Part shown: in pieces, positions 1-64,000 of the stretch | Position numbering within the stretch: the stretch's first letter is position 1 | How the letters are laid out: every line of letters starts with the position of its first letter | Source: a virus | IMG/VR virus record: IMGVR_UViG_3300045886_000052 | Coordinates: 1 to 64,000 of that record | Strand: one strand, 5' to 3' | Length of the DNA stretch: 64,000 bases | The notes under the pieces: generated by a model | Database searches by the model: none | What the model was told of the DNA's origin: nothing | The model's input: only the letters and a program-made list of their open reading frames with translations | Translations under genes and position numbers: made by a program

Positions 1-490
1 GGAAGAAAAAGGAATCAACCCCGATCAGTGGGTAACGGTTACGCCCGAACTCGCGGAAGAGATTCCAGCAGAACACAAATCGGAGGCGATCGTCGCGATG
101 TTCGCGTCGGAGTTCAAGGTCGAGCGACCGGAGGGTCCAGGTTTCGTGTTGGGCGCTGCTACCCACCGGGTCAGGCAGACCTACGGGCCTTATACGATCT
201 ATCACGTAATTGGCAGGCACCATGAAAACGATCGGCGCCAGGTCGTCGGCAAATCCGAGGATACCCAGGTTCAAACCGGGACGACGAAGCCAAAATCCAC
301 GACCTTTACCAACCTGACGCCTTATTGCCAGTTTTACGACAAGTTTTTCGTCAGACTTGAAGGCGTCACGGGCGACGATCCGAATATCGCGCAGCGCAAG
401 GATCTCGTCAGTGCGCTATGGAAACGGGGTGTGGTTGATGCGGTGATTGATTACTTCGAGGCCCCACGGGGGGACTCAAAGAGGAACTGA
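1..490 (+). CDS. Tail assembly chaperone-like protein, 5' end cut by the window
   Basis: The frame is open from base 2 with no start, so the gene begins outside or, if the molecule is circular, at 63864. The visible part encodes about 162 residues and ends at a TGA at 488-490. It lies directly before the tape-measure gene, where siphophages encode their tail assembly chaperones. The next frame (-1) is open from 451 to 915 and overlaps this one across a run of six G, which is the usual layout of a frameshifting chaperone pair. The function is inferred from position and frame architecture; I did not recognise the sequence itself. Confidence 0.65.
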   Translation, partial: EEKGINPDQWVTVTPELAEEIPAEHKSEAIVAMFASEFKVERPEGPGFVLGAATHRVRQTYGPYTIYHVIGRHHENDRRQVVGKSEDTQVQTGTTKPKSTTFTNLTPYCQFYDKFFVRLEGVTGDDPNIAQRKDLVSALWKRGVVDAVIDYFEAPRGDSKRN

Positions 491-915
491 CGGAGTGGTT
501 CACCGTTCGGTTCGACAAGATTCGTGATTTGAACTTTGAAGCCTGCCCCGGTGAGCGGCGATGCGAAACCAAACCGACCGGTAGGATTCACCGGTTTTTG
601 AAACAGAACCCGGAGCAGGAGATTGAGCAGATATGCAAGGGTTGCCACTTGAAGGAAACGAAGCCGGGAACCGAACCGCCGCACTTGGCGCGGGCAATTT
701 GGATCGCCAACGAACTCGAAGAGGATAGCCTGGTCTGCGGCGGCTTCGATTACCCCGCAATCCTCGACTACCTCGATCCGTTCGAGTGGGTTTGCCTGGT
801 CGCCATCAAGGCCGCGCGCCGCGCGAGCGAGAACAAGAGCGTCAAAGCGCCCCAGCAGCAGGCCGATCGGGGCGCGATGTTTGATCACTTGAAGCGAGTG
901 AGCCACGGATATTGA
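451..915 (+). CDS. Probable -1 frameshift extension of the tail chaperone
   Basis: This frame opens at 451 and runs to a TGA at 913-915, with no ATG or GTG near its beginning; a TTG at 529 is the first possible start and has no clear ribosome site. It overlaps the preceding gene in the -1 frame and ends 4 bases before the tape-measure ATG. The extension has four cysteines (two in a CKGC pair) that could bind a metal. The likeliest reading is synthesis as a fusion by ribosomal slippage, as in lambda G/G-T. Independent translation from TTG is the alternative. Confidence 0.65.
   Translation, partial: LLRGPTGGLKEELTEWFTVRFDKIRDLNFEACPGERRCETKPTGRIHRFLKQNPEQEIEQICKGCHLKETKPGTEPPHLARAIWIANELEEDSLVCGGFDYPAILDYLDPFEWVCLVAIKAARRASENKSVKAPQQQADRGAMFDHLKRVSHGY
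467..473 (+). promoter_or_regulatory. Candidate -1 ribosomal slippery site (CGGGGGG)
   Basis: In the zero frame the codons are CGG GGG GAC. Six consecutive G let the GGG-decoding tRNA slip back one base and still pair, entering the downstream open frame at GGA CTC AAA. The site lies inside the 40-base overlap of the two chaperone frames. A second, weaker possibility is the AAG codon at 479-481. Confidence 0.5.
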
Positions 916-919
916 GAAT

Positions 920-3900
920 ATGGCCGAAGAGATTGTCGTAAAAGTAGTATTCGACACCCGCGAGGGCAAGCGAAAACTGGAGCAAGACCTCGATGCGCAG
1001 CGCAAGGCGGATGAGGCAAAGGAACTCGCGCATCGGCGGCGGCTCGAAGCGATTCACCTGCAATCGGGCGTGCGGCTTCAACAGATCGAGGCGCGCCGTC
1101 AGGCCCAACTCGACGCTATCCGCGAGCGCGGGGTACAGAAAGAGATTGAGCACGCGCGCAAACTGGAGCGGGAAACGCAGCGGGGCGCCAACGTCCTCGC
1201 CACCTTCCGCACGGCGGCGGCGGCTGTCCAGACAGTTTTCGCCGCGCTGGCCGCCATCGGCATCGTTTCGCTCTTCGAGCGTTTCGGCCGCGCGGCCGTG
1301 CAAGCCGCGATTGACGTTAACAAGCAGGTCAACGCGCTAAAGGCGCTAACAGGATCGGCGGAAGCCGCCGAGAGGCGATTCGCCGCATTATTTGCAATCG
1401 CGCAGAAGACGCCGGGGCTGACAACGAATCTCGCGGCTACGCTCGACGCACAGTTAAGGGTCTTCAGCGTGTCCGAGAGGACGATTGATCGATTACTACC
1501 CGCGATCGGCAGGCTCAACGCGATCAGCCCGCTTACCGATCCGCGCCAATTCGTCAACAACTTCACGCAGCTTATCAGCCAGAACTTTGAGCGGCAGGAC
1601 TTGAAGGAACTCGTCGGGCAGAGTCCGATTGCCGGCCTACTCATCAAGGAAATCTTCGACGTCGACAACCCAACGAACGCCGCGGCGATCCGAACCGCGG
1701 CGAAACGTCTCGGCATTACCACGGTCGAACGCCTGGCGGAAGAATTCGCCGACGCCGCCGCGACGAATTCAGCGCTGCGGAACGCAACCGAGAGTTTCGC
1801 CGGGCAGTTTGAGAAATTGCAGGACCGCATCACCGTCGCGCTCGCTCCGGTCGGCGAAGAAATATTGAAAGTGCTCCTGCCCGCGTTCGGAGATTTCGTC
1901 AAATTGCTGGAGCGCGACCTGCCGAAGATCACCGCGCTCCTGCGTGACAACGCGGACGAATTTCGCGCGATAGCCAGCGCCATTGTCACGATAGCCAACG
2001 CCGTCGGCACACTGATAGGCGCGCTCGCCAAACTGGATCAGAAGTTCGACATCATCCGCGCGATAACAATCCTGGGCGTCGGCGTCGCCAGTCCCGGAGC
2101 GGCGGGCGCTTTGCTGAATACTTTTGAACTGCAGGATAAGCAGAGGGCCTTTATCAACGCCATGAACCCCGTCCAGCGCCGCGCATTTGCGCGGGCTACC
2201 GGCAACGCGGCCGTCATGCCCAGCAACGAAGAGTTGCGCGCTTTCGCCAAGGGTTCAGGTGATTTCCAGTTGCTTGCGTCGCTGCCAAAGGAGCCGCCCA
2301 CAAGCGGAGGAGGCGGCGGCGGACTTGGAGGAGGGGGAGGAAGTGCGCGTAGTCGCTTTATTCCCGACTTCGGCCTTGGTGACGCCGCCAAGCTCGAACA
2401 CGAAGCGGAACTGGCCAGGATCAGGCGAAGCAACTTGGCGGTCGTCCTGCGCCGCCAGCAGCCCTTCGATCTCCAGGCATTGCCGCGACTGTCCGCGCTC
2501 GCGCCGGGACTGCCTGACACGGGCTTTCCAGGCGGGGAACTGGAAGCGCTGACGAGGCTGGCTGCAGAAGTGCCGGCGAAAATTTTACCGATAATGTCGG
2601 ACGTCGAACGCTTCATGCGCGGATTTTCGGATTCGATAGAAACCGTGGGCGATAGCTTCGAGCGTTTCGGCGCGAACGTGGCGCATGCTTTCACGAATGT
2701 TCGCACACTTTTTGACGGTCTCAAGCGGGCGGTCTTATCGTTCTTCAACGATTTACTCGGCAGCGCGCTGCAGAATTTGGTGAGGTCCACGCTCGGCGGT
2801 TTATTCGGCGGCGGCGGCGGAAGTATCGGCAACCTGTTCGGCAATTTGTTTCGCGGGTCAGGTGGTGGCAGTGGAATATCCGCGCCATCATCAATCTCAC
2901 AATCTGTCGGCTCATTCTTCTCAGGCGGTGGTGGTGGATCGTCGTCAGCGTCAGGATTCGGCCGGCTCGCGCTCGATCCTGTCAGCGCCAGGGAATTCGG
3001 CGGCGGCTCGTTTCTCGGCGGTATCGGTCGATCGTTCGGCGCAGCCGCGCCGCTGCTCGGTCTCTCACTCGGCGCGGGACTCGGCGGCCAGAGCGTATTC
3101 GGGCAGATAGCCGGATCGGCGGGCGGACTGCTCGCTGGCGGACTCTTCGGCGCCAAGGTGGGCGCGATCACCGGGAAAGCCGCGGCATTCTTCACGAATC
3201 CCCTAACCGCCATCATCGGCGGCGGGCTACTGATCGGCTCATTTCTGTTTGGCCGCTCGAAGCAGCGCCGACAGGATGAAGAACTGAGCGGGCAATTTCT
3301 CACGCAGGCGCTCGCGGGCATCGATCAACTCGCGGCTGCGGTCAGTGGCGGACAAATCACAACGCTTGCCGAGGCGCGGAGTCTCTTTGATTCGCAAGTC
3401 CTTGGAACGTTCCGCCAGCAGATCGGTAGCCTGAAGACGAAGAGCGTGCGCGAATCGAGGCTGACCAATCAGGTGAGGGATTTGCAGAACGTTTTCCAGG
3501 CTAGGATACCGCCGCTCATCGCCGACGCCGACAGTCGGCGCGCGTCGGCCGAGCGGGCGGCGCTCATCCACAGCAGGTTGATCCCAGAATTTAACTTTGG
3601 CGGAACGGTTCCCGGAATAGACAGGGGCCGTGATTCAGTTCTGGCAATGGTGCGGCCGGGCGAAAAGATCCTTACGCGCGGTCAACAATCCGCCGTAATC
3701 GCGCAATCGAATCCGGGCGTATTTGACCGCGCCGGCGTACCGAGGGGCGCAATCCATACCGGCGGCGCGCAGGCTTTCGGGATCGGGGGGACGGCGCAGG
3801 CGATAGGCAGGCAGCCGATCGTTATCAACGTCGCGATCCTGCAAGGCAGGCAGGACGCTACGCGGGCCTTCACGATCGGCAGCAACTCGCCGGAAGGCCA

Positions 3901-3955
3901 CGACGCAATCGTAAATATCGTGCAGGACGCCCGACTTAACAAGGAGCTGAACTAA
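920..3955 (+). CDS. Tail tape-measure protein
   Basis: A 1011-residue protein that should line the tail tube and set its length; by the family rule of about 0.15 nm per residue the tail would be near 150 nm. Residues 10-95 are charged and coiled-coil-like, followed by a hydrophobic segment near 100-122. Two glycine-rich low-complexity stretches and several Gly/Ala-rich hydrophobic segments lie in the C-terminal half, all typical of tape measures. It follows the frameshifted chaperone by 4 bases and overlaps the next start by one base (TAATG). The ATG at 920 has a weak ribosome site, consistent with translational coupling. Confidence 0.9.
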   Translation: MAEEIVVKVVFDTREGKRKLEQDLDAQRKADEAKELAHRRRLEAIHLQSGVRLQQIEARRQAQLDAIRERGVQKEIEHARKLERETQRGANVLATFRTAAAAVQTVFAALAAIGIVSLFERFGRAAVQAAIDVNKQVNALKALTGSAEAAERRFAALFAIAQKTPGLTTNLAATLDAQLRVFSVSERTIDRLLPAIGRLNAISPLTDPRQFVNNFTQLISQNFERQDLKELVGQSPIAGLLIKEIFDVDNPTNAAAIRTAAKRLGITTVERLAEEFADAAATNSALRNATESFAGQFEKLQDRITVALAPVGEEILKVLLPAFGDFVKLLERDLPKITALLRDNADEFRAIASAIVTIANAVGTLIGALAKLDQKFDIIRAITILGVGVASPGAAGALLNTFELQDKQRAFINAMNPVQRRAFARATGNAAVMPSNEELRAFAKGSGDFQLLASLPKEPPTSGGGGGGLGGGGGSARSRFIPDFGLGDAAKLEHEAELARIRRSNLAVVLRRQQPFDLQALPRLSALAPGLPDTGFPGGELEALTRLAAEVPAKILPIMSDVERFMRGFSDSIETVGDSFERFGANVAHAFTNVRTLFDGLKRAVLSFFNDLLGSALQNLVRSTLGGLFGGGGGSIGNLFGNLFRGSGGGSGISAPSSISQSVGSFFSGGGGGSSSASGFGRLALDPVSAREFGGGSFLGGIGRSFGAAAPLLGLSLGAGLGGQSVFGQIAGSAGGLLAGGLFGAKVGAITGKAAAFFTNPLTAIIGGGLLIGSFLFGRSKQRRQDEELSGQFLTQALAGIDQLAAAVSGGQITTLAEARSLFDSQVLGTFRQQIGSLKTKSVRESRLTNQVRDLQNVFQARIPPLIADADSRRASAERAALIHSRLIPEFNFGGTVPGIDRGRDSVLAMVRPGEKILTRGQQSAVIAQSNPGVFDRAGVPRGAIHTGGAQAFGIGGTAQAIGRQPIVINVAILQGRQDATRAFTIGSNSPEGHDAIVNIVQDARLNKELN

Positions 3956-5046
3956 TGCCATCTGAGCCCGGAACCCTAAACTTCCCCACGTCGCTCGACG
4001 ACGTCATCAGTCTGGTCGAGGCCGCCAATCATGCCTCGGCGGTACTGAACTCAGGGATCAATAATTCAGTATTGCTGGTCCCGGTTTCGCAGCCATCGGA
4101 ATTTTCCGCGTCGGGCTACGCGACGATTCTCGACGTTGTGCCGAACCCGACAGTGATCGAGATCGTGAAATATACGAGCAAATCCGGCAACGACTTGGTA
4201 GTTCCCACCGGCGGGCGCGGGCAGCAGGGAACCAGCGCCGCAGCGTTCAGCGCCGGCGCGGTCGTTGAGCAGCGGCCCACGCAACGTCATCACGGCGTAT
4301 TGCGCGACGCCATAATTGAGATCGAGAAGAAGATCGGATACGGCAACGTATTCGCGCCGCTCGACGCGTCCGGCACGAATCAGGCAGGCGTCGATAACGA
4401 CTTCTCAGGCGGACGTGGAACGGGCACCGGCATACCCGGCAATATGAGAGTCCGCTACCCGCTGATTGGCGCGACCGGTACGACCCTGCACGCGCTGAGC
4501 AATACCAGCGATGATTTCGTGCCGACCACTAGCGCCTACTCGAACACGTCGAACGGGACGGCGATTGCCAACTCGGCAAGCGAAACGAGTTTGTTTACCG
4601 GCGCCGGGGTAAGCGCCGGATCGACGCGCACGATCGAGGGCGGGATCGCCAGGGCGGGCGCGGTGTATCGAATCGTAATCGCCGGAGACTTCGGCGCGAC
4701 CTCGGGTCCTACCGGTCGCATCAAGTTCAAGCTCGGCTCGACGATCATCGCCGACACCAATACCTTCACGATGCCGAACTGCTCGCCGGGCGCTGGAATC
4801 TACACGATTGAATTCGACCTACTGATCAACTCGGTCGGCGCGACGGGTACGGCATCCGTCAGGGCATTGCGTGGAACGTTCTCTCCAGGTAGCGGCGGAC
4901 AGACACCGACATTCGCGTTTGCGTCAGGGGCGCCAACTGTTGATTTCACGGCTAATCAGACGATGGACATCACGTTTCAATGGGGCACGGCCAACTCGAA
5001 CAATACGATTATTCTGACGATGGCGAGCATTCAGAGGATCAGATAG
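3955..5046 (+). CDS. Tail fibre or tail-tip structural protein
   Basis: A 363-residue protein rich in Gly, Ser, Thr and Ala, with beta-type composition in the C-terminal half, as in phage fibres. It is translationally coupled to the tape measure by a one-base stop/start overlap. No enzymatic motif is visible. A structural role is inferred from position and composition; whether it contacts the host receptor is unknown. Confidence 0.6.
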   Translation: MPSEPGTLNFPTSLDDVISLVEAANHASAVLNSGINNSVLLVPVSQPSEFSASGYATILDVVPNPTVIEIVKYTSKSGNDLVVPTGGRGQQGTSAAAFSAGAVVEQRPTQRHHGVLRDAIIEIEKKIGYGNVFAPLDASGTNQAGVDNDFSGGRGTGTGIPGNMRVRYPLIGATGTTLHALSNTSDDFVPTTSAYSNTSNGTAIANSASETSLFTGAGVSAGSTRTIEGGIARAGAVYRIVIAGDFGATSGPTGRIKFKLGSTIIADTNTFTMPNCSPGAGIYTIEFDLLINSVGATGTASVRALRGTFSPGSGGQTPTFAFASGAPTVDFTANQTMDITFQWGTANSNNTIILTMASIQRIR

Positions 5047-5202
5047 ATGCCGAACGCGTTCGATGATTATGTATGGGACGGCGCTGCGTGGGACGGCGGC
5101 GACGCGATAGACCTCGCGACAGCGTCAGTCGAGGAGATGTGCATTGACTGCGAAGCCGTCTGGGAGATCACGCTCGACGGTGGCGAAGTGGAGGTTTGTT
5201 AG
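5047..5202 (+). CDS. Small acidic protein in the tail operon
   Basis: A 51-residue frame that exactly fills the space between two tail genes: the upstream TAG ends at 5046, this ATG follows at once, and its own TAG abuts the next ATG. The protein is acidic and aromatic (VWDGAAWDGG) with a CIDC pair. Perfect packing without gaps supports it as real. Function unknown. Confidence 0.7.
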   Translation: MPNAFDDYVWDGAAWDGGDAIDLATASVEEMCIDCEAVWEITLDGGEVEVC

Positions 5203-5580
5203 ATGCCGACGAAGGTTTTGGACATAACGACGCTGACCCGGGGCAACGACGTTGTCTTGAAGTTTACCGTCAAAACGACCGTTGATCTGGCGTCCGCGAA
5301 ATTCACGGTCAAGCGCAGCTTCTTGAATGCGGACTCGGTTGCGGCCGTCGCCAAGGTCGTCACGGTGAATCTCACGGCGGACGGGCAAATCACGGACGTT
5401 GGCGGCGCTGACGACTTGGCGATGGTTCAAATTATCCTGGCGAAAGCAGACACCGCTGCCATTCAGGCCGACCTGGATTACGTGTGGGACTTGGAGGTCT
5501 TCGACGCGACGGTTAAAGCGACGACGCCGGTTGGCGGAAGGATCTTCATGCACGAACGCGTGAGAAAGCTGATGGGATAA
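5203..5580 (+). CDS. Tail/baseplate-type beta domain protein (BppU-like pattern)
   Basis: 125 residues. The pattern of a short N-terminal motif, beta strands, TADGQITD and a later WDLEVFDATVK segment resembles the N-terminal domain of upper-baseplate BppU-type proteins. The same architecture recurs in the gene at 62711-63097, so the tail region holds two paralogues. It starts directly after the preceding stop. Confidence 0.55.
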   Translation: MPTKVLDITTLTRGNDVVLKFTVKTTVDLASAKFTVKRSFLNADSVAAVAKVVTVNLTADGQITDVGGADDLAMVQIILAKADTAAIQADLDYVWDLEVFDATVKATTPVGGRIFMHERVRKLMG

Positions 5581-5581
5581 T

Positions 5582-6232
5582 ATGCCGCGAAAAATGCCAC
5601 AGGGATGGCCGGAACTACTTGCTCGCCACGACAAACAGATTGAAACGCATTCGACGCTGCACCTGTCGGTGGACGACGGCGATATTTTGCGCGATTACTA
5701 CTTCGCGACCGCGCGCCTGGTAATTGACGGAATCGAATACGAACCGCAGTTGCGCAAGGGCGGTCAGATCAAATCGAGTCTGACGCGCGCCGTGGACCAG
5801 GGAACCGTCGAAGCGCAAAACGCCGACCTGACGACCGGCCACGAATTCCTCGGCTTGGGACAATCCCTTTACGGCGCCAAGGTGGAGATCGGGATCTGGT
5901 GGCGCGATCACGTCAGCGGTGTCGAGGCTCATAAAGTATTCCAATCCGGCCCGCTGACCTCGTTGAAGGTGAATGAAACCGTTACGGCCCTGACCTCGAT
6001 CGCCGATCCTTATGCGGCCGTCTCGGTCGGCGCGACGCGGCGCGTGGATGCGCTCTGCCAGTTTGAATATAAGGACGCCGACACCTGCGGCTCAACAAGC
6101 TCGGAAGCGGTCTGCAACTTCATGCTTAACCACGAAGGCGGCTGCATTGTGCGGCACGGTGACCCGTTGTTCCGGGCGAAAAACGGCAGCTTCGCGTTCG
6201 CGAACAGCGGATCGAGGTTCAAGAGTCTGTAA
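5582..6232 (+). CDS. Minor tail protein, gpL-like with four cysteines
   Basis: 216 residues. The C-terminal part has four cysteines at residues 159, 169, 178 and 188 in a frame resembling the Fe-S-binding end of lambda gpL-type minor tail proteins (LCQFEYKDADTCG). Position between the tape measure and a gpJ-like tip protein fits. The stop overlaps the next ATG by one base. Metal binding is inferred from the spacing only. Confidence 0.6.
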   Translation: MPRKMPQGWPELLARHDKQIETHSTLHLSVDDGDILRDYYFATARLVIDGIEYEPQLRKGGQIKSSLTRAVDQGTVEAQNADLTTGHEFLGLGQSLYGAKVEIGIWWRDHVSGVEAHKVFQSGPLTSLKVNETVTALTSIADPYAAVSVGATRRVDALCQFEYKDADTCGSTSSEAVCNFMLNHEGGCIVRHGDPLFRAKNGSFAFANSGSRFKSL

Positions 6233-8106
6233 TGGGTAAAGAATTCGACATGGATCTGTTTGTGATCGATCGCGGGGAACTGCCGCGGCTCGGTCCGGTT
6301 CCATTCGTCGATCCCGGCGAGATCAGCGGCGGTGGTAGTTCGATGGTCGCCGAAAAAGCCGACCAACAGATCGAAGAATTCCACCCCGAACTCGGCGGCG
6401 TCCTGGCCAAGCCTCATGGCCGGCACGTAACTGCGGGCCACTTGATCTACCACGTTTTCACGGCAGGTTCGCCGAATAACACCTTAATCATTTACGTCGC
6501 GCTCGGCGAGGGCGAAGGCGCAGGTGGCGGGCATGGCAAGTGGGATAGCGTCGAGAAAGTCTGGTACGCGGGCGAAGAGCTGAGCGTGTCACCGGACGCG
6601 ACGACACCGGGCTATCGGTTTCACCCCGGCGAGATTAGCACGGGCGTAGATTCAGGCCCTCAGCAGGTAGATCCGTTTCAGCCGAGCGGCCTGGCCTATT
6701 CGGGAACCGCTTACGTCGCGGTGATGCTAAACGGCCCGACTGTTGAAAATCGGCCGAACGAGTTGAGAGTCCTGGCCAGATGCCGCGAGGTTCCCGACTT
6801 CGACGCGACCGGCAGATTGCTCGGCTTCAGTTACAGCACGAATCCCGCGCGGATCGCAGCCGAGTGCGTTTTGACCTATTGGGAGCGTAAGTTTCCAAAC
6901 GACCCGGCGCTTGCGCTGCGCAAGACGCAGGAAATGATTGATTGGGAGTTCTGGACGATCTGGCGCGATGACTGCGACGAGTTGATCGAATGGTTCAACG
7001 GCGTGGAAACTGTAGAGATTCCGCGATGGGAATGCCACGTCGTTTTCACCGCAGACACGAACCTTGCCGACGCTCTCGATCAGATATGCGCGACCTGCGC
7101 CTCGACGTGGCAGTTGGACGGATCGACAATAATCTTCCTGCCGTTCAACGAGCGCGAACCGATTCATCACTTCGACGAGTCCAATATCGTCGCGGCGTCC
7201 GACGTGGAGCCGCGCGACCTGCGGTTGCGTCCGAATTCCATCCTGATCAAATATCGCGACACCGGCGACACCTTCATGGGCGTGACGATCTCGGAGGCGC
7301 GGCGGCCGGAGCTGAGAATGCAAGCGGGCGAGATCAAGAGCGAGCGCACGATGCCGCCGATGAGCAAATCGCAGGGCGACCGATTGGCCGAATTCCAGAT
7401 GCGGTTCGAGTCCGACAACGACAAGTTGTGGCTTGTTCGCGGCGACGAGACCAGTTTGCACCTGCTGCCGGGCGATTACGCGACGGTCTCGCACCTGCTG
7501 CCAGGCTGGCCCGATTACCAGCGCGTTCTTGTGCTGGCCGCGACGCTGGCAGGCCCGGAAGAAGCGCCTGATCACGTTGATTTCATCCTGCAGAAAATAG
7601 AAACCCCGCTGATCGACGACACCGCGCACGGGCCGAAGCAGTTGAAGATCCAGACGCTCAACCCAACGTCGTTCACAACTGCCGATCCGGGGCAGGGCGG
7701 CTTGGCTGTGACCGGCGCGACCAACACGGGGCACGCGACCACGTCGGCGGATGCTGCGGCCGGGGGCGGATCGCAAACGAAGACTTGCATCTGGACAGCT
7801 TTTCAGACCGTGGGCGGCGTTGTATCGTCGTTGAAGCTGAAGGTGAATTGGGCAGAAGACGGCGACGTTAGCGCTGGCACGAATAGTTTTAGACTCCAAT
7901 ACAGCCTCAACGGCGGGTCGAACTGGACTACCGCTTTTGATCATATCGACGTCGAAGACCCGGATTCCGGTGAATTCTCGGTAACGCTTTCTGCCGCTCA
8001 AAATATCTCACAGGTTCAGGTCCGGGACAGGATTATCGCCCAAACGGACAATGCGACCATCGTTGGGACAATTTCAAATATCCGGCTGGAGGTTGAATAT
8101 TTCTGA
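6232..8106 (+). CDS. Tail tip/host-specificity protein (gpJ-like core)
   Basis: A 624-residue protein. The region around GFSYSTNPARIAAECVL resembles the segment of gpJ-type central tail-tip proteins that precedes their phage-tail domain, and the middle part keeps the expected mix of beta strands and a DLRLRPNSI motif. The last 130 residues form a separate Gly/Ser/Thr-rich beta domain, probably a fibre-like module. It is coupled to both neighbours by one-base overlaps. It likely caps the tail and opens or guides DNA ejection; host specificity is an inference. Confidence 0.7.
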   Translation: MGKEFDMDLFVIDRGELPRLGPVPFVDPGEISGGGSSMVAEKADQQIEEFHPELGGVLAKPHGRHVTAGHLIYHVFTAGSPNNTLIIYVALGEGEGAGGGHGKWDSVEKVWYAGEELSVSPDATTPGYRFHPGEISTGVDSGPQQVDPFQPSGLAYSGTAYVAVMLNGPTVENRPNELRVLARCREVPDFDATGRLLGFSYSTNPARIAAECVLTYWERKFPNDPALALRKTQEMIDWEFWTIWRDDCDELIEWFNGVETVEIPRWECHVVFTADTNLADALDQICATCASTWQLDGSTIIFLPFNEREPIHHFDESNIVAASDVEPRDLRLRPNSILIKYRDTGDTFMGVTISEARRPELRMQAGEIKSERTMPPMSKSQGDRLAEFQMRFESDNDKLWLVRGDETSLHLLPGDYATVSHLLPGWPDYQRVLVLAATLAGPEEAPDHVDFILQKIETPLIDDTAHGPKQLKIQTLNPTSFTTADPGQGGLAVTGATNTGHATTSADAAAGGGSQTKTCIWTAFQTVGGVVSSLKLKVNWAEDGDVSAGTNSFRLQYSLNGGSNWTTAFDHIDVEDPDSGEFSVTLSAAQNISQVQVRDRIIAQTDNATIVGTISNIRLEVEYF

Positions 8107-9644
8107 TGAGGCTGAGAATCGTCCCGCCAGTTTTTACAGTCTATCCCGGCGACCGGATCGAATTCACCGCGGATGCCGGGCCGCCGCCACCATTGTGGGC
8201 CTCCGTGACGAATAGCGGCGATATTCAGGCCGATTCTTCGCTGGCTATTGACGCCGGGCAGGATTCCACGAGCGCCGTGGGCGGGCACAAGCTTTTCTCT
8301 GGAAGCGGCCGGGTTGAGCTGAAGATCAACAACCTGTGCCTGCCGACCGGGTCCGGCGTGTTGAAGCTCAACGGCGACATTACCGACACGAGCGCCTTTG
8401 TCTATCAGTACAAGATCGAGATCACGGCGACGGCCGTGACGGTCAAGAACGAAGCCGCCGCGACGATCTTCACCCAGCCTTATTCCACGGTTTCGGGGGA
8501 TATTTACCAGCTCGAACTCAACGCCGGATTTCGTCTCTACCGCAAGGGCGCCGAGCTGCATGCGCGCGTCGGCTTGCCCACGCAGATTGTTTATCCGATG
8601 GGTTACTCGTGCGAGCTGGCCGAGGACACCGTCACCGAACCCGGCGTAATCCCGCCGCCGCGGCTGATCGGTCAGGGCTGGCGGCTCGGCAATGTCGTTA
8701 CGTGGACGGCGCCGGCGCACGGCTCGCTCTCGACGACCGGCCCGGGCGTGACCACGGAATATTCCGGCGGCACGGTTCCCGGTCGCTACACCCTGGCGGC
8801 CCAGGTCGAGCCGGGCGCCGACGCGACGGGGGCGCAGCGCGCGACGGCGACCATAGACATCCCGGCGCTCGAAATCCTCGGCGCTACCGAACTTGAACTG
8901 CAACCGGGCCAGAAAGTTAGGATCAAGACCAATTACGATGAGGCGCAAAATCCGCTCATCGCGCTGTCCATAGTGAGCGGCGGCGGTTCGATTTCAGGCA
9001 GCGAATTCACCGCGCCGAGCGCGCCAGGAACTACGATCGTGCGGGCAGCCGCCGCCATCAACGGCCAGGCCGCCAACCTGACGATCACGGTTCCGGCTGT
9101 CGTCGGGCCGGAGATCGGATTCGCGGCGCCGGGCGATCCGGTGGATTTCGCGACCAACCTGACAGATCCGATATGGGCGGCAAGTTTGGGCCAGATCGCC
9201 ATCAGCGGCCTGTGGATAGTTCCCGACTTGATCGGACAGAAGGCAAGGATTACCGCGACCGCTGGGGGCGTTACGGTCACGCGCGATGTCGAGATCGTCG
9301 AGAAGTTCCCGCGCTCGGATTTCAAACTGGATTGGCCGATCGATTACGCGAAGCGGGTGCTATTGAGCGAGGCGGAAGACGGGACGCGCACATCGCGAAT
9401 TAAGACCGCGGCGCGCCGATCCTTCCCGGTGGAATTGCTGGTGGACGCTGTTGAGGATCTGAACGGCAAGGCGGGACTGCGCACTATCCGCGACTTCTGG
9501 GATCGCCATCACCCAGGATTGCGATTCATCATGGAAGATCCGGAGGAGGGAATTCAGCTTGTAATGTACACGGACTCGGAATTGCGCTGGGTTCACACCG
9601 GCGCCGGAATTGAGATAGTGTTTAGGGTGAAGGGGGCTGAGTAG
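8106..9644 (+). CDS. Tail tip protein with Ig-like repeats
   Basis: 512 residues. Residues about 1-400 are built from repeated beta domains with Ig-like features (for example EITATAVTVKNE and LELQPGQKVRIKT), common on phage tails for surface binding. The last 100 residues (from about KLDWPIDY) are different and end with a small mixed domain (HPGLRFIMEDPEEG) like those at tail tips. It is coupled to the gene before it (TGATG). Probably an exposed tail-tip component. Confidence 0.6.
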   Translation: MRLRIVPPVFTVYPGDRIEFTADAGPPPPLWASVTNSGDIQADSSLAIDAGQDSTSAVGGHKLFSGSGRVELKINNLCLPTGSGVLKLNGDITDTSAFVYQYKIEITATAVTVKNEAAATIFTQPYSTVSGDIYQLELNAGFRLYRKGAELHARVGLPTQIVYPMGYSCELAEDTVTEPGVIPPPRLIGQGWRLGNVVTWTAPAHGSLSTTGPGVTTEYSGGTVPGRYTLAAQVEPGADATGAQRATATIDIPALEILGATELELQPGQKVRIKTNYDEAQNPLIALSIVSGGGSISGSEFTAPSAPGTTIVRAAAAINGQAANLTITVPAVVGPEIGFAAPGDPVDFATNLTDPIWAASLGQIAISGLWIVPDLIGQKARITATAGGVTVTRDVEIVEKFPRSDFKLDWPIDYAKRVLLSEAEDGTRTSRIKTAARRSFPVELLVDAVEDLNGKAGLRTIRDFWDRHHPGLRFIMEDPEEGIQLVMYTDSELRWVHTGAGIEIVFRVKGAE

Positions 9645-9648
9645 GCGC

Positions 9649-9744
9649 GTGACCGAACGAACCGCAAAACTGATCGCCATCGTAATCGCGCTGCTGATTA
9701 TCCTGATCGGCCTCGCGCTGTTGATCGCGGCGCCGGCGGGGTAG
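9649..9744 (+). CDS. 31-residue single-pass membrane peptide
   Basis: A GTG-started frame 4 bases after the last tail gene. After a short polar start (MTERTAK) nearly all residues are hydrophobic (LIAIVIALLIILIGLALLI), giving one transmembrane helix. It is the final gene of the rightward late operon. It could be a pinholin-like or accessory lysis peptide, but there is no direct evidence; it is too short to assign by homology. Confidence 0.5.
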   Translation: MTERTAKLIAIVIALLIILIGLALLIAAPAG

Positions 9745-9763
9745 CGGTTAAGCGGATACGTTT

Positions 9764-10063
9764 TCATCCTTCCCCCTTTTCGCCTCTGGCGCGGATCGCT
9801 TGCGCCCCGGTGGCATATGCGCGAATAAAAGTACCGCCTATAGGCGTATGGGGGTCATGCGCCTCGGAAAATTCGTCAAGAATCTTCGCGCACGCCTCCC
9901 GCTCTGCCTCGACGGCCTGCTGCTCGCCTTCGTCCAATCGGGTGAACTCGGCGATGAGGCAGGCGACATCCTCGCTGATTCTGTATTCGGCTAGCCACTC
10001 ACACGCCCGTCTCGCGGCGGCCAGGGATTGCTGGCGCTGTTCAGGTGTTATGGCTTCGCGCAT
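9764..10063 (-). CDS. Small phage protein with EREACAK motif
   Basis: 99 residues. The AVEAEREACAKIL stretch is widespread in small phage proteins of unknown function. Its N-terminus (ITPEQRQQSLAAARR) is echoed in short leader frames upstream of three other genes in this block, so this gene may be their source. It is the last gene of the leftward block, converging with the tail operon. Confidence 0.6.
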   Translation of the reverse strand: MREAITPEQRQQSLAAARRACEWLAEYRISEDVACLIAEFTRLDEGEQQAVEAEREACAKILDEFSEAHDPHTPIGGTFIRAYATGAQAIRARGEKGEG

Positions 10064-10308
10064 AAAACCTCAGTTACGGGTACGTGCTTGTCCGTTACCC
10101 AATCCCAACACGGATTGATTGTCAACCCTCGGCCAAGTCCGAACGGAATAAAGCGCCGTCCTATGTGCTGTCCGCAGCGGTCGCACCTGTAGACAGTGCG
10201 CTGCTCTCCTTTAATCGGGTCAATCGCGCTCAATACCTCTTCGGCGGTGAACTTGTTTTCATTCTTCACATTTCCTCCGGCTAGGGATTGCTGGCGGTCA
10301 GCGGTCAT
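10048..10308 (-). CDS. Small zinc-ribbon-like protein
   Basis: Up to 86 residues with a YRCDRCGQHIG pair suited to zinc binding and a later Cys. Two starts are possible: the ATG at 10308, which overlaps the upstream stop (ATGA), or a GTG about 14 codons later behind GGAGGA. In the second case the first residues (MTADRQQSLA) are only a leader repeat. It overlaps the downstream gene by 16 bases. Function unknown. Confidence 0.55.
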   Translation of the reverse strand: MTADRQQSLAGGNVKNENKFTAEEVLSAIDPIKGEQRTVYRCDRCGQHIGRRFIPFGLGRGLTINPCWDWVTDKHVPVTEVLCAKP

Positions 10309-10568
10309 TCTTCGTCTCTACCGCGAAATTGCTTGATGGCCTCGCGCAGGTCGGACTCGTAGCAGTCGCCACGCCAAGAGTTCTTTCGGCGCTCAATCAC
10401 GCCCTCGCCCAGCAGTTGCCTGTTGAACACGGCGCATTGTCCGCCGCCCTCAAAGACAATGCCCACCATGGGCGTCTTATTCTCCGGGCAGATGAATGTG
10501 GCGACATGAAAGCCTTCGCCCGCTACGCCGTTCCGGTGATAAGCGATTTTCTCAATTTTGATTTTCAT
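10305..10568 (-). CDS. Small hypothetical protein
   Basis: 87 residues, mixed composition, no recognised motif. The ATG lies within the 3' end of a short leader frame (10552-10641), suggesting translation coupled to that leader. It overlaps the next gene by 4 bases (ATGA). Part of the leftward operon that appears to start at operator copy A. Confidence 0.55.
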   Translation of the reverse strand: MKIKIEKIAYHRNGVAGEGFHVATFICPENKTPMVGIVFEGGGQCAVFNRQLLGEGVIERRKNSWRGDCYESDLREAIKQFRGRDEE

Positions 10569-10641
10569 ATTGCCTCTTGCCTCCGGCCAGGGATTGCCGG
10601 CGGGCGTTGGCTAGGGATTGCTGGCGTTGTTCGGGTGTCAT
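10552..10641 (-). CDS. Leader peptide frame with duplicated RQQSLA motif
   Basis: A 29-residue frame starting MTPEQRQQSLANARRQSLAGG. It carries the RQSLA repeat twice and ends 15 bases inside the next gene, whose ATG it overlaps. The motif matches the N-terminus of the 9764-10063 protein and the leaders before two other genes. It may be a coupling leader or a remnant of duplication. Confidence 0.4.
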   Translation of the reverse strand: MTPEQRQQSLANARRQSLAGGKRQYENQN

Positions 10642-10667
10642 AGTTTTAGTCGACGCGGAGGGGAGTT

Positions 10668-10877
10668 TCACCCCTCAACCTGGTTACGCTTATCGAACCT
10701 GGTTCGTAACGCGCGCCGATGTCGCTTGAGCTTTAGCCGCTTCTCAAACTCGCCCGGATGGCATTCAATGAGATGCATAGCCATGCCCAATTCTTGAAAG
10801 AACCGATTGCGGCGCTTCGGACATCCACGCACGGGGCATTGAAAACCTGACCAATTTGTTTGCGCTGCGCATGCCAT
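10668..10877 (-). CDS. C2H2-like zinc-finger small protein
   Basis: 69 residues from an ATG with a good ribosome site (GGAGGAAAGAAC). The core FQCPVRGCPKRR...MHLIECHP has two Cys followed by His and His in a C2H2-like arrangement, and the C-terminus is basic, which suggests nucleic-acid or protein binding. An in-frame ATG at 10946 would add another copy of the DRQQS leader; the internal start is preferred. Confidence 0.55.
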   Translation of the reverse strand: MACAAQTNWSGFQCPVRGCPKRRNRFFQELGMAMHLIECHPGEFEKRLKLKRHRRALRTRFDKRNQVEG

Positions 10878-11013
10878 GTTCTTTCCTCCATTGTTTCTGA
10901 CATCCAGTAAATCCTGGGATTGCTGGCGGTCGGTGGTGGTGGTCATATGGTTTTCAAAGTGAAAGATGCGCCGCCTTCCGGGCCAACGGTAACGCTCTTA
11001 TAGTGCGTCTTTT

Positions 11014-11136
11014 TTACATATGCGGCCAGCAATGAATCTCCTGCGAGAGGCAGGTGAGCGCGAGGCTCTTATCTTCGGCGCTGTCTTTGCTGTTCAGGAT
11101 TTCGGCTTTCTTCTGTTCAAAGTCGGTGATTTTCAT
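11014..11136 (-). CDS. 40-residue hypothetical protein
   Basis: Starts at an ATG 8 bases after AAAGGAG. Charged, probably helical (MKITDFEQKKAEILNSKD). An upstream in-frame GTG has no ribosome site. Too short for a functional call. Confidence 0.5.
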   Translation of the reverse strand: MKITDFEQKKAEILNSKDSAEDKSLALTCLSQEIHCWPHM

Positions 11137-11149
11137 GATTCTCCTTTGG

Positions 11150-11503
11150 TTAGTATCCGCGCTCGTCGCCCGCAACGTCGCGAGTCCGCCAGTCGTTGCC
11201 CTCGTCGTCAATACCAGGAATCTCGGCTGTACCGGCGACCTGCGCGGGCGTGATTGCTTGAGAGGATTGAAATTGGCGAATAGCGTCTTTGACGACCGAG
11301 GCGCCGCGTTCGGCTCTCACGTCAATCGTTCCGTCTGACAGGAACGCTACGAAGCCGTTGTCAATCCAGCCCTTTTTCGCCTGCGTGTTGAATTTGAGAT
11401 AGAGGCGAACGCTCGTTTCTTTCGTCCACAGTTTTGCGCCGTGGTTGTCGTCCGCGTTGATAATTTCCGCTATTGCCTGGGCCGCTTCGATTCTGGTTGC
11501 CAT
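11150..11503 (-). CDS. Hypothetical phage protein, first gene of operon A
   Basis: 117 residues from ATG with ribosome site GGAGGAAAAG. Mixed alpha/beta composition with a KLWTKETSVRLYLKF segment; no catalytic motif seen. It is the first gene downstream of operator copy A (11641-11850), with an 18-bp inverted repeat pair in between. Confidence 0.6.
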   Translation of the reverse strand: MATRIEAAQAIAEIINADDNHGAKLWTKETSVRLYLKFNTQAKKGWIDNGFVAFLSDGTIDVRAERGASVVKDAIRQFQSSQAITPAQVAGTAEIPGIDDEGNDWRTRDVAGDERGY

Positions 11504-11537
11504 TTTCTTTTCCTCCGGTTGTTGTTTCGCTATTTGG

Positions 11538-11638
11538 CAATCAGTAAATCCCACGACCCGATTTTCCCGCAGACCGCGCGAGCCTTGCGACTCTGACCGC
11601 GCTGTCGGTGGTTCCCATTCCGTGGGATTTACTGATTG
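11538..11638. repeat. Inverted repeat pair, 18-bp arms
   Basis: CAATCAGTAAATCCCACG at 11538-11555 and its exact reverse complement at 11621-11638, separated by 65 bases. It lies between operator copy A and the first leftward gene, so the transcript would carry a long-range hairpin in its leader. A similar GGATTTACTG segment appears again near 10905. Confidence 0.7.
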
Positions 11639-11640
11639 TC

Positions 11641-11850
11641 AAACAGCCCTTACGCCGGTATATATAGCAATAGTCATACCGCAGTACGTGGATATAAACC
11701 TAGTGCTGTCAATGCCGCATCGCGGCCCGTTTTCCTATCTATACTATTTGGTACGTAGATTTCGGCCATTTCGGATAAACGTTGATAGCAATAGGGATAG
11801 CTATGCACCAAAACGTATTGCTATTAAACCGTTTGGTGTGATAATTTGCT
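11641..11850 (-). promoter_or_regulatory. Promoter/operator region, copy A
   Basis: First of three related regions (others at 13379-13575 and 14218-14415). It contains the boxes ATACCGCAGTACG, TATTTGGTACGT, CACCAAAACGTATT and AACCGTTTGGTGTGATAATT in the same order as the other copies. A TATAGA -10-like box on the minus strand overlaps the second box. It should drive the genes from 11503 down to 9764. Confidence 0.6.
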
Positions 11851-12075
11851 GACAGCGCCAACCGGACGCCCTACTGGAAGCGGTTCAAACGCTCTCAATT
11901 TAGCCAAGCCGGTCTCGGTCAAAAGTCGTCGCTTGCCGATCAAATAGAAGTCACCGGCCTCTACTGTCAGTGGTTTACCGCGATCCTCGAGCGCTTTGAT
12001 CCGCGAACGGACGGAGCTGCGGCTGGTCAATCCCAGGAGCGCGGCCGCTTGTTCGTAGTTGTATATATTTTCCAT
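11824..12075 (-). CDS. Small helix-turn-helix regulator, copy 1
   Basis: 83 residues. The N-terminal part (YEQAAALLGLTSRSSVRSR) has a helix-turn-helix pattern, followed by a basic C-terminal half. It is nearly identical to the protein at 13550-13801, differing mainly near the C-terminus. It is the last gene of the block driven by operator copy B and sits next to operator copy A. A role as the protein that binds the ACCA-N2-TGGT boxes is an inference from position and duplication. Confidence 0.7.
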   Translation of the reverse strand: MENIYNYEQAAALLGLTSRSSVRSRIKALEDRGKPLTVEAGDFYLIGKRRLLTETGLAKLRAFEPLPVGRPVGAVSKLSHQTV

Positions 12076-12135
12076 AGCTGGATTGTACTCAATTTCCGTA
12101 CCTCGATTTCTCTGTTCGTGCGGCGTGGTCCCATG

Positions 12136-12471
12136 CTAGTACTCCCTCGGTTCATAGCACATTTCGCAGCGGCGAGAAGTGCGGTGTTTCCCGCACGACT
12201 TACAAACGAAAGTTTCAGTGGCTTCGCCCATCGCTATCAATGCTCGCTCCAGGATCGGCACGTTGTGCGCGGCGTCAGCCTGCGCGGCGTCCAATTTCTC
12301 GCGGGCGACTTGCTCGTTTGCGGCCAGGGTGGAATCGAACGCGCCCAACGTCGGCATGGTCACGATCTCCAGGCTGTTGCGCTCTGTCGCCAGCGCGTTG
12401 AGCAGGTCGCGCGCGCTGACCTTGCCCGCCGCGATTCGCTCTTGCAATTTGGTTTCGTTGAGTTGCGCCAT
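12136..12471 (-). CDS. Coiled-coil protein with C-terminal zinc ribbon
   Basis: 111 residues: an alpha-helical N-terminal three quarters and a C-terminal CKSCGKHRTSRRCEMC zinc-ribbon pair. The ribosome site GGGAGGA precedes the ATG. Downstream of a J3-type junction repeat. Function unknown. Confidence 0.6.
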   Translation of the reverse strand: MAQLNETKLQERIAAGKVSARDLLNALATERNSLEIVTMPTLGAFDSTLAANEQVAREKLDAAQADAAHNVPILERALIAMGEATETFVCKSCGKHRTSRRCEMCYEPREY

Positions 12472-12529
12472 TTCATTCCTCCCTTATTCGCGGCCTCGCC
12501 GCAGTTGTGGGGCGTGAGGCCCCGGTAGA

Positions 12530-12757
12530 TTAGTCCTCGTCGTAAATCTTCACGTTATCCATGCCGCGTAATTTCTCTTCTTTCGCTTCCTGAATTGCGC
12601 GGGCGCGAGCCGCTTTCGCCGCAGCGCGTTCTTTGGCCTTCTGCGCGCAAGGCTCGCAGGGGATAGCGTCCGCAGCCCACGGCGTATTTGGCGCGCCGCA
12701 CAGGGTGTGTTGTTCGTAGTTGAACCCGTCTCTGTATTGATGTCTGATTTCCGCCAT
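12530..12757 (-). CDS. Small protein with CxxC and basic helix
   Basis: 75 residues: an N-terminal part with Cys (HTLCGAPNTPW, CEPC) and an Ala/Lys/Arg-rich helix. Ribosome site GGAGGAAGGA. Preceded and followed by J3 junction repeats. The layout resembles small zinc-binding phage proteins of unknown role. Confidence 0.6.
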   Translation of the reverse strand: MAEIRHQYRDGFNYEQHTLCGAPNTPWAADAIPCEPCAQKAKERAAAKAARARAIQEAKEEKLRGMDNVKIYDED

Positions 12758-12824
12758 TTCCTTCCTCCAATTCTCGCGCGGCCCTCGCCGCAGTTATGGG
12801 GCGCGAAGCCCCGGTAGATAACAC

Positions 12825-13010
12825 TTAACCCTCAATGAAAAATGCCGAGTCTCCGTTTTCGTCGTAGGCGTTTACGAATCCGTCGGCAGTGGTTCGCGCA
12901 AGCTCTTTGGCGCGCTCGGTGGCCGCTTTCAGCCCTTCAATGCTCTCTGTTTTTTCTTCGCCGTTGACTTTGTATTTCAATTCGTATTTTCCAGGTTTGG
13001 TAGTTGTCAT
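12825..13010 (-). CDS. 61-residue hypothetical protein
   Basis: Starts MTTTKPGKYELKYKVNGEE behind GGAGGAAAG. Predicted beta hairpin, then helix, then an acidic segment; no family recognised. Lies between two J3 junction repeats. Confidence 0.55.
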   Translation of the reverse strand: MTTTKPGKYELKYKVNGEEKTESIEGLKAATERAKELARTTADGFVNAYDENGDSAFFIEG

Positions 13011-13130
13011 CTTTCTTTCCTCCGTTTCGCGTTGTGAGTTGGGGGCGGTGAGGCCCCGGTGGATTGCTACTTGATTTTGTAACTCGCTGCACGCTCCGGC
13101 ATCGTTCGCGGCGAGAGGCCCCGGTGGACC

Positions 13131-13337
13131 CTAGAAAATGCAGTGCCATTTTTGTTCAATCACCACGTCGGCGTAGCGATCCAGCGTCGCTTGGTCTTCC
13201 TGCGACTGGCCTGGCCCGAACATTCCGCGCATGTTTGCGACCGTGAAATACTCACGCACCTGTTTCTCTGACTCAAACCGATCGCCATTGGCGAATCCGG
13301 TTGAGTCGTTAATCTCGTCAAAATCACTTCGTGGCAT
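13131..13337 (-). CDS. 68-residue hypothetical protein, first gene of operon B
   Basis: ATG with ribosome site GGAGGAAACG. Acidic and polar, ending VIEQKWHCIF. It is the first gene downstream of operator copy B (13379-13575) and is followed by a J3 junction element. Confidence 0.55.
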   Translation of the reverse strand: MPRSDFDEINDSTGFANGDRFESEKQVREYFTVANMRGMFGPGQSQEDQATLDRYADVVIEQKWHCIF

Positions 13338-13378
13338 GTCGTTTCCTCCGATTATCGCGCGGCGTCATTGCCGCTGCG

Positions 13379-13575
13379 ATACTTATTACTAAGCAATCAG
13401 CGTACCACGGTACGCAAGTATAAACTCAATAGAATCAGCGCGGGGTATTGCGCCATTCTGACCGCTACACCATTTGGTACGTGAATTTTGGACATTTCCG
13501 GTAAACGCTGAGAATAAAAGGCTTATCAATACACCAAATGGTACAGCATTTATACCATTACGTGCGATAATTTAG
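13379..13575 (-). promoter_or_regulatory. Promoter/operator region, copy B
   Basis: Carries GTACCACGGTAC (perfect 5-bp arms around AC), ACCATTTGGTACGT, CACCAAATGGTAC and ACCATTACGTGCGATAATT in the same order as copies A and C. The -10-like region next to the second box is weaker here. It should drive the genes from 13337 down to regulator copy 1. Confidence 0.6.
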
Positions 13576-13801
13576 ACGTAGAGCCAAGCGGACGCCCTGC
13601 CGGCAGCGGCTCGAACGCTCTCAGACGGGCCAAGCCGGTCTCAGTCAAAAGCCGCCGCTTGCCGATCAAATAGAAGTCACCGGCCTCTACTGTCAGTGGT
13701 TTACCGCGATCCTCGAGCGCTTTGATCCGCGAACGGACGGAGCTGCGACTGGTCAGTCCCAGGAGAGCTGCAGCTTGTTCGTAGTTGTATATGTTTTCCA
13801 T
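13550..13801 (-). CDS. Small helix-turn-helix regulator, copy 2
   Basis: 83 residues, nearly identical to copy 1 at 11824-12075; the differences cluster in the last 25 residues. It starts at the ATG at 13801, since the conserved first residues MENIYNYEQ begin there; the longer open frame upstream is not shared. Last gene of the unit driven by operator copy C and adjacent to operator copy B. Confidence 0.7.
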   Translation of the reverse strand: MENIYNYEQAAALLGLTSRSSVRSRIKALEDRGKPLTVEAGDFYLIGKRRLLTETGLARLRAFEPLPAGRPLGSTSKLSHVMV

Positions 13802-13854
13802 AGCTGGATTGTACTCAATTTCCGTACCTCGGGCCGATGCCCCGTGGGTTGCTC

Positions 13855-14175
13855 TTATTCGGCTGAAACGAAAGAGCCGCCAGCCTTGCGGAACTTCAAC
13901 AAAATCGTGGTCGGGTTGCCCGCCATCAGCCCGCCGCCTTTGGTGGCCAGGAAGTTGGCGATATTCTTGCCCGTCAAGCACTGCCAATAGGAACCGGTTT
14001 CAGGGTTGTCACCGGCGTCTTCAAGTTCGCGTCGGCGAGCGTCGCTTTCGACTTGCAGGTGAGTCACGTTATCGTCCCTGTCGAACAGTCCCATGACGTG
14101 CGTTCCGTCTTTGACCAGATTGTCGGGATCGATCTCGATATTGATTGTTTCGCGGTTGACTGTGATCGTTTTCAT
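13855..14175 (-). CDS. Hypothetical protein, first gene of operon C
   Basis: 106 residues from an ATG behind GGAGGAAAAG. Beta-rich start (MKTITVNRETINIEI) and a conserved-looking TGKNIANFLATKGGG segment; no motif recognised. Followed by regulator copy 2 and preceded by operator copy C. Confidence 0.6.
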   Translation of the reverse strand: MKTITVNRETINIEIDPDNLVKDGTHVMGLFDRDDNVTHLQVESDARRRELEDAGDNPETGSYWQCLTGKNIANFLATKGGGLMAGNPTTILLKFRKAGGSFVSAE

Positions 14176-14217
14176 TTTCTTTTCCTCCGTTGTTGTTTCG
14201 TTTTCAATTCCAACTGA

Positions 14218-14415
14218 CACTTATTACTAAGCAATTGTCATACCACAGTATGCGCGTATAAGTCCAATGCTGCCAACGCTGCATTTCAGCTTGTCTCGGC
14301 AATTATACCACTTGGTACGTGAGTTTCAACTGGTTACGCTAAATGCTAGAAACAATAGAGATATGAATACACCAAAACGTATTACCATTAAACCATTTGG
14401 TGTGATAATTGAAAA
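14218..14415 (-). promoter_or_regulatory. Promoter/operator region, copy C
   Basis: Best-preserved of the three copies: ATACCACAGTATG, ACCACTTGGTACGTGA, CACCAAAACGTATT and AACCATTTGGTGTGATAATT. The minus-strand promoter at 14302-14329 overlaps the second box. The copy lies between divergent units, the leftward operon from 14175 and the rightward SWIM gene at 14535. Confidence 0.65.
14302..14329 (-). promoter_or_regulatory. Sigma70-type promoter of operon C
   Basis: On the minus strand TTGAAA (14329-14324) is followed after 16 bases by TATAAT (14307-14302). The operator box ACCAAGTGGT overlaps the spacer and the -10, so a bound repressor would block it. Confidence 0.65.
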
Positions 14416-14492
14416 AGAGCGATAACTGGCGCGCCGTAAGCATTGATATAGCAAGAGATATATTTCGGTACAATGGTACGCTGATTGCTTGG

Positions 14493-14498
14493 TATAAT
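14493..14498 (+). promoter_or_regulatory. -10 box of the SWIM gene promoter
   Basis: TATAAT 36 bases before the SWIM ATG, preceded by TACAATGGTACG, which resembles operator half-sites; no good -35 is visible. The gene may be activated or repressed from these boxes. Confidence 0.45.
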
Positions 14499-14534
14499 AG
14501 CGTAGTTGATAACCAGAAAGGGAAGGGAATAGCA

Positions 14535-14897
14535 ATGATCAAACTCGAAAGCAAAACAATGACGAAGGCGATTGAAAGAGCCAAAGCAATCCACCCGAAA
14601 GTGCGCGTAATCAGCGCAACTGATCGGGTGTACGCCGTGACTGGCAGCCGGGGCAACGCTTACACCGTGCGCTTCGTCGTCGCGAACGGCCTGAAGCTCG
14701 GCTCGTGCGACTGCCCGGCGGGCCAGCGCGGTCAAATGTGCTACCACGTAGCAGCTGGGGCGGCCGTGAATATCGGCATCCAGGGAATGCGGCAAGGGGC
14801 TCCGGCCCCTGTCGCGCCGCGGATCGTTCGCAGCGTCGAGCGAGATCAATCTGGCGCGCGGGTGGCCGTAGCTCGCTGTGATAATTGGGTAGTCTGA
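14535..14897 (+). CDS. SWIM-type zinc-finger protein, copy 1
   Basis: 120 residues. It contains CDCPAGQRGQMCYH, a C-x-C-x8-C-x-H SWIM-type zinc motif that binds DNA or protein in known families. The N-terminal half (TKAIERAKAIHPKVRV) and the last residues (RCDNWVV) are shared with the protein at 50696-51064. Starts at an ATG behind GGAAGGGA. A stand-alone SWIM protein, not part of a Swi2/Snf2 helicase. Confidence 0.75.
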   Translation: MIKLESKTMTKAIERAKAIHPKVRVISATDRVYAVTGSRGNAYTVRFVVANGLKLGSCDCPAGQRGQMCYHVAAGAAVNIGIQGMRQGAPAPVAPRIVRSVERDQSGARVAVARCDNWVV

Positions 14898-15015
14898 ATA
14901 GCAAACCTAATCGGCGGCGTGAACAAAACGCCGCACAGATCACACAGTAGCAAGTGTAAGCAGCAAACGGCGCTTACGATCTTTGAAAATTAAACCTCTA
15001 ACGCGAAGGAGACTT

Positions 15016-15249
15016 ATGAATATCATTTCCAAGTTTATGGCCGACAACATCGAAAGCGCGATTCTGGAAGACTTGAAAGCGAATCCCGGCTGGCAATGCG
15101 AGAGTATGATTCACCAACGGATATGTGGCGGTGGCGTTTGGGAGCACTTCCCAGAAACATTCTCGGCATTGGTCAAACTCAAGGAGGAAGGGAAGATAAA
15201 ATCCAGTGGCAACAACGGATTCAATTCTTTCGCTTTCAAACTGGCATAG
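15016..15249 (+). CDS. Possible winged-helix small protein
   Basis: 77 residues from an ATG behind AAGGAGACTT. The pattern of three helices followed by GKIKSSGNNGFNSFAFKL could be a small winged-helix DNA-binding fold, but no family is recognised. It is followed by a strong terminator. Confidence 0.5.
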   Translation: MNIISKFMADNIESAILEDLKANPGWQCESMIHQRICGGGVWEHFPETFSALVKLKEEGKIKSSGNNGFNSFAFKLA

Positions 15250-15252
15250 AAC

Positions 15253-15285
15253 AAAGCGGGCGGGGCGACTCACCCGCTTTTTTTT
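15253..15285 (+). terminator. Rho-independent terminator
   Basis: AAAGCGGG at 15253-15260 pairs with CCCGCTTT at 15273-15280, and the last T residues continue to a run of eight T. It ends the short rightward unit 14535-15249. Confidence 0.85.
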
Positions 15286-15545
15286 ATTCTTTTCAAAAGC
15301 TCCTGCGCCAGTCCATGCGGGCACGGCTCCTTGTTTAGCCAACTATGCGCCTGACAATGGCCTAAATGATCGAACCAGCACTCATCGGGGTCGGTCAGAT
15401 CGGCAAGCAGAGTCAGGATGCCATTGTCGCCCATTGCTATTTCCCCGGTCCCCTCGCAGGGAATCACCATCTCATCGGGTTCGCGTCCGTGTTCGGCCAG
15501 CCTCACGCAAACAAACTGGCCGCACTTTGGGCATTGTTGTTTCAT
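15270..15545 (-). CDS. Small Cys-rich phage protein
   Basis: 91 residues from an ATG behind GGAAGGAAC. Starts MKQQCPKCGQF and carries a CWFDHLGHCQAH segment seen in many phage hypotheticals; the Cys/His content suggests zinc binding. It converges with the rightward unit over the terminator. Confidence 0.65.
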   Translation of the reverse strand: MKQQCPKCGQFVCVRLAEHGREPDEMVIPCEGTGEIAMGDNGILTLLADLTDPDECWFDHLGHCQAHSWLNKEPCPHGLAQELLKRIKKSG

Positions 15546-15563
15546 TGTTCCTTCCTTACTTGC

Positions 15564-15611
15564 AGCGTCGAGCGGGTTAAGGTCGTGCGGGGCGATAACT
15601 GGGTGGTTTAG
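15564..15611 (+). pseudogene. Remnant of a SWIM protein C-terminus
   Basis: The plus strand encodes SVERVKVVRGDNWVV then a stop, closely matching the end of the SWIM protein at 14535-14897 (RSVER...RCDNWVV). Nothing of the N-terminal or zinc region remains. It sits between two leftward genes, so it is a leftover of an earlier rearrangement or duplication. Confidence 0.6.
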
Positions 15612-15931
15612 GCCAGGTCGCTGTTCGGTTCGGTTGGCCACGTCTCGCTCTCTCTGACCCGTTCCACCATGAGAGCATGCCCGGCTTCGGCATCTTCCCG
15701 GGTAGTGTATCGCTCGCATTCCTCATCCAACGTTCCACCAAACACCATTGTCTCGAACAGTATTGGCGCGCCGATCCCACTGAGGTTATGGAGAAAAACC
15801 GTGCTGATCGTGACACCGTTGATTTCGTCCAGCGCTACGAGTCGGTTTTCGGCTTGTGCTAGTCGGCTCCATTCTATTGCGCCATGGCACCGCTTTGGCG
15901 TATGCCCGTCTAAGATATATGAGTCGCCCAT
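15608..15931 (-). CDS. Conserved phage hypothetical protein
   Basis: 107 residues from an ATG behind GGAGGAAGC. The start (YILDGHTPKRC), the FETMVFGG segment and the EDAEAGHALMVERV end are the pattern of a common phage family of unknown function. It belongs to the J4-repeat block. Confidence 0.7.
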   Translation of the reverse strand: MGDSYILDGHTPKRCHGAIEWSRLAQAENRLVALDEINGVTISTVFLHNLSGIGAPILFETMVFGGTLDEECERYTTREDAEAGHALMVERVRESETWPTEPNSDLA

Positions 15932-15966
15932 GCTTCCTCCATTCCACCACGCGGGCCGGGGCGGGG

Positions 15967-16233
15967 TTATTGGCATTTCGTCTCAGTGTGGCAAGGACAC
16001 GAAGGCGACTCGCATCCTTCGCTTACTACGTTTGGCGCGTTAGACCAACCGCTTTTCTCGCATCCGCAGCGCCAGCAAAATTCAGGCTGAGTGTCCGAGC
16101 CGACCTTACCTATCACCAACAGCCTTACATATCCGACGCCTTCACGCGACTCATGCGGATGGCCCTTTGCCTCTTCTACGGTTCCGGCGTGGAACTCGTT
16201 GCAGTGAACGCAGGGTGTAAACGTTTCTTTCAT
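15967..16233 (-). CDS. Cys-rich zinc-binding small protein
   Basis: 88 residues with three Cys clusters (CVHCNEFH, CWRCGC, CESPSCPCH). Ribosome site GGAGAGAAC. It ends in Gln-stop inside a J4 repeat. Function unknown; the Cys pattern suggests at least two zinc sites. Confidence 0.6.
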   Translation of the reverse strand: MKETFTPCVHCNEFHAGTVEEAKGHPHESREGVGYVRLLVIGKVGSDTQPEFCWRCGCEKSGWSNAPNVVSEGCESPSCPCHTETKCQ

Positions 16234-16275
16234 GTTCTCTCCATATCCGCCGCATCCGATAAGACGCGGGCCGGG

Positions 16276-16473
16276 TTATATCCGTTCCGCTTCGGCGATC
16301 TGTTCAGCGTATCCGTTGGCGATAGCCCATTCAGTAACAGACGGGCCTCCGTCCCATGTTGTGTGGTCGTCTGGCGGCGCTTCTCGGTCTAGCCGTGCAA
16401 CTTGTTCAAATTCACCGTTGGTGACGAGGTAAAAATCAACCACGTTACCACGGTCATCAACTTCGTATGTCAT
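16276..16473 (-). CDS. 65-residue hypothetical protein
   Basis: Acidic protein with a predicted beta start (MTYEVDDRGNVVDFYLV) and a helical end. ATG behind GAAGGA. Flanked by J4 junction repeats. No family recognised. Confidence 0.55.
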   Translation of the reverse strand: MTYEVDDRGNVVDFYLVTNGEFEQVARLDREAPPDDHTTWDGGPSVTEWAIANGYAEQIAEAERI

Positions 16474-16503
16474 TCCTTCACCTAAGACGCGGGCCGGGTG
16501 GGG

Positions 16504-16836
16504 TTATTGCTTGCGCTGTGAATAGCAAGCAGCGGCAATGGCGCTCACCTGCTCGAACACTGGGTACATTTCTGGCGACAGAGATAGATGCGCGCGATCC
16601 ATCAACGTTTTCCAGAGTGTTAGCCGCTGCCTGTGCGAGAGGTAGAACCCGTCTTCGTCCCGCGGCTCCTGATAACGCTGCACCACGTCGGCTAGGAATT
16701 GGCGCTCAAACTCGTTAAACGCTATAGATGTTGCAAAGTCGGGATTTTCGATTAGCCATGTAAGCAGCTGCACCTCAATGGCTGTCACCGGGACATAATG
16801 CGACCAGTCGAGTCGCGGGCGTTCGTTACTGCTCAT
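16504..16836 (-). CDS. Helical hypothetical protein
   Basis: 110 residues from an ATG behind GAGGTAAGAG. Mostly helical (NEFERQFLADVVQRYQEP), no catalytic motif. It ends in Gln-stop within a J4 repeat. Confidence 0.55.
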   Translation of the reverse strand: MSSNERPRLDWSHYVPVTAIEVQLLTWLIENPDFATSIAFNEFERQFLADVVQRYQEPRDEDGFYLSHRQRLTLWKTLMDRAHLSLSPEMYPVFEQVSAIAAACYSQRKQ

Positions 16837-16887
16837 TCTCTTACCTCTATTAAGCCATATCCGCCGCATCCGAAGACGCGGGCCGGG

Positions 16888-17241
16888 TTATTGCTTGCGA
16901 AAATCGTAAATCTCAATTCCGGCGCGCTGGGCTTCTTTGTACATATTGGCAGTTCCACGCCCGCCAGGGAATAATGCCACGGCGTCGGCGTATCCAGCCA
17001 TTTGCCGGTTTCTTCTTGGCCCCGCCGATTTACCAAAATGTTCCCATTCGGCGCAGAAGCGTTTAACAGGGATGCCATGCTTGCGCGCCCACTCTTCGCC
17101 ACATTTATCCACACCAGAAGCGCCGCCGGAAACCACTTCTTCAATGGGCGCCACGAAACGGCTGAGCCGCAATTCGTCAAGCAGGGCAATATCGGCATCT
17201 GTGAATTGATAGTCTCTACCGCCTGCGATGATCAATTTCAT
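16888..17241 (-). CDS. SLOG-family (DUF2493-like) protein
   Basis: 117 residues. The motifs IIAGGRDY, VVSGGASGVD, WARKHGIPV and the AGPRRNRQM segment are those of the DUF2493/YspA-type SLOG domain, a Rossmann-like fold proposed to bind nucleotide-derived ligands. ATG behind GGAAGGTAT. It follows the tyrosine recombinase and ends in Gln-stop within a J4 repeat. The ligand here is unknown. Confidence 0.75.
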   Translation of the reverse strand: MKLIIAGGRDYQFTDADIALLDELRLSRFVAPIEEVVSGGASGVDKCGEEWARKHGIPVKRFCAEWEHFGKSAGPRRNRQMAGYADAVALFPGGRGTANMYKEAQRAGIEIYDFRKQ

Positions 17242-17260
17242 ATATACCTTCCGGGTCGGG

Positions 17261-18091
17261 TTATTGCGCTTTCAGTTTAGATGCCAGTTCGCGCCCCTTC
17301 GTCGGATGCGCGTACAGCCCCGTCGTTGCGATGCTGGCATGCCCCACGATCTCGCTCACGTCGGCTAATGGCGCGTTCTCGGCCAGCAGGTGTGAGACGA
17401 AGGCATGTCGGAATTGATGGGGATGAGCGCCTTCAACGCCTGCCGCCTTTCCTGCCGCCTTCACGATCTTCCATGCGTTCTGCGGTGTGAAAGGGAAGGG
17501 GTGATCCTTGTCCCCGGCATTGCCCCGCATCGCTATCAAGTCCCGCCACAGTTCAGCCGACAAATACACCGTCCGTCTTTTCCCGCCCTTGCCTAAAATA
17601 TGCGCCTCGCCGCCGTCTTCCATTGGTCGCAGATCGCACCAGCGCAAGCCCAAAACCTCGCTGATTCGCGCGCCGGTCAGGTACAGAAACTTCAACAGCG
17701 CATGGTGTAGGGGATCGGCTGCCGTGGCTGCAATAATGGCGCGAATCTGTTCCGGCGTAAGCAATGCGCCGTGGTCGACGGAGCGGTCCATCTTCGCGCG
17801 CTCGATCCGCGCCAAGTTGATCGCCGTTACCTCTCGGTTGTTCAGGAAGCGGTAGAAACTGCACACGCTGGCCAGCTTTCGCGCGCGGGTTTTCTCTGCG
17901 CCGTATTCGTCCGCCAGGAACGATTGATAATCCATTATGTCGGCGGTGATGATCTGATCGAACGGCTTGCGTGTATGGGCCAGGAATGCCTTGATGTCGG
18001 CGCGATAGGCGATTGCGGTGTGCTGGCTTCGCCGTTTGCCGGTCGGTTTCAGCCATTCCGCGATCCAGAAATCAACATCTTCGATGTTCAT
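17261..18091 (-). CDS. int: Tyrosine recombinase/integrase
   Basis: 276 residues with a SAM-like N-terminal DNA-binding half and a complete catalytic set: Arg142 (GARISEVLGL), Lys168 (ILGKGGKRR), His225 and Arg228 (HPHQFRHAF), His251 (GHASIATTG) and nucleophile Tyr260 (GLYAH). Length and spacing are those of XerC/D-type and simple phage integrases. It sits inside the small-gene array, not beside the switch region, and its 3' end carries the J4 repeat. It could integrate the phage, resolve dimers or act on the array repeats. Confidence 0.9.
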   Translation of the reverse strand: MNIEDVDFWIAEWLKPTGKRRSQHTAIAYRADIKAFLAHTRKPFDQIITADIMDYQSFLADEYGAEKTRARKLASVCSFYRFLNNREVTAINLARIERAKMDRSVDHGALLTPEQIRAIIAATAADPLHHALLKFLYLTGARISEVLGLRWCDLRPMEDGGEAHILGKGGKRRTVYLSAELWRDLIAMRGNAGDKDHPFPFTPQNAWKIVKAAGKAAGVEGAHPHQFRHAFVSHLLAENAPLADVSEIVGHASIATTGLYAHPTKGRELASKLKAQ

Positions 18092-18133
18092 ATAATTCTC
18101 GTTATATCACGGCGTCGAATTTTACACGCTTTA

Positions 18134-18340
18134 TCATCCACTCTTCCACTCGTTTATAGGCTTTTCCGCGTTTCCGCCAGCCGCCGCCACATCCAATTGC
18201 GTTTCGTATTGCTCATACGGTTCCGGTTCATCTTCCGGTTCGTAGTCGTTGAAGTTATCCAGGTGCCAAAACAGTTTGCACGTCTCTTCGTCTCGACAAT
18301 CGCAATCAATATGCGCCAGTGTGTCAAAGTCGCTATTCAC
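18134..18340 (-). CDS. Acidic Cys-containing small protein
   Basis: 68 residues from a GTG with a near-perfect ribosome site (AAAGGAGGTGATG). N-terminal Cys cluster (DCDCRDEETC), then very acidic. A competing ATG gives only four codons. Function unknown. Confidence 0.55.
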   Translation of the reverse strand: MNSDFDTLAHIDCDCRDEETCKLFWHLDNFNDYEPEDEPEPYEQYETQLDVAAAGGNAEKPINEWKSG

Positions 18341-18381
18341 TTGGCATCACCTCCTTTCACTCGCGCCCCTGCGAAGCCGCG

Positions 18382-18606
18382 TCAGTCGCTTCGCACGTTT
18401 ACCCAATGGTCGCCAAGTTTAACCTGTCGCGCCGATCTGATCTGCGGCTTGATTAACTTAATCAGCGGATCAATCGGGCGATTACAATGGGAACATTGCT
18501 CGGGTTTATCACCATTCCGCAGCGGGATAATTGTGTGATCCCAGAAACAGCGGTAATAAAGAAAATTGTCGGCCATAAACCAGTCGCCGTTGCAGGTGTG
18601 GTTCAT
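18382..18606 (-). CDS. Zinc-ribbon small protein
   Basis: 74 residues with CSHCNRP and earlier Cys residues suited to one zinc site. ATG behind GGGAGTG. The upstream gene overlaps its start by 4 bases. No family recognised. Confidence 0.55.
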   Translation of the reverse strand: MNHTCNGDWFMADNFLYYRCFWDHTIIPLRNGDKPEQCSHCNRPIDPLIKLIKPQIRSARQVKLGDHWVNVRSD

Positions 18607-18860
18607 ATTTCACTCCCGTCCCTCGCATCTTCAACCTCGTCGGTGGCTAGCACGATGCCGTAACAAGCCGCATCGTGATACGCCAGCGAATTGCGAGGAA
18701 AAATGTCTGGTGGTAAATCCATCAAGAAGAAGTGCGTCTCATGTCCTCGCACCCGGATCGGCCTACATTGAAGTCCCGCGCGGAGAGTTACCGTATGGGT
18801 AATTTGTCCCACGCGATAGTGTTTTGTGATGTCGCGTTTTACAACGTATCGCTTGCTCAT
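18603..18860 (-). CDS. Hypothetical beta-rich protein
   Basis: 85 residues from an ATG behind GGGAAT. Starts MSKRYVVKRDITKHYRVG; basic and beta-rich N-terminal half. Its start lies in a J1-type junction and its end overlaps the next gene. Confidence 0.55.
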   Translation of the reverse strand: MSKRYVVKRDITKHYRVGQITHTVTLRAGLQCRPIRVRGHETHFFLMDLPPDIFPRNSLAYHDAACYGIVLATDEVEDARDGSEI

Positions 18861-18867
18861 ATTCCCC

Positions 18868-19053
18868 TCACGCCTCCGCGTCTGCATCGGATTGCTGCGC
18901 GAATCTTGCGCACCTGCAATCTCGATGCGCGCAACTTTCGTCTTCATCGTATCCGCCAAGGTGTTCCGATAGTTTGTGTCCGCAGTCGCATGTCATACCT
19001 ACTGCCTCGGCGTAACTGTTGAACCCTTCGTCTTTCCAATTGAACGCGCTCAT
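18868..19053 (-). CDS. Cys/His-rich small protein
   Basis: 61 residues from the ATG inside a J1 junction (GGAGGGGAAAGAATG). The CDCGHKLSEHLGG...CAHRDCRCARF pattern matches that of the protein at 33365-33622 (CQCEHNLLSHEHY...CKCDYF), a small zinc motif seen in phage proteins. It ends SDADAEA, the J1-encoded tail. The frame is also open upstream to 19287. Confidence 0.6.
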   Translation of the reverse strand: MSAFNWKDEGFNSYAEAVGMTCDCGHKLSEHLGGYDEDESCAHRDCRCARFAQQSDADAEA

Positions 19054-19287
19054 TCTTTCCCCTCCGCGTCCGCACGCATAGTCTCTACGGTGTTGCCTGA
19101 GCGTTCGTCCCTGGCGCTTCAATCTACGCCTTACGCTTTCAACGAACTTGTTCGCCTCTTCGCGCGTGTTGAACTTCTGGTGATGGCGAACCCCGGACTT
19201 GAAACCGCTGCTTCCAGCAATTTGATAACTCGCGCCAGCCGTAGCATACAGCCCCGGTGATAGAGAGTACCCTTTGGGGATAGCCAC
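18868..19287 (-). CDS. Alternative longer reading: two cassettes fused in frame
   Basis: From a GTG at 19287 the frame encodes MAIPKGYSLSPGLYATAG, then a HHQKFNTREEANKFVES segment that looks like a genuine domain, and reads through the J1 junction without a stop into the 18868-19053 gene (139 residues). At the other J1 junctions the element is read in the frame that ends in GKE-stop. Either this is a fusion protein or the upstream part is a damaged or overlapping gene. Confidence 0.4.
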   Translation of the reverse strand: MAIPKGYSLSPGLYATAGASYQIAGSSGFKSGVRHHQKFNTREEANKFVESVRRRLKRQGRTLRQHRRDYACGRGGERMSAFNWKDEGFNSYAEAVGMTCDCGHKLSEHLGGYDEDESCAHRDCRCARFAQQSDADAEA

Positions 19288-19409
19288 GAAAAAGTGTTCC
19301 CGTTCCAGTCGTCAAAAATAAACTCATGGCAGCGGCGACAGTTGCCCGACCACTTGCTACCGGAACGCCAGCCAGCGGCGCGCAGTATTTTATATTGCTC
19401 AGTTGTCAT
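19131..19409 (-). CDS. Small zinc-ribbon protein
   Basis: 92 residues from the ATG in a J1 junction. CRRCHEFIFDD and YHRGCM could form a four-ligand zinc site in the first 60 residues. The C-terminal third overlaps another plausible frame (19287 leftward) and has atypical composition, so the true end may be altered by a frameshift. Confidence 0.5.
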   Translation of the reverse strand: MTTEQYKILRAAGWRSGSKWSGNCRRCHEFIFDDWNGNTFSWLSPKGTLYHRGCMLRLARVIKLLEAAVSSPGFAITRSSTRAKRRTSSLKA

Positions 19410-19629
19410 TCTTTCCCCTCCGCGCCCCTCGCCGCGACTCAAGAATCTTCTCGTATGCCCGCCGCCACGCCTGCGCCGCCGTATTGCCGCTCGCAAATCG
19501 CGGTGAGCCGGGTTCCAGTTTGACGAAAAACCGTGTCGGCAACGAAGTGGTATGTACAATTGGAAACCTGGAGCACACGGCACGTGGATACAATTCCAAG
19601 ACCAGTCTTTTGTCCGCGCCGCCTCTCAT
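19399..19629 (-). CDS. Hypothetical basic protein
   Basis: 76 residues starting at the ATG of a J1 junction. The C-terminal NTAAQAWRRAYEKILESRRGA is a basic helix. It overlaps both neighbours by a few bases. No family recognised. Confidence 0.5.
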   Translation of the reverse strand: MRGGADKRLVLELYPRAVCSRFPIVHTTSLPTRFFVKLEPGSPRFASGNTAAQAWRRAYEKILESRRGARRGKNDN

Positions 19630-19796
19630 TCTTTCCCCTCCGCGTCTGCGTCAACCGACAACGGTGAATGCTCGTCACACCGCACGGTTGATTCATAACT
19701 GGCGCGTCCGCACAGTATCCATGCCGTTTCGCCCTTGACGGTTCGCGTTATCCAGCAAATACCGTTTTCGTCTCGCTCGTGTCTGGGTTCGTTCAT
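19626..19796 (-). CDS. Small protein ending in the J1 tail
   Basis: 56 residues from an ATG behind AAAGGGGAAG. A CWITR and RCDEHSP Cys pair, then the J1-encoded C-terminus VDADAEGKE. The stop overlaps the next ATG (ATGA). An upstream in-frame ATG has no ribosome site. Confidence 0.5.
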   Translation of the reverse strand: MNEPRHERDENGICWITRTVKGETAWILCGRASYESTVRCDEHSPLSVDADAEGKE

Positions 19797-19996
19797 GCTT
19801 CCCCTTTGTCGCACTTGCTATTCAAGCAGCGCCACCAGCCGCCCTTGCCACCGCAGTTGCCACACTCTTCCACTTCGCCGGGGAAACAGTTGATCGGATC
19901 GTCTTCGTAGGCGTCGAAGTACCCGTCGTCGCACCCGCTCCAACAGTCAACCCAATCCATCCCACAGCCGCATGCATTACAGTGTGGCTCTAGCAT
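19793..19996 (-). CDS. DnaJ-type zinc-ribbon small protein
   Basis: 67 residues with CNACGCG, CWSGCDDG and CGNCGGKGGW pairs, the Cys-x2-Cys-Gly repeats of phage zinc-ribbon proteins. Starts at the ATG of a J1 junction and ends on the next ATG (ATGA). Probably a nucleic-acid or partner-binding adaptor; function unproven. Confidence 0.65.
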   Translation of the reverse strand: MLEPHCNACGCGMDWVDCWSGCDDGYFDAYEDDPINCFPGEVEECGNCGGKGGWWRCLNSKCDKGEA

Positions 19997-20235
19997 TCTT
20001 TCCCCTCCGCATCTGCGTCAACCTCTTCTAAGCGTCCAAGCCTGTCGGCAATGATGTCCAGAATAATGCCGATTTCAGAATCTTCGATATTCATCTGCTC
20101 TTCCATCCGCTCACACAGCGCATTGAACAAGTCCGCCGCTGGTAGCCTTCTGAAGTATTCGGCTTCTTCCAGATTGGTTATCAGCCGATTGGCCCACGCT
20201 GCGTCGTATTGTCGGTTAAATTCTTCGTCCGTCAT
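19990..20235 (-). CDS. Helical hypothetical protein with J1 tail
   Basis: 81 residues, mainly helical (MTDEEFNRQYDAAWANRL), ending EEVDADAEGKEC. The J1 element supplies these last residues and the next gene's ribosome site. ATG behind TTGGAGGCGG. Confidence 0.55.
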   Translation of the reverse strand: MTDEEFNRQYDAAWANRLITNLEEAEYFRRLPAADLFNALCERMEEQMNIEDSEIGIILDIIADRLGRLEEVDADAEGKEC

Positions 20236-20272
20236 GTTCCGCCTCCAACCCTAGAGACGGACGCTTGGTTGA

Positions 20273-20476
20273 TTATGTGCAAGTATTTTTCTCCGCGTCT
20301 GCGTCATCTGGAAATTCCATAAACGCTTCAGGCGGCAAATCGTCAGGGTCGAACGGCTCGTCGCAGACACACGACGTAAGCGGCTCGTCGCATTCGTAGC
20401 ACCAAACGCTTTCGTCCGCTTCCAGCCAGTCGTCCTCTTCGAGTTCAATTTGTCCATCGTATGCGATCAGGCTCAT
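20273..20476 (-). CDS. Acidic Cys-rich protein (MSLIA family, copy 1)
   Basis: 67 residues. The first 19 (MSLIAYDGQIELEEDDWLE) nearly match the start of the 20691-20903 protein, after which the two diverge; here two Cys pairs (CYECDEP, CVCDEP) follow. It ends DDADAEKNTCT, a shifted version of the J1 tail. ATG in a J1 junction. Confidence 0.55.
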   Translation of the reverse strand: MSLIAYDGQIELEEDDWLEADESVWCYECDEPLTSCVCDEPFDPDDLPPEAFMEFPDDADAEKNTCT

Positions 20477-20694
20477 TCTTTCCCCTCCACGTCTGCGTCA
20501 ACCGCTACCCACTCCCCATCAAGTGAGTTCTTTAGTTTATCAATCAGCGCCAGAACGGTCGAAGGCGGATAGTATTTACTGCCGTAATTCGGTCTTCTGG
20601 CGTCTTTTTCGAGTTGTTTGAGTTCGCGCTCGTTAAACTCTTTAAGTTCCACTTCGAGTTGGGCCAGCAGTTCTTGCTTAGTCACCGTGCTCAC
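20473..20694 (-). CDS. Coiled-coil small protein with J1 tail
   Basis: 73 residues from a GTG that overlaps the upstream stop. The N-terminal half is a strongly charged helix (LLAQLEVELKEFNERE), and the last residues VDADVEGKE come from J1. Function unknown. Confidence 0.55.
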   Translation of the reverse strand: MSTVTKQELLAQLEVELKEFNERELKQLEKDARRPNYGSKYYPPSTVLALIDKLKNSLDGEWVAVDADVEGKE

Positions 20695-20903
20695 CCCTTA
20701 TTAACGCTGCGTCGAAAGTCGCGCGCCCACTCTTCCGCCATTTCCCGCGTGTAACATTCCATGCGCATATGGTCGCCGGGCATTAGACACTCACCGGAAA
20801 AGTCGCAGCCCCATTGGTATTCTTCGTAGCCATCCGGTTCGTGTTCATCTAACCAGTCGTCCTCTTCGAATTCGATTTGTCTGTCGTGTGCTATTAAGCT
20901 CAT
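20691..20903 (-). CDS. Acidic protein (MSLIA family, copy 2)
   Basis: 70 residues, sharing MSLIAHDRQIEFEEDDWL with the 20273-20476 protein but with an unrelated C-terminal part (HMRMECYTREMAEEWARDF). ATG behind GAAGGAG. The pair suggests exchange of C-terminal halves behind a fixed N-terminus. Confidence 0.55.
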   Translation of the reverse strand: MSLIAHDRQIEFEEDDWLDEHEPDGYEEYQWGCDFSGECLMPGDHMRMECYTREMAEEWARDFRRSVNKG

Positions 20904-20905
20904 GT

Positions 20906-21112
20906 TTACTCCTTCGGGGCGGCGTCAATGCCAGCCGCCCTGACGAATGCGGCAACGGCTTCGGCTTCGTCTGGCGTTTCTATCACCCGTTGCTGTAGTC
21001 CGGTATTTCTATCGGTGTAAACCACCCATTGATTCTCGCCGTTGTCCCACTCAAGCCATACGTAGTCCGTGGCAAGCCAGGTGTCCAGTTTGAGCAAGTC
21101 GAGAATGGTCAT
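20906..21112 (-). CDS. Hypothetical protein
   Basis: About 68 residues; the GTG at 21115 or the adjacent ATG at 21112 can start it, both coupled to the upstream TGA. Acidic with a Trp-rich start (DTWLATDYVWLEWDNG), beta then helix. No family recognised. Confidence 0.5.
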   Translation of the reverse strand: MTILDLLKLDTWLATDYVWLEWDNGENQWVVYTDRNTGLQQRVIETPDEAEAVAAFVRAAGIDAAPKE

Positions 21113-21348
21113 CACTTTTCCTCCTCAATTGCGGCGGTATTGCGCGCCCAGATAACTGTGTTTCTCCTACCGCGCCCCACCTCTCGGACTTTGCCGCGCA
21201 CTACCAGCGCCCGCAGGTTTGCAGAAATAACAGCAACGGACTCATAGAAATTCAAGTCCAGCGCCCGCAAAACATCCCTAGTGGTAAACGTCTCAGGCAG
21301 TTCACGCAGGATATTTTCAACGTGGATACGAGCGTGCTGCTCTTTCAC
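21112..21348 (-). CDS. Possible winged-helix DNA-binding protein
   Basis: 78 residues. The middle (TTRDVLRALDLNFYESV then a basic VVRGKVREVGRGRRNTV) fits a winged helix with a wing. ATG behind GGAAAGGTG. It overlaps both neighbours by 4 bases, so it is probably translated with them. DNA binding is a prediction from pattern only. Confidence 0.5.
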   Translation of the reverse strand: MKEQHARIHVENILRELPETFTTRDVLRALDLNFYESVAVISANLRALVVRGKVREVGRGRRNTVIWARNTAAIEEEK

Positions 21349-21554
21349 CTTTCCTCCCCCTCAATCGCGCCGGGTTGCTGCGGTTGCGTGTCTTTCGCTT
21401 GTACGTCAACGCTGTTAATCATCACAACGTCGGCCTCGCCTATAACGGCGTCTAAGTCGTATTCGGCCCAGCCTTGCGCCTCTTCTGGCGAATCAGCTTC
21501 GACATTAGACTTGTATTCAAACTGTCCGCGAATCGTTACTTGATATTGGCTCAC
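21345..21554 (-). CDS. Small protein, DpnD/PcfM-like pattern
   Basis: 69 residues from a GTG behind GAGGAGAAAAG. YQVTIRGQFEYKSNVEADSP followed by EEAQGWAEYDL is the strand-helix pattern of a small family often found in phages and plasmids. Overlaps the coiled-coil gene upstream by 38 bases. Confidence 0.55.
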   Translation of the reverse strand: MSQYQVTIRGQFEYKSNVEADSPEEAQGWAEYDLDAVIGEADVVMINSVDVQAKDTQPQQPGAIEGEER

Positions 21555-22713
21555 TGCTTTTCTCCTCTCTTATTGTGGCTGCGCGCAATTGAAGCTCCTC
21601 CTGCGGTTGCGGCGCGAATAGCACGCGCCCCACCTCCTCGAGCGTACTCAATCCGCCCGCCCATTTCGTACCGTCCGGGCGCTCTATTGCGAACTGATCC
21701 CAGCAGTCTTCCAGCGCGGCGCGCAACCTGTCGTTTCTCACCGCCCGCCCGTCTGCGCAGACGCGCCAGTCGTCCACGATCTTGCGTAGTCGCTCGTTTT
21801 CCGCCTCGGCAGCGGTAAGGCTGTCTCGAAATTCACCGGCTATATTAGCCATCCCGTCTCGCTGTTGTAGTAGTGCTTCTGCCTTCGCCTCGGCTTCTTT
21901 GCACCGGCTCATCCACTCGTCGCGTTGTCGAACCGCCTCTACGATTGCTGTATCTTTTGTCTCTCTTTCCGCATCGGCTTCAACGAGCCGGACGGACACA
22001 TCGTCAGAGTTTAAACTGAACAGGTCGCGCCACCTGTTGGACTCGCGGGCCATCACATCCCGCGCCGCCTCGGCTTCGCGCAGGCGCGTCAAAACCACGC
22101 GCACAGCTTCAGCCACGCATCGTAAGCCAACGCCGTAGCCGATAGGTGTTTCAAGTAATTCCGAGGCTTCCCGTAGCTCGGCTTCAAGTTTAACATTGCG
22201 CTGCTCGGCTTCGCGCAGTTGCGCTTTCATTTCCTCAAGCGCTACGAGATAGGCGCATGCGCCTTTAGCAACCGGCGGCTCATAGGGGATGTCCAGTTTT
22301 GTCGCTATGTCGCGCGCGAATTGTTCGGCTTCGCGCAGTTTCGCTTCGAGTTCTCTCACCGACGACTCGGCCAGCGCGCAGTAACGCGATTCGCCTGACT
22401 CAACGACGTGCGGACAGGCGTTATCGCGCAGCTTCGATTCGAGTTCGGTGATGCGGTCTTTCAGTGCGACTAATTCATCGTTGACAACTTTGCCAAGCGG
22501 CAGCGTGGTGGGTTCATATGTAACCCAGACTTTTACGCCGGGGCTGCCCGCGGCTATCCGCTCAGCGCATAAATCAGCGCGGAATTTAGAATAAAACTTC
22601 AAGCCCACCATTACCGGCTCGGGGTGTGTGGCGTCCGTCCAACATACTCTGAAAATGTCTCGTGTGCCCTCTTGAGGGCGCTCGTTATTGTCCATTGATT
22701 CCTCTTCGCTCAT
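21517..22713 (-). CDS. Large coiled-coil protein
   Basis: 398 residues, the longest protein of the accessory block. After a 60-residue globular start, most of it is heptad-like coiled coil with repeated LREAEQ/LREAEA units and scattered Cys. A KAEALLQQRDG segment is repeated in the 23335-23574 protein. ATG behind GGAAAGGGA. It could be a scaffold or anti-host adaptor; no enzymatic domain is visible. Confidence 0.65.
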   Translation of the reverse strand: MSEEESMDNNERPQEGTRDIFRVCWTDATHPEPVMVGLKFYSKFRADLCAERIAAGSPGVKVWVTYEPTTLPLGKVVNDELVALKDRITELESKLRDNACPHVVESGESRYCALAESSVRELEAKLREAEQFARDIATKLDIPYEPPVAKGACAYLVALEEMKAQLREAEQRNVKLEAELREASELLETPIGYGVGLRCVAEAVRVVLTRLREAEAARDVMARESNRWRDLFSLNSDDVSVRLVEADAERETKDTAIVEAVRQRDEWMSRCKEAEAKAEALLQQRDGMANIAGEFRDSLTAAEAENERLRKIVDDWRVCADGRAVRNDRLRAALEDCWDQFAIERPDGTKWAGGLSTLEEVGRVLFAPQPQEELQLRAATIREEKSSEPISSNDSRTV

Positions 22714-22739
22714 AATTCCCTTTCCTCCGGCTGTGACGG

Positions 22740-23204
22740 CTAGCGTTTCCGCTTCTGTTCTGCTTGCCAGTCCCGCATGATTTCGTAACTGTATTTGTGG
22801 CTTTCGACGAACCGCTTGAACTCCTGAAGACCTTCGAGCGACATGGCAAGTTCGCGGTGTTTGATCTGTCTCACGGCGCCATCTTCAACTACCAGCACGC
22901 CGTTATCGTCCGTTTCTTCGCCTGAGTAATTCACTGATCCGCTCAGCGTGACACCGTGCGGCGTCAGTACGTTATCGATGAGGTATTGCAACCACTCCAC
23001 GTACTCGTAAAACTTCTCACCGTAATCCCATTCGATCCCTCGACAATCTTTCGTCAATTGCCATTGGCAGTATCCGCCTGGCGCATTCGGATCTTCCATT
23101 TTCCTGCCGTCGATACCTTCAAGCTCGCGCAACCGCACGATAGCTTCAGCGGGCGGCAGTTTGTCTAAGTCAAATCGTCCGTGAAATCTTGTCGTATATC
23201 CCAT
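22740..23204 (-). CDS. Conserved phage hypothetical protein (MGYTT family)
   Basis: 154 residues. The start MGYTTRFHGRFDL, the segment YCQWQLTKDCRGIEWDYGEKF and the YVEWLQYLID helix are those of a family common in phage genomes, without known function. ATG close after GAAAGGAAAT. Confidence 0.75.
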   Translation of the reverse strand: MGYTTRFHGRFDLDKLPPAEAIVRLRELEGIDGRKMEDPNAPGGYCQWQLTKDCRGIEWDYGEKFYEYVEWLQYLIDNVLTPHGVTLSGSVNYSGEETDDNGVLVVEDGAVRQIKHRELAMSLEGLQEFKRFVESHKYSYEIMRDWQAEQKRKR

Positions 23205-23219
23205 TGTTGAATTTCCTTT

Positions 23220-23324
23220 CTATGCTGCTTCTTCCACGGTGGAACCGGTTGCACGCCGCAATTTCTCGCGCAGTTCCACGATGGCGTAAAACTGATTCAC
23301 GGCCTCTTGCGAGTAGTAGGCCAT
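23220..23324 (-). CDS. 34-residue hypothetical peptide
   Basis: Starts MAYYSQEAVNQFYAIVELRE, one charged helix. Ribosome site weak. A longer version from 23429 overlaps the upstream gene by 95 bases and is less likely. Confidence 0.35.
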   Translation of the reverse strand: MAYYSQEAVNQFYAIVELREKLRRATGSTVEEAA

Positions 23325-23334
23325 ATACCTATGT

Positions 23335-23574
23335 TTACTGCTTCGCTTCCCGTTGCTGGAGATCGCAGGTTGCCGGGTGAAAAGCTTCCAGCCCGCCTTG
23401 GTTGATCTCCATTTGAGGCGGGCATGCATTGCGCGTTCGTCCGTCTCGCTGCTGTGAGAGCGCTTCCGCCCTCGCCTCGGCTTCGCGCAGTTGCGCTTCG
23501 AGTTCGGCTATGCGGGCGTTGGCAGCGTCCAACTCTACTTGCGTGTCAATTAAGTCAAAGTATTCAGCGCTCAT
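23335..23574 (-). CDS. Coiled-coil small protein
   Basis: 79 residues with an N-terminal helix (NARIAELEAQLREAEARAE) similar to a segment of the 398-residue coiled-coil protein, including AEALSQQRDG, then a short Cys-containing end. ATG behind AGAGGGAAC. Probably a duplicated fragment of the larger gene. Confidence 0.5.
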   Translation of the reverse strand: MSAEYFDLIDTQVELDAANARIAELEAQLREAEARAEALSQQRDGRTRNACPPQMEINQGGLEAFHPATCDLQQREAKQ

Positions 23575-23586
23575 AGTTCCCTCTTT

Positions 23587-23898
23587 CTATTCCGCGTCCG
23601 GCTGCGCGCCCGGCGCGGTGGTTGTGGCAAAGCCGGGTCCAGTCTCAAGACTGACGCGCAATGCGTTGAGTAGCCGGCACAAGCAGTTGCGGCATATATC
23701 GGGCGGACCGCCGAAGCCGGCTGGGTGATCCGTAAAGGACAATACCGGCCGGACCACCAGTTTGCATTGCTTTACGACTGGAAGAATATTGCCGGGGCTC
23801 GCCGAGTTGTATTCCTCGCCTATATGTTGGACGACCTCGACCCGCGCGGCGAGGTCCCACGCAGGTTCTTCACAAAGATCGCAAAATACTTTTTTCAT
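23587..23898 (-). CDS. Zinc-binding small protein
   Basis: 103 residues with CDLCEEP at the start and CRNCLCR later, consistent with one zinc site joining the two ends. ATG behind AAAGGAAA. No family recognised. Confidence 0.55.
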   Translation of the reverse strand: MKKVFCDLCEEPAWDLAARVEVVQHIGEEYNSASPGNILPVVKQCKLVVRPVLSFTDHPAGFGGPPDICRNCLCRLLNALRVSLETGPGFATTTAPGAQPDAE

Positions 23899-23912
23899 AT
23901 TTTCCTTTCTGG

Positions 23913-24185
23913 TTATGCCGCGTCCGGCTGAGTGTTCAGCATTTCAAACTGAGTGCCGATCGCGTTGTTAATCAGTCGAGCAAGGTTGCGATCTTCGTCG
24001 TTGACAATTCCCTGCCCGGTGCGAATGAACGATATAAGCCACGTCTGCCGCGCTTCAGCGTCGTCAGCTTGCATTCTGAACTCGCCTTTAGCCGCCTGAG
24101 TCAGCATGCTTAAATGGGCCAGTGCGATCATGGTTTGCTCGTCTGAGTCAGCCAGCAATAATGGCGGCCTTGTTTTGTTTGTCAC
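23913..24185 (-). CDS. Helical hypothetical protein
   Basis: 90 residues from a GTG behind AAGGAGAG. Entirely helical (DEQTMIALAHLSMLTQAAKG). Overlaps the upstream gene's end by 38 bases. No family recognised. Confidence 0.5.
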   Translation of the reverse strand: MTNKTRPPLLLADSDEQTMIALAHLSMLTQAAKGEFRMQADDAEARQTWLISFIRTGQGIVNDEDRNLARLINNAIGTQFEMLNTQPDAA

Positions 24186-24549
24186 TCTTTCTCTCCTTGC
24201 AAAGTAGTCCGGCCATTTCCAGCGCCGTCCAGTTGAAGTAGCCGGCCAGCGAGTGAACTGAGTTGTCAGCCGTGGTCTTATCCGGCTTGCGGCTGAGTAC
24301 CCAGAGATACGAAACCCCATACTCAGTTTCCGCGATACTATAGCCCCGCATACGGCGGATCAGATAGCCCGACCGCTTCCGGCTTCGCTTCCATTTCGAC
24401 CGTTCGTAAACAATGCCCCGCTGAGCACTCAGTTGGACGACATTATCTTTGTTTGCAGCCGGTTGCGATTTCGCCACCTGACGTTTCGCCCGGCTGACCG
24501 GAACCACTTTCAGCGACGCCGCTGAGTGTTCAGTTACCGCCTCAGCCAC
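24148..24549 (-). CDS. Basic hypothetical protein
   Basis: About 133 residues from a GTG inside the end of a tiny membrane-peptide gene; the frame is open much farther upstream but without a good start. The centre (KWKRSRKRSGYLIRRMRGY, then SIAETEYGVSYLWVLSRK) is strongly basic, suggesting nucleic-acid binding. Start uncertain. Confidence 0.45.
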   Translation of the reverse strand: MAEAVTEHSAASLKVVPVSRAKRQVAKSQPAANKDNVVQLSAQRGIVYERSKWKRSRKRSGYLIRRMRGYSIAETEYGVSYLWVLSRKPDKTTADNSVHSLAGYFNWTALEMAGLLCKERKSDKQNKAAIIAG

Positions 24550-24626
24550 GCTATCAGCAGCAGCACCGCGAGCGCGAATAGTACTTCCCAAACTAGGGAG
24601 CGGGTGATTATTTTGTGTCTGAGCAT
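24534..24626 (-). CDS. 30-residue membrane peptide
   Basis: The ATG follows the upstream stop directly and has GGAGGGG 6 bases before it, a far better ribosome site than the overlapping larger frame. It encodes MLRHKIITRSL, then a hydrophobic helix (VLFALAVLLLIAW), then RR. Single-pass peptide; it follows a multi-pass membrane protein. Confidence 0.5.
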   Translation of the reverse strand: MLRHKIITRSLVWEVLFALAVLLLIAWLRR

Positions 24627-25244
24627 TTACCCCTCCCCCTGGCCTTTTGGGTCTCGGTCGCTCCGCGCAAACCCGGCAACGGGCGCCGCCGGCAACGCGG
24701 ATGTCGCCTTCGACTTCAGCACGCCTTTCAACTCCTGCTCCCGCACGGCTGATAGGGTAGAGACGGTATTGATCCTCATCTTCGAGCGAACGTCGAGCAG
24801 GATAATCCCGGCCCACGTCAGCAGCGTAGCGCCGAGGACGAGGACGGGAAGGCCGTTCGATTGATAGAAGTCGCCGAAGCCGTCCAGGTATCCGAATAGA
24901 TTCTTTCTGAAGTTCAGCGCGCAGTGAAAGAGCAGGATAGTGTAGGTGACGGCGTCACCGGCCAGGCCGATCCATTTCTGCGCGTTCGTTGTGAAGAGCA
25001 GAAAGTGGCAGACGATCAGCGCGATTAAACTGCCCTCCACGCAGCCTACCGCCATGAACGCGTTGAGGTAGGCGCCCTTCCCCGCTCTGTCGCCGCCGGC
25101 TAAATCAAAGAACAAATGCCAGGAGTGGTAGGCGAGAAAAAGACTTGTCAGGATTACGAAGATGATCCCGATTCCGAGAAGTTTGTTTGAATTTTCAAGC
25201 TGGCTCTCGGCCTCTCCGAGAACGTCATTGATGTTTGTTTTCAT
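24627..25244 (-). CDS. Multi-pass membrane protein
   Basis: 205 residues with about four hydrophobic segments near residues 23-43, 60-85, 95-112 and 130-150, and a basic cytoplasmic tail. ATG behind AAGGGAAGGGAG. It could be a holin-like or superinfection-related protein, but no family is recognised and it is not next to a lysis enzyme. Confidence 0.55.
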   Translation of the reverse strand: MKTNINDVLGEAESQLENSNKLLGIGIIFVILTSLFLAYHSWHLFFDLAGGDRAGKGAYLNAFMAVGCVEGSLIALIVCHFLLFTTNAQKWIGLAGDAVTYTILLFHCALNFRKNLFGYLDGFGDFYQSNGLPVLVLGATLLTWAGIILLDVRSKMRINTVSTLSAVREQELKGVLKSKATSALPAAPVAGFARSDRDPKGQGEG

Positions 25245-25372
25245 ATGCTGCTCCCTTCCCTTTTGGGAGCGGCGACGTGTAAGATTTCGTCGCCGCGTAG
25301 TTGGTTAAGTTCGGTTACGCGGTTCGTCCCCGTCCGCAGGCCTTTCGAGTCGAGCGGGCGGGGGCGTTGTGG
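25245..25372 (-). other. Intergenic region with strong hairpins
   Basis: No gene. CCCCGTCCGC (25328-25337) pairs with GCGGGCGGGG (25354-25363) just after the methyltransferase stop, and GCGGCGACG (25269-25277) pairs exactly with 25288-25296. No T-run follows, so these are structured leader or processing hairpins more than classical terminators. Confidence 0.6.
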
Positions 25373-26146
25373 TTATGCAGTCCAAAGAACTTCTTGTCGC
25401 AGGCGTTGGGCTGCGATTTCAGCGTATTTCTCTTCTATCTCGATACCTATGGATTGCAGCCCTGCATCCTTCGCCGCGCGCAATGTTGTGCCTGATCCGC
25501 AAAATGGATCAAGAACGCAGCCCGCATTGACGGCGCCTAGAATCTTTGCCGGCAACGCTAGGGGGAACGGGGCTGGATGCGCGTTAACGTCCGGTGCCAT
25601 CTGCCATACGTCGCCCAGTCCCGAATCGCTTCTTGAACGCAGGCGAAAGTCCGGGCGGGCCAGGAGCAGAATCCATTCCGACGTCGGCATAAAAGCCGTC
25701 GGATTGAAGTTCATGCCGCCCGGGCGTGCCCAGGTAATGATCTGTCTAACCTCGACCTCTTCGGGAATAAGCTCGAACGGCGTCCAAAGTTTCGCGCCGA
25801 TCACGCGCGGCTTGTGGTTGTAGAAAATAGCGCCCTTGTCGGTGAGTTTGCGCCAGAGTGCCCGCAGGATCGAGCGCTGCCAGTCCACGTATTGCGGCCA
25901 CGGCATAGAATCGTGATGTTGGCCGTATCGTACACCGGCCGACGCGTCGGCGCCGTTCTTCCAAAAGCCCTTGCCTCCAGCAGAGCCGCCCGGTTTCCAG
26001 TGTCCTAGATGCGGCCACGGCGATGCGCCCAGGTTGTAGGGCGGCGATGTGATGACCAAATCCGCCGGGCCCAACTGCGGAATGATCTGGACGCAATCGC
26101 CCAGATATATCGTCGCAAACCCATCCTGGTAATACGGCTTCAGCAT
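25373..26146 (-). CDS. DNA methyltransferase, beta class (N4-C or N6-A)
   Basis: 257 residues. Catalytic motif IV DLVITSPPYNLG lies near the N-terminus and the SAM-binding motif DPFCGSGTT near the C-terminus, the order of beta-class methyltransferases; SPPY fits N4-cytosine or N6-adenine. The ATG at 26146 is preferred; a GTG at 26170 would add eight residues. No restriction enzyme is adjacent, so it is an orphan enzyme that probably protects phage DNA. Confidence 0.85.
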   Translation of the reverse strand: MLKPYYQDGFATIYLGDCVQIIPQLGPADLVITSPPYNLGASPWPHLGHWKPGGSAGGKGFWKNGADASAGVRYGQHHDSMPWPQYVDWQRSILRALWRKLTDKGAIFYNHKPRVIGAKLWTPFELIPEEVEVRQIITWARPGGMNFNPTAFMPTSEWILLLARPDFRLRSRSDSGLGDVWQMAPDVNAHPAPFPLALPAKILGAVNAGCVLDPFCGSGTTLRAAKDAGLQSIGIEIEEKYAEIAAQRLRQEVLWTA

Positions 26147-26170
26147 AAGAAACACGCGCTGTGGATACAC

Positions 26171-26307
26171 GCGCGCGAGTGTGTTTAATTTTAGTGTGGA
26201 TTGTCGCCGAGCGTTTGGAAGCCGCTCGGCGCCAGTCGCCCTATTGGAAGTAGGACGACGGCAAAAGTCACGATGGCGGAAGGATTATAGCGAAAGAATT
26301 CTATTCG
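26171..26307. other. Intergenic region after the serine recombinase
   Basis: 137 bases without a gene. GCCGAGCG (26206-26213) pairs exactly with CGCTCGGC (26223-26230). The segment GACGGCAAAAGTCACGATGG resembles 30468-30490. Lying beside a recombinase gene, it is a possible place for the attachment site, but no crossover sequence can be identified. Confidence 0.4.
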
Positions 26308-27864
26308 TCAATCCCGATCAGAGTCGGACTTAGCCAGAACCGTATAGGTCGTCGTGACGACTAATTTAGAACTGGATAAAAAGCCGGCCGTCCTGAGGCT
26401 CCACCACTTGCCGTTCGCGATTACCTCGATCCGCAGTTCTTCCAAATCGAGCCGCTTTCGCTCGAACGTCAACTCGCCGGCTGTCTCAGCCGCAAGCCGC
26501 GCGCAGGTCTCGTAAACCTGCTCGACGCCCACGCGCCCGCCCTGCTGCTCGCGGAGATCGCGCTCAATCTCGGACGCTTCCAGGCGCAGGCGTTCGCGCT
26601 CGGCTTCGATCTCACCAATCTCTTTTTCAATGAGCGCTGCCACGCGCCCCTCGGCTTTGCGCAATCGTTTTACCAATCGCTCTTGCTCAGCGCCGCGCTG
26701 CTCGATCTGGCTACGAACGATACCGAACCGCGACGTCAATTGCTCGACGATTCCGACCGTGCGCGCCAGGTCGAGCGCTTCGATGAGGCTGTCAGGATTG
26801 TTGACGAGCCACACGAAGCGCTCCCAGACCTCGCGCTCGATCCGGTCGGCGCGCACTGACTTTCCGCCGCAGCGCGTATATCCGTTGTGGTGGCGCTGAA
26901 ATTCCGAGGCGCAGCGGTAGTAGTAAAGACCGTGCTGTATGGCGACGTACATCCGCGCGCCGCAGCTCGCGCAGAAGATCAAGCCCCGCAGCAGCGCCGG
27001 TCTGCTCTGGTTGCGCAGCGCCTCGCCGCGGTTCGCGTCGAGCCGTTCCTGCGCTTTGTCCCAAACCTCGGCGTCCACCAATGGCGGAAAGATCCCGTCC
27101 GGCATTCGCAGTAGCTCGCCGCCGTGTCTGTACGCCCACGCCTCGCCCTTGTAGGCGGGATCGCGCAGCAACACGCGCAATGTTCCGGGATGCCACTGCC
27201 CCTTGCATTCACCGCGAGATGTGAAGCTCGTCGGGACGCCCGAGCGGTTGAGATCCTTACAGATCGTTCGCAGCCCCTGCCCGGCGCAGACTTCACGGAA
27301 AATACGGCGCACGATTTCCCCTTGGGCGTCGTCTATCTCGGCAATCCCCTGCTCGCGGTTTTTCCGGTATCCGAATTTGTCCCGGCCGCCGCCCCAGATT
27401 TTTCCCTCCATCACCTTCTTGCGTTTGCCGCGCATTGTACGGTCGAGGATCTTGCCGATCTCACCGGCGGCTTCGTGTCCGGCGACGAGCGCCATGATCT
27501 TTCCGGCAATCGTCGTGAGGTCGAGCGGATTTCTTATGAATCGGACTTCGGTATTGAAGTGGCGAAATTCAACGAGCAGGTAGAAAATATCTTCCGCCTC
27601 TTCGCCGCGGATCAATCGATCCTGCGCGTAGCAATAGACGATCTGCCGCTCGCTCTTGTGCTGCTCGAGCGCGGCGCGCAATTGGCTCAGCTCCGGTATG
27701 GCGCGCAGGTCTCGCCCCGAAAACTGCACTTCGTACTCGCGGTCGGGCGTGACGCTTACGTCATCGGCTGCCGCGGCTTCACGGCAGGCGTCAAGCTGGC
27801 TTTTGATCGAATATTTTTCCTCGTCGTAGAGGTTGGACTCCCGCGTCCAGATGTAGCCGATCAT
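26308..27864 (-). CDS. Large serine recombinase (integrase)
   Basis: 518 residues. The N-terminal resolvase domain has the nucleophile Ser10 (IWTRESN), the SIKSQ segment and QDRLIRG; a recombinase domain follows; the zinc ribbon is CASCGARM with later Cys near residues 300-345; then a long coiled coil (residues about 375-460). This is the layout of phage large serine integrases. Located next to the divergent switch, it is the likelier main integrase. A second, tyrosine-type recombinase exists at 17261-18091. Confidence 0.9.
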   Translation of the reverse strand: MIGYIWTRESNLYDEEKYSIKSQLDACREAAAADDVSVTPDREYEVQFSGRDLRAIPELSQLRAALEQHKSERQIVYCYAQDRLIRGEEAEDIFYLLVEFRHFNTEVRFIRNPLDLTTIAGKIMALVAGHEAAGEIGKILDRTMRGKRKKVMEGKIWGGGRDKFGYRKNREQGIAEIDDAQGEIVRRIFREVCAGQGLRTICKDLNRSGVPTSFTSRGECKGQWHPGTLRVLLRDPAYKGEAWAYRHGGELLRMPDGIFPPLVDAEVWDKAQERLDANRGEALRNQSRPALLRGLIFCASCGARMYVAIQHGLYYYRCASEFQRHHNGYTRCGGKSVRADRIEREVWERFVWLVNNPDSLIEALDLARTVGIVEQLTSRFGIVRSQIEQRGAEQERLVKRLRKAEGRVAALIEKEIGEIEAERERLRLEASEIERDLREQQGGRVGVEQVYETCARLAAETAGELTFERKRLDLEELRIEVIANGKWWSLRTAGFLSSSKLVVTTTYTVLAKSDSDRD

Positions 27865-27876
27865 AGGTGATTTCTA

Positions 27877-28443
27877 TCAAAAGAGTTCTTTGGACGCTTG
27901 AGACATCTGGACTGCATGCTTGAACGCTTTTTCAAATCTGCGCGCCGTTTCTTCGCTGTCAAAATTCAGCGCGAACTTGCTGATCATGTCGGTATAAACG
28001 CGAGGAGCGCCGTGATCGTTTTGCGCCGGGATCGTGCGCCTGATCGCCCTTTTTCCGTCTTTGGTGCTGAGTGTCAACTCATAATTCGGAGGCTCGGCGC
28101 TCACCGGTGATCGCTCAACTAGGATTTTTTCAGGATCGAGGGATATGAGCGAAAAGAGATAAGTTCCGCCATTGCCGCTTTTGAGCCCGTCCGGGAGAAC
28201 TGTCTCTCCATGCGTTAAAAGCGTGCAGGAAGCGCCGTCGAATGTCGCGGAAATCACCCGCAGCGTAATAGCGCTTCCGTTCAACTTGCCTTCGTAGGCG
28301 GCCAGCGCCGGTAATTGCTGAGCAAGCCATTGAACAGTCTCGTCGAACGTCGGCGCATCCTGCCGCTTCGGTCGATCAGCCTGTCCACACGCAACAATAC
28401 ACGTTGAGAGTAGGAGCGCAATTGCGCCTAACATATGCTTCAT
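27877..28443 (-). CDS. Predicted lipoprotein
   Basis: 188 residues from an ATG behind AAAGGACT. Residues 1-18 form a signal peptide ending in the lipobox IVAC, so Cys19 would be lipidated. The rest is soluble alpha/beta with no catalytic motif. It lies 12 bases before the serine recombinase on the same strand, in the lysogeny region, and may be expressed in lysogens as a cell-surface (for example superinfection-exclusion) protein; that role is inferred. Confidence 0.65.
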   Translation of the reverse strand: MKHMLGAIALLLSTCIVACGQADRPKRQDAPTFDETVQWLAQQLPALAAYEGKLNGSAITLRVISATFDGASCTLLTHGETVLPDGLKSGNGGTYLFSLISLDPEKILVERSPVSAEPPNYELTLSTKDGKRAIRRTIPAQNDHGAPRVYTDMISKFALNFDSEETARRFEKAFKHAVQMSQASKELF

Positions 28444-28462
28444 CGCGAGTCCTTTCAAAGTG

Positions 28463-28494
28463 AAAACCCCCGCCGGAGCCCGGCGCGGCGGGGG
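28463..28494 (-). terminator. Terminator after the S24-like gene
   Basis: GGCGGGGG (28487-28494) pairs with CCCCCGCC (28467-28474); on the minus strand four T follow. It ends the gene at 28501-28845 and separates it from the lipoprotein gene. Confidence 0.75.
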
Positions 28495-28500
28495 CTTTGT

Positions 28501-28845
28501 TTAAGCCGTCATCAGCAAGTTTGCCAACGCGGCGGTTAGTCCTGTGAATTGGAGCATCAGGCTATATATTCTGGGCGCCCACTGCTCCGATTGTTGTAGT
28601 TGATAAAATTCCAGCACTCGCACCACACCCAGCCAACCCTGTCCCCTATAGAGCGCAATGGTAATGTTGCTATCTTGCCGTCTAACAACAATCCAATCAC
28701 CTGGCGCCGGCTTGGCGTCGTAGTCAACCGTAATAAATAAGTCGCTCTCTTCAACGTGGTAAACAAGTGTCCTGAAACGGTCTGCTTTTTTAGCCTCGGC
28801 CGGGCGTGTGGGCGCGTCGGGACGAGCGCGGTCGATTGAAGGCAT
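28501..28845 (-). CDS. S24/LexA C-terminal-like protein
   Basis: 114 residues. The core SDLFITVDYDAKPAPGDWIV then ALYRGQGWLGVVRVLEF recalls the folding unit of LexA/CI S24 autocleavage domains, but the N-terminal DNA-binding domain is absent and I see no clear Ser-Lys pair. ATG behind AAAGGATGG. It may be an immunity component or antirepressor target. Confidence 0.45.
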   Translation of the reverse strand: MPSIDRARPDAPTRPAEAKKADRFRTLVYHVEESDLFITVDYDAKPAPGDWIVVRRQDSNITIALYRGQGWLGVVRVLEFYQLQQSEQWAPRIYSLMLQFTGLTAALANLLMTA

Positions 28846-28940
28846 AATCGATCCATCCTTTACCGAGATCGTTAATGGAAGCCGGTGGCGTGTCGCCGGC
28901 AGGACGTATGCGATGGAGTCCCGGCAGGGTGGGGGATTCC

Positions 28941-29318
28941 TTACTTGCGGCCTCCTTTCTTGTTCGACCGATCGTTGAGTGATGCGTCCGTCGTGTGATT
29001 TAGAGAAATCGTTTTGTTGATAGATTGCGTGGGAATGTTGTCAGCTTGTCGTTGTAGCGCTTGGACTATCGCAAGCACTCTTTCCTGGTCCTCTACGGAA
29101 AGCTCGTTGAATAGATTTATCAGCATCTGCTCGCGCGGGTTTTTGGAAACGGGCGCATTGTGTCGCGCCTGCCACCCCAGTACGACAAGCTGTCTTGAAT
29201 ATGTGCCTGGGGCGATGCCCAGCGCCTTGCCTTCATCCTCAATGGCACGTTTCAGCGAGGGCTCGACCTTTACCCCCAAGTTTTCAAGCGACGCTTTGTT
29301 GGCTTTTGATCTAGGCAT
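28941..29318 (-). CDS. Predicted DNA-binding regulator of the switch region
   Basis: 125 residues. The first 50 (NLGVKVEPSLKRAIEDEGKA) look like a ribbon-helix-helix or short helix-turn-helix unit, and ELSVEDQERVLAIVQALQRQ is a helix often found after such domains in phage repressors. It is divergent from 29406-29648 across an 87-bp operator region. The ATG lies right at a possible promoter, so its mRNA may have almost no leader. Confidence 0.55.
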   Translation of the reverse strand: MPRSKANKASLENLGVKVEPSLKRAIEDEGKALGIAPGTYSRQLVVLGWQARHNAPVSKNPREQMLINLFNELSVEDQERVLAIVQALQRQADNIPTQSINKTISLNHTTDASLNDRSNKKGGRK

Positions 29319-29355
29319 AATTTTAGTTTACCGAAATCACGCATTAGGGACAAGC

Positions 29356-29399
29356 GTTAACGTAGGGGCTTGACAAGTTAACTTTGTAAGCCATATAGT
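29356..29399 (+). promoter_or_regulatory. Promoter P1 with paired GTTAAC operators
   Basis: TTGACA (29370-29375), 18-base spacer, TATAGT (29394-29399). GTTAAC boxes at 29356-29361 and 29377-29382 flank the -35, 21 bp apart, on one face of the helix. The predicted start point falls on the ATG at 29406. Confidence 0.7.
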
Positions 29400-29405
29400 G
29401 CGCCC

Positions 29406-29648
29406 ATGGTCGAATCCAAACCCAAACAACGTAAGCGTCGAGCCGGGCGACCACTCAAGCCGGAAGCTGAAAAATTTGTCCTCCTGGGCGGCAAAGTGCC
29501 TCCTGAAATGCTTGCCGCTATTGAGGAAATTGCGGGGGAGCGGAATTGGACACGATCTGCTGCCGTCCGCGCGGCCTGCGCCCTGCTGATCAAGCATGAG
29601 ACGGCAAGAAAAAATTTGCTGGTTAACGAAAATCTCTTGACAGGTTAA
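29406..29648 (+). CDS. Ribbon-helix-helix repressor-like protein
   Basis: 80 residues: a basic N-terminus (RKRRAGRPLKPEA), then FVLLGGKVPPEMLAAIEEIA and TRSAAVRAACALLI, the strand-helix-helix pattern of CopG-type DNA-binding proteins. No ribosome site precedes the ATG, which coincides with the predicted transcription start, so the mRNA is probably leaderless, as for many phage repressors. Near-identical operator/promoter units stand before and after it. Likely represses both and the downstream rightward genes. Confidence 0.7.
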   Translation: MVESKPKQRKRRAGRPLKPEAEKFVLLGGKVPPEMLAAIEEIAGERNWTRSAAVRAACALLIKHETARKNLLVNENLLTG

Positions 29649-29665
29649 CTAAAATAACCGATACT
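29622..29665 (+). promoter_or_regulatory. Promoter P2 with paired GTTAAC operators
   Basis: TTGACA (29637-29642), 17-base spacer, GATACT (29660-29665), with GTTAAC at 29622-29627 and 29644-29649, the same architecture as P1 (22 bp apart). The upstream box overlaps the end of the regulator gene. It should drive the genes from 29830 onward. Confidence 0.65.
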
Positions 29666-29829
29666 CCGCTTGTCAGTTGATAACGCTCCTTGAATCCCCG
29701 AATACGATAACCGCCGCGGTAGGTTGGTTGGGTGGTCACGGAGTAACGCACTCGTTAAGACGGCTCAGCGCTACGCAAGGCGGAAACGGCAACCTGGGGA
29801 TTCGAGGGGCGATCAAACACGGAGACATT

Positions 29830-30123
29830 ATGAAAATCGCCACTTGCAAAATTTGCCGCCGAAGCCTGAAAAACGAAGCCAGCGTCGCCAGGGGCATTGG
29901 CCCCGAGTGCGCCGAGAGATTCGTGTGGATGAAATCGAACGCGGGCCTGACACTCGAAGCCCTCGACATTTCCGAATCGATAGCGGCCGATCCCGTAGTC
30001 GCTCGCTGTCTCCACTTTGCCGAACTGGCTTTGCTTATTGGCAGACGGAGCGACATGGAGCGCTTCAAGATCAGCGCGCGGGACGCGGCGCGAAGAGCCT
30101 CGGCGCTGACGGAGGTTGCATGA
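29830..30123 (+). CDS. DUF6011-like zinc-binding protein
   Basis: 97 residues from an ATG behind ACGGAGAC. CKICRRSLKNEASVARGIGP then EC is the typical motif of a small phage/actinobacterial zinc-binding family (DUF6011-like). The remainder is helical. First gene after P2; its stop overlaps the next ATG (ATGA). Confidence 0.65.
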   Translation: MKIATCKICRRSLKNEASVARGIGPECAERFVWMKSNAGLTLEALDISESIAADPVVARCLHFAELALLIGRRSDMERFKISARDAARRASALTEVA

Positions 30124-30434
30124 CGCCAAAATGCCTACACTGCGAAAACGACAACGGCCGTGATTTTCCGGTCTGCGGCGACTGCGAATCCACCTGCCAC
30201 TTCACCAGTCGAACGGATTGCCGCTGTCTGGCTTGCGAGGACGCGCGCGACTTGGCGCAGCTTCCGGCGGCGCTGCAGGATCGATTCAAAGATTCCGTCC
30301 TGATCGCGACGTCCGACGACGAGCCGGACAAGGTCAGGGTTCCGTTCCGGTTTGAATATCTCAAGCCGGAAATCCGACAGCGCGTTGCTGTGGCGCTCGC
30401 GGAGACGGTGAAAGAGTGGGCCAAAGCGGCCTGA
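30120..30434 (+). CDS. Cys-rich hypothetical protein
   Basis: 104 residues: an N-terminal zinc-rich part (CLHCENDNG, CGDCESTCH, CRCLACEDA) and a helical C-terminus. ATG behind GGAGGTTG, coupled to the preceding gene. Function unknown. Confidence 0.6.
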   Translation: MTPKCLHCENDNGRDFPVCGDCESTCHFTSRTDCRCLACEDARDLAQLPAALQDRFKDSVLIATSDDEPDKVRVPFRFEYLKPEIRQRVAVALAETVKEWAKAA

Positions 30435-30533
30435 AGCGCGCCACGCGGGCGCAATGGGCAATGGGCGACGGCAAACGTCGCGATGGCAATGGCGGGGCGG
30501 TTTGGAAGGCCGCTTCGCGGAAAGGGAGCAGAT

Positions 30534-30848
30534 ATGAACCTAATCAAGGTTGGCAATCTGATTCTAAACCTCTCGCAATTGATCGACGCGGAATTCACGC
30601 CGGCTTCTGGCGGCGTGGACGAAGAGACAGGCCGGCAGTTCAACCGCATGGCCAAACTTGAATTGCGCTTTGCCGGTCCGCAGTCAGAGCCGCACACCAA
30701 CTACGACGGCGATTACGTCGGTTTCGCCGATCATTCGCCCTACTCTCGAATCCTGCGTGGCGAAGAAGCTGAAGAAGTCTTCAGCGAACTCTGCATGAGG
30801 GACACCCGCAAGCCGAAGGAAACGGGCAGATCGCAATCTGCCGGCTGA
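30534..30848 (+). CDS. Hypothetical beta-sandwich-like protein
   Basis: 104 residues from an ATG behind AAAGGGAG. Starts MNLIKVGNLILNLSQLIDAE and continues with polar strands; the family is not recognised. It is the last gene before the structured-RNA region. Confidence 0.55.
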   Translation: MNLIKVGNLILNLSQLIDAEFTPASGGVDEETGRQFNRMAKLELRFAGPQSEPHTNYDGDYVGFADHSPYSRILRGEEAEEVFSELCMRDTRKPKETGRSQSAG

Positions 30849-30988
30849 TCTTTTCAAAGTCGAGACGACGGGGATCGTTTCGATTGCGCGGCGGACGATC
30901 ACGGGGGCCGTCCAGCCGCTTTTACCGGGGCGCGGTGTGGCCATAGCAGGGAGTCACGCCGCGTCTCCGGGTTTCGATCTTTTACAAG

Positions 30989-31127
30989 TTTGGCCGTGGA
31001 GGCTTTTTAGCAAGTCCCACCGTTGGGAACCTGTTCCGTGCGATTGAACGCTACCCGAAAGGGCAGACTCTCTATATCGGATGAATCCCTTTAAGCGGCG
31101 ATAACGCGAGCGCACGCAACGGCCAAA
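30989..31127 (+). ncRNA. RNA element U2a: multibranched domain
   Basis: TTTGGCCGT (30989-30997) pairs exactly with ACGGCCAAA (31119-31127), enclosing TCCCA/TGGGA and a CCC-GAAA-GGG hairpin. It starts 2 bases after box 2. Confidence 0.6.
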
Positions 31128-31131
31128 GACC

Positions 31132-31209
31132 TCGGAAGCGTTCCCACGACCGCTTCCGATTGCAGGGCGCGGCGCTGTTCGGGCAACTCGGCGCCGCGCC
31201 CGGTGGGAA
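31132..31209 (+). ncRNA. RNA element U2b: candidate pseudoknot
   Basis: TCGGAAGCG (31132-31140) pairs with CGCTTCCGA (31151-31159). The 10-base loop begins TTCCCAC (31141-31147), which pairs exactly with GTGGGAA (31203-31209). Between them GGGCGCGGCGC (31165-31175) pairs with 31191-31201. Box 3 follows at once. Confidence 0.6.
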
Positions 31210-31222
31210 TGATCTTTTCCAG

Positions 31223-31311
31223 ATTGGCGAACCGGTTATGAGAGTGGCCATCGCCAATGCCACCGGGGGCGGGTTGTTGTTGTTTGTTGCTTATTGGCGC
31301 CCGCCTCCGGT
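31223..31311 (+). ncRNA. RNA element U3
   Basis: ATTGGCGA (31223-31230) pairs with TCGCCAAT (31251-31258). ACCGGGGGCGGG (31262-31273) pairs with CCCGCCTCCGGT (31300-31311) with one G-T, around a T/G-rich loop. Box 4 follows 2 bases later. Confidence 0.6.
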
Positions 31312-31338
31312 TCGATCTTTTACATTTCGATATTCCAA

Positions 31339-31458
31339 CGGGCGGGTTCTATTGGTGACGGAACAGAGCGAGAAACCCACGGGGGCATCCTGCGCAATCG
31401 GGGACGGCGCTGCTTACAGAACCGATAAGGGTGTGCCGTCACCAATAGAGCCCGCCCG
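31339..31458 (+). ncRNA. RNA element U4: 23-bp stem
   Basis: 31339-31361 pairs with 31436-31458 over 23 bp with a single G-T (starts CGGGCGGGTTC; partner ends GCCCGCCCG), enclosing 74 bases. The preceding GATATTCCAACGGGCGG also opens element U6. Confidence 0.65.
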
Positions 31459-31480
31459 GGTCAATTCGATCTTTTACAGT

Positions 31481-31617
31481 TTGGCGGCGGCGGTTGTGGA
31501 TGGACACGCCGGCAAAACCGAGGAAGGCAATAGCCGAGAGCAGGAACTAGGCCGATGTACTCGGGTCGGCCAGGGCGCTCACCCTGGAAGCCGGTATCAA
31601 GCCCGGCCCGCCGCCAA
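31481..31617 (+). ncRNA. RNA element U5
   Basis: TTGGCGGCGG (31481-31490) pairs exactly with CCGCCGCCAA (31608-31617). Inside, CCAGGG/CCCTGG forms a 6-bp hairpin and GGCCGA/TCGGCC offers an alternative pairing. Box 6 follows 3 bases later. Confidence 0.6.
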
Positions 31618-31650
31618 TCCGATCTTTTACATCTTGATATTCCAACGGGC

Positions 31651-31849
31651 GGCGACAGTAACCGTCTTCAGGTGATCGACGGCGATCACGTGCGACAACG
31701 CCAAAGTAGGTACACCGGGAGACTAGCAGCCCCGGATATCCCGAGAAGGCGGACGGCCAAATGGAGTGTGAAGAGTCGCCAGCGGAAAGTCAGCGTATGC
31801 CCAACTTGCAGAAACCTGACTTGACTTCGCCGGGTGGAGAGAACCCGGC
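31651..31849 (+). ncRNA. RNA element U6
   Basis: GGCGAC (31651-31656) pairs with GTCGCC (31775-31780), enclosing GTGATCG/CGATCAC (31672-31689) and CCGGG/CCCGG. AAGTCAG (31787-31793) pairs with CTGACTT (31816-31822), and GCCGGGT/ACCCGGC (31829-31849) stands just before box 7. Confidence 0.6.
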
Positions 31850-31866
31850 AGTTCGATCTTTTACAG

Positions 31867-31969
31867 TTATGGCTGCGGTACGGTGTGCCAGCACCGCAGC
31901 CGCCCATAAACGAATCGGCAGCCGCTCGTAACGACTGCCGATGTTGCTCTGATTGAATTATCAAAGAGC
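31867..31969 (+). ncRNA. RNA element U7: three hairpins before the first gene
   Basis: TTATGG plus CTGCGGT (31867-31879) pairs with 31893-31909 with bulges. ATCGGCAG (31914-31921) pairs with CTGCCGAT (31935-31942), and GCTCT (31946-31950) with AGAGC (31965-31969). The last ends 11 bases before the ATG at 31981. Confidence 0.55.
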
Positions 31970-31980
31970 CAGGACACTTT

Positions 31981-32238
31981 ATGACATCCACAATCCCCCG
32001 CCACGCCGACCGAAGCGCCGATTCGCTGCGCACCATGCGCGATATGGTTGATCGTGTTGAGCGCAATCTGCGCGACGGATGGCTTTCCGATGATCCAATC
32101 GCCAGGGAGCACGCCGAAGCGTTACTCGGAGACGCCAGACTGATCTGCGACGAATTGTTGAGAGCATGCCGTAACCCTACACCGCTTCAACCCCACGATG
32201 AAGTGCTAATACGAACTGATAAAGCACGGGATTTATGA
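31981..32238 (+). CDS. Helical hypothetical protein
   Basis: 85 residues, all helical (SLRTMRDMVDRVERNLRDG). ATG preceded by AGGACACTTT. First gene after the RNA array; its stop overlaps the next ATG (ATGA). Confidence 0.55.
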   Translation: MTSTIPRHADRSADSLRTMRDMVDRVERNLRDGWLSDDPIAREHAEALLGDARLICDELLRACRNPTPLQPHDEVLIRTDKARDL

Positions 32239-32651
32239 GCAGTATTCCGACACCTCACCTGAATGAAAAGTCGCTCGAAGAACTGGAGATATTCGAGCTG
32301 CTCGCAAAAGTCATAGGACGCGGAGAGGCCGCCAGGTTGGCCAGATTGTACGGTTGCAGTGAACAGACCGTGCGCAAATGGCGCAACGATCCCGAGGCGG
32401 ACGACGACAAAGAGGCCGACCCGCATGGGCGAAGAAGTCCGGTCGAACTCTTCCTGCGATTCATGGACGCGCTGAATGCGATTAGTCCGGCTCGCGCTAG
32501 CACGGTCTGGCGCAGGGTCGAGTATGAGTTCGCCGACATGCAGCGCATACAGGGTAATGACGCGATGATGAAGAGATGGCAGGCGATGAAAAAGGCCAAC
32601 GACCTGGCGCGGGAGATCGTCGCGGTTACTAACGGAGACGACGATGGCTAA
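32235..32651 (+). CDS. HTH regulator, CII-like
   Basis: 138 residues. AARLARLYGCSEQTVRKW is a clear helix-turn-helix, followed by a charged linker and a helical region (PVELFLRFMDALNAISPAR). Architecture and position at the head of the rightward early genes recall phage CII/YmfL-type regulators. Translationally coupled to the gene before it. Confidence 0.65.
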   Translation: MSSIPTPHLNEKSLEELEIFELLAKVIGRGEAARLARLYGCSEQTVRKWRNDPEADDDKEADPHGRRSPVELFLRFMDALNAISPARASTVWRRVEYEFADMQRIQGNDAMMKRWQAMKKANDLAREIVAVTNGDDDG

Positions 32652-32826
32652 ACGGCCACCGCTGAAAGATCACGACGTGACGATTCCGCGCAAGGGTCGG
32701 GAACCGAAAGAATTGCCGATAAACGCGCCAAGTACCGAGGCCGCCGAAGCATTGGCGGCGCGCATTGCGAAACGCCGAGGCTGGAAGCTGTCGGGAAAAC
32801 CCAAAGCGGAGGAGAAGAAACCATGA
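32644..32826 (+). CDS. Small basic protein
   Basis: 60 residues, Lys/Arg/Pro-rich, probably disordered at both ends with one helix (STEAAEALAARIAKRRG). Overlaps both neighbours. Function unknown. Confidence 0.5.
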   Translation: MAKRPPLKDHDVTIPRKGREPKELPINAPSTEAAEALAARIAKRRGWKLSGKPKAEEKKP

Positions 32827-33134
32827 ACCTGACGCAAATGGAAAACGCATACGCATTCGCTGATCCGCTGCCGGCGGTTGAGACAATTGATCGGCTGGAG
32901 GAACTGGTAACGCAGCGCCGCCGCGAGTTGATCATCGAGCACAATCGCCGGATTCAACTGGAAACATTCGACGATAGGTTCCCCGGCCCGGACTGGCAGG
33001 CGTCGGACAAGCGTGTGCGCCTCGTTGACCAGATCGCGCAATCCGAACAGCGGCGCGCGAGGATCAAGCAGGAGATCGTCGAGGTCGCGCGACTGATCGT
33101 GGCCGAGAATCACGGGGAAGGGGTGAGATTATGA
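32823..33134 (+). CDS. Coiled-coil hypothetical protein
   Basis: 103 residues, nearly all helical with heptads (TIDRLEELVTQRRRELI). ATG behind GGAGGAG; stop overlaps the next start. No family recognised. Confidence 0.55.
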   Translation: MNLTQMENAYAFADPLPAVETIDRLEELVTQRRRELIIEHNRRIQLETFDDRFPGPDWQASDKRVRLVDQIAQSEQRRARIKQEIVEVARLIVAENHGEGVRL

Positions 33135-33334
33135 ACAGAAAAGCGGAACAACCTTACACGCTGAAGAAGATTGAAGGGCTGGACTGCCTGATATGCGGCG
33201 AGCCCGCAACCTGCGCCGTGCTGTCCTGGCACAAGGTCGGCGCGGCGTGTGAGAAGCACGGGCGGCGCGCGAAGGAGCTGGGGTATGAAGTGCTGTTCCC
33301 CGGCGACGGGACGCTGACGGTCAAGAGGGTTTAA
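33131..33334 (+). CDS. Zinc-binding small protein
   Basis: 67 residues. CLICGEPATCAV followed by AACEKHG gives a Cys/His set for one zinc. ATG behind GAAGGGGTGAG. Function unknown. Confidence 0.55.
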   Translation: MNRKAEQPYTLKKIEGLDCLICGEPATCAVLSWHKVGAACEKHGRRAKELGYEVLFPGDGTLTVKRV

Positions 33335-33364
33335 CTGCCGCGAAGGCGGCGCGAAAGAAAACAT

Positions 33365-33622
33365 ATGAGCGAACAGTTGCATGTTACGCCGAACCTGATT
33401 TGCCAATGCGAACACAATCTATTGAGCCACGAACACTATCCGCCGGAGGCTGATCATTGTGGGTATCCAGGTTGCAAGTGCGATTACTTTGTCGGGAAAC
33501 CCACGCCGCCAGACGTTATCGACGCAATCAAGCTGCTCGGCGCTTACGTAAAAGAAAAACACTATGCAAGCGTCAAGATTGGGCCGGAAGGCGGCGCATA
33601 TTTTGAACTGAAGATGATATGA
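33365..33622 (+). CDS. Cys/His-motif small protein
   Basis: 85 residues. CQCEHNLLSHEHY...CGYPGCKCDYF matches the Cys/His pattern of the accessory-region protein at 18868-19053. The C-terminal half is alpha/beta. Stop overlaps the next ATG. Confidence 0.6.
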   Translation: MSEQLHVTPNLICQCEHNLLSHEHYPPEADHCGYPGCKCDYFVGKPTPPDVIDAIKLLGAYVKEKHYASVKIGPEGGAYFELKMI

Positions 33623-33819
33623 GCGAATTGAAACCAATAACAGACGTGCGCGTTCCGTGCCGGTTCTGCGGAAAAGTCATTTGGGCGCAATCGGACAATG
33701 GCGAACCGACATGCGCCGATTGCGACGAATTGGAAATGGCGTCACTGCGCGAGTCGCACGAAACCGAGTTGACGCTGCGCCCGATTACGGAATGGGCTCA
33801 TCCGTGGAGCGGCGAATAA
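33619..33819 (+). CDS. Zinc-ribbon small protein
   Basis: 66 residues with CRFCGKVI and CADCDEL, a classical two-pair zinc ribbon. Coupled to the gene before it. Function unknown. Confidence 0.55.
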   Translation: MSELKPITDVRVPCRFCGKVIWAQSDNGEPTCADCDELEMASLRESHETELTLRPITEWAHPWSGE

Positions 33820-34030
33820 ACCTTTCCCACCCCCGGTCCGCGCCCGGCCGGAGTGGGAACGCAGTAATGGGCGCGGCGGTTTCGGCGTCGGTTGGGGGAT
33901 CGTCGCCGAATGGATTCGGATACTTATGCAGGGCCCCGCCGCGTTGGTCTTAGAAGAATTTGCTATTCACTATCGGAGCACAATCGCGGTGATCCCGCGT
34001 CGCGGCGGGGCGGTTAAAAGAAAGGGAACT
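33820..34030 (+). other. Intergenic region with a hairpin
   Basis: No convincing gene in 211 bases. TTCCCAC (33824-33830) pairs with GTGGGAA (33853-33859) with further CCGG pairing inside. A ribosome site AAAGGGAA for the next gene ends the region. Confidence 0.5.
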
Positions 34031-34342
34031 ATGCTCAAAACACTCGGTCTCGAAATTATCGAAATCAACAAGGCGAACGGCTGGAATGTCACAACGCCTG
34101 ATGATTGGGGCGATACATACAAAGTCCCTGGCGTGCTGGCGCTGATTCACTCTGAAGTATCAGAAGCGCTTGAGGGCTTCAGGGGCGGCGATAAGGCGAA
34201 CTTCGAGGAAGAGCTTGCCGACGTGCTTATCAGGGTTTTGGATTGCGCCACCGGGCTTGGACTGGACCTGGATACAGCAGTCGCGGCCAAGCTGGACAAG
34301 AACCGGGCGCGCAGTTTTCGCCACGGAGGCAAGCGGCTATGA
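34031..34342 (+). CDS. MazG-like nucleotide pyrophosphohydrolase
   Basis: 103 residues. EVSEALEGFR, EELADVLIRVLD and the C-terminal KLDKNRAR reproduce the EExxE...ExxD helices of MazG-like all-alpha NTP pyrophosphatases. In phages these change the pool of (d)NTPs or ppGpp. ATG behind AAAGGGAAC. Substrate unknown. Confidence 0.75.
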   Translation: MLKTLGLEIIEINKANGWNVTTPDDWGDTYKVPGVLALIHSEVSEALEGFRGGDKANFEEELADVLIRVLDCATGLGLDLDTAVAAKLDKNRARSFRHGGKRL

Positions 34343-34437
34343 AACACGATCTGAATTTCTTTCGTGGGCTTATCTGGGCGGGCGTATTGTCCGCGCCGTT
34401 CTGGGTGGCGGTGATATGGTTGAGTCAGGCCCGATAG
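34339..34437 (+). CDS. 32-residue membrane peptide
   Basis: MKHDLNFFRGL then a Trp-rich hydrophobic helix. The ATG overlaps the MazG-like stop (ATGA). Short single-pass peptides of this type are common between phage early genes. Confidence 0.5.
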   Translation: MKHDLNFFRGLIWAGVLSAPFWVAVIWLSQAR

Positions 34438-34481
34438 TTTTTCTTGCCGCGATCGGCGGCGCAAATAACCAAGGAGTAATT

Positions 34482-35297
34482 ATGAGTACCGCATTGATAA
34501 AGCAGGAACAAGCGAACGGACTGGTTTACAGGCCGGAACAGGTTCAACTGATAAAAGACGTGTACGCGAAAGGCGCAAGCGATAACGAACTGGCGTTGTT
34601 CATTGAGGTCGCGCAGCGCAAGGGACTGGATATATTCAGCCGGCAGGTTCACTTGGTGAAACGATACGACAGCCAATTGCAGCGCGAGGTAATGGAACCG
34701 CAAACCGGCATTGACGGCTACCGCTTAATGGCTGAACGCACCGGCAAATACGAAGGCCAGCTCGGGCCGTTCTGGTGCGGATCGGACGGTGAATGGAAAG
34801 ACGTTTGGCTTAGCGACGCGCCGCCGTCCGCCGCGAAAGTCGGAACGCTGAAAGCCGGCTGTCGCGAACCGTTCTGGGCCGTCGCTCTGTACAAGGAATA
34901 TGTCCAGACGCGCAAGGACGGCCAACCGAATTCAATGTGGAAAAAAATGGCCGCGAACCAGTTGGCCAAGTGCGCCGAGGCGCTGAGTCTGCGCAAGGCG
35001 TTCCCCGGCGATCTGGCCGGTATCTACACGCAAGAGGAAATGGCGCAGGCGTCGAATGTGGCGCCGGTTGAGATAGCGGCGGACGTGGAAGAAGCGGCGG
35101 CTGTTATTGATCCCGACTATGAAGACGCGCGCAACGCCATACTGGAAGAAATGCAGGACATTTATATCGGCAAGGGTAAGACGCAGGAAGAGTGGCTGAA
35201 GTACCGGAAGGGACTGGCCGCGAAGACGTGCGAACAACTGGAAGTAATGTTGGCGAATTGGCAGACCGCTGCCGAGTCCACGAAGAACGCTGGCTGA
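34482..35297 (+). CDS. bet: Bet-type single-strand annealing protein
   Basis: 271 residues from an ATG behind AAGGAGTAATT. The sequence around NELALFIEVAQRKGLDIFSR, MEPQTGIDGYRLMAERTGKY and FWAVALYKEYVQTRKDG is that of phage recombination protein Bet. It anneals complementary single strands during recombination-dependent replication and repair. Its usual exonuclease partner was not recognised nearby. The C-terminal 60 residues are acidic and variable. Confidence 0.9.
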   Translation: MSTALIKQEQANGLVYRPEQVQLIKDVYAKGASDNELALFIEVAQRKGLDIFSRQVHLVKRYDSQLQREVMEPQTGIDGYRLMAERTGKYEGQLGPFWCGSDGEWKDVWLSDAPPSAAKVGTLKAGCREPFWAVALYKEYVQTRKDGQPNSMWKKMAANQLAKCAEALSLRKAFPGDLAGIYTQEEMAQASNVAPVEIAADVEEAAAVIDPDYEDARNAILEEMQDIYIGKGKTQEEWLKYRKGLAAKTCEQLEVMLANWQTAAESTKNAG

Positions 35298-35333
35298 ACT
35301 CTGGGGGCGGCCGCCCCGTTTTTACGAGACACG

Positions 35334-36497
35334 ATGGATATTGAAATCGCAAAAATCAGGCAGGATGGCGGGACGCAGCCGCGCGCGCAAATCAATCTAC
35401 TTACGGTTGGCGACTACGCTGAAGAGATGCGCGCGGGCGTTAGGTTTCCCGACGTGGTTGTCTTCTTTGACGGAACGGACTACTGGCTGGCCGACGGGTT
35501 CCATCGAGTTTTGGCGGCGACAGCGGCAAAGTTGAAAGCTATTAACGCCGACGCGCGGCAGGGGACGCGCCGAGATGCCGTTCTATTTAGCGTCGGCGCA
35601 AACGCTAGCCACGGACTGCGGCGCACGCACGAGGACAAGCGCCAAGCCGTGCGGACGCTGCTCGAAGACGAAGAGTGGAGCAAGTGGAGCGACGCAGAGA
35701 TAGCGAGGCGCACCGGCACTAGCCATCCATTTGTAGGCGAGCAACGAAAAATTCTCACTTGTAACGTTACAAGTGAGAATGGCGAGCGTCAGTATACAAC
35801 CAAGCATGGGACACCCGCCGTCATGCATACCGACAATATCGGCAAATCAAGCGTGCTTCTTGATATGGTTCCCGAAAGCGACATCCTGCAGGCCGCAATG
35901 GATATTCGCATTAAGCGCGCCGTGGAAAACCGGGAGAGAATACAGGCTATTAAAGAGCAGCCTATCACTGTCCCTAAAGGAAAGTTCCAAACCATCGTCA
36001 TTGACCCGCCGTGGCCAATGGAAAAGATAGACCGCGACACGCGCCCAAACCAAGTCGGCTTCGACTATCCGACGATGAGCGAAGAAGACCTAATGGACTG
36101 GCCGTTATCTAAATTCGCCGCCGACAATTGCCACCTTTACTTATGGACAACTCACCGCTTTCTACCTATGGCGATGCGGCTTGCTGAACATTGGGGCTTC
36201 ACTTACCAATGCCTGATGACGTGGGTTAAGAACGTTGGAATGACGCCGTATTCATGGATGTATTCAACTGAGCATGTACTGTTCTGTCGGCGCGGCTTCC
36301 TGTCGCTTGAAAAGCTAGGTATGCGCCTGGACTTCCGCGCCAACGTGCGAGAGCACAGCCGCAAGCCCGACATATTTTACGAAATTGTACGTCAGGCGTC
36401 ACCGGGGCCGCGCCTTGATATGTTTAGCCGCGAACCGCGTGAAGGCTTCGAGCAGCACGGCAACGAGGCCGCGAAGTTTCAGGGGGTGACGGCTTGA
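35334..36497 (+). CDS. ParB-like/MT-A70 methyltransferase fusion
   Basis: 387 residues. Residues 1-110 are a ParB/Srx-like domain with DGFHR at 54-58; a short helix-turn-helix region follows (about 116-140). From about 205 an MT-A70 methyltransferase has the catalytic DPPW at 224-227 and continues to the end. Such enzymes usually make N6-methyladenine. A perfect 30-bp palindrome encodes residues 140-149, in the linker. Probably a sequence-specific phage DNA modifier. Confidence 0.8.
   Translation: MDIEIAKIRQDGGTQPRAQINLLTVGDYAEEMRAGVRFPDVVVFFDGTDYWLADGFHRVLAATAAKLKAINADARQGTRRDAVLFSVGANASHGLRRTHEDKRQAVRTLLEDEEWSKWSDAEIARRTGTSHPFVGEQRKILTCNVTSENGERQYTTKHGTPAVMHTDNIGKSSVLLDMVPESDILQAAMDIRIKRAVENRERIQAIKEQPITVPKGKFQTIVIDPPWPMEKIDRDTRPNQVGFDYPTMSEEDLMDWPLSKFAADNCHLYLWTTHRFLPMAMRLAEHWGFTYQCLMTWVKNVGMTPYSWMYSTEHVLFCRRGFLSLEKLGMRLDFRANVREHSRKPDIFYEIVRQASPGPRLDMFSREPREGFEQHGNEAAKFQGVTA
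35751..35780. repeat. Perfect 30-bp palindrome inside a coding region
   Basis: The left half ATTCTCACTTGTAAC is followed at once by its exact reverse complement. It lies in the linker between the DNA-binding and methyltransferase parts of the fusion gene. Candidate binding site for the ParB-like protein itself (autoregulation or centromere-like site), or a strong mRNA hairpin. Confidence 0.8.
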
Positions 36498-37081
36498 ACG
36501 GATACTCGAAGGATCGCGCCTTTTCCGATCTTTTTATTCCGGCTATCAAGCAAATTGTCGGCCCGTATTTAATCGTTCCCGCCGACCTGAAGGCAGACAT
36601 AAAACAAGCTACGGATATGACGATCTTGACGGCGCGCGATATTACGATCGCCTGTCGCATACGACGACCTGGATTCATTGAACGCTTTGGATGGCAATTC
36701 ACGATCCGAGCCAAGCGGGACTCTGGCGCTGAAACAGAACTAACCAAACTTGTCAACGGATGGGCGGACTGGATGTTTTACGCCTTTGCAAAATCAAAAG
36801 AGGTCACGGATGGCTTTGAGCGATGGTTCTTGATCGATCTTGATGTATGGCGGGCGCATATGATTCGGCGGGACAAGCGAATACAGTGGGGCGACACGCC
36901 CAATGGGGATGGAACCCATTTTAGATGGTTCGATCTACGATCCTTCCCGCCTACGCCGTCTGTTCTAATTGCTTCTAGCGTGCATTTGCCACTATCCCCT
37001 ACAACGCAGGCGCCGATTGCCAATGCTGCCAATTCGCGCATTGAGCGACCGGTTGAGCAAATGTTTCCCGGTTTCGATTGA
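36494..37081 (+). CDS. Conserved phage protein of unknown function
   Basis: 195 residues from a TTG overlapping the previous stop, behind AGGGGGTGA. FSDLFIPAIKQIVG, the RIRRPGF segment, WQFTIRAKRDSG then AETELTKLV, and WFLIDLDVWR are the landmarks of a family seen in several phages. It may be a nuclease-like or binding protein; no catalytic set is certain. Confidence 0.6.
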   Translation: MNGYSKDRAFSDLFIPAIKQIVGPYLIVPADLKADIKQATDMTILTARDITIACRIRRPGFIERFGWQFTIRAKRDSGAETELTKLVNGWADWMFYAFAKSKEVTDGFERWFLIDLDVWRAHMIRRDKRIQWGDTPNGDGTHFRWFDLRSFPPTPSVLIASSVHLPLSPTTQAPIANAANSRIERPVEQMFPGFD

Positions 37082-37082
37082 T

Positions 37083-37790
37083 ATGACCCTCTGGCTTCGA
37101 CTTTATACCGACGTTCTCGACGATCCGAAAGTGCAGCGGCTCGACGGTGAACTGTTCAAAGCCTGGATCAATTTACTTTGTCTCGCCAAAGCAGGTGACG
37201 GCTTGTTGCCGTCCATTGAAGACATAGCGTTCAAACTACGGTCAGGCTCCGAAGAGAACGCAAAACGTCTTACCGATGAATTGGTTAAACGTGGACTGCT
37301 GGACTCGGACGGTATGAACTTAACCCCTCATAACTGGCATGGACGCCAGTTTGACTCGGACAGTTCCACCGAAAGAGTGCAACGCTACCGAAACGTTACA
37401 CGAAACGTTTCTGAAACGTTAGAGAGCAGAGACAGAACAGAGCCAGATCCAGAGCCAGATCCAGAGCAGAGAGCTGCGACTTCGCGCGCAAAGCCGCGCT
37501 CAGTCCGCAAACCGGTTCTTCCTGACGACGAATGGCTGGACAACCTGCAGAAGAACCCGGCTTTTTCTTCGCTAAATGTCCGGCTTTGCTATCACAAAAT
37601 GCTTGCCTGGTGCGAAGTGAATAACAGGCAACCCAGCAGAAGAATGTTTATCAACTGGCTTAATCGCGAAGACAAACCAATGGGTAACGGCAATGGAAAA
37701 ACTCAAACTGGTAAAACGAATGACGCCGCTAAAGACGGCGCTCGAAAAACTACAGAAGACTATGGAATCCGTCCCCCTAGAGAAATTTAG
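37083..37790 (+). CDS. Replication initiator/replisome-organiser-like protein
   Basis: 235 residues. The N-terminal winged-helix-like part (LDDPKVQRLDGELFKAWINL, then VKRGLL) and the middle ERVQRYRNVTRNVSETLE linker are typical of phage replication initiators. Three GAAACGTT repeats lie in that linker, as in lambda O, whose gene contains the origin. A DnaC-like loader gene follows and overlaps it. Confidence 0.7.
   Translation: MTLWLRLYTDVLDDPKVQRLDGELFKAWINLLCLAKAGDGLLPSIEDIAFKLRSGSEENAKRLTDELVKRGLLDSDGMNLTPHNWHGRQFDSDSSTERVQRYRNVTRNVSETLESRDRTEPDPEPDPEQRAATSRAKPRSVRKPVLPDDEWLDNLQKNPAFSSLNVRLCYHKMLAWCEVNNRQPSRRMFINWLNREDKPMGNGNGKTQTGKTNDAAKDGARKTTEDYGIRPPREI
37390..37420. other. Candidate replication origin (iterons)
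   Basis: GAAACGTT at 37390-37397, 37402-37409 and 37413-37420, spaced 12 and 11 bp (one helical turn), followed by AGCCAGATCC-type direct repeats. The whole lies inside the initiator gene, just before the helicase loader gene. Confidence 0.55.
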
Positions 37791-38451
37791 GCCGGCGGAA
37801 GAGATATTCACCTGCGTTACCTGTTCCGATACCGGCTGGGTTGTCATTGCTGATCGCGGCGCGAAACAGTGTGAGTGTTTGCGGACGAAGCAGCGGGTAA
37901 GACTACTGGACAGAATACCGCCAGAGTACCGCGGCTTGGATCTCGAAACTATCCGTCCCGACGCTACCCGGCACCCGGATCAAGAGTCACTGGTAAACGC
38001 GTTGCGCGCCGATCCCGATATGAGCCTGCTGTTATCCGGCCGCGTCGGCTGCGGTAAAAGTCTCATCGGTTGGCTTCTCTACAAACGCGCGATAGAAGCC
38101 GATCGGCCAAGCGTCGCATTGCCGTTGGCCGAACTACTCGGACAGTTTCGCCGCTACGAATGCGGGTCCGATACGCTGCCGGCGGTAACGTCGGAAAACC
38201 TGCGCGACAGCCGCCGCTGGTTTCTCTTCCTTGACGAATTCGATAAAACGCGTCCGACAGAGTTCGCGGGCGAACAACTGTTTTTGCTTATGGACGCGAT
38301 TTACACGTACAGACACCAGTTAGTCGTAACGTCCAATGTCGGCAAAGACGAACTGCGGTTTAAGTGGTCGCAAGCGAGCGAACAGTACGGCGTCTCGATA
38401 ATGCGGCGCCTGCTGGAATTGAACAGTGTGCGCTACAAGGAAATGTTTTGA
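37693..38451 (+). CDS. DnaC-like helicase loader
   Basis: 252 residues. N-terminal Cys pairs (Cys41, Cys44, Cys60, Cys62: CVTCSDTGW, CECLRT) form the zinc site of DnaC/DnaI-type loaders; Walker A GRVGCGKS at 116-123, Walker B WFLFLDEFDK, sensor 1 LVVTSN. It should load a host DnaB-type helicase on the phage origin. It overlaps the initiator gene by 98 bases; starts at 37720 or 37762 are possible. Confidence 0.85.
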   Translation: MEKLKLVKRMTPLKTALEKLQKTMESVPLEKFRPAEEIFTCVTCSDTGWVVIADRGAKQCECLRTKQRVRLLDRIPPEYRGLDLETIRPDATRHPDQESLVNALRADPDMSLLLSGRVGCGKSLIGWLLYKRAIEADRPSVALPLAELLGQFRRYECGSDTLPAVTSENLRDSRRWFLFLDEFDKTRPTEFAGEQLFLLMDAIYTYRHQLVVTSNVGKDELRFKWSQASEQYGVSIMRRLLELNSVRYKEMF

Positions 38452-38481
38452 GTGTGGGCGCTTGAGCGAGACGCCCGCAAT

Positions 38482-38531
38482 GGACAACGGCCGCCGGTAT
38501 AACTACGAGTTCTGATCCGCGGCCGTTGTCC
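38482..38531 (+). promoter_or_regulatory. 13-bp hairpin before the next gene
   Basis: GGACAACGGCCGC (38482-38494) and its exact reverse complement (38519-38531), 24-base loop. A tiny frame (ATG at 38480, 11 codons, MDNGRRYNYEF) runs through the left arm and loop. No T-run. Translation of the mini-frame would open the hairpin, as in attenuators. Confidence 0.5.
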
Positions 38532-38538
38532 GAAAATT

Positions 38539-38811
38539 ATGGTCAAAACCAAAGAGAAAACCGAATACCGCGACGGAACGCTTGGCTGGTGGCTTATGGA
38601 AGCCGGCTGGTCGCCGGTGGAAGTGCTTTGCAATAGCGGCGGCAGTCACAAACTGGACGCGCACGGACGCTGCGAACATTGCCGGATATTGCCGCATCCG
38701 CTTTGGCGATACGAGGAATTCGGTCCCCGGCTGACGGGGTGGGAAGCGAGACGGTTGGAACTGCTGAGAATACACGACGAATTCAAACGGAAGGCAAGCA
38801 ATGTTCACTGA
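38539..38811 (+). CDS. Zinc-binding hypothetical protein
   Basis: 90 residues with CEHCRILPHP and an earlier Cys (EVLCNSGGSHK), consistent with one zinc. ATG follows the 13-bp hairpin without a clear ribosome site. Overlaps the next gene by 11 bases. Confidence 0.55.
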   Translation: MVKTKEKTEYRDGTLGWWLMEAGWSPVEVLCNSGGSHKLDAHGRCEHCRILPHPLWRYEEFGPRLTGWEARRLELLRIHDEFKRKASNVH

Positions 38812-39181
38812 CGCGCTACAAGAAAAAATACTCGGCGGCATTGAGAGACTGGCCGAAGCGAATAACGCGCACCACCTGGCCGGCGTCGAACATGCGCATG
38901 CCGAGCACGCATACCGCCAGTTGCGCGCGAACGAGTTCGTCAAGGTAAGTCTCGACAAGGACGACAACGGCAAGAAACTCACCGACACGCATAAGAACGC
39001 GCTGGTGGACATCGCCACCGACAAGGCCATGTACCGCGTTCGCATTGCCGAGGCTGAGCACGAGGCGGCATGGGAACTGGTGAAGAGTCTTAAAACACAG
39101 ATCAGCGCGCTACAGAGCTTGTTAAACGCTGTCCGCGCCGAAGCGGAAGCGGTGACATATAGACAGACAACAGGAGCGTAG
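38801..39181 (+). CDS. Helical phage protein
   Basis: 126 residues, helix-rich with repeated Ala/His (VEHAHAEHAYRQLRANE). Similar helical early proteins occur in many siphophages, of unknown role. ATG behind ACGGAAGGC. Confidence 0.55.
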   Translation: MFTDALQEKILGGIERLAEANNAHHLAGVEHAHAEHAYRQLRANEFVKVSLDKDDNGKKLTDTHKNALVDIATDKAMYRVRIAEAEHEAAWELVKSLKTQISALQSLLNAVRAEAEAVTYRQTTGA

Positions 39182-39183
39182 AA

Positions 39184-39396
39184 ATGACCACAGCAACAGC
39201 CCCAGCGCCCTCGATCACCTGGGCCGAAGCCGGACCTGAGATAGAGCGGCGCCAAATAAATATCACGCACATTGACGACGACACCTGGTGCGCCGACTGC
39301 CCCGGCCCGGAGTGGAAAGTGCGGCGCGCGTTCGGCTCGTCGGCGCTGGAGGCGGTCGAGAAACTGTTGAGGGAGATAGGAGGCGAGAATGGTTGA
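39184..39396 (+). CDS. 70-residue hypothetical protein
   Basis: Starts MTTATAPAPSITWAEAGPE; a WCADCPGPEWKV Cys pair and a C-terminal helix. Overlaps the following small gene by 8 bases. Confidence 0.5.
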   Translation: MTTATAPAPSITWAEAGPEIERRQINITHIDDDTWCADCPGPEWKVRRAFGSSALEAVEKLLREIGGENG

Positions 39397-39559
39397 AGGC
39401 GACACCAAAACCGTCGACGGCATCACCGTCGACATTCACACGATAACCGAGGATCAGGTGTATTTCGCGCGGTATCGAGAGGAAGGGCGGGGTGAGGGCT
39501 GGCCGTTATATCGAATGAACCGCGCCGACTTTGAACGACTGTGGGAGGCGGAGACATAG
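39389..39559 (+). CDS. 56-residue hypothetical protein
   Basis: ATG with a good ribosome site (GATAGGAGGCGAG) overlapping the previous stop. Acidic, beta start (TVDGITVDIHTITEDQVYF) then helix. It fills the space between two other genes. Confidence 0.55.
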   Translation: MVEGDTKTVDGITVDIHTITEDQVYFARYREEGRGEGWPLYRMNRADFERLWEAET

Positions 39560-39560
39560 A

Positions 39561-39755
39561 GTGGGCTACAGCAAGCGTGACATGGAAAGAATCCGCCTTG
39601 GCGTTTGCCTGGACTGCGGCGAGCGTGAGGCGTGGAAGTATAGGCGCTGCGTGCAATGCCGCTCGCGCACGCCGTTTCAGCGCACGCAGCGGAGATTGGC
39701 ATTGCGGCGGGTGTCGTATGCGTTTTTGAAAGCACGGGGAGGCGTAAAAGCATGA
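39561..39755 (+). CDS. Basic zinc-ribbon protein
   Basis: 64 residues from a GTG (an internal ATG at 39582 is possible). CLDCGEREAWKYRRCVQC is a zinc ribbon, followed by an Arg-rich tail, so nucleic-acid binding is likely. Stop overlaps the next ATG. Confidence 0.55.
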   Translation: MGYSKRDMERIRLGVCLDCGEREAWKYRRCVQCRSRTPFQRTQRRLALRRVSYAFLKARGGVKA

Positions 39756-40060
39756 CGCGAGTATTTGAAGACTTCGGACAACAGGCGGTATTCGAGGCGC
39801 TTGTTAGCCGTGGAGCCCAGAAGCACGAAGCGCAGAGCGCGGCGAATAAAACGCCGAAGTGGGATTCCGCCGAATGGGAGTCCATTGAGAAACATATCGA
39901 GGACGCCGCGAAGCAAGTGCGCGTAGGGCTGGACGAGCGCCACACCAAGTTGCTGCGCAAACGCGAAGAACTGGAAAGCAAGATAACGACAATCGAGGAC
40001 GAGATCGGCGAGATCGAAGATCGCAAACTCGCCGAGCTTGAAGCGGAGGCGAAAATATGA
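39752..40060 (+). CDS. Coiled-coil protein
   Basis: 102 residues, a long charged helix in the C-terminal half (LLRKREELESKITTIEDEIG). ATG behind GGGAGGCG, coupled to the gene before it; its stop overlaps the RusA start. Confidence 0.55.
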   Translation: MTRVFEDFGQQAVFEALVSRGAQKHEAQSAANKTPKWDSAEWESIEKHIEDAAKQVRVGLDERHTKLLRKREELESKITTIEDEIGEIEDRKLAELEAEAKI

Positions 40061-40479
40061 CCGACCGTATCACCACAACCGAATACCGCAACCTGCGGCG
40101 CGCGTCCGAGTCGCGGCTTGAGTTCACTATCCCCGGCCTGCGCGTCGTCAGCGAAGCCAACCTGCGCGACTCATGGCCTGCGCGGTTCCGTCGCAAGAGA
40201 GCGCAGCAATTTGAGGTCCACGCCGAATGGAAGCGGAACGCGCGCGGCGTCAAGATTACTCTTCCCTGCGTCGTGCGATTGACTCGCATTGGCCCGCAGC
40301 GGCTCGATGACGACAACCTCGGCTCTGCGTTCAAGGGGGTTAGGGATCAGATCGCCAAAGAGATAGGCGTCGATGACGGCAGCGACCGGATCAAGTTCGA
40401 GTATGCGCAGTTGGCGGTGGGCAAAAGAATGTATGGGGTGCAGGTGCAAATTTATTGCGGGGAAACAAGCCAGTGCTAA
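40057..40479 (+). CDS. rusA: RusA-like Holliday junction resolvase
   Basis: 140 residues. RLDDDNLGSAFKGVRDQIAK followed by EIGVDDGSDRIKFEYA contains the conserved Asp residues of RusA endonucleases. It would resolve recombination or replication junctions produced by the Bet system. Overlaps neighbours at both ends. Confidence 0.85.
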   Translation: MTDRITTTEYRNLRRASESRLEFTIPGLRVVSEANLRDSWPARFRRKRAQQFEVHAEWKRNARGVKITLPCVVRLTRIGPQRLDDDNLGSAFKGVRDQIAKEIGVDDGSDRIKFEYAQLAVGKRMYGVQVQIYCGETSQC

Positions 40480-41459
40480 ATGCGCCATTTCCATATTTCG
40501 GAGGCAAGTCGCGCGCGGCTGAACTGATCTGGTCGCGATTCGGTAGAGTCGTCAATTACGTCGAGCCCTTCTTTGGTTCCGGCGCTGTCCTTCTTGGCCG
40601 TCCGCGTCCGTTCGCAGGCGTGGAGACGGTCAACGATATAGACGGGCTGCTTGCGAACTTCTGGCGGGCGTTACAGCGCGATCCTGAAGCGGTCGCATTC
40701 CACGCCGACAACCCGGTAAATGAAAACGACCTGCACGCGCGCCATATCCGGCTCGTCGAGAACCGCGAAACAACCTCGCGCAGGCTTGACGGCGACCCGG
40801 ATTACTTCGACGCCAAACTTGCGGGTTGGTGGGTTTGGGGTATTGCGTGCTGGATCGGCTCCGGCTGGTGCAGCGGCAGCGGCCCCTGGCGCGCAGTCGA
40901 AGACGCCGAAGGCTTTCGCCAGCTAGTCCACCTTGGCGATCAGGGACGGGGCGTGAACCGCCAGCTAGTCCACCTTGGCAATCAGGGCCAGGGCGTGAAC
41001 CGCAAGCGAGTCGAGTTGATCGAATATTTTTCAGAACTTGCCGACCGCCTGCGCGAAGTGCGCGTCTGCTGCGGCGATTGGCGGCGCGTCACCGGGCCGA
41101 GTGTGACGACGAAGCATGGCCTAACCGCAATGTTGCTCGACCCGCCATATGCTGACACCGCCGGGCGGCAGGCGGAACTCTACGCAAAAGATTGCCTGCG
41201 GATCGCGCACGAGGTTCGAGAGTGGGCGATTGCGAACGGCGACGACCCGCTTATGCGCATCGCGCTTTGCGGATACGAAGGCGAGCACGACATGCCCGGC
41301 AGTTGGGAATGCGCCGAATGGCATGCGCGCGGCGGCTATGATGGACAGAGCAAAGATAAATCCACAATCGGACAGAACCGAGCGAAAGAGCGGGTGTGGT
41401 TTTCGCCATATTGCATACAGGAAACGCTGCCGCTTTTTATGGAGGCAACCAATGGATGA
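40473..41459 (+). CDS. DNA adenine methyltransferase (D12/Dam type)
   Basis: 328 residues from a GTG behind GGGGAAAC. PYFGGKSRAAELIW and YVEPFFGSGAV (motif I) at the start, LLDPPYADTAG (motif IV) later: an alpha-class N6-adenine methyltransferase. In the middle a 42-bp tandem duplication encodes RQLVHLGDQGRGVN twice, a repeat type known from phage members of this family. Orphan enzyme. Confidence 0.85.
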   Translation: MLNAPFPYFGGKSRAAELIWSRFGRVVNYVEPFFGSGAVLLGRPRPFAGVETVNDIDGLLANFWRALQRDPEAVAFHADNPVNENDLHARHIRLVENRETTSRRLDGDPDYFDAKLAGWWVWGIACWIGSGWCSGSGPWRAVEDAEGFRQLVHLGDQGRGVNRQLVHLGNQGQGVNRKRVELIEYFSELADRLREVRVCCGDWRRVTGPSVTTKHGLTAMLLDPPYADTAGRQAELYAKDCLRIAHEVREWAIANGDDPLMRIALCGYEGEHDMPGSWECAEWHARGGYDGQSKDKSTIGQNRAKERVWFSPYCIQETLPLFMEATNG

Positions 41460-41688
41460 CGTAATTATTTTCCTATTCTTCCTTCTCGCCGTCGTCGTCG
41501 TCGTCTCGATGGTCGTCGCCGCCTACCGTGGCGGCAGGAAAGAGGGCTACGAAGAGGGCGTCGCGTTCGGGATCTTGTCCGAGCGGCTGCGGCGGCTCGA
41601 ACTGGAGCGCGAAGTGGAGGACAAAATGGTAAGGCGGGCGATGCGGGGCGAGGAAGACGAGTTTTCAGAGACGGAGATTGACGCCTGA
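41452..41688 (+). CDS. Single-pass membrane protein with cytoplasmic helix
   Basis: 78 residues: an N-terminal membrane helix (IIFLFFLLAVVVVVSMVVA), a Gly-rich hinge and a charged helix (ILSERLRRLELEREVEDK). ATG behind GGAGG and overlapping the methyltransferase stop. Confidence 0.6.
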   Translation: MDDVIIFLFFLLAVVVVVSMVVAAYRGGRKEGYEEGVAFGILSERLRRLELEREVEDKMVRRAMRGEEDEFSETEIDA

Positions 41689-41727
41689 TATGGCGCTTTG
41701 CAGTGTTGCGGATTATTGGAGGAGGTA

Positions 41728-42027
41728 ATGGGAAAGCATTGGAGGAGTCGAGGCATTGATGACGCATCGGAGTGGCTCTACAAGAATCTTTTGGAGAGAC
41801 AGGGCGGCGCATGTATCTGCGGAAAACCCGCGATGCCGGACGGGGAGACGCTGGTGCTTGATCACAGTCACCGAACAGGAAAGGCGCGCGCCGTGCTTTG
41901 CATTCCTTGCAATCTAAATTTAGGGCGCATTGAACATGGTAAGACAAACGCAGTTTTTAACTCGGGATGGTCATATTTTGAAAAGCGCGAGGTAGACCCG
42001 GAGATAGTCGAGTCTCTGATTGACTAG
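41728..42027 (+). CDS. HNH endonuclease, phage EndoVII-like
   Basis: 99 residues from an ATG behind GGAGGAGGTA. CICGKP, LVLDHSHRTGKARAVLC and PCNLNLG give the Cys-pair/His-Asp core of recombination endonuclease VII-type HNH proteins. Compared with T4 endonuclease VII it is the minimal nuclease unit. It could debranch DNA or act in packaging. Confidence 0.8.
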   Translation: MGKHWRSRGIDDASEWLYKNLLERQGGACICGKPAMPDGETLVLDHSHRTGKARAVLCIPCNLNLGRIEHGKTNAVFNSGWSYFEKREVDPEIVESLID

Positions 42028-42137
42028 CCTCCGCCTCAATGCCCATTGCTGAGCCACAGAGGGCGCTGGCTGAACGAACGGCGTCTGGGGCGGGGGATGG
42101 TATGCCGAAATCGGCGGCGGGCTTCTATGGCGAAATT

Positions 42138-42791
42138 ATGACGAAAGGCAAACCGAGACTTTTAGACCTCTTTTGCGGCGCCGGTGGGTGTACTGCCGGA
42201 TACCAGCGCGCGGGGTTCTGGGTTCGCGGCGTGGATATAAAACCGCAGCCGAGATATTGCGGGGATGAGTTCGTGCAGGCTGACGCGCTGGAATATCTGC
42301 AAGGGCTGATTGATTCGGGAGAGGTTGAAGAGTTCGACGCGATACACGCGAGCCCGCCGTGTCAGGGCTACGCGGCAACAAAGGTGCTAAACCCAACAGA
42401 ACACCCGCTGCTTCTAGAAGACACGCGCCGGCTGTGCAATGAAAGCGGCAGGTTCTACGTGCTTGAAAACGTACCGGGCGCGCCGCTGCTGAATCCTGCG
42501 CGGCTGAACGGGCAACTCTTTGGCTTAATGGTGGACAGAGAACGCTGGTTTGAGTGTGGCGGCTTTGAAGTGCCATTCGTGCTTCTGCCATCACCACGTA
42601 AGGCCGTGAAAATGGGGCGGCAAGTGCGAGAGGGCGACGTTATACAAGTCGTCGGTAATTTTAGCGGCGTTGATTACGCGCGCCGGGCAATGGGTGTTGA
42701 TTGGATGGTTCGTAATGAACTCTCGCAAGCAATTCCCCCGGCCTACACCGAATTTATAGGCAAGCAACTGATTGAGGCAATAACGCGATGA
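42138..42791 (+). CDS. C5-cytosine DNA methyltransferase
   Basis: 217 residues: motif I LLDLFCGAGGCTAGY, catalytic PC in SPPCQGYAATK, ENV in VLENVPGAP. It is short for the family, with a compact target-recognition region, as in phage orphan enzymes. The start at 42138 gives the usual N-terminus; upstream ATGs at 42102 and 42039 are possible. No restriction partner adjacent. Confidence 0.85.
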   Translation: MTKGKPRLLDLFCGAGGCTAGYQRAGFWVRGVDIKPQPRYCGDEFVQADALEYLQGLIDSGEVEEFDAIHASPPCQGYAATKVLNPTEHPLLLEDTRRLCNESGRFYVLENVPGAPLLNPARLNGQLFGLMVDRERWFECGGFEVPFVLLPSPRKAVKMGRQVREGDVIQVVGNFSGVDYARRAMGVDWMVRNELSQAIPPAYTEFIGKQLIEAITR

Positions 42792-43150
42792 ACGACGCGA
42801 AACCCAAAACCATATTCGACGAGCGCGATCAGCTGCAACGCGACAACGAGCGGCTGCTCACAGCATTCGAGAACAAGACGCTTGAATGCGTCGGATTGCG
42901 CAACCAGCTCGAAGCCGCGCGCAAAGAGATAGCCAACCTGGAAGCGCAGCGGAATATCTGTCTTGCCGTGGCTAACAGCGCCGAAGCCGCGCGCAAGGTA
43001 GCGGACGCGGCGGTGGCGTATTTCGAATTTTTTGGCATTCGGAAACATGTAAGACTTGGCGGCGTGCTCGCAGACGCCGTGCGCGAATACCGCAAACTGA
43101 AGGAGGCATCGAATGAGCAAGTCAAGAGAACCGAAGCTAACGCCGATTGA
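42788..43150 (+). CDS. Coiled-coil protein with EAARKVADAAVAY motif (copy 1)
   Basis: 120 residues, helical. The segment EAARKVADAAVAYFEF is repeated in the next gene, and about 40 bp of DNA are nearly identical there. Coupled to the methyltransferase (ATGA). Confidence 0.5.
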   Translation: MNDAKPKTIFDERDQLQRDNERLLTAFENKTLECVGLRNQLEAARKEIANLEAQRNICLAVANSAEAARKVADAAVAYFEFFGIRKHVRLGGVLADAVREYRKLKEASNEQVKRTEANAD

Positions 43151-43433
43151 ACAGCAAGCGGAAGAGATAGTTCGCTCGATGGTTCCGCAAAGCTGGAACG
43201 AGAGCATTGAGACTGTCGCCAATCTTCTGCGCGAACACGAAGCCGCGCGCAAGGTGGCGGACGCGGCGGTTGCGTATTGGGACGTTGACGACGGGACTGC
43301 CGAATGGGACGCGCTGGCATTCAACGCGCTTGAAACCGCCGTCCGCGAATACCGCGCGCTCACCGAACCGCCGCCGCTGGAGGCGCGCATCGAGGCGGCG
43401 ATCGAGAAGGCCGCGCCGGGATGGGGGGAGTGA
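43113..43433 (+). CDS. Helical protein with EAARKVADAAVAY motif (copy 2)
   Basis: 106 residues sharing EAARKVADAAVAYWDV and the AVREYRAL end with copy 1. Overlaps it by 38 bases. The pair looks like a partial tandem duplication. Function unknown. Confidence 0.5.
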   Translation: MSKSREPKLTPIEQQAEEIVRSMVPQSWNESIETVANLLREHEAARKVADAAVAYWDVDDGTAEWDALAFNALETAVREYRALTEPPPLEARIEAAIEKAAPGWGE

Positions 43434-43488
43434 GCAGCAAGGCGGCGACGGCGCCGTAATTATTAACCAAGCAACAAAGGAGACTTGA

Positions 43489-44100
43489 ATGCTTAAAACG
43501 GTTGAAGTGACTTTGGTCGGGAAAACCCCATTGCTACTAAGTTCTCCGGCGACAATGCTGATGGATACAGACGCAGAGCCGGCAGCGACGAAGAAGGCAA
43601 AGAAACTTACGCGCGAACAGGAAGCGGAATTGCGAGCCTATCGCAACGACAAGGGGCATTTAGTGTTCCCGCTGATGGGGATTCGCAAAAATCTGATTCT
43701 CGGCTGCGCCGGCTACAAACTGCCAAAGAAGCGAGAGGGTATCAGTTCATACCTGATGCACATTCGCCCAGTTTCAATCAACGGCTCAACAGAGGAATTC
43801 ACGCCGATCCTGAACGGCAAAGGCAAGCCGATCACCAACTACATTATTGACACGCGGCGGGCGGTCAATCGCAATTCAAAACCGCCGGCGGGGATCATTG
43901 TCCATAGGCCACGGGTTGACGAATGGCAGATCGTCGCGCGGTTCTTCTATGACCCGGAAGCGATCCCGGTTGATGACCCGGTTGCGGTGTTGATGCAGAT
44001 GTGGAGCAACGGCGGAAACCGCGTGGGCATTGGCAGTTTCAGGCCGCAGTGTCAGGGGTATTTCGGGTTATTCGACGTGAAAGAGATCATTGAAGTTTAG
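43489..44100 (+). CDS. Phage protein of the TPLL family (possibly RAMP-like)
   Basis: 203 residues behind AAAGGAGAC. Starts VEVTLVGKTPLLLSSP; later segments are HLVFPLMGIRKNLILGCAG and GGNRVGIGSFRPQCQGYFG. This layout (TPLL start, basic middle, Gly-rich IGSFRP end) belongs to a phage family without settled function; the Gly-rich end recalls single-domain RAMP/Cas7-like folds, which is only a guess. Confidence 0.45.
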   Translation: MLKTVEVTLVGKTPLLLSSPATMLMDTDAEPAATKKAKKLTREQEAELRAYRNDKGHLVFPLMGIRKNLILGCAGYKLPKKREGISSYLMHIRPVSINGSTEEFTPILNGKGKPITNYIIDTRRAVNRNSKPPAGIIVHRPRVDEWQIVARFFYDPEAIPVDDPVAVLMQMWSNGGNRVGIGSFRPQCQGYFGLFDVKEIIEV

Positions 44101-44162
44101 ATTCATCGCGTTGCTACGTGGCGCGAGGCCACGCCTCGCATCGCGGCGCTTCGCTCTGTGAT

Positions 44163-44223
44163 GCATAGCGCAATCTCAACAATTGCCGGTGAGGGCTTAT
44201 GGCCCGATCCGGGAGTCGTTGAG
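44163..44223 (+). ncRNA. Structured RNA element, tandem copy 1
   Basis: After GCATAGCGCAAT, CTCAAC...TTGCCGG (44175-44189) pairs with CCGGGAGTCGTTGAG (44209-44223), with an inner GGGC/GCCC stem. Conserved TGAG and AT bases flank the inner stem in both copies. Confidence 0.55.
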
Positions 44224-44285
44224 GCTCCGAACGCGGCGAGGCGGCGCAACGCGCGCCGAGGTTTTGCCTTGTGACGCGGAGCACA

Positions 44286-44350
44286 GCATAGAGCAATCTT
44301 CAACGATTGCCGGTGAGAAGTCGTCAGGCTTCAATCCGGGAGTTGTTGAA
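44286..44350 (+). ncRNA. Structured RNA element, tandem copy 2
   Basis: Same fold as copy 1: TTCAAC...TTGCCGG (44299-44313) pairs with CCGGGAGTTGTTGAA (44336-44350), with an inner GAAG/CTTC stem. Compared with copy 1 the C-G pair becomes T-A and the inner stem changes on both sides, keeping pairing. It ends 15 bases before the ATG at 44366. Confidence 0.6.
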
Positions 44351-44365
44351 ACAGAAAGGAGAATT

Positions 44366-45052
44366 ATGATCCAGGAAGTCGAAGTCGCAAACTTGATTTT
44401 AGATTACAACATTTATCCGCGAACCGCCGTTCAGGATGTCCACGTTAGATCGATGATCGAAGCGGGCGAGTCGGGCGTCACGTTTCCGCCTATTCTCGTT
44501 GATCACAAATCAATGCGAATCGTTGATGGTTTTCATCGCTACGCTCGCGCAATCAAGATCGGCCAGAAAACGATTCAAGCCGAATTGCGCACATTCAAGA
44601 ATGAGCAGGAAATCTTTGAGGCGGCCGTAGCGGCGAACGCCAACCACGGGAGACCCTACGCCCCTTTTGACCGGGCGCGGATTATTTCCATCGGCCTGCA
44701 ACTGAAAGTATCAAAGCAGAAACTTGCCGCCGCGCTCAGCATGCCGGTTAGCCGAGTGGAAGAAATCCGCCTCAGTTTCGCAAAGGTTGGCAGGGATGAT
44801 GAGCCGACAGAGCCGCTGAAGATGACGATTCGCAATCAGTTTCAGGGCAAGCGACTGACGCACGCACAGGCGCAGGCGCAGCGCAAGCTCGGCGGACAGC
44901 AGGCCACGTTCTACGCGAATCAACTCGTGATTCTGATCGAGAATGATCTATTGAACGTGAAGAACCCGAATATTCTGGCGACGATGCATAAACTGGCATC
45001 GTTGATTCTGGATCGAGTTCCGATGCCGGAGACAATGAAAGACGCGGCTTAA
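44366..45052 (+). CDS. ParB-like protein
   Basis: 228 residues behind AAAGGAG. IVDGFHRYARAI is the ParB/Srx DGxHR motif, followed by a helix-turn-helix region (SKQKLAAALSMPVSRVEEIR). Related to the N-terminal domain of the fusion at 35334-36497 but without a methyltransferase part. The mRNA leader holds two structured elements. Confidence 0.7.
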   Translation: MIQEVEVANLILDYNIYPRTAVQDVHVRSMIEAGESGVTFPPILVDHKSMRIVDGFHRYARAIKIGQKTIQAELRTFKNEQEIFEAAVAANANHGRPYAPFDRARIISIGLQLKVSKQKLAAALSMPVSRVEEIRLSFAKVGRDDEPTEPLKMTIRNQFQGKRLTHAQAQAQRKLGGQQATFYANQLVILIENDLLNVKNPNILATMHKLASLILDRVPMPETMKDAA

Positions 45053-45060
45053 AGGAGTGA

Positions 45061-45291
45061 ATGACCCCTTCGCGTGACCAACAACCCGACTTCATCCCCG
45101 TCCGTTGTCCGCACTGCAACGCGAAGTTATTCAGCGTCGCGCGGACCGCGTACAGTTTCGCCGTGCGCATCAAATGCCGGCGCTGCACGAGTCGCCGTCA
45201 CGTCCCGGTGTATCTACTACTTACTATTTCGCTTGAACCGCTGCTATCACCAGATATAGACTTGGTGACTGAAAATTCTGCGTGCGCATAA
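45061..45291 (+). CDS. Com-like zinc-finger protein
   Basis: 76 residues behind AAAGGAGTG. RCPHCNAKLF and VRIKCRRCTSRR (Cys16, Cys19, Cys39, Cys42) match the zinc domain of Com, the Mu protein that activates translation of the Mom DNA-modification gene. No Mom-like gene is recognised nearby. The C-terminal half is hydrophobic and atypical. Confidence 0.6.
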   Translation: MTPSRDQQPDFIPVRCPHCNAKLFSVARTAYSFAVRIKCRRCTSRRHVPVYLLLTISLEPLLSPDIDLVTENSACA

Positions 45292-45536
45292 TTCGCGCCT
45301 TCGACCGCTACGGATCGTTGGCGCTTTTTGTTTGTTATCCCCTAATTATGATTGATCTGCTCGGTTTAATTTGTTTGGTAATTTTGCAAGGGCTTCACGT
45401 TTATCGCGATCATATGAAATTCAAAGCTCACGCGAACGAGATCAAGGACTTGAAGCGCCGGCAGGATTGCTGCGATCAGGGGAAGGGCGATGGTGATCAA
45501 AACTGCATTCCTGCTTCGCGGGTGAAGCAAACATAA
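45282..45536 (+). CDS. Membrane protein, unknown
   Basis: 84 residues from a GTG; one or two hydrophobic segments (LIMIDLLGLICLVILQGLHV) followed by a charged tail. No ribosome site at the GTG; a start inside at 45349 is possible. May belong to the lysis-like cluster that follows. Confidence 0.45.
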   Translation: MRIIRAFDRYGSLALFVCYPLIMIDLLGLICLVILQGLHVYRDHMKFKAHANEIKDLKRRQDCCDQGKGDGDQNCIPASRVKQT

Positions 45537-45573
45537 ACCTATGGTTTTTCCCCTTCCCCCCGGAAAGGCGCCA

Positions 45574-45951
45574 ATGAGGGCATTAATGGCTCGAAACGGG
45601 AGCGGCACCGCGCCGTTCCTATTACACCTAAACATGGCTGAAGAGAGAGATTTTTGGCAGCAATTCAACCGACAAACCGCGACCCTCGCGCGAATAGACG
45701 AACGACAAACCACGATGTCGCGCGACATCACGCGGTTGCTCGACGCCGACGCCACGTTCCAGGCGCAGCGCGAAGCCGATCGCGAGTGGAAAAGAAAGAT
45801 CGAGGAACGATTACAAGCTATCGAAGCCTCCGGCATTACCGCATGGTCGTGGCGAAAACTCACGCAGGCTGTCGCGCTCATTTCCGCCGCCGCCGTCCTG
45901 CTTGCATTTATCTTTGAATTCGCTCGATGGTTTGCGGCGCACTGGAAGTAG
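45574..45951 (+). CDS. Coiled coil plus C-terminal membrane helix (XhlA-like)
   Basis: Up to 125 residues. The core (from MAEERDFWQQF) is a coiled coil ending KIEERLQAIEASG, then a membrane helix. This is the layout of XhlA-type holin-associated proteins. The start at 45574 has GGAAAGG; the one at 45634 matches the domain better. Likely a lysis accessory. Confidence 0.5.
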   Translation: MRALMARNGSGTAPFLLHLNMAEERDFWQQFNRQTATLARIDERQTTMSRDITRLLDADATFQAQREADREWKRKIEERLQAIEASGITAWSWRKLTQAVALISAAAVLLAFIFEFARWFAAHWK

Positions 45952-46073
45952 CGATGATCGAAATAGCGATCACTATTTTTGAACTTAACCGAATCGCCGA
46001 GGCGATTGAAAAACTGGCGTTGATCCAGTCCGCCGCGCGATTCACTTACACACTAACGTTTGGAGAGAACCTA

Positions 46074-46424
46074 ATGGCTGTATACAAAAGTGACAGGCCC
46101 GATTTTGATTTTATGGTCGCCATCGCCGCGACTGACAGCGAAGGCAACGTCATTGCCGACGCCCCGGTTCCCGCCGGCCATACGCTCAGCGTCATGAGCG
46201 ACAACCCGGCGGCTTTCAGCGTCACGCAGGACCCGCTCAATCCAAAGCTCGTTCATGCCCACGTCGGCGGCCCCAACTCGGACGGCACGCCGAGCCAGTC
46301 GAACGTCACGGCGAATCTGACCGACCCGGCCAACAACCTCGTGGCGACCGGCGCCGCGCAGGTCACGGTCACGGTCGGCGACCCGGCTTTGATAACCGCG
46401 ATCACGCTCAATCTGCCGGAGTAA
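46074..46424 (+). CDS. Ig-like-domain phage protein
   Basis: 116 residues from an ATG behind TGGAGAGAAC. The pattern RPDFDFMVAIAATDSEGNV, then ADAPVPAGHTLSVMSDNPAA, then HVGGPNSDGTPSQ belongs to an Ig-like (Big) phage domain family that often decorates virions. The frame is open back to 45954. Its position between membrane genes is unusual for a structural protein. Confidence 0.6.
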   Translation: MAVYKSDRPDFDFMVAIAATDSEGNVIADAPVPAGHTLSVMSDNPAAFSVTQDPLNPKLVHAHVGGPNSDGTPSQSNVTANLTDPANNLVATGAAQVTVTVGDPALITAITLNLPE

Positions 46425-46428
46425 CTGA

Positions 46429-46851
46429 ATGCAAATACTTAACTATCTGCGCGAGAACCGCGCGAAACTGATCCGCGCGTTCATAATCGCCGCCGGCGCG
46501 CTGCTGTTCGCCCTGCTGATCTGGTGCGCCGCCGAATACGTGGCGAGCGCGAGATCGGCAAGGAAAATAGCAGCGGCCGAAGCGGTCGAGCGCGAGGCCT
46601 CGGCAAGAGCTAAAAGCCTGGAAGCGGAAGCCAACGAACTCAAAGCCGCCAAGGAAGCGCTGGAGATCGAACTGCGCGAACTCGAAAGCCGCGCCGCCAA
46701 CGCTGAAGACGCGCTACGCAATGCGCGCGGGAAAGTCGTAACACTCAAGGAAGAATATGAAACCATTCGTTATAGGGATGTTCCTACTGATCCTGTGTCC
46801 GTCGTGGACATTTGCGGGAAACTTTCAGGACTTGGTTATTCCTGCGAATAA
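46429..46851 (+). CDS. Membrane-anchored coiled coil (i-spanin-like)
   Basis: 140 residues: N-terminal membrane helix at about 15-37 (IIAAGALLFALLIWCAAEYV) and a long coiled coil after it, the layout of inner-membrane spanins such as Rz. The next gene overlaps its 3' end in another frame, as in Rz/Rz1. Spanin function is inferred from architecture. Confidence 0.5.
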   Translation: MQILNYLRENRAKLIRAFIIAAGALLFALLIWCAAEYVASARSARKIAAAEAVEREASARAKSLEAEANELKAAKEALEIELRELESRAANAEDALRNARGKVVTLKEEYETIRYRDVPTDPVSVVDICGKLSGLGYSCE

Positions 46852-47212
46852 AGCGCCGACCTGCGAAGGGCTCGCGCGAGCCTGCAACGCAGCCGCCGAT
46901 GAACTGATCGCGGCGCGCAAGCTGATCGTCGGCTACGAAAATGAGATCGTCGCTCACGACGCCAGGATCGAGATCGCGCGCAAGGAAATCGCAACGCTGA
47001 AGTCTATCGGTGCGCTCGAAGCGGAACGCGCCGCGAAACTCGAAGCCGTAATCGCCGCCGAGCGTGAGGCGAAAGAAGCTCTGCGCGCGAAGATCGATCT
47101 GCAGGAAAAGCGGATTGCCAAACTTGAAAAGAGCGCCGGACGCTGGCGCAGGTTCGCGCTGATTACGGGCGTCGCGGCGGGCGTCGCGATCCTCGTTGGC
47201 GCAAGGAAGTGA
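46757..47212 (+). CDS. Exported coiled-coil protein (spanin partner-like)
   Basis: 151 residues: a signal-peptide-like start (MKPFVIGMFLLILCPSWTFA), a coiled coil and a C-terminal membrane helix. It overlaps the preceding gene by 95 bases. Unlike Rz1, it has no proper lipobox and has a C-terminal anchor. Role unproven. Confidence 0.45.
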   Translation: MKPFVIGMFLLILCPSWTFAGNFQDLVIPANKAPTCEGLARACNAAADELIAARKLIVGYENEIVAHDARIEIARKEIATLKSIGALEAERAAKLEAVIAAEREAKEALRAKIDLQEKRIAKLEKSAGRWRRFALITGVAAGVAILVGARK

Positions 47213-47309
47213 GCGATCGGACAGACGCTCATTCGTGGGTAGGGGAGTGAGGAATTCGGGGCAACTTTCAAACGTCCTTATCCGCCCCACGTAACAACAA
47301 AGGAAAACC

Positions 47310-47879
47310 ATGAAAGCATTTCTGAAATTACTTTTTCGACCAATCTATCGAATGGGGCTGCGCGACGCGGCGCAAATCGCGCAGGACTATGGCTATGACA
47401 TAGTTGGCAAACCGGATCATCCTGAGCCGCTGCGCGCCAAAGCTTACAGCCACACCGCGCAGATGGTTGCGGCTACGAATATCGCCAGTTTGATCCGCCA
47501 TCGCGCGCTGCCGAGACCTTTATGGCCGGTCTCGCTCAAGTGGCGATGGCGCGAACGGGATTACGCTAAACGCTATCAGCAACGGACGCACATTTGCGAT
47601 GGCGCGAACGGACAACGGAACGCTGGTCGAGTTGTACACCTGTGGGCGCTGAAAGTCGTATTCGGTCTATTCCTCGTTGCCGCGATTGCGACCGTCACGA
47701 CGTATTCACAGGACAATGGCCAGGACACCGGGAGGCTGTCGTTCATTTATCTGCGCACCGACATCCTCTTCCGCAACGGCCAGTACATGGGCATGGGTTC
47801 CGGCGTCGAGAACCGCAACGGCTTTGCCGCGGAAGCTGACGTGAAAGTGTTCGGGCGCAAAGGCTTCCGTGCGTCTTGA
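47310..47879 (+). CDS. Membrane protein with beta-barrel-like end
   Basis: 189 residues behind AAAGGAAAACC. A basic soluble first half, a membrane helix near residue 115-130 (VVFGLFLVAAIATVTTY) and an end (LRTDILFRNGQYMGMG then GFAAEADVKVF) that reads like beta-barrel strands. It may be a damaged or fused gene; composition changes in the middle. Confidence 0.4.
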   Translation: MKAFLKLLFRPIYRMGLRDAAQIAQDYGYDIVGKPDHPEPLRAKAYSHTAQMVAATNIASLIRHRALPRPLWPVSLKWRWRERDYAKRYQQRTHICDGANGQRNAGRVVHLWALKVVFGLFLVAAIATVTTYSQDNGQDTGRLSFIYLRTDILFRNGQYMGMGSGVENRNGFAAEADVKVFGRKGFRAS

Positions 47880-48058
47880 TTGAACAATCGCAAAATAATT
47901 CATCCGCCCTTATAAAGGGAGTGACGGCAAGCGCCGCCACTTAGTTCTTTAAGCGTAACTACCGGCTTTGGGCTGTTTATGCTAGTCGGTAGAAAATCCG
48001 ATAAGGGAAGGGCGCCGGGGGTACGTCAATACCAGCGCCCGACCCGCACAAGGAATAA

Positions 48059-48724
48059 ATGAAACGAATTCTTCTCTTTATCATCGTGGCGCTGGCGGCA
48101 GTTACCGCCGAGGCGCAGGTCAATACGTTCTTTGAAGCCGGACTTGCGGGAAGCTACGGCTCGAACAGTCGCCAAAAGTCTTTCCCCGAAGTCTATGGCG
48201 CCGCCGGGCTGAAGTTCGCCGAGTTTCGTGGCGCAACCGTACAGGCTCGCGTCCGCGGCATCTGGTCCGAAGCCGCGCAGTATGCCGACCTCTTCACGCG
48301 CGACGATAACCCGGAACGAAAAGCGAGTAGCCAATTGATTCTCGGCTTCGGGTTGCGCGCGAATCTTTCGACGGAGAGCTTTTTCAAGCCGTTCGTTGAA
48401 GGCGGCAGCGAATACACGCGGCACTTCGGTTTGCCGAGCGAGCCCCATCACGCGCTCAGTCCCACGCTGACTTTCGGAACCCGCATTGGTTACGGTTACG
48501 AGTTGACATATACCCGACTGTTCGAGGATCGGCTCGGTTATTCCCGCCTGCGCGGAGATCGTCTGGCAGCGTCGTATTCGATTAAGCTCGCCGGCAAGTT
48601 TCATTTCAAATTCGGCGCCGAGGGTGATTACGTGAGCTTCCGCGCGTGCTCGGATAAGGACTGCGATCACTATCGCGAGCATGACTACGTTGTAAGACCG
48701 TTCGCGGCGATTTCGATTTATTGA
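48059..48724 (+). CDS. Outer-membrane beta-barrel-like protein
   Basis: 221 residues behind ACAAGGAA. Signal peptide (LLFIIVALAAVTAEA) then alternating strands with turns, ending in aromatic Tyr, as outer-membrane barrels do. Phages such as lambda carry such genes (lom) that modify the lysogen surface. Diderm host implied. Function inferred. Confidence 0.65.
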   Translation: MKRILLFIIVALAAVTAEAQVNTFFEAGLAGSYGSNSRQKSFPEVYGAAGLKFAEFRGATVQARVRGIWSEAAQYADLFTRDDNPERKASSQLILGFGLRANLSTESFFKPFVEGGSEYTRHFGLPSEPHHALSPTLTFGTRIGYGYELTYTRLFEDRLGYSRLRGDRLAASYSIKLAGKFHFKFGAEGDYVSFRACSDKDCDHYREHDYVVRPFAAISIY

Positions 48725-49404
48725 TGAAGAAGAAGGCGACCGGAACAGAAAAAAACGACCTCTATAGAGACAGACTTATAGAGGTCAAAACGATGCGCGC
48801 CGGCGATGTGGCGCCGCATCCGAACAATCCGCGACTTCATCCGCCGGCGCAGCTCGATCCATTGCGAGGACTGCTCGAAGCGGTCGGAAAGGCCGGAACG
48901 CTAAGCGCCTATTACTCAAAGCGAAACGGCGGCAAGCTGACCTATTGGGACGGACATGGAAGAAGGGATTTAGGGCCGGGCGAACTCTGGCACGTGGCGA
49001 TTTACGACCTGACCGACGAAGAGGTCGATCTGCTTCTCGTTTCCCATGATGAAATTACCCTGCTGGCCGAGAGGGACGCGCGGTTGCAATCGCAATTGCT
49101 CGCCGGCCTGGAAGCCGAAGATCAGGCGCTCGACGCGCTGCTCGATCAATTGAGACTGGACGCGCAGGCCGCTGTCGATGGCGATAACGGCGAAACGAAT
49201 GAGACCGGCGCGGGGCGATTGACCGCCGGCAAAAACCAAACCGTCAAGGCCGTGATAGTGGCCAAGCAGGCGGCGATTATCGAAGCTGCGTTGATGGAAA
49301 CCGGGTTGAGAAATCGCGGCGAAGCGCTGACCGAGATTTGCCGGGAGTATTTGCTTGCAAAAGGACAACTCGACATTTTTGAGCAAGAAGAAATTGCGGC
49401 ATGA
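48724..49404 (+). CDS. ParB-like protein
   Basis: 226 residues. MRAGDVAPHPNNPRLHP and YWDGHGRRDLGPG are the ParB/Srx family landmarks, followed by a helical domain. It overlaps the start of the next gene, a methyltransferase-like protein, and probably works with it. A 10-bp inverted repeat (48757-48786) lies in the first codons. Confidence 0.65.
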   Translation: MKKKATGTEKNDLYRDRLIEVKTMRAGDVAPHPNNPRLHPPAQLDPLRGLLEAVGKAGTLSAYYSKRNGGKLTYWDGHGRRDLGPGELWHVAIYDLTDEEVDLLLVSHDEITLLAERDARLQSQLLAGLEAEDQALDALLDQLRLDAQAAVDGDNGETNETGAGRLTAGKNQTVKAVIVAKQAAIIEAALMETGLRNRGEALTEICREYLLAKGQLDIFEQEEIAA

Positions 49405-49960
49405 GTTGCTGAAGCTCGTTCCCGACTCGGTTGTAATGGAGACTCACGGCGGAACCGGTAAACTGTGGCAAGCTTGTTATTCGCACATCGAGCGCGGGGT
49501 AGTATTTGAGAAAGACCCGGATAGAGCGGCGCTGCTGGCCAAGCAAAGGCGCACTTGGTCGGTTTATGAGGGTGAATGCGTTGCGGCAATATCCGCCGGT
49601 TTCGGCGCGCATTTACCGGTAAACTTTTTTGATATTGATCCCTACGGCAGCGCATGGCCGATCGTGGACGCCGTCCTGGGCCGCGCAAAAGCCGAGTCGG
49701 TCGGACTGGCGGTCAACGACGGGCTTCGCCAGAAGATTCAATTAACCGGCGGCTGGGACGTTGAATGTTTGGAAAATGCCGTTCGTAAATACGGCAATCG
49801 GCTCTTTGATATTTATCTGGACGTATGCCGGGAAATGATGGAAGAAAAAGCGGCCCGGGTTGGCTATGCCCTGAGCCGCTTTTGGGGAAATTATGCTGGC
49901 CACAATGGCGTAATGACGCACTACGCGGCGGTGCTGAAGCGCACCGGCGCGAGCAGCTGA
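49355..49960 (+). CDS. SAM-dependent methyltransferase-like protein (TcmP-like)
   Basis: 201 residues from a TTG with CGGGAG upstream, overlapping the ParB-like gene by 50 bases. METHGGTGKLW is a SAM-binding-type turn, and FFDIDPYGSAWPIVDAVL carries a DPYG catalytic-type motif. Three-Cys-motif partner proteins (TcmP) have this combination and are found next to Gp37/Gp68 genes, as here (49921-50682). Confidence 0.6.
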   Translation: MQKDNSTFLSKKKLRHELLKLVPDSVVMETHGGTGKLWQACYSHIERGVVFEKDPDRAALLAKQRRTWSVYEGECVAAISAGFGAHLPVNFFDIDPYGSAWPIVDAVLGRAKAESVGLAVNDGLRQKIQLTGGWDVECLENAVRKYGNRLFDIYLDVCREMMEEKAARVGYALSRFWGNYAGHNGVMTHYAAVLKRTGASS

Positions 49961-50682
49961 CCCGGCATCTGCATGTATTTCATTTGTCGCCCGTCTTCTT
50001 CGATCACGTAGGGGCGCATTTCCGTACGATGCGCGGCGTCCTGTTTGAAAAAGAATGCGACTCGATGGGTTTTGCACTGGTCGCGAATGTCGCGCGCCCA
50101 CTCCTGACGCATCGGACGGTAGCCGGAACCGCTTTCGCCGCCAACGATGATCCAGTGGAGGCGGTCGAGCCACGGACTGAGATCGAGCGGACCGAGCAGA
50201 GGCTCAGCGCTGACGAAGCGGATGCGGGCCGGTACGGTGACGAGATCGTCAAGCCGCGATGTCCAGCGTTGATTCTCGACACTGACGCCCTGCCATATGT
50301 TCGGTGTCCATTCGAGCAGCGGCGCCAGTTTTCGCAATCGCTCGCTCCGCTTGGTCAGCACCTGGAATTGATGACCGAGTCCGCGTGCGTGAGATTCGTT
50401 CATCACGTCGAAGACCCGCTTGATATTATCGAGCGGTACTTCCTCGAAATAGAGGTCGGACATTGAGTTGACGAAGATCAATTTCGGCTCTTTGAGCTTG
50501 AGCGGTTCGCTGAGCTTGTGCCAGCGATAGGTGAGGTCGAAGCCGCTCGGGAACGCTTTCGTTCCGCGCTTGTTCTCGCTGAGGGTTTTAGCGTAACAGT
50601 GGGCGCAGCCGGGCGAGACTTCCCTGCACCCGCTCCAGACGTTCCATGTGAGGTCTGTCCAACTGATAATTGTTTCGTTCAT
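49921..50682 (-). CDS. Gp37/Gp68 (DUF5131) family protein
   Basis: 253 residues. WTDLTWNVWSGCREVSPGCA then HCYAKTLSE gives the C-x6-C-x2-C Cys motif; PKLIFVNSMSDLYFEEV and WIIVGGESG are further landmarks of this family, predicted to be radical-SAM-like. It is antisense to its surroundings and overlaps the methyltransferase-like gene tail to tail by 40 bases. Reaction unknown. Confidence 0.85.
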   Translation of the reverse strand: MNETIISWTDLTWNVWSGCREVSPGCAHCYAKTLSENKRGTKAFPSGFDLTYRWHKLSEPLKLKEPKLIFVNSMSDLYFEEVPLDNIKRVFDVMNESHARGLGHQFQVLTKRSERLRKLAPLLEWTPNIWQGVSVENQRWTSRLDDLVTVPARIRFVSAEPLLGPLDLSPWLDRLHWIIVGGESGSGYRPMRQEWARDIRDQCKTHRVAFFFKQDAAHRTEMRPYVIEEDGRQMKYMQMPGQLLAPVRFSTAA

Positions 50683-50695
50683 AGGTTCTCCTTGC

Positions 50696-51064
50696 TTAAA
50701 TCGCCCAGCCGTTGCAGCGGACGACCGTGTAGCGCTGGCCTGAGCGATCAGATTCGATACTACGTTGGATGCGGGCGGCGATGGGGGCCGAAGCCCCCTG
50801 CCGCATTGATTGAGTCATAATGTTTACCTGCGCGGCGGCTGCCAGGTGGTAACATGCCTGACCGTTATGCCCTGCAGGACACGTGCACGCGCCGAATTTC
50901 CGGCCGTCCGCGTCCACGGCGAACACGACCGTGTAGGTCGTCCCGGCGTGACGAGCGGACTCGACGGCGAAGCGGCGCTCGCCCATGAATTTAACGTGCG
51001 GGCGAAGTTGACGCGCTCGGTCAATTGCCCTCATCATGCTTTTGTTGCGCTCTAATTTGATCAT
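50696..51064 (-). CDS. SWIM-type zinc-finger protein, copy 2
   Basis: 122 residues from an ATG behind GGAGGTTTC. CTCPAGHNGQACYH is the SWIM motif; the whole protein aligns with the 14535-14897 protein. It is placed just upstream of the Gp37/Gp68 gene on the same strand and divergent from the terminase genes. Confidence 0.75.
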   Translation of the reverse strand: MIKLERNKSMMRAIDRARQLRPHVKFMGERRFAVESARHAGTTYTVVFAVDADGRKFGACTCPAGHNGQACYHLAAAAQVNIMTQSMRQGASAPIAARIQRSIESDRSGQRYTVVRCNGWAI

Positions 51065-51135
51065 TTGAAACCTCCGTTTGTTCGTTAAAGTCAACATCAT
51101 CAATAACTTACAGGCGGATAGTATCACGGGTCAGG

Positions 51136-51163
51136 TTGGGGCGCAACAAAAAAACGCTATAAC
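51136..51163 (+). promoter_or_regulatory. Candidate late promoter before terminase
   Basis: TTGGGG (51136-51141), 16-base spacer, TATAAC (51158-51163), 45 bases before the small-terminase start. Moderate match only. Confidence 0.4.
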
Positions 51164-51207
51164 ATCAATAAAATCAACAACTTGTAAGTATTGCGAGCAG
51201 GTGGGTT

Positions 51208-51732
51208 GTGGAAGATAGTTCGGCGCAAACTGCAAAAAAGACGCCTAAAAAACGCAGATCAGGTGTGCAGCTCGACACAACCTGGCATGCGCGCTTCCTG
51301 CAACTCTTCGCTCGGTCGCTAAACGTTCAATTGTCGTGTCGAGGCGCCGGTGTTGGTCGGGATGTCGCGTATATCCACCGCAAGCGATTTCCTGAGTTCG
51401 CAGCGGCATGGGAAGAGGCGCGCAAAGCCGCGGTGGAAAACCTCGAAGCTGAAGCATTTGCCCGCGCGAAAAGACAGTCGGACGTGCTCTTGATCTTTCT
51501 GCTCAAATCGCATGCGCCGGAGCGTTACCGAGAAATGAAAAGTGAGGGCGCGATCACGATGGCAACGTTGATGCGGATAGTCGAGCAAATGGGGGCCGAC
51601 TTAGTTGGCGCGCTAAATGAGCAAGGGTTTTCTACAAGTCAATCTGACGAACTCCTCCGGGCAGTTGAAACCCGTTGGCGATTCATCCGGGTGGATGCCC
51701 CCGGGCGAGCAGGCGATTCAAGGGATTCGTAG
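51208..51732 (+). CDS. terS: Terminase small subunit
   Basis: 174 residues from a GTG. A basic start (KKTPKKRRSG), a helix-turn-helix-like region and the segment AFARAKRQSDVLLIFLLKSH followed by APERYREMK typical of small terminases. It should recognise the packaging site and bring the large subunit. The large-subunit gene overlaps its 3' end. Confidence 0.8.
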   Translation: MEDSSAQTAKKTPKKRRSGVQLDTTWHARFLQLFARSLNVQLSCRGAGVGRDVAYIHRKRFPEFAAAWEEARKAAVENLEAEAFARAKRQSDVLLIFLLKSHAPERYREMKSEGAITMATLMRIVEQMGADLVGALNEQGFSTSQSDELLRAVETRWRFIRVDAPGRAGDSRDS

Positions 51733-53158
51733 AGCGGAGCACCAGCAGGTCGTTGCCGTCCCTGTTTGGCAACCCCAGCTCGGCCCGCAATCCGACGCCT
51801 ACAACAGCCCCGCTGACATCATCGGCTACGGCGGGGCGGCAGGCGGAGGGAAGAGTTTTCTAGGGCTCGGCTTCGCCACAACAAAGCACCGCCGATCGAT
51901 CATCTTCCGCCGCGTGTTTCCGTCGGTCCGCGGACTGATCGAAGACTCCCGTCAGATCCTCACTCGGCCAAGCGACCGCTACAACGACACCCTCCATATC
52001 TGGCGCACGGCGGACGGCCGCATGGTCGAGTTCGGCGCTGCCCAGTACGAGACCGACCGCAAGAAGCACATGGGCCAGGCGAGAGATCTGTTCGTCTTCG
52101 ACGAGGCGACAGAGTTTTCCGAATCCATCGTGCGGTTCCTGATCGGATGGAACCGCACAACCGTCCCCGACCAAAAATGCCGCGTGCTGCTCACCTTCAA
52201 CCCGCCGATGGACGACGCCGGCGATTGGGTTACGCGATTCTTCGCGCCGTGGCTCGACAAGCAGCATCACAACCCGGCGCAAGATGGCGAACTGCGCTGG
52301 TTTGCGATGGTGGACGGCGAGGAGAAGGAGGTTGCGCCGGAGCCATTCGAGCATAACGGCGAAACGATTCAGCCCAAAAGCCGCACGTTCTATCACGCAT
52401 CTCTGCGCGACAATCCTATCCTCGCACAAACCGGCTACGGCGCCACGATTGATGCAATGCCGGAGCCGTTGCGCTCTCTTCTTCGTGGAAACTTTGACGC
52501 TGCGCGCGTCCTCGATCCGTGGCAGGTAATACCCGGCGATTGGGTGAGATTGGCGCAAAAACGATGGCGGGAACGCGGACGACCGGACGTGTTATGTTCG
52601 TGTCTTGGCGTTGACGTGGCGCGCGGCGGCATCGCAAAGACCGTGCTGGCCAAACGCTATGCCAATTGGGTGGCGCCGCTGAAGAAGTATCCAGGCAAAG
52701 CGACGCCGAATGGCCCCTCCGTCGCCGCGCTCGTTCAAGCCGAGATCGAAGGCGAGGAGATCGTCCAGATTGACGCGATCGGTGTGGGAACCTCGCCTTA
52801 TGACATCCTCCGCGAGAACGGCGTCAACGTTAAACCAGTTATCTCCAGTGAGGGATCGAAGCAGACTGATCGCACGAAGAAACTCAAATTCCGCAATCTC
52901 CGGGCTGAAATGTGGTGGAAGTTCAGGGAAGCGCTCGACCCTGCTAACGGTGATGATCTTATGTTGCCTGACGATCCCGAGTTATTAGCCGACCTCTGCG
53001 CGCCGAAATGGAAACTCTCGACGGCGGGAATATTGATTGAGTCGAAGGATGAAATTGTCGAGCGGATCGGACGCTCGCCCGACTGTGGGGACGCGGTCGT
53101 TATGGCATGTTGGATCGATCGGCGCGGCGAGTTCGAGCAATGGGACTATTTTCGCTAA
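51617..53158 (+). CDS. terL: Terminase large subunit
   Basis: 513 residues. Walker A GGAAGGGKS (72-80), Walker B DLFVFDEATE (157-166) and the nuclease start CLGVDVARGG near 330. It powers DNA packaging and cuts concatemers. The start at 51617 overlaps terS by 116 bases with no ribosome site; an ATG at 51695 is a shorter alternative. Confidence 0.92.
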   Translation: MSKGFLQVNLTNSSGQLKPVGDSSGWMPPGEQAIQGIRRAEHQQVVAVPVWQPQLGPQSDAYNSPADIIGYGGAAGGGKSFLGLGFATTKHRRSIIFRRVFPSVRGLIEDSRQILTRPSDRYNDTLHIWRTADGRMVEFGAAQYETDRKKHMGQARDLFVFDEATEFSESIVRFLIGWNRTTVPDQKCRVLLTFNPPMDDAGDWVTRFFAPWLDKQHHNPAQDGELRWFAMVDGEEKEVAPEPFEHNGETIQPKSRTFYHASLRDNPILAQTGYGATIDAMPEPLRSLLRGNFDAARVLDPWQVIPGDWVRLAQKRWRERGRPDVLCSCLGVDVARGGIAKTVLAKRYANWVAPLKKYPGKATPNGPSVAALVQAEIEGEEIVQIDAIGVGTSPYDILRENGVNVKPVISSEGSKQTDRTKKLKFRNLRAEMWWKFREALDPANGDDLMLPDDPELLADLCAPKWKLSTAGILIESKDEIVERIGRSPDCGDAVVMACWIDRRGEFEQWDYFR

Positions 53159-53259
53159 AAAGACTTGTAATAATTGCGCATTATCTTTTAGACTGAAACT
53201 TCGATCCGAAAATCTCCGCGCGCCGCCGAGCGCCAAGCGGGACAGAGCCTCTTTATTAC

Positions 53260-53303
53260 GGGCCAAGCACCTGGAAAACAGGTGTCTTGGCCCTTTTCGT
53301 TTT
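53260..53303 (+). terminator. Strong hairpin and T-run directly before the portal ATG
   Basis: GGGCCAAG (53260-53267) pairs with CTTGGCCC (53286-53293) and ACCTG (53269-53273) with CAGGT (53279-53283), loop GAAAA, followed by TTTTCGTTTT and then ATG. It has every feature of an intrinsic terminator but sits where the portal leader should be. Confidence 0.7.
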
Positions 53304-54758
53304 ATGGCCGACGAGTTGAAAAACAAGCCGAATTATTGCTGCGCGGCCTATGGCAGAATGGCGCCGGATTGGCAAATTGTCAGGGACGTAGTCGCCGGCA
53401 CGCGCAATCTGCGTGAAAAGGGGCCGATCTACCTACCGACTGAGCCCGCCGAGAAGACCGATCACTACGAATACCGCCGGACGCGCGCAATTCTATTCAA
53501 CGCGACCGACCTGACGCTAAACGGCATGGTGGGGATGGTTTTCAGGAACGATCCGAAGCTCCTGGAAAACGTGCCGGAAGTAATACGCGGCAGGGAGGCG
53601 GCGGAAGGGCAATCGGCCGTCGAAGGTCATTGGAACAATATAGACAACGTCGGCACGCCCGGCGCGGTTTTCGCCAAAGAACTGTTCGCCGATGCGATGC
53701 GCGACGGACACGCCGCGATTCTCGTCGACATGCCGCCGAAGCTCCAGGAAGGCGCTACCCGTGCGGATGAATTAAACGCCGGGCGCCGTCCCTACTGGAT
53801 AAGCTATTCCGCCGATCAGATTATCAATTGGCGCGTGAAGGTTGTGAGTGGGCAGACCATGCTCGACCTGGTTGTTTTCAAGGAATGCACGCAGGAGCCT
53901 GACGGGGAATATGGCGAGAAGATGGTCGTTCGCTATCGCGTGCTGAGGCCCGGCAGTTGGGCGCTGTACCGCGAGTCGGACGATCAGAGCAAGGAGATCG
54001 TGTTCGAGAGCGGCGGCCCCATGTCTCTTGCCGAGATCCCGGTCGCCGTCGCATATAGCCGCAAGCGCGGCATTCTGACGAGCTGCCCGCCTCTACTTGA
54101 TCTGGCGATGACCAATGTTGCGCATTACCAGAAATACAACGACTTTTCGATTTATCTTCACGTCGCCAGCCGCCCGATCCTGTGGTTTCGCAACCGTGAC
54201 GCCAGCAAGAAAATCGAGGCGATCAGCGCTTATACGGCAATCGACGTCGGCGCTGACGGCCACGTCGACTTCGCCGAGACGACCGGCGCGGCGCTCGGGG
54301 CCGCAAGCCAGGACATCAAAGACCTCGAAGAGCGAATGAGCGTCATGGGTCTCTCGTTGCTCGTCAAGCGCACGGGCGGGCCGATCACTGCGACCGAAGA
54401 GAAAAACGACCAGCTTGAAGAATCGTCCGATCTCGCGACCGCGGCCCGCAGCCTGCAGGGCGCGCTCGAGCTCGCGCTCAAATTCCACGCTCAATATCTC
54501 GATAAAAACGCGACGACGGGCGGCGATGTCGAACTCGGCGCGGCGCTCGACGAATTGACGATGACGCCGCAGGAAATGACCGCGTGGTCGAACGCCGTCG
54601 CCGCGAATCAGTACTCGGTCGAAACGATGTGGGACGTGTTCGGCGCGGCCGGATTGAATCCGCCGGATTTCGACAAGGATCGCGAGAAAGAGCGTATCGC
54701 GAAAGAACAGCAGGCCAGACGCAAATTCGAGAGTGTGCGGGATGACGACATTGCGTAG
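53304..54758 (+). CDS. Portal protein (DUF4055-like)
   Basis: 484 residues beginning MADELKNKPNYCCAAYGRMA; the frame is open further upstream, but that part reads like non-coding DNA. The sequence (WQIVRDVVAGTRNLREKG, then EYRRTRAILFNATDLTL) matches the DUF4055 portal family. It forms the dodecameric DNA gate of the head. No ribosome site, because a terminator-like hairpin abuts the start. Confidence 0.8.
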   Translation: MADELKNKPNYCCAAYGRMAPDWQIVRDVVAGTRNLREKGPIYLPTEPAEKTDHYEYRRTRAILFNATDLTLNGMVGMVFRNDPKLLENVPEVIRGREAAEGQSAVEGHWNNIDNVGTPGAVFAKELFADAMRDGHAAILVDMPPKLQEGATRADELNAGRRPYWISYSADQIINWRVKVVSGQTMLDLVVFKECTQEPDGEYGEKMVVRYRVLRPGSWALYRESDDQSKEIVFESGGPMSLAEIPVAVAYSRKRGILTSCPPLLDLAMTNVAHYQKYNDFSIYLHVASRPILWFRNRDASKKIEAISAYTAIDVGADGHVDFAETTGAALGAASQDIKDLEERMSVMGLSLLVKRTGGPITATEEKNDQLEESSDLATAARSLQGALELALKFHAQYLDKNATTGGDVELGAALDELTMTPQEMTAWSNAVAANQYSVETMWDVFGAAGLNPPDFDKDREKERIAKEQQARRKFESVRDDDIA

Positions 54759-54840
54759 CGTCGAAAAATGAATATTCGGCGCGTAGCGCCAATAACCATG
54801 GCGGGCAGGACGCCCGCCATAGCCAACCGGGAGGGTTGCA

Positions 54841-55608
54841 ATGCCAGTTAAACAGGTTTTTGACAAGAAAGAAGACGCGCCGGAGTGGTTGCGCGGCTCG
54901 CTGCTCGAACAGGATGGGAAATTCGTGTTTGAGGCCGAGTTGCCGACCGAGACGGCGGGATTGAAGAGCGCGCTGCAGAAAGAGCGCGAGGCCAAGGCTG
55001 CATTCGAGAAGTCTTTGAAGGCGTTCGAGGGAGTCGATCCCGAAGAGGCGAAGCGATTGAAGGCTGAAGCCGAACAGGTCGCGGCCGATAAGCTGAAAAA
55101 CAAAGGCGATTGGGATACGCGCGAGAAGCAACTGAAAGAGCAGTTAGCCTCCGACTTGCAGAAGCGGGAAACGCATTTTCAGACCGAATTGAAAACGCGC
55201 GACGACCGGATCGCAAAGCTACAAAGCTCGCTCGAAAAGAGCCTGATCGAAGCGGAGGCGACGACGGCAATCGCGGCCGCAAAGGGAGCGCCGGAACTGC
55301 TGCTTCCCCATGTGCGACAGCACGTCAAAATCGTCGAGAACAACGGTGAATTCGTCGCTCGCGTGCTGGACGCGCAAGGGCAACCGAGAATCGCCAACGT
55401 GAAAGGCGATCCGTTTACGATTGCGAATTTGATTGAGGAGATGAAAGGCAACGCCGTTTTTGGCCGCGCTTTTGACGCATCCGACGCGGGAGGCAGCGGG
55501 GCGCATAAACAAACATACCCAAGCGGTGGGATGGGCACTTCGGAATTCTTGAAGCTCTCGCCGACCGAACAACTGAAACACGCCCGCCAAAGCGGGGCGA
55601 AGCAATAA
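54841..55608 (+). CDS. Scaffolding protein (GP20-like)
   Basis: 255 residues behind GGGAGGG. Coiled coil from about 45 to 145, then a small folded end and a Gly-rich tail: the layout of phage minor structural/scaffold GP20 proteins preceding the capsid gene. No protease was found, so it may act without maturation cleavage. The leader holds a 9-bp hairpin (54798-54820). Confidence 0.75.
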   Translation: MPVKQVFDKKEDAPEWLRGSLLEQDGKFVFEAELPTETAGLKSALQKEREAKAAFEKSLKAFEGVDPEEAKRLKAEAEQVAADKLKNKGDWDTREKQLKEQLASDLQKRETHFQTELKTRDDRIAKLQSSLEKSLIEAEATTAIAAAKGAPELLLPHVRQHVKIVENNGEFVARVLDAQGQPRIANVKGDPFTIANLIEEMKGNAVFGRAFDASDAGGSGAHKQTYPSGGMGTSEFLKLSPTEQLKHARQSGAKQ

Positions 55609-55647
55609 CGGCCTTGTCGCTGGTGGGCAGGGCGAGGAGATTTAGCG

Positions 55648-56580
55648 ATGGCAATGACATTGATTGAGGCTGCAAAACAGGCCGCGAACGGCGGCGCGCA
55701 GTTGCGGGCCTCGATAATCAACCTCTACGCGCAGAATTCCGACATTCTGCGAACCCTGCCTTTCGACGACATTCAGGGGAACGCGCTGCAGTACAACCGC
55801 GAGGAAGCGCTGCCCGGCGTTGGTTTCCGCGGCGTCAACGAGGCGTATTCCGAAGATGTCGGCGTGATCAATCCGTTGGTCGAGCCGCTCGTGATCGCGG
55901 GCGGCGACCTGGACGTCGATACGTTCATTCTGCAAACGATGGGCGACGGACAGCGCGCCACGCGGGAAAACATGAAAGTCAAGGCCCTCGCCCACCGCTG
56001 GACGAAGGCTTTTATCAAGGGCGATCAGACCTCTGACCCGCGCGAGTTCGACGGACTGCAGGTCCGCCTTACCGGGACTCAGAAGATCCAGGCGGGCGCG
56101 ACCGCGAACGGAACGGCGCTGAGCCTGGCCAAGTTGGATGAACTGATCGACTCCGTCGACAACCCGACCAACCTGGTCATGAACCGCACGATGCGTCGGC
56201 GTTTGTCAGCCGCCGCGCGTCTTACCACCGTGGGCGGCTTCGTGCAGTACACGTTGGATGAGTTCGGGCGTCAGGTCACGGTCTATAACGGACTCCCAAT
56301 TCTTCTCGTAGATCAGGACAACACCGGAACCGAAATTCTGCAATTCAACGAAGCGGCGACATCGGGAACCGCGACCGCGACCTCAATCTACTGCGTCAGT
56401 TTTGGCGAGGGAATGCTGCAGGGCATCCAGAATGGCGGGATCATGGTGCGAGACCTCGGCGAATTGCAGGCGAAGCCCGTCAAGCGCACTCGCGTCGAAT
56501 GGTATCCGGGCGTCGCGCTCTTCCATCCGCGCGCCGCATCGCGCCTCTGGTCAATCGCCGACGCCGCCGTTACAGCCTAA
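55648..56580 (+). CDS. Major capsid protein
   Basis: 310 residues. The order portal, scaffold, capsid and the landmarks LPFDDIQGNALQYNREEALP, SVDNPTNLVMNRTMRRRLS and GELQAKPVKRTRVEW fit an HK97-fold phage major capsid. ATG behind GAGGAGATT. Builds the icosahedral shell. Confidence 0.85.
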   Translation: MAMTLIEAAKQAANGGAQLRASIINLYAQNSDILRTLPFDDIQGNALQYNREEALPGVGFRGVNEAYSEDVGVINPLVEPLVIAGGDLDVDTFILQTMGDGQRATRENMKVKALAHRWTKAFIKGDQTSDPREFDGLQVRLTGTQKIQAGATANGTALSLAKLDELIDSVDNPTNLVMNRTMRRRLSAAARLTTVGGFVQYTLDEFGRQVTVYNGLPILLVDQDNTGTEILQFNEAATSGTATATSIYCVSFGEGMLQGIQNGGIMVRDLGELQAKPVKRTRVEWYPGVALFHPRAASRLWSIADAAVTA

Positions 56581-56631
56581 GAGTGAATAACCCGCGCGGG
56601 TTATCGCTCGCGCTTTCGTGAGGATAGAAAA

Positions 56632-57108
56632 ATGCGTTACACAAGTGCAAAACACAGACCTGCCTACACCTTCGATATCAATCTTCAACTGAAAGACGCC
56701 GGATTGATCGCAGCCGATGCCGCCGCTCTGGTCGGCGGCGCCGCGAAGGTGCTCGACCTGGGTGTCGGATTGGTCGAGGGCGACGTTGTCATCGACGTAA
56801 GCGCGGTCGAGATCGCATCGGGCGACGAGCGCTACACGATCATCGCGCAGTTCAGCAGCAGCGCTACGTTCGCTTCAGACATCGTGATCGGCTCGTGTAT
56901 TCCGATTGGCGACGGCTCGACCATCGGCACCGCGTTCGGTGGATCGGGCGTGGACGTCGACGATACGGCTGGGCGCTTCATCCTGCCGTTCCGCAATGAG
57001 CGCAACGGCGTGTGGTATCGCTATATGCGGCTCTGGACTGACGTGACCGGGACGATCGCGACCGGCATCAACTACACGGCCTTTGCGGCTATCCAAAAAG
57101 GCAGCTAA
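56632..57108 (+). CDS. Bbp16-like capsid cement protein
   Basis: 158 residues directly after the capsid gene, beta-rich, ending YRYMRLWTDVTGTIATGINY then TAF, the Bbp16-type signature of trimeric decoration proteins. ATG behind GTGAGGATAG. Likely stabilises the shell. Confidence 0.65.
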   Translation: MRYTSAKHRPAYTFDINLQLKDAGLIAADAAALVGGAAKVLDLGVGLVEGDVVIDVSAVEIASGDERYTIIAQFSSSATFASDIVIGSCIPIGDGSTIGTAFGGSGVDVDDTAGRFILPFRNERNGVWYRYMRLWTDVTGTIATGINYTAFAAIQKGS

Positions 57109-57120
57109 CCGGAGGGGTAA

Positions 57121-57744
57121 ATGCCTGATCCTGGAATTTATAAGCCGCCGACCGAGTTCGAGATCGCCCAGGCCGTCGCGATGATTTCGCCCACGGCCGG
57201 GGGCGAGATCGGGCTTGTCACTCAACCGGCTTCGGGCAGCATTACGCACACCGTGCGTCGCTTCGGCCCGTTCGTCGTTATTGATTTCGCGCTGAGCGCC
57301 GCCCGCCTTTCCGTGACCGATGCGGGCGCGCCGGGTTCGTTCGGAACCCACGTCCTGTTCACCTTCGCGCAGGCGGCTATTTCGTTTCTCGGCGCTCGCC
57401 AGAATTACACGGCCTTCGCCGAGGGCGCGGCGCTTACCACTGGCGCGGGCGACGCGGTGTTCGAGATCGGAGTCGGAACGACCGCCATTTCGGCGGCGGC
57501 TGACGGCACGCTCGGCAACGGAGTCAATGAAAACGTTGGGCAAGCGGTTGCGGTGACGGACTCGGGCGGCACGGGCGCGGGCACTGCGGTTGACGGGACG
57601 AAGGCGACAGCGCTCGACGGCACGGCGACCGCGCTCAAGCTTAACCTGAACTGGTCGGGATCGGCCGCGACGATTGACGCGAACAGCACAATCGACGTGA
57701 CCGGCACGATCACTGTCGTCTGCGCGCTTTTGGGAGACGACTAA
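57121..57744 (+). CDS. Structural protein, head or tail decoration
   Basis: 207 residues behind GGAGGGG. Ala/Gly/Thr-rich beta protein (ITHTVRRFGPFVVIDFALS) without motifs. In the head module; function unknown. Confidence 0.55.
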   Translation: MPDPGIYKPPTEFEIAQAVAMISPTAGGEIGLVTQPASGSITHTVRRFGPFVVIDFALSAARLSVTDAGAPGSFGTHVLFTFAQAAISFLGARQNYTAFAEGAALTTGAGDAVFEIGVGTTAISAAADGTLGNGVNENVGQAVAVTDSGGTGAGTAVDGTKATALDGTATALKLNLNWSGSAATIDANSTIDVTGTITVVCALLGDD

Positions 57745-57844
57745 AAATATGGGCGCGGCAGTGGGTGGAGCCACTAGCGAGAGTGTTCGAGCGGAGCCCG
57801 TTCGATTCGGGAGCGCGCCCGTAATCAATTTCGATTTTCGATTT

Positions 57845-58219
57845 ATGGCGGAAATAAAAGCTCAAACCACGCGCGGGAAAATGCTTGGCGAGAAACCGCC
57901 GGAAGTCTGGACGGTTTACGCGCCGGATGGGACGCCGCACAAGTGCGCGCCCTGCGACGCCCGCGAAATCCTGGCGGCGGGGCTCGGATATACGTCCGAG
58001 CCTTCCGCCGCCGCGCCTCTCACCGGAGAGACGATTATTGATGCAGCCTACGCCGAGGTGTCGAAACATGAACAACAATCAGAACAACAATCAAAGCTTG
58101 GTGACAGTGTTACCGGCGCCGAGGCCGCCGGCGCGGCAGGCGCCAAACCCGACGATTCAGGTAGCGCGAACGCCGCAGGCCAAACCGGCCCCGGCGCGCG
58201 TAATAAGGCCCGGAAGTAG
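57845..58219 (+). CDS. Hypothetical structural-region protein
   Basis: 124 residues: a small folded part (KPPEVWTVYAPDGTPHKCAP) and an Ala/Gly/Gln-rich disordered end. No ribosome site; an ATG at 57749 is possible but its leader looks non-coding. Confidence 0.5.
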   Translation: MAEIKAQTTRGKMLGEKPPEVWTVYAPDGTPHKCAPCDAREILAAGLGYTSEPSAAAPLTGETIIDAAYAEVSKHEQQSEQQSKLGDSVTGAEAAGAAGAKPDDSGSANAAGQTGPGARNKARK

Positions 58220-58223
58220 ATAG

Positions 58224-58487
58224 ATGGCAAGACATCAACGGCCGCAAATAAATGACGATGGATGGACGGATTGGATTTATCCGCATATGGACGACTACAA
58301 GCTCGCTTGCTGCGATTGCGGCCTGGTTCACGATATGCAGCTCAAGGTTGTTCGCGTCAAGCATCTGTCGAATAAAACCATGCTCGTTAAAGAATCGCGT
58401 TCATCCGTTTTGGCCGTGTCGTTCCGAGCGCGGCGAAATGTGCGGGCGACGGCCCAAACTCGAAGATGGCAGAAGAAGATCGGGTAA
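58224..58487 (+). CDS. Conserved small zinc protein of phage heads
   Basis: 87 residues. DDYKLACCDCGLVHDMQLKV and FRARRNVRATAQTRRW are typical of a family placed beside head-tail connector genes. Two Cys and a His could bind zinc. Confidence 0.65.
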   Translation: MARHQRPQINDDGWTDWIYPHMDDYKLACCDCGLVHDMQLKVVRVKHLSNKTMLVKESRSSVLAVSFRARRNVRATAQTRRWQKKIG

Positions 58488-58509
58488 CAAACACGGGGTC
58501 AGTAGATAA

Positions 58510-59070
58510 ATGCCAAGCGCGATCATTACGACAATCGGCGCTGCGGACGCGAATAGTTATCTCGATATCGAGCAGGCCGACGTTTATTTTGACGACCGGC
58601 TCAGCCCCGCCGGATGGACGAGCGCCAATGCGGACGACCGAACGCGGGCGCTGTTGCAGGCGGCGAGGCGGCTGAACAGCGAAAACTGGCTGGGCGACCG
58701 GGCAATGCAGGATCAGGCGCTTGCCTGGCCGCGCGCGGGCGTGATCAAGCCTGACGGTCTCGGCGCCGGATCGGCAGACTTCATTCCAGGCGCGGGCGCA
58801 TTGCTTTATCCGCGCACCGGCTACGGCATCTATTCGGGCGGCTATGGCGAACAGTATGCTTCGACTGAAATCCCGCAGGTCGTCAAAGACGCGCAGTGTG
58901 AACTTGCGTTGGCCTACCTGGAAGGCTTCCCCGGGTCGGTAGTCAAGGGGCTTGTCTCCGGCGGCGTCACCGTCGAAGTCGAGCATTCGGCTGTAATGGG
59001 GGGCTTGCCTCCGGCCGTGACGCGATTGATAGCCGGATTGATCGGGGGAAATAGGTTGATACGAGGTTGA
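58510..59070 (+). CDS. Head-tail connector (DnaT-like domain)
   Basis: 186 residues. DANSYLDIEQADVYFDDRL, ALLQAARRLNSENWLG and LAWPRAG are the landmarks of the DnaT-like head-tail connector family. It joins the portal to the tail. Confidence 0.8.
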   Translation: MPSAIITTIGAADANSYLDIEQADVYFDDRLSPAGWTSANADDRTRALLQAARRLNSENWLGDRAMQDQALAWPRAGVIKPDGLGAGSADFIPGAGALLYPRTGYGIYSGGYGEQYASTEIPQVVKDAQCELALAYLEGFPGSVVKGLVSGGVTVEVEHSAVMGGLPPAVTRLIAGLIGGNRLIRG

Positions 59071-59124
59071 ATCGCGCTCCGCGCTGGAGGAAATGCGCGC
59101 GATGGTCGCGAGGCTTGTTTAATT

Positions 59125-59394
59125 ATGGCGGTACTGACAGATACAGACTATGGCGAAATCCGGCGGTCGGTCTACACGGCCGGGCAGGGCAAGGAAGAGC
59201 TGAAGGCGCTGGCCAGCGTGCCCAACCAAATGCTACTTAAGGCCGCATTCCAAGTGCTCGAAGATTTCTGGAGCAACAACGCCGCGACGGTGAAGGCTGA
59301 CATGGAAACCGCGCTCGGCTTCTCGATCTCAGGCGCGCTCGCCAAAAAGATCGGCCTCGCCTGGTTGATCTGGAAAGTCAGTAAGGGGGGCTAA
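59125..59394 (+). CDS. Small conserved phage structural protein
   Basis: 89 residues, helical (LKAAFQVLEDFWSNNAATVK) with a hydrophobic end. Such proteins follow connectors in many siphophages. ATG without a strong ribosome site. Confidence 0.55.
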   Translation: MAVLTDTDYGEIRRSVYTAGQGKEELKALASVPNQMLLKAAFQVLEDFWSNNAATVKADMETALGFSISGALAKKIGLAWLIWKVSKGG

Positions 59395-59397
59395 TAG

Positions 59398-59916
59398 ATG
59401 GCGACGCATAGGATTCCAATTCTCAGCAACGTCAAGCCCGACCCTGCCGTATCCCTTGCGCTCGTCGGTTCGCAGATTACGGCGGCGACAGCGCCCTCTG
59501 TCGGCAATCAATATTGCTACGTGATAGCGGATGCGGGGGCGGACGTAGGCGTAAATGCTCGCTTCGACGTTCCAAAGAATTACGTGGGAAGTCCGGCGCT
59601 CATCGTTAAGGGAATTCTCGACGGCGCGCCCGGAGCTTCCGACACGCTCGGCTTCGGGTTGCGCAAGCGAGCCGTGGCGAATAACGAAGCGGCGGACGGT
59701 ACTTTCGACGCCGAAGAGGTTGTGTCGTCCACGATCGGATCAAGCGGCAGCAATCACGCCGACGAAGACGAGGTCGAATTGTCAATCTCGCTCACGGCGG
59801 GACATTACTCCGCGGACGATCAGGTTTTCTACTACTTGTTTCTCGATACCTCCGGCTCGAATTACGCCGGGAATTTCCTGCTGACCGGGGCTTATTTTCA
59901 GTACGTTGACGTGTAA
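59398..59916 (+). CDS. Structural beta-rich protein
   Basis: 172 residues, jelly-roll-like strands (VFYYLFLDTSGSNYAGNFLL). Stop overlaps the next ATG. Position suggests a tail or decoration protein. Confidence 0.55.
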   Translation: MATHRIPILSNVKPDPAVSLALVGSQITAATAPSVGNQYCYVIADAGADVGVNARFDVPKNYVGSPALIVKGILDGAPGASDTLGFGLRKRAVANNEAADGTFDAEEVVSSTIGSSGSNHADEDEVELSISLTAGHYSADDQVFYYLFLDTSGSNYAGNFLLTGAYFQYVDV

Positions 59917-60803
59917 TGGCCGACATTAAGTTTTCAGACGAGACCAAGATAAGCGCGCTCGCGCTCGATGACAGAATTCCGATCATCGACATGAGCGCCG
60001 GCCCTCTCGATCGCCACTACACGCCTGAGCAAATGCGGGATCTCATCACCCCGCGCGGATACATCTTTGGCCTGAAGATCGCTAACAACGGGACCGATGC
60101 GGCGAACGATATAGACATTGCTGGCGGCGAGGCCCAGGCCGAGAGCCACGACAATGTGATGACGCTCAGCGGCACGATCGTCAAGCGTCTCGACGCGGCA
60201 TGGGCGGTCGGAACGAATCAGGGCGGACTCAATACCGGCGCCGAGGCTGCGAACACTTGGTACGAAGTCCATTTGATCAAGCGCACTGACACGGGCGTTG
60301 TGGATGTGATGTTCACGACGACCGCCAATCGCACGACGCTGCCCACTAACTACGACAAGCAGCGGCGAATCGGATGGATACGGAATGATGGGTCTTCAAA
60401 TATCCTGGCATTCACTCAGGTTGAAGATCACTTCACGCTCGTGACGCCGATTAATGATGTGGGCGTTGCGTTCACGACCACGCTGACCGCCGTAACGCTC
60501 ACCGTGCCGCCAAATACTATAGCGCGGGTCAGAGCCGGTGGCGGACCGTTCACGACATCTGGCGTTGTCGGCGCGTTGAGGTTCTATGAAGCGGGCGAGA
60601 GCACGTCCGTTGCGCCAAGTACGACGGATGGCAACGCCAGTTTGGGGCTTGACGATTCCGCGACTTACAACGCGGGCCACTATGACATGCGGGTCAACGC
60701 ATCATCTCAGATCAGTCACGATTCCACCACCGTGGGCGTGGGCGCTCTCGATATTTCAACTTATGGCTGGATAGACTACCGCAGACGTTTGGATGCGGTT
60801 TAA
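59916..60803 (+). CDS. Tail fibre-like structural protein
   Basis: 295 residues. The N-terminus (DETKISALALDDRIPIID) has the form of virion-attachment regions, and the rest is beta-rich with a Gly/Ser/Thr end. It is placed before the tail genes, so a head fibre is equally possible. Confidence 0.6.
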   Translation: MADIKFSDETKISALALDDRIPIIDMSAGPLDRHYTPEQMRDLITPRGYIFGLKIANNGTDAANDIDIAGGEAQAESHDNVMTLSGTIVKRLDAAWAVGTNQGGLNTGAEAANTWYEVHLIKRTDTGVVDVMFTTTANRTTLPTNYDKQRRIGWIRNDGSSNILAFTQVEDHFTLVTPINDVGVAFTTTLTAVTLTVPPNTIARVRAGGGPFTTSGVVGALRFYEAGESTSVAPSTTDGNASLGLDDSATYNAGHYDMRVNASSQISHDSTTVGVGALDISTYGWIDYRRRLDAV

Positions 60804-60815
60804 CTGGAGGACTAT

Positions 60816-61079
60816 ATGGCAGACATAATCATTAGGATAGAAGCATGCCAGACGCCGTCGGAAGGTGACGCCGTGAAAATCGAGGGGATGGCGCGCTGCA
60901 CGGGCATGGACCCCGAGGACATGGACGTAACTTGGTCGGTAGAGGTCGATCCCGGCGATCTCGCTGCGACGATCAACGCCGCGGTCAAGGATGCCGCAAT
61001 CGCTGCCGCTGACGTGAGGGGGTATACGGTGGGCGCGCTCGATAAAAAGACCCTGATCGGGGGCGCGGTCGGTCTGTGA
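60816..61079 (+). CDS. Small structural-region protein
   Basis: 87 residues, starting MADIIIRIEACQTPSEGDAV, behind GGAGGACTAT. Acidic, no motif. Function unknown. Confidence 0.5.
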   Translation: MADIIIRIEACQTPSEGDAVKIEGMARCTGMDPEDMDVTWSVEVDPGDLAATINAAVKDAAIAAADVRGYTVGALDKKTLIGGAVGL

Positions 61080-61082
61080 TGA

Positions 61083-62711
61083 ATGAGCCTTCGCTTCGAC
61101 AACGCTGCCGATTACTTGGAGCGCACAACCGGCGCGCCGTCTCGAACCGCCTTCACGATGATGGGCTGGTTCAAGATCGTGGTAGATACGAACGCGGTCG
61201 CCACGTTCCTGCGGTTCAAAGCGTCCGGCTCCGCTGACAACTTCGTCGTCTCGACCGACGCGGACGGCGTGACGCTGATGGTCTTCAACAACAGCGTCAC
61301 CGATACAGGAACGGCGCTGAACGTCGGCGATTGGAATCATATCGCGATGGTTGGTGATGATACCAACGTCACGATCTTTCTCAACGGGATTCAGGATTGT
61401 CAGGTTGCGCAAGCCACGCTGACCCTCGCGCATATCCAGGTAGGCAACGCGCCGGAGTTCTCGGAGTTTCTGAACGGACTAGCAGCGGCGGTCAAAATCT
61501 ACGATGTGGTTTTGACCGCCGCCGAGATCCTTCAGGAATCGCTGCAATACGCTCCCGTGCGCTTCGCCGATCTCAACGCGTGGTATCCGATGATCGACCA
61601 CGCGACGGCGGACGCCGCGAAGGATTACTCGACGTTCAAGCGGGACTTCACGGTCAACGGGACGCTCGCGATCGAGAACGGGCCGCCGATTCCGTGGATT
61701 GTCGAAGACGAATTATGGGTGCCCGCGATCACGCTGCCGCAGACCGGCTTTTACCTGCGGGAAGATGGAACCAGCCGGTATCTGCGGGAGGACGGTTCTA
61801 GTTTTTATCTGCGCGAAGGCGGGGCAGAGGACGGCGCATTAACGATTAATCCCGCCGGCATTGCATCGGCTGAGATTTTCGGAAGCCACACTGTTAGCCC
61901 AGGCGCTGTAACGATCACGCCGTCGGGAATCGCGTCGGCTGAGGCGTTCGGCACGGCATCGGTTAATCACGTTATCGCGCCAACGGGAATCGCAAGCGCC
62001 GAAGCATTTGGGACGGCGGCGCTGAACCTAAACATTGCCGCCACTGGCATCGCGTCGGCCGAAGCGTTCGGGAGTCACACTCTCGCGGCGACCTTCACGA
62101 TCACGGCGAATGGGATTGCGTCCGCCGAAGCATTCGGCTCTCACGCGATCACGGTGGCCGCGCTGACCGTCAGCCCCGCAGGGATCGACAGCGCAGAGGC
62201 TTTCGGATCGCACACGCTGACGACGGGCAACGTAAATATCCTGCCCGGCGCGATTGCTTCCGCTGAGGCGTTCGGTAGCCACACCGTCGAAGTCGGCGCA
62301 CTGTCGGTCAGTCCGAACGGGATCGCGAGCGCGGAGGCGTTTGGATCGCACACAGTAACGCCAGGCGCCGTAACGATCACACCGTCGGGAATCGCGAGCG
62401 CCGAGGTGTTCGGGTCACAGGTTGTAACTGCGACCTACACGATCACTTCGACGGGCATTGGTAGCGCCGAGGCCTTCGGACAGCCGACGATCAATTTATT
62501 GCTCGCGATCCTGTCGCCGCTGGGCATTGCAAGTCTTGAAGTCTTCGGCGCTGTCGTCGTAACGGGCGGCGGGATTCCGAAGGCGCTGGCGATTGACAAT
62601 AGAACGTTTGCCGTGGCGTTGAACGACGAGAGGTCGATTGCGACCAGTCTGACGGATAGCCGCTCTATCCAGGTCTCGTGGACAGATGATCAAACGATCG
62701 ATTTAGGATAA
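61083..62711 (+). CDS. LamG-domain protein with GIASAEAFG repeats
   Basis: 542 residues. Residues 1-210 form a LamG/concanavalin-type domain (TAFTMMGWFKIV, NHIAMVGDDTNVTIFLNGIQ), likely carbohydrate-binding. Residues about 250-500 hold 11 repeats of 17-24 residues around GIASAEAFGS(H). Such repeats occur in tail and fibre proteins, and their number may vary. Probably exposed on the virion for adsorption. Confidence 0.75.
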   Translation: MSLRFDNAADYLERTTGAPSRTAFTMMGWFKIVVDTNAVATFLRFKASGSADNFVVSTDADGVTLMVFNNSVTDTGTALNVGDWNHIAMVGDDTNVTIFLNGIQDCQVAQATLTLAHIQVGNAPEFSEFLNGLAAAVKIYDVVLTAAEILQESLQYAPVRFADLNAWYPMIDHATADAAKDYSTFKRDFTVNGTLAIENGPPIPWIVEDELWVPAITLPQTGFYLREDGTSRYLREDGSSFYLREGGAEDGALTINPAGIASAEIFGSHTVSPGAVTITPSGIASAEAFGTASVNHVIAPTGIASAEAFGTAALNLNIAATGIASAEAFGSHTLAATFTITANGIASAEAFGSHAITVAALTVSPAGIDSAEAFGSHTLTTGNVNILPGAIASAEAFGSHTVEVGALSVSPNGIASAEAFGSHTVTPGAVTITPSGIASAEVFGSQVVTATYTITSTGIGSAEAFGQPTINLLLAILSPLGIASLEVFGAVVVTGGGIPKALAIDNRTFAVALNDERSIATSLTDSRSIQVSWTDDQTIDLG

Positions 62712-63097
62712 TGCAGACAGGCGTAAAAATAACAGTTATTGCGATCGGCGATGCGAAACGCATCGAGCGGACTTACACAACTCTGCCTCCCGGCATAACG
62801 ATCGAGAAGGCGTGGATGACGGTAAAACTGAGCGATAGGCAGTTGGATGCCGATGCATTATTTCAAAAAGCGATCACGATCAATTCGTCTGCCGCAGGTC
62901 AGATTACGGACGCAGATAGCACAAACGGCGACTTGGCGATGTTTTTCGATCTTGTCAAGGCTGACAGTTTGAACGCAGTTCCGGGCCGGCTGTATTTATA
63001 CGATATACAAGTCAAGCGCACCGGTGAGAGCAAGGCTCACACTCTTGAGATGGGCACAATCACATTCGTTCGCGGCATAACGGACGCGGACACATAG
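62711..63097 (+). CDS. BppU-like structural protein
   Basis: 128 residues with the same pattern as 5203-5580 (AWMTVKLSDRQ, SAAGQITDAD, RLYLYDIQVKRTGE). Coupled to the LamG gene by a one-base overlap. Confidence 0.6.
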   Translation: MQTGVKITVIAIGDAKRIERTYTTLPPGITIEKAWMTVKLSDRQLDADALFQKAITINSSAAGQITDADSTNGDLAMFFDLVKADSLNAVPGRLYLYDIQVKRTGESKAHTLEMGTITFVRGITDADT

Positions 63098-63107
63098 AGG
63101 GGGCGGC

Positions 63108-63515
63108 ATGGCTAACGCTTTGTACGACGCAGGCAGGGAAGGATTTCTTGCAGGGGACATTGATTGGGACGCAAACGACATTCGCATCATCCTGATCGAC
63201 GAAGCCGACGATACTATTGACTTGGCGGTTGATAACTTTCTCGATGACCGCGCGGTCGCTTCGCGTGTGGCTACCTCAACGGCGCTCGCCTCGAAGACGA
63301 CCACGGCTGGCGTGGCGGACGCTGCCGACAAGACGTTTACCGCAGTGACGGGTGATCAATCCGAATCTATTGACGGCTACAAGCACACCGGCACGGAATC
63401 AACGAGCAATCTGATTTTCAATATTGACACGGCGACCGGGCTGCCGGTCACGCCGAACGGCGGCGATATAACCGTCGCTTGGGATAATGCGGGAAACCGT
63501 ATTTTTAAACTCTGA
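63108..63515 (+). CDS. Conserved phage structural protein
   Basis: 135 residues. GREGFLAGDIDWDANDIRII, the DAADKTFTAVTGDQSESI stretch and TATGLPVTPNGGDITVAWDN match a family common in siphophages and typical of the region between connectors and tail chaperones. ATG behind GGGGGC. Confidence 0.75.
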   Translation: MANALYDAGREGFLAGDIDWDANDIRIILIDEADDTIDLAVDNFLDDRAVASRVATSTALASKTTTAGVADAADKTFTAVTGDQSESIDGYKHTGTESTSNLIFNIDTATGLPVTPNGGDITVAWDNAGNRIFKL

Positions 63516-63859
63516 TGCTGCAATCTCTCACAATCAGGCGCGAAGGCGAGAAAGTACTGTTGCTATCGGGCGGCGTACTAATTGCTGAAATGCCGTGGCG
63601 GGCCGCTGATGACTTGGCCGCCGCGCTGAAGGCAAAGGCCCGGCTTGCCGAAGAGGAAGAGAAGGGCGAGGAGATCGCCTATGACAGCGCGATCTTGATG
63701 CGGGCAGGCGTCCCATTTTCCTTCAGCAGCAGGCCCGACATATTGAAAGAGGCGGTAAAAGAGGCGGCCTGGAATTGCAACCTGCGGCGCTATATGCCCG
63801 GCGGCGTGAGGTCGAAACAGGTATTCGGCGCGCCAACGGTAACCAGGCATAAGAGGTGA
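63515..63859 (+). CDS. Conserved phage protein
   Basis: 114 residues. ALKAKARLAEEEEKGEEIAY, ILMRAGVPFSFSSRPDI and AAWNCNLRRYMPGG are landmarks of a siphophage family of unknown function. Coupled to the previous gene (TGATG). Confidence 0.65.
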   Translation: MLQSLTIRREGEKVLLLSGGVLIAEMPWRAADDLAAALKAKARLAEEEEKGEEIAYDSAILMRAGVPFSFSSRPDILKEAVKEAAWNCNLRRYMPGGVRSKQVFGAPTVTRHKR

Positions 63860-63863
63860 AGAA

Positions 63864-64000
63864 ATGGAAGAGACGATCAATTTCTCCGAACTGTCAATCG
63901 AAGAATTGAGAGAAAAGCTCGCCACGGCAAACGCGGCGCGGGACAACATATCGAAAGTCGCCAAGTCGATCACTAAGCATATCGATATGAAATTGGCCGC
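63864..64000 (+). CDS. Start of the tail assembly chaperone gene, cut by the window
   Basis: ATG behind GAGGTGAAGAA; 45 codons and two bases remain (METHINFS-like start: MEETINFSELSIEELREKL). If the molecule is circular, the codon completes with base 1 and continues as the gene at 1-490. Helical start typical of chaperones. Confidence 0.6.
   Translation, partial: MEETINFSELSIEELREKLATANAARDNISKVAKSITKHIDMKLA

Follow-up and report, generated by a model that had tools for sequence, protein, structure and literature searches.

The genome of a soil phage (IMG/VR record IMGVR_UViG_3300045886_000052, called G000 here) contains about 40 tiny, mostly unknown genes that are grouped in blocks, in which neighbouring gene borders carry common short DNA. 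The region is the part of a temperate phage genome that holds accessory, fast-changing genes. We give roughly even chances to the reading that the border repeats are scars left when genes were added serially by short-homology recombination. The concentration of the repeats at gene borders and the confinement of each family to its own block speak for this reading, and the replacement of cargo without repeats in sister phages speaks against it. Ideas of how phages gain single small genes, which often act against the host or its defences, come largely by inference from comparing mosaic genomes; serial, block-specific repeats of this origin, together with a cargo gene that is displaced in a sister phage, would offer a site for tracing and testing acquisition gene by gene. 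They also warn that a common border between unrelated genes need not imply a site-specific cassette system. The window analysed comprises positions 1 to 64,000 of the record.

Border repeats of the small-gene array

About 43 leftward ORFs, arranged in several operons, make up the variable array (9764-25244, minus strand); their median length is 79 aa, and 39 of them are at or below 130 aa; two rightward ORFs (14535-14897 and 15016-15249) lie in the same region. Four blocks have a private repeat of 15-35 bp at successive gene borders, namely J2 (10.0-10.94 kb), J3 (12.49-13.13 kb), J4 (15.93-17.27 kb) and J1 (18.87-20.93 kb), and two minor families have two copies each, J5 (before 21348 and 21112) and J6 (before 23898 and 23574). 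When upstream segments from -60 to -13 were compared in pairs at most 3 kb apart, with a score of at least 12, 18 border pairs matched, against 2, 2 and 1 in gene-interior windows and a mean of 0.05 in shuffles, which bears out the four junction families that a first-pass annotation had placed here. Core motifs were counted in the whole 64-kb window and in its dinucleotide shuffles. The J1 core was found five times (0.02 in shuffles), J2 four times (0.08) and J3 four times (0.12), all within their own blocks, and the window holds no others. The J4 core stands out less when the window is searched without gaps (2 versus 0.28), and indels separate its five copies.

J1 comprises the last codons of the upstream gene, the Shine-Dalgarno sequence and the following ATG. 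Its strong copies, all on the minus strand like those of the other families, lie at 19049-19081, 19405-19437, 19625-19657, 19992-20024 (a core-motif match) and 20472-20504. In four of these five the core is part of the coding sequence of the upstream gene, one of them (19405-19437) in a different frame, and it is non-coding in the copy at 19049-19081, upstream of gene 18868-19053. The copy at 19625-19657 encodes the tail VDADAEGKE, followed by the Shine-Dalgarno sequence and ATG, and at 20472-20504 the likeness extends over the 22 opening codons of the downstream gene, which are common to gene 20691-20903. Because the core is coding in differing frames and non-coding in one copy, the identity of J1 lies at the DNA level, and conservation of the tail as a peptide was rejected on these grounds. 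Degenerate copies are present at 20899-20931, 20278-20310 and about 18861-18890.

J2 is mostly coding and encodes the motif TPEQRQQSLA. It is found in the 5' end of gene 9764-10063 (10007-10056, with this motif), before gene 10048-10269 (10279-10308), before gene 10305-10568 (10585-10640, a doubled copy that is also the downstream flank of the cargo gene 10668-10877) and upstream of that cargo gene (10916-10940). J3 precedes genes 12136-12471 (12494-12530), 12530-12757 (12783-12819) and 12825-13010 (13028-13064), and a partial copy (13108-13125) follows gene 13131-13337. J4 precedes genes 15608-15931 (15932-15967, a variant), 15967-16233 (16241-16282), 16276-16473 (16474-16515, shortened) and 16504-16836 (16855-16899), with a diverged copy (17242-17270) between the tyrosine recombinase gene and a YspA-like gene. 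Both J3 and J4 span about the stop codon to just short of the Shine-Dalgarno sequence. The description of the repeats as intergenic therefore fits J3 and J4 but not most of J1 and J2, which are largely coding, and their description as identical does not hold; copies within a family differ from each other, some of J1 to the point of degeneracy.

In the J6 family, the conserved gene 23913-24187 ends in ..AGCCGGACGCGGCATAA in G000 and in ..GAGTCGGACGCGGCGTGA in its counterpart in the sister phage G011, and a copy of the terminal sequence of gene 23913-24187 closes the next gene of G000, a gene with no homolog found in G011; the single G011 counterpart is only weakly similar, and the comparison depends on about nine bases in common.

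Cargo genes and related phages

Proteins encoded within a block are non-homologous, except for one N-terminus of 22 residues and the tails encoded by the repeats; paralogy of whole genes within blocks was sought and not found besides this N-terminus and the HTH pair described below. The sister phages G011 and G018 retain the anchor genes, among them a tyrosine recombinase (78-80% identical), and nearly all of their small genes differ. An automated scan of G011, G018, G006 and G016 found no comparable border repeats. Since the sisters keep the anchors and differ in cargo with no repeats detected, cargo turns over fast and mostly without such junctions. The repeats are private to G000 and its near-identical twin G001, so the sisters exchange cargo without them and they are not required for turnover. 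Across 2.9 million viral contigs no exact match to J1 was found and a J4 20-mer was present only in the twin.

One displacement concerns the cargo gene 10668-10877 (minus strand), which has J2 on either side and a covarying 3' stem-loop at about 10656-10676. Its homolog in G011 (81% aa) lies at 47545-47748, an unrelated locus without J2, and the limits of homology are the ATG and the 3' stem-loop. Direct repeats that flank a gene at its borders are thus seen with J2 around 10668-10877, and in other cases. A comparable arrangement has been described in Cluster O mycobacteriophages, in which a 17-bp direct repeat, present once in relatives, stands on both sides of Corndog gene 14 (PMC4351075). 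There too a small gene lies between two border copies, and recombination between the repeats was proposed. In the array, by contrast, each of the four blocks has serial copies that extend over several genes. Relatives of Corndog show the empty site with its single copy, whereas for J1-J4 no ancestor was found that has one J copy and lacks the cargo.

The proposal that cargo was inserted or swapped at the repeats thus stands in part. The non-homologous cargo within blocks, the near-complete difference between sisters that share flanks, the displaced gene 10668-10877 and a Redβ gene are in its favour, and the privacy of the repeats is not. The only close relative is colinear and displays no insertion or deletion at a junction, and among the phages compared no junction was found with different cargo in two of them.

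Origin of the repeats

If the repeats are scars, new small genes would have joined singly beside an existing gene, and every addition would have left or copied a short border stretch made of last codons, spacer and/or Shine-Dalgarno sequence, which would explain why the direct repeat of a block is private to it. The agent would likely have been short-homology or illegitimate recombination, probably aided by an annealing protein of the Redβ type; a gene for a Redβ/Bet single-strand annealing protein is located at 34482-35297 on the plus strand, and λ Red recombines diverged DNA (PMC2327257). A border that carries a stop codon and a ribosome-binding site would be tolerated, and the new gene could be expressed immediately. 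Both the origin of the repeats through additions and the role of Redβ are what we infer from these features, and gene conversion after the fact could also have produced the likeness of the borders. Exchange at a junction is putative; mechanisms of a related kind are known. It is quite unlikely that the junctions are live annealing sites for Redβ at which single genes are added, lost and swapped in the phage population, in which case each block would be a cassette platform independent of the recombinase, with its own address sequence.

The repeats might instead be start-associated or intercistronic signals for translation coupling or for binding of a phage factor, kept by selection, as proposed for the SAS/ESAS motifs of Cluster K. 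These motifs and those of the Microbacterium phage clusters EC, EF, EG and EI are short repeats (PMC3203893, PMC7302621) that stand, as here, immediately before many small non-structural genes from unrelated families. Motifs like SAS are known in several phage clusters, and J1 spans the Shine-Dalgarno sequence and ATG with overlapping stop and start codons. SAS is one motif per genome, placed at ribosome-binding sites genome-wide and conserved in relatives, whereas each of the four repeats of G000 has its own sequence and its own position relative to the start codon, with J1-J3 cores confined to their blocks. Exact J1 copies were not found elsewhere, the J4 20-mer occurs only in G001, and the sister phages lack detected repeats. 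Folding also argues against a signal, with energies mostly no better than those of shuffles, z-scores mostly near 0 and a J4 stem that forms in two of five copies; a conserved J4 hairpin was not found, and RNA structure was rejected as a conserved property of the junctions. We regard a signal function as unlikely. Tandem duplication of a gene with its border, followed by divergence of the coding parts beyond recognition, is distinctly unlikely. Genes 20691-20903 and 20273-20476 do have a common border and first 22 codons, and an HTH gene was clearly duplicated with its promoter, but the remaining proteins within blocks are without similarity, J4 is common to a YspA family protein and to unrelated proteins, and non-coding borders normally diverge faster than genes.

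It is improbable that the junction itself spreads, by gene conversion between borders or as a very small mobile regulatory element, in the way claimed for the promoter/stem-loop cassettes (PeSLs) of T4-type phages. One sequence between unrelated genes, homogeneous block by block, would fit such spreading, but the junctions have no promoter-like site or conserved stem-loop and no copies beyond the block. As far as the PeSL accounts go that are cited in PMC4503421 (Arbiol 2010, Comeau 2014), those intergenic repeats are said to drive modular gene shuffling and consist of an early promoter and a stem-loop between genes, unlike the junctions. A nearer match is the pair of duplicated HTH/promoter units (11.74-12.1 and 13.47-13.83 kb). 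An integron-like system, in which the Xer-type tyrosine recombinase (17261-18091, minus strand) inserts and removes cassettes at the junctions, is extremely unlikely. This conserved anchor, kept in three sister phages, has the J4 block on one side and the J1 block on the other, and as in integrons, similar short sites enclose different genes and a tyrosine recombinase is close by. The profile scores of the recombinase are far below the cut-offs for integron integrases (TIGR02249, 88.7 bits versus 265; PRK15417, 51.8 versus 435), and XerD, the best score, is also below its cut-off. Its likely target is a predicted dif-like site, ATAA-N6-TTAT (18088-18107, minus strand, motif at 18092), which is upstream of the recombinase start, is the sole one in the window, is kept in G011 and G018 and occurs in none of the junctions. 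In G018 the recombinase is present without detectable junction repeats, and attC-type structured sites after each cassette were not found, as J1 and J2 are largely coding and the J4 stem is inconstant. Integron-like recombination was rejected on the profile scores and the unique dif-like site. Among these explanations, serial gene addition is the one we prefer.

Other elements of the array

The HTH gene and its promoter/operator region form a clear duplication on the minus strand, with copy 1 at 13465-13831 (gene 13550-13801) and copy 2 at 11739-12105 (gene 11824-12075), which are 85% identical; a third promoter/operator copy without the gene is at 14216-14410. Promoter-like sites are at chance level (9 versus 9.8 expected), with none in the junctions, and no Rfam family reached its gathering score. 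Zinc-type Cys pairs, to which an anti-host role had been attached, are in slight excess, with at least two pairs in 7 proteins versus 3.8 expected from composition shuffles and no family match, a weak statistical basis for that claim. Homologs of array proteins 22740-23204 and HTH in viral contigs were found only in the twin or not at all, and portal homologs in prokaryote genomes pointed to distant prophages only and to no host. An iterated ACTCAG motif lies in the region 23913-24534 on the minus strand, clustered at gene 24148-24534, and G011 has an ATTCAC cluster; the predicted structure of the gene product is of low confidence (pLDDT 45) and was set aside, and the syntenic gene in sister phages bears a different motif, with a different one in each of four phages.

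Border repeats and regulatory units of the array

The array (9764-25244) contains about 43 leftward ORFs with a median length of 79 aa, and two ORFs at 14.5-15.25 kb have the opposite orientation. A SWIM-like CxC...CxH pattern (CDCPAGQRGQMCYH) occurs in the rightward (+) ORF 14535-14897, which is flanked by leftward blocks. The first-pass annotation claimed that successive gene borders share repeats, and these are real: pairwise comparison of the segments from 13 to 60 bases ahead of the start codons, for pairs at most 3 kb apart, gave 18 pairs at threshold versus 1-2 for gene-interior windows and 0.05 in shuffles. In whole-window searches, the cores of the families J1 (five copies, 0.02 expected), J2 (four, 0.08 expected) and J3 (four, 0.12 expected) are confined to their own blocks, at 18.87-20.93, about 10.0-10.94 and 12.49-13.13 kb, respectively. 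J4 (15.93-17.27 kb) comprises five related borders, and it scores lower in the ungapped search because these differ by indels; J5 and J6 are minor families of two copies each.

J1, GGTTGACGCAGACGCGGAGGGGAAAGAATG, is formed by the last codons of the upstream gene (VDADAEGKE), the Shine-Dalgarno sequence and the next start, with stop and start usually overlapping. It is conserved as DNA and not as peptide, since one copy is in another reading frame and one is non-coding. The motif TPEQRQQSLA in J2 forms the N-terminus of gene 9764-10063. Judged by its homologs in the cousin phages G003, G012, G013 and G014, this gene encodes a real protein, and since the G003 homolog has the motif at its own start, the remaining J2 copies seem to be incomplete duplicates of this gene's 5' end. 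An inverted repeat, AATCAGTAAATCCCAC ... GTGGGATTTACTGATT (11540-11640), lies in the leader ahead of gene 11150-11503 and a similar element is kept in a cousin phage (L005 9520-9636), where it adjoins a J2-motif gene. J3 and J4 extend approximately from the stop codon to just ahead of the Shine-Dalgarno sequence. On folding, the UUCG-loop hairpin that J4 appears to have is formed in only two of the five copies, and folds of the J families are mostly no better than those of shuffles.

A 367-bp unit, made of an 83-aa HTH gene and its promoter/operator region, is duplicated at 11739-12105 and 13465-13831 (85% identity at the DNA level, 91.6% between the HTH proteins), and the promoter region alone has a third copy at 14216-14410. 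These units repeatedly contain palindromes of the type TACCNNNNGGT(A); they would split J2, J3 and the upstream blocks into operons and are likely a shared regulatory circuit.

Many cargo proteins had also been said to have zinc-type Cys pairs. At least two C-x2-4-C/H pairs are present in 7 of 43 array proteins (3.8 in residue shuffles, with a maximum of 8 in 500) and at least one in 16 (12.9 in shuffles), barely above chance. Among the families tested, only YspA and integrase domains passed Pfam cut-offs.

Cargo turnover around conserved anchors

The near-identical twin G001 is 99.99% identical to this phage and colinear across the part covered, therefore it cannot test cargo exchange. The sister phage G011 (IMGVR_UViG_3300049024_000030) keeps, in order, the methyltransferase, the membrane gene, the 24148-24534 homolog, the tyrosine recombinase (78% identity), the HTH gene (53%) and the tail gene; the small genes common to both are only the 24148-24534 homolog, the HTH gene, coiled-coil segments and one displaced gene. 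For the other sister, G018, the shared parts are limited to the recombinase (80%) and a weak membrane-gene match, and in G006 different genes occupy the position after the tail gene. Automated border scans detected no comparable repeats in G011, G016, G006, G003, G009, G005, G018 or G019. Inspection by eye added one GC-rich border repeat of two copies in G011 (1438-1470 and 1957-1990, after the recombinase), which the scan missed because it is farther from the start codon. These comparisons thus indicate almost complete cargo turnover between anchors, mostly without junction repeats. The proposal that genes are inserted or swapped at the junctions stands in part: cargo differs almost completely around anchors shared by the sisters, and one gene is displaced, but most of this turnover is not accompanied by repeats.

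The displaced gene, 10668-10877, has a J2 copy on either side, and its homolog in G011 (81%; 47545-47748) lies without J2 in a region whose syntenic counterpart in the window is at about 31-32 kb. DNA similarity (79%) extends from the ATG to about 20 bases past the stop, beyond a 3' stem-loop in which both arms changed together (GAGGGG/CTCCCC versus GAAGAG/CTCTTC). No other single observation speaks as strongly for cargo moving as a gene-sized unit. Clear genes are lacking from a stretch of about 1.1 kb at 30850-31950, in which (T)TCGATCTTTTACA units recur and which has a G011 counterpart at about 46.9-48.6 kb; its portion at about 30980-31100 has been kept in G011 (near 47.2-47.3 kb). It is possibly an array of small RNAs; it has no Rfam family at gathering score and no tRNA was found.

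Origin of the repeats

Simple tandem duplication followed by divergence fails for most cargo, because the genes between the repeats are unrelated to each other. An integron-like role of the Xer-type tyrosine recombinase (17261-18091) fails both the profile score and the recognition-site test. The dif-like layout ATAA-N6-TTAT occurs once in the window (18088-18107), in G011 (266-279) and in G018 (8103-8116), each time at the recombinase gene start, while G019 has it at 7313-7326, about 600 b upstream of its recombinase gene, plus a second site elsewhere; it occurs in none of the junctions. It is most likely the recombinase's own site, which points to a phage integrase whose dif-like attachment site lies next to the integrase's start codon.

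This leaves the addition of genes by short-homology or illegitimate recombination, with the border duplicated in the process, and we consider the chances evenly balanced that the repeats result from such additions. The phage encodes a Redβ/Bet protein (34482-35297; TIGR01913, 104 bits versus a cut-off of 77), and λ Red recombines diverged DNA (PMC2327257). We infer both the participation of Redβ and the creation of the repeat by the addition itself. Gene 14 of Corndog likewise lies between direct copies of a repeat, of 17 bp, which there is single in relatives (PMC4351075).

Genome and other iterated sequences

The full virus record has 68,079 bases with a 127-base repeat at its ends (67,952 b with the repeat counted once), so the molecule is circular or complete; exactly 127 b are also repeated in G011 and may be an assembler overlap. 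The phage encodes terminase, portal, a GP7-like capsid protein, tape measure and tail fibre, and a large serine recombinase is located at 26308-27864. A 41-bp repeat (95%; 42982-43022 and 43238-43278) lies within the overlapping neighbour genes 42788-43150 and 43113-43433.

In each of four phages, the strongest hexamer cluster falls on the syntenic pair of genes that follows the membrane gene, and the hexamer differs by phage: ACTCAG (n=8) in this phage (23913-24534), ATTCAC (11) in G011 (55.4-56.1 kb), GGAGCA (14) in G006 (L014, 6.05-6.65 kb) and CCCCAA (12) in G018 (L104, 3.05-3.65 kb), with single-test Poisson values of about 1e-13 to 1e-22. The gene at the cluster has clear homology only between this phage and G011. 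The palindromic layouts suggest putative sites (origin, partition or operator) of a dimeric DNA-binding protein that co-changed with them. CRISPR-like arrays, found because they dominate the hexamer scan, are present on contigs of G016 (1-800), G018 (44.6-46.0 kb, internal to the contig) and G019 (66.1-66.7 kb); the repeat is 36 nt in G016 and G018, and for G019 it would be ..CCCTATAGGATTGAGC..

Follow-up and report, generated by a model that had tools for sequence, protein, structure and literature searches.

Small-gene cluster and source virus

The locus described here is a run of small genes on the minus strand, several of whose junctions carry a short repeat, referred to as J1. It lies in a window of 64,000 nt, which comprises most of the 68,079-base record IMGVR_UViG_3300045886_000052. 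The genes concerned include one encoding a protein that starts with MSLIAYD (20273-20476), a paralogue of the gene at 20691-20903 with which it shares 16 of 22 residues at the N-terminus, one ending in VDADAEGKEC (19990-20235), one encoding a Cys-rich protein (19793-19996), one ending in VDADAEGKE (19626-19796), one ending in RRGARRGKNDN (19399-19629) and one encoding another Cys-rich protein, which ends in SDADAEA (18868-19053). Gene starts in the leftward region were picked by hand using open reading frames (ORFs) and SD matches. Searches of the J1-flanked proteins against Pfam and PHROGs gave no convincing match. The cluster is flanked on one side by a tyrosine integrase gene (17261-18091, minus strand), located just to its left, and on the other by a large serine recombinase gene (26308-27864, minus strand). 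A RecT-family single-strand annealing protein is encoded on the plus strand at 34170-35297 and is a candidate enzyme for short-homology recombination at the junctions.

The phage is tailed and has genes for TerL, a tape measure and a tail fibre. Its TerL is 51% identical to that of the nearest annotated relative. The sole close relative of this TerL that was found, at 68% identity, is located on a 6.8 kb fragment, and those of the remaining viral contigs are 39-43% identical; the RecT of the phage had no match in any contig of this last group. The same virus is also represented by another record, the second assembly IMGVR_UViG_3300049730_000127 (50,427 bases), which shows at most two mismatches in the aligned stretches. 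It extends from window position 36,904 to the end of the record and then through window positions 1-19,378, and it includes only one copy of J1, the one at 19055, whose positions 19051..19073 are identical there. The spacing from window position 64,000 to window position 1 is 3,952 bases in the second assembly versus 4,079 in the record from which the window is taken, which points to a 127-base end overlap and hence to a closed genome of approximately 67,952 bases. The second assembly breaks at window positions 36904 and 19378, the latter of which falls within the J1 cluster, and these breakpoints could be marks of strain variation.

The J1 repeat and its copies

J1 (GGTTGACGCAGAYGYGGAGGGGAAAGAATG, 30 nt, minus strand) is present in three copies with 29-30 of 30 positions identical, each ending on the ATG of a gene. 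The reference copy (19627-19656, 30/30) holds the VDADAEGKE end and the stop codon of gene 19626-19796 together with the SD and the ATG of gene 19399-19629, the two genes overlapping by ATGA. The copy at 20474-20503 (29/30) combines the VDADVEGKE end of gene 20473-20685 with the SD GGAGGGG and the ATG of gene 20273-20476, again through an ATGA overlap, and the copy at 19994-20023 (29/30) combines the VDADAEGKEC end of gene 19990-20235 with the SD and the ATG of gene 19793-19996 through an ATGCTAG overlap. The SD of the full copies, GGAGG, is positioned approximately 7 nt ahead of the ATG, and the stop/start overlaps amount to 4, 7 and 4 nt at starts 20476, 19996 and 19629, respectively.

The other copies, also on the minus strand, are partial. 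Two of them keep the half with the SD and the start: a right half of 21 nt (GGGCGCGGAGGGGAAAGAATG, 19407-19427) contains the SD and the ATG of gene 19131-19409, the upstream gene reading ESRRGARRGKNDN up to its stop codon in another frame, and a right part of 23 nt (GCGGACGCGGAGGGGAAAGAATG, 19051-19073) contains the SD and the ATG of gene 18868-19053. Two others keep the tail half. The first (GACGCAGACGCGGAG, about 20291-20305) is found at the end of gene 20273-20476, which reads DDADAEKNTCT, and has no start codon; the second (GATGCAGACGCGGAGG, 18873-18888) is found at the end of gene 18868-19053, which reads SDADAEA, and the start of the next gene is preceded by a different sequence. The junction of the paralogue MSLIAHD (20901-20930, minus strand) is more diverged, with 20 of 30 positions identical to J1 without gaps, a tail reading GIDAAPKE and an ATG, and it may represent the ancestral form from which J1 derives. 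When up to three mismatches were allowed, the J1 19-mer was found five times in the window, always on the minus strand (20478-20496, 19998-20016, 19631-19649, 19055-19073 and 18867-18885), versus 0.02 matches expected by chance. For the 30-nt J1, first-order Markov shuffles of the window reached at most 20 of 30 positions.

The five start-bearing copies share the minus strand and an identical register on the ATG, and are restricted to seven consecutive genes. The left ends of J1 copies vary (31, 30, 23 and 18-21 nt), the right end being shared, at the ATG. What all start-bearing copies have in common is the DNA for the SD and the start rather than the peptide, which is not constant across them: a different frame is used at one copy, and a third by the sole long ORF open across another. 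The latter ORF, open across the copy at 19055, reads CGRGGER-M and is in frame with the ATG of the next gene. Just upstream of the 19053 start, the overlapping ORFs 19131-19409 and 18868-19287 (within 18868-19412, minus strand) are each partly protein-like, which suggests a frameshift or overlapping genes; since the frames conflict around this copy, the identity of its upstream gene is uncertain. Four of the five start-bearing junctions overlap (by 4, 7, 4 and 11 nt) and one shows a gap of 77 nt. A full J1 has the geometry classically associated with translational coupling, with stop and start overlapping or nearly so and the SD inside the upstream gene.

The initial annotation had described J1 as a three-in-one junction, in which the same bases encode the C-terminal tail of one protein and give the next gene its GGAGGGG site and ATG. 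The repeat is real, but it is looser than described, as the strict form applies to three of the seven copies. The C-termini had been read correctly (VDADVEGKE, VDADAEGKEC, VDADAEGKE and SDADAEA, each followed by the stop codon). The derivation of GGAGGGG and ATG from the same bases holds for starts 20476, 19996 and 19629 but not for the SDADAEA copy, which is a left half only; likewise, the three functions coincide in the three full copies but not at 19055, where no upstream gene ending in DADAEGKE was identified as reaching the copy. Recurrence in other phages, which had been put forward as a check, was not found: searches of IMG/VR with J1 patterns at three stringencies matched only this virus, through its second assembly, and the tail DAD[A/V]EGKE, in any codons, was found in no other IMG/VR virus. 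The exact J1 pattern was absent from a GTDB-based genome set, the J1 region gave no match to phage records by megablast or blastn, and single-protein searches with two cluster proteins and the protein of one neighbouring gene gave no match either. No relatives covering the J1 region were found, and the available material consists of one virus in two near-identical assemblies; as no relative with an altered gene order around J1 was found, gene exchange at J1 was not observed.

Junctions, gene bodies and other junction families

Junctions (the 48 nt ending at the start codon) and gene bodies (the next 60 nt) were compared separately by local-alignment score (match 2, mismatch -3). Pairs of genes with a full J1 score 51-57 in the junction and 10-14 in the body, the average body score of all leftward gene pairs being 12.5. 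The reverse is observed for MSLIAHD (20903) and MSLIAYD (20476), the sole paralogous neighbours, which score 56 in the body and 14 in the junction. Junctions are thus common to unrelated genes and differ between related ones, which means that J1 was copied, or homogenised, without the genes; its copies are either younger than the genes they serve or homogenised apart from them. This decoupling also supports the initial proposal that the proteins are unrelated and have their tails in common only through the DNA element that overlaps the junction. With their varied left ends, the fixed right end at the ATG and two left-half orphans, the J1 copies resemble recombination tracts, and we infer that these tracts are limited on the right by the need to retain the ATG.

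J1 is not the only junction family, a point missing from the initial annotation. Among the 44 leftward genes, 19 of 946 junction pairs score at least 28, a threshold reached by none of 946 pairs of coding stretches and none of 1035 pairs of rightward gene starts. The high-scoring pairs fall in six local families including J1, each limited to neighbouring genes; their mean span is 3.7 genes versus 21 expected, and none of 100,000 shuffles was as low, with or without J1. All six families are on the minus strand. The second (15929-17258; starts 17241, 16836, 16473, 16233 and 15931) has the sequence CAATAACCC..ACCCGGCCCGCGTCTT and also overlaps upstream gene ends, which read RKQ before the stop codon in two genes. 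The third and fourth (12469-14235) comprise starts 13337, 12757 and 12471, and starts 14175 and 11503 (reaching down to 11501), respectively. The fifth (23572-23940; starts 23898 and 23574; CAGCCGGACGCGG) yields the tails QPDAA and QPDAE, and the sixth (10267-10610) comprises starts 10568 and 10269, with the sequence CCGCCRGCAATCCCTRGCCGGAGG. That every family stays within one neighbourhood is consistent with copying over short distances and speaks against a single trans-acting regulator.

In a small panel of five comparison phages (Limnohabitans phage DC33, BPP-1, Caulobacter phage SR18, Gordonia phage Blueberry and lambda), the number of pairs scoring at least 28 was 0-2 in each case. Lambda, in which junction repeats had been expected, gave a negative result, with no pairs even at a score of at least 24. 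Mycobacteriophage Anaya, in which SAS are known, gave 59 pairs at the threshold of 28; these form one main family of 15 of 17 genes plus a single pair, with a mean gene distance of 21.9 versus 21.6 in shuffles. The Anaya family is therefore dispersed and families of the J1 type are local, and this is one point in which they differ from SAS.

Repeats of other kinds are also present in the window. The leftward region contains a 300-nt direct repeat with 83% identity (11739-12038 and 13465-13764), which lies near the D11 repeats (13378 and 14216), where CTTAGTAATAAG and inverted elements also occur. A TPEQRQQSLAxARR-like segment is encoded by a 50-nt element that is found at 10007-10056, 10597-10646 and 45294-45343; two copies are near the junction family at 10 kb, and the copy at 45 kb is more diverged. 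Five copies of a 20-mer of the TTCGATCTTTTACA type, with inverted repeats nearby (31339/31432), are found at 30970-31868 and could be operators or iterons. Finally, an array of imperfect coding repeats of 60-69 nt, similar to ATCRCSCC..GGGAATCGC..GCCGAAGCGTTCGG, occupies 61827-62479 on the plus strand.

Related systems and possible origin of J1

In position and content, J1 is nearest to the SAS/ESAS of cluster K mycobacteriophages, which are short asymmetric repeats with an SD core, found in one orientation immediately 5' of the ATG of unrelated non-structural genes (Pope 2011, PMC3203893). Their conservation exceeds the SD, the upstream stop codon may fall inside the repeat, and most of the genes concerned are separated from the preceding gene by over 50 bp (PMC3203893). 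All five start-bearing copies of J1 similarly have a single orientation, a location directly upstream of start codons and an SD core inside. In contrast, J1 is found mostly in overlapping gene ends instead of gaps above 50 bp, encodes a tail, and is local and accompanied by five other families, whereas SAS are dispersed over the non-structural half. The 13-bp SAS consensus GGGATAGGAGCCC had no match in the window with up to two mismatches. In proposed function, J1 is nearest to the PeSL of T4-type phages as cited in PMC4503421 (Arbiol 2010; Comeau 2014), which are mobile regulatory cassettes with an early promoter and a stem-loop. According to that source, PeSL also lie between small accessory genes and are proposed to shuffle genes while carrying an expression signal; J1 differs from this description in showing neither a promoter-like site nor a stem-loop and in carrying translation signals inside an operon. 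No sigma-70-like promoter on the minus strand (the only promoter type searched for) and no terminator-like site were found at J1, and its RNA folds no better than shuffles (z -0.7 to +1.5). J1 works partly like both systems and is assigned to neither.

The nin region of lambdoid phages likewise consists of a series of small genes whose stop and start codons overlap (ATGA), but the junctions of lambda have no common extended sequence in the test used here. As for the route of exchange, Rad52-like phage annealers, including those of the RecT type, recombine short and diverged homologies in phage crosses, and the minimal pairing segment of Red-beta is 23-27 bp (PMC3945230), a length reached by the full J1 copies (30 nt). 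The resemblance to such recombinase-driven mosaicism is that it offers a route for short-homology exchange in a virus that encodes a RecT; it is, however, a mechanism and not a junction element, and no recombinants were observed in this virus.

Several other explanations of J1 have to be weighed. Tandem duplication of units made of a gene and its junction, with bodies that diverged beyond recognition and junctions held by selection for translation, seems unlikely to us. The junction families are local, the cluster contains one true paralogue pair (20903/20476) and the leftward region contains the 300-nt duplication with 83% identity (11739/13465), all of which could be expected from such a process. 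However, the bodies flanked by J1 show no residual similarity, three copies differ by at most one base in the left half outside the SD, synonymous sites included, and the only detectable paralogue pair has diverged junctions, which is the opposite of the prediction. We consider it quite unlikely that J1 is a regulatory start-associated element to which a protein, an RNA or the ribosome binds, co-regulating the translation of a subset of genes, as proposed for the SAS of cluster K. This would account for the single orientation, the fixed distance to the ATG, the SD inside, the conservation past the SD and the non-structural nature of the genes. It would not account for the five other sequences used by neighbouring genes, for families that are local, unlike the dispersed main family of Anaya, for the absence of a notable fold at the J1 copies or for the two start-bearing copies without a left half.

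Selection of the acidic C-terminal tail DADAE(GKE) itself, for instance as a degradation or localisation signal, with DNA identity as a consequence, is very unlikely. The reading frame is identical in all five left-half copies overlapping gene ends, which leaves room for selection at the peptide level, and the tails QPDAA and QPDAE show that another local family also yields a common tail. Nevertheless, conservation of the DNA extends to synonymous positions, some start-bearing copies have no tail, and DAD[A/V]EGKE is confined to this virus in IMG/VR; the common peptide tail more likely arose incidentally from the DNA than through selection. To chance we give hardly any weight. ATGA overlaps and gene ends overlapping an SD are frequent in phages, and dense packing, a favourable SD and a composition bias to DA/AE codons could produce some similarity, but the scores observed were reached by neither set of control pairs (0/946 and 0/1035), the comparison phages yield 0-2 pairs each, and the 19-mer expectation (0.02) and the shuffle maximum (20/30) also contradict it. 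An assembly artefact at repeats is just as improbable: the record is derived from a metagenome, but J1, at 30 nt, is far below the putative assembly end overlap of 127 nt, and the second assembly agrees across window positions 8908-19378, one J1 copy included.

On balance, we regard it as somewhat probable that J1 is a short gene-junction linker, locally copied in a leftward operon of small accessory genes, whose copies likely spread by short-homology recombination. As a full copy covers the end of the upstream gene, with its last codons and stop, and then the SD and the ATG of the downstream gene, a gene bounded by J1 would keep a working stop/start junction at any position, and a gene inserted or exchanged via recombination between two J1 copies would retain such a junction on both sides. 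Recombination between short homologies, plausibly helped by the phage's own RecT, would spread the copies, so that genes, or junctions alone, could be exchanged or duplicated while the linker stays constant. Judging from the geometry of the junctions, ribosomes would re-initiate from the upstream stop, which amounts to translational coupling. It is sensible to infer from the sequence, as the initial annotation did, that J1 could let any inserted gene be translated. A more general possibility, which is tentative and in our opinion doubtful, is that linkers are specific to their neighbourhood, each operon block having its own interchangeable one, which would combine C-terminal codons, stop, SD and start and also provide the homology by which RecT would drive the exchange of cassettes.

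These observations bear on the question of how phages acquire and shed small accessory genes while their densely packed operons stay intact. Identical C-termini in small phage proteins may stem from junction DNA and not from protein homology, which calls for caution when such tails are interpreted. J1 linkers probably help phages to swap small genes without breaking translation. If this is true, a linker that preserves both the stop of one gene and the start of the next, and that varies by neighbourhood, would represent a concrete device for the turnover of accessory genes.

Follow-up and report, generated by a model that had tools for sequence, protein, structure and literature searches.

A perfect palindrome inside a phage ParB-methyltransferase gene is probably the recognition site of the encoded protein

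ParB of the ParABS partition system and Noc have a common layout, in which a ParB_N fold is followed by a helix-turn-helix (HTH), and both recognize dyad-symmetric DNA sites, parS and NBS, respectively. In Caulobacter ParB, residue R173 contacts parS, and the substitution R173Q enables a contact with adenine 1 of NBS (PMC7383237). Phages commonly encode orphan ParB-like proteins, which are treated, together with methyltransferase fusions, in a survey of the ParB-CTPase fold from December 2025 (PMC12704722). As far as its main text goes, this survey names no DNA target, and the terms 'palindrom' and 'inverted repeat' are absent from it; likewise, we found in the open-licence literature no report of the DNA that orphan phage ParB-like proteins bind, nor of a cognate site within the gene of a ParB-like protein.

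The locus described here lies in a stretch of 64,000 nucleotides (the window), which comprises positions 1 to 64,000 of the 68,079-bp viral record IMGVR_UViG_3300045886_000052 (IMG/VR). Its genes include those of an integrase, RecT, a DnaC-like loader, terminase, portal and the major head protein, so that the source is probably a temperate tailed phage. A preliminary description of the window had reported a perfect 30-bp palindrome within a ParB-methyltransferase gene, had judged it too rare for chance and had placed it in the codons for the linker between the DNA-binding and methyltransferase parts. All of this was borne out. Positions 35751-35780 (ATTCTCACTTGTAAC/GTTACAAGTGAGAAT) form two 15-nt arms of 100% complementarity (15/15 pairs) with a spacer of 0, and no perfect inverted repeat of the window is longer; given the window's base composition, 64 kb should contain 8e-5 perfect palindromes of 15 pairs by chance. 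They lie in the open reading frame 35334-36497 and code for residues 140-149 (ILTCNVTSEN), with the HTH on one side and the MT-A70 domain on the other. The features of the locus are, in window coordinates:

34170..35297, + strand: neighbouring gene of a RecT-like annealing protein (phrog_2780, E 8e-65)
35334..36497, + strand: gene of the ParB_N-HTH-hairpin-MT-A70 fusion, 387 aa (open reading frame; domain profile matches)
35334..35618, + strand: ParB_N (ParB/sulfiredoxin fold), residues 1-95 (conservation in 147 proteins; structure-profile matches)
35676..35747, + strand: HTH, residues 115-138 (mutual information and recognition table; motif alignment to ParB GKS-R173)
35751..35780, no strand: perfect 30-bp palindrome (inverted-repeat scan and chance expectation)
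35755..35776, no strand: conserved 22-bp site TCACT-TGTAAC-GTTACA-AGTGA (family comparison)
35755-35759 and 35772-35776: outer pentamers of the 22-bp site, where complementarity ends across the family
35760-35765 and 35766-35771: inner half-sites of the 22-bp site, whose arms covary across the family
35790..35846, + strand: conserved motif 3' of the site (QYTTKHGTPAVMHTDNIGK), residues 153-171, which covaries with pentamer positions 1-3
35985..36467, + strand: MT-A70 adenine methyltransferase domain with DPPW motif, residues 218-378 (PF05063 match)
37693..38451, + strand: neighbouring gene of a DnaC-like helicase loader (phrog_50, E 3e-11)

In the 387-aa protein, residues 218-378 match MT-A70 (PF05063) with an E-value of 1.4e-16, and residues 1-146 match the ParB-like phrog_1033 (E 4.5e-15). 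Individual proteins of the family described below fall under Pfam's cut-off for PF02195; their ParB_N family profile matches the ParB structures 7o0n and 7bnk with E-values of about 1e-6. The ParB_N boxes GGTQxR, DGFHR and NxxHG are near-invariant, R58 being present in 146/147 proteins, and DGFHR departs from the canonical GERR. The window also holds a second ParB-like gene (phrog_1033; 44183-45049, + strand), in which we looked for a palindrome and found none, and, a few kb 3' of the fusion gene, two further genes for DNA methyltransferases (40455-42791, + strand).

A palindrome scan of relatives returned different palindromes at or near the same position in several homologs. Among more than 550 loci met in a profile scan of viral contigs, we collected 80 homologs, most of which carry a near-perfect palindrome of 20-29 bp directly 3' of the HTH codons. 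When palindrome scores were averaged over the 79 distinct genes, the bin of residues 141-150 was the only one with an elevated mean; 48 genes reach a score of at least 8 there, versus 1 after synonymous codon permutation. The same arrangement occurs in records assigned to Alphaproteobacteria, Betaproteobacteria, Planctomycetes, Acidobacteria, Cyanobacteria, Chloroflexi and Fibrobacteres. Two further scans led to a non-redundant set of 147 ParB-HTH proteins (<90% identity), in whose genes at least 10 of the 12 possible pairs form at the site in 90 cases, against 2.7 expected when synonymous codons are shuffled. The preliminary description had suggested looking for synonymous changes that destroy the palindrome in relatives; what we see is the opposite, as the sequence changes and its self-complementarity is kept.

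In 109 of the 147 genes, an outer pentamer is followed by 12-14 bases and then by its complement, where TCACT, TATCT, CATCT or ATACT were accepted with at most one mismatch, motifs that were picked post hoc from the data; the outer motif is absent in the other 38, some of which have other palindromes, while others, L021 and L041 among them, seem to have lost theirs. The pentamers are separated by 13 bases in 64 genes, by 12 in 41 and by 14 in 4. Since these 109 genes were selected by their outer pentamers only, the inner pairs provide an unbiased test. In the 64 genes with a spacer of 13, the pairs d0 (innermost) to d5 show complementarity in 44, 55, 54, 58, 64 and 63 genes, compared to means of 17-29 of 64 for shuffled arms, a null that carries no phylogenetic correction and for which the leave-out test given below covers kinship only in part. 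At d4, the pairs are C-G in 20 genes, G-C in 20, T-A in 15 and A-T in 9. Each of the three codon phases occurs for both arms, depending on the gene, and the encoded peptide is therefore not what is conserved. As the inner arms vary in four pair types, yet remain complementary down to the innermost pair and in all phases, the comparison of sequences identifies the palindrome as a DNA dyad that is conserved in a large family, rather than as a peculiarity of the coding sequence or a hairpin of the RNA. In the window, the conserved part is the central 22 bp (35755-35776; TCACT-N12-AGTGA). The family's flanks past the pentamers are not complementary above the shuffled level, so that the last 4 bp on each side of the 30-bp palindrome are probably due to chance.

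These observations bear on two simple explanations. The linker is hypervariable and tolerates insertion, and could thus harbour a chance palindrome or an artefact of template switching; given that at least 90 divergent genes have a palindrome at the same spot and show compensatory changes, we consider this explanation practically negligible. Alternatively, the complementary arms would allow the transcript to fold, and a hairpin in the mRNA could serve in attenuation, pausing or translational control. A hairpin loop, however, needs at least three unpaired bases, whereas the innermost pairs beside a centre of 0-1 nt are kept; moreover, bases of the arms covary with residues of the HTH and copies of the site also occur outside the gene, as detailed below, which makes an RNA function highly improbable.

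The coupling became apparent when we computed background-corrected mutual information for residues 1-140 of the protein against the bases of the half-site, numbered from the outermost T of TCACT as position 1. The top couplings (residue-position) all fall into the HTH: 131-7, 121-6, 132-8 and 132-9, 133-10 and 133-11, 136-10, and 137-11; in the window protein, the coupled HTH residues are A121, S130, H131, P132, F133, E136 and Q137. For the inner bases, only the HTH shows coupling (Z of 25 for residue 131 and position 7, 19 for 121 and 6, and 23 for 133 and 11), ParB_N columns being low, and in a linkage control, the third-codon (wobble) bases of nearby conserved residues reach a Z of 3.4 at most. 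The resulting table reads like a code. At residue 131, H goes with G at position 7 in 54/60 cases, E with C in 34/34, D with C in 24/24 and Q with A in 19/24; R121 goes with G at position 6 in 121/128 cases; and at residue 132, P is found with A at position 9 (44/44) and K with G at positions 8 and 9 (24/24 each). As a set of sequence correlations, these pairings (R-G, E/D-C, Q-A, K-G) are chemically sensible.

They are also predictive. When the training set was restricted to proteins of less than 60% identity, position 7 was predicted from residue 131 with 85% accuracy (baseline 26%), position 6 from residue 121 with 87% (baseline 63%) and position 11 from residue 133 with 70% (baseline 39%). 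Two loci outside the training set, L386 and L399, fit the code, and the same holds for L384, which is another copy of the gene of L164. The window follows it at H131-G7, P132-A9 and F133-C11, its A121-T6 pairing being too rare to test. Finally, the GKS-R173 motif of ParB aligns with residue 131 (GVS/GTS-H131 here), and in this motif alignment R173 and Q173 of ParB obey the same residue-base rule as residue 131.

The covariation between HTH and palindrome, together with the R173/Q173 rule, makes it very probable (we would put it at roughly 0.8) that the protein has its cognate recognition site, with two-fold symmetry, in the palindrome of its own gene. The preliminary suggestion that it is the target of the encoded protein thus finds strong support in the residue-base correlations. 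A dimer would dock with one HTH on each inner half-site (positions 6-11), whose bases would be read by residues 121 and 131-133; for this step, the covariation argues strongly. Less firmly, the outer pentamer (TCACT, TATCT or ATACT) may be read by the conserved motif 3' of the site: its positions 1-3 couple to this motif with Z up to 52 and to upstream residues only weakly (Z at most 7), a coupling that derives from few clades and three main sequence classes and may in part reflect linkage. With the site in the variable linker codons between the two reading modules, specificity and site would travel as one cassette.

The C-terminal partner varies across the family and comprises MT-A70, Dam-type or D12 domains, possibly RuvC, a coiled coil, or no domain at all. 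This variability concerns another proposal of the preliminary description, namely that the palindrome is itself the methylated sequence, which here would make it the target of the fused MT-A70 domain. The gene does code for a methyltransferase; nevertheless, a recognizable methyltransferase motif is present in only 10/109 site-bearing proteins, the site architecture is unchanged with different methyltransferases or none, and the inner sequence differs among phages, tracking the HTH instead. A role as methylation target is therefore very unlikely. On the other hand, a constant site architecture with exchangeable partners would suit the delivery of different activities in cis.

What the protein does at its site may be judged from copies elsewhere. 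In the window's phage, no second copy with up to 5 mismatches was found in the whole 68,079-bp record, and the exact 16-bp core has 13 matches in viral contigs, by our estimate about the chance number for that amount of DNA. The CTTGTAA half-sites noted earlier next to the terminase genes (51181, 53163) did not hold up either, with 7 occurrences against 3.6 expected, which is at chance level, and neither of the two is palindromic. We searched 20 records, each with its own site (G003 was not assessable this way). The in-gene copy is the only one found in 13/20, the window included and with G021, whose even-spaced site has one copy by a separate result, counted among them. Extra copies with 0-3 mismatches occur in 5/20 (G061, G029, G088, G028 and G016), while G066 has weaker matches only; the extra copies keep the same inner sequence, with a shuffled null of about 0. 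In the case of G061, nine copies all fall on one 40-kb contig (C570, L334/L335) of a 9.5-Mb Coleofasciculus metagenome-assembled genome; this contig has phage-like genes, including terminase and tail proteins as read by eye. Several of its copies sit directly between late genes, an arrangement that resembles a regulon or a series of sites for loading. Copies are clustered in G029, a 30-kb element with five of them, which recur at the ends of the contig with a period of about 80 bp; its ParB-like gene is directly preceded by a ParA-like gene. Three phages have two copies each. Next to terminase or other packaging genes, a second full copy is found in two phages other than that of the window, and in one phage a second copy lies just upstream of a ribosome-binding site. 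Tandem in-gene copies, two or three in frame and 66 bp apart, are confined to a few Planctomycetes genes; in L336 (2901-4085, - strand) and L166, three or two such copies form a 22-aa repeat (SSLINCISEN...). Besides its usual site, L070 has two more long palindromes, of 26 and 25 bp, within the codons for the C-terminal residues 211-230.

The site might be an intragenic operator and nothing else, at which the bound protein road-blocks its own operon in negative autoregulation, with neither spreading nor loading in cis. The solitary in-gene copy in 13/20 records and the copy ahead of a ribosome-binding site speak for this, whereas the dispersed copies among late genes in some phages, and the near-invariant nucleotide boxes of ParB_N, which a plain repressor would not need, speak against it. 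We see it as a possible explanation, though a somewhat doubtful one in this exclusive form; since the in-gene copy stands alone in most phages, autoregulation is either an alternative or a compatible second role, and a protein bound within its own gene would feed back on expression.

These boxes, the arrays confined to the phage contig in some elements and the varying C-terminal partner lead us to favour a parS-like loading role, to which we give about even odds; the preliminary description had proposed a centromere-like loading site as well as autoregulation, and either may apply. The ParB_N fold would close at the site on the phage's own DNA and thereby hold or spread its C-terminal partner in cis, in the window the MT-A70 methyltransferase; nucleotide binding and clamp spreading are assumed here from homology. 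Classical ParABS partition is unlikely for most family members, as ParA is almost always absent beside the gene: the ParA motif KGGxGK(T/S) was found next to 1/80 genes (L108), 1/61 upstream neighbours was ParA-like, and there was no ParA match among the window's open reading frames scanned near the gene.

A further possibility is a replication origin within the gene of its initiator, as is the case for ori-lambda in gene O (PMC6022878), where the site likewise lies in linker codons between a DNA-binding and a C-terminal part. The window fits this insofar as RecT is encoded upstream and a DnaC-like loader downstream. It has one dyad and no iterons, however; in nine records, the extremes of cumulative GC skew miss the site, and no AT-rich region is consistently present, while L051 has an O-like initiator of its own directly downstream. 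In view of the missing skew signal and this initiator, we deem an origin unlikely.

Returning to a site that loads its own protein, we tentatively propose a broader picture: mobile elements might encode a ParB-type, nucleotide-gated clamp together with its own loading site, in frame between two reading segments, as a lock-and-key cassette. Loaded in cis on the element's DNA, the clamp could mark self DNA by way of exchangeable effectors (methyltransferases of the MT-A70, Dam or D12 type, perhaps RuvC). Unrelated families of HTH methyltransferases, in which palindromes also abut the HTH codons, may follow the same principle. In a distant ParB_N/MT-A70 fusion (L019, open reading frame 4068-5525), we observed a different perfect 28-bp palindrome (TAAAGGTGCACCACGTGGTGCACCTTTA; 4538-4565) directly 3' of the likely HTH, as a single copy in a 10.5-kb locus. 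Methyltransferases without ParB_N, which have another N-terminal domain, can also have palindromes, just before an HTH-like segment:

L015 (= L378), 4733-4757: palindrome before the HTH-like segment of a non-ParB methyltransferase
L375, 1738-1762: palindrome before the HTH-like segment of a non-ParB methyltransferase

Few relatives of these were found, and among them the palindrome is weaker in L376 and L020 and absent in L377.

If the palindrome is the cognate site, about a hundred proteins, encoded by phages and other mobile elements, have a target that can be read straight from their genes. We thus propose a DNA target for orphan ParB-fold phage proteins with methyltransferase fusions; the residue-to-base code makes predictions, and the question of what these proteins bind becomes directly testable. 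The family offers many naturally matched pairs of HTH and site for the study or design of ParB-type specificity and suggests how specificity could shift without loss of the partner site. It also exemplifies strong selection on a coding sequence at the level of DNA, which escapes gene annotation.

Compared with known systems, the family belongs to the same broad class as the proteins of the ParB-CTPase-fold survey, in so far as that source describes them: orphan, linked to mobile elements and fused to methyltransferases. Its ParB_N boxes and an HTH that, judging by covariation, reads a dyad with the residue after GxS would place it in the ParB/Noc superfamily, and at the recognition residue aligned with R173/Q173 it resembles ParB-parS down to the rule by which a base is read (PMC7383237). 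Unlike in ParABS, the site lies inside the gene, its specificity differs from phage to phage, ParA is missing in nearly all cases and the C-terminus is formed by a methyltransferase or another domain; with 22-23 bp and two read zones, the site is also longer than parS (about 16 bp). StrR-like activators similarly combine an N-terminal ParB-like domain with an HTH into a sequence-specific regulator, but regulate antibiotic gene clusters, unlike the proteins described here (PMC10886168). The nearest architectural precedent, by analogy, is ori-lambda in gene O: there too, protein-binding dyads occupy linker codons in the gene of their own binder, although lambda O is an unrelated protein and ori-lambda, with four iterons and an AT-rich region, is a proven origin (PMC6022878).
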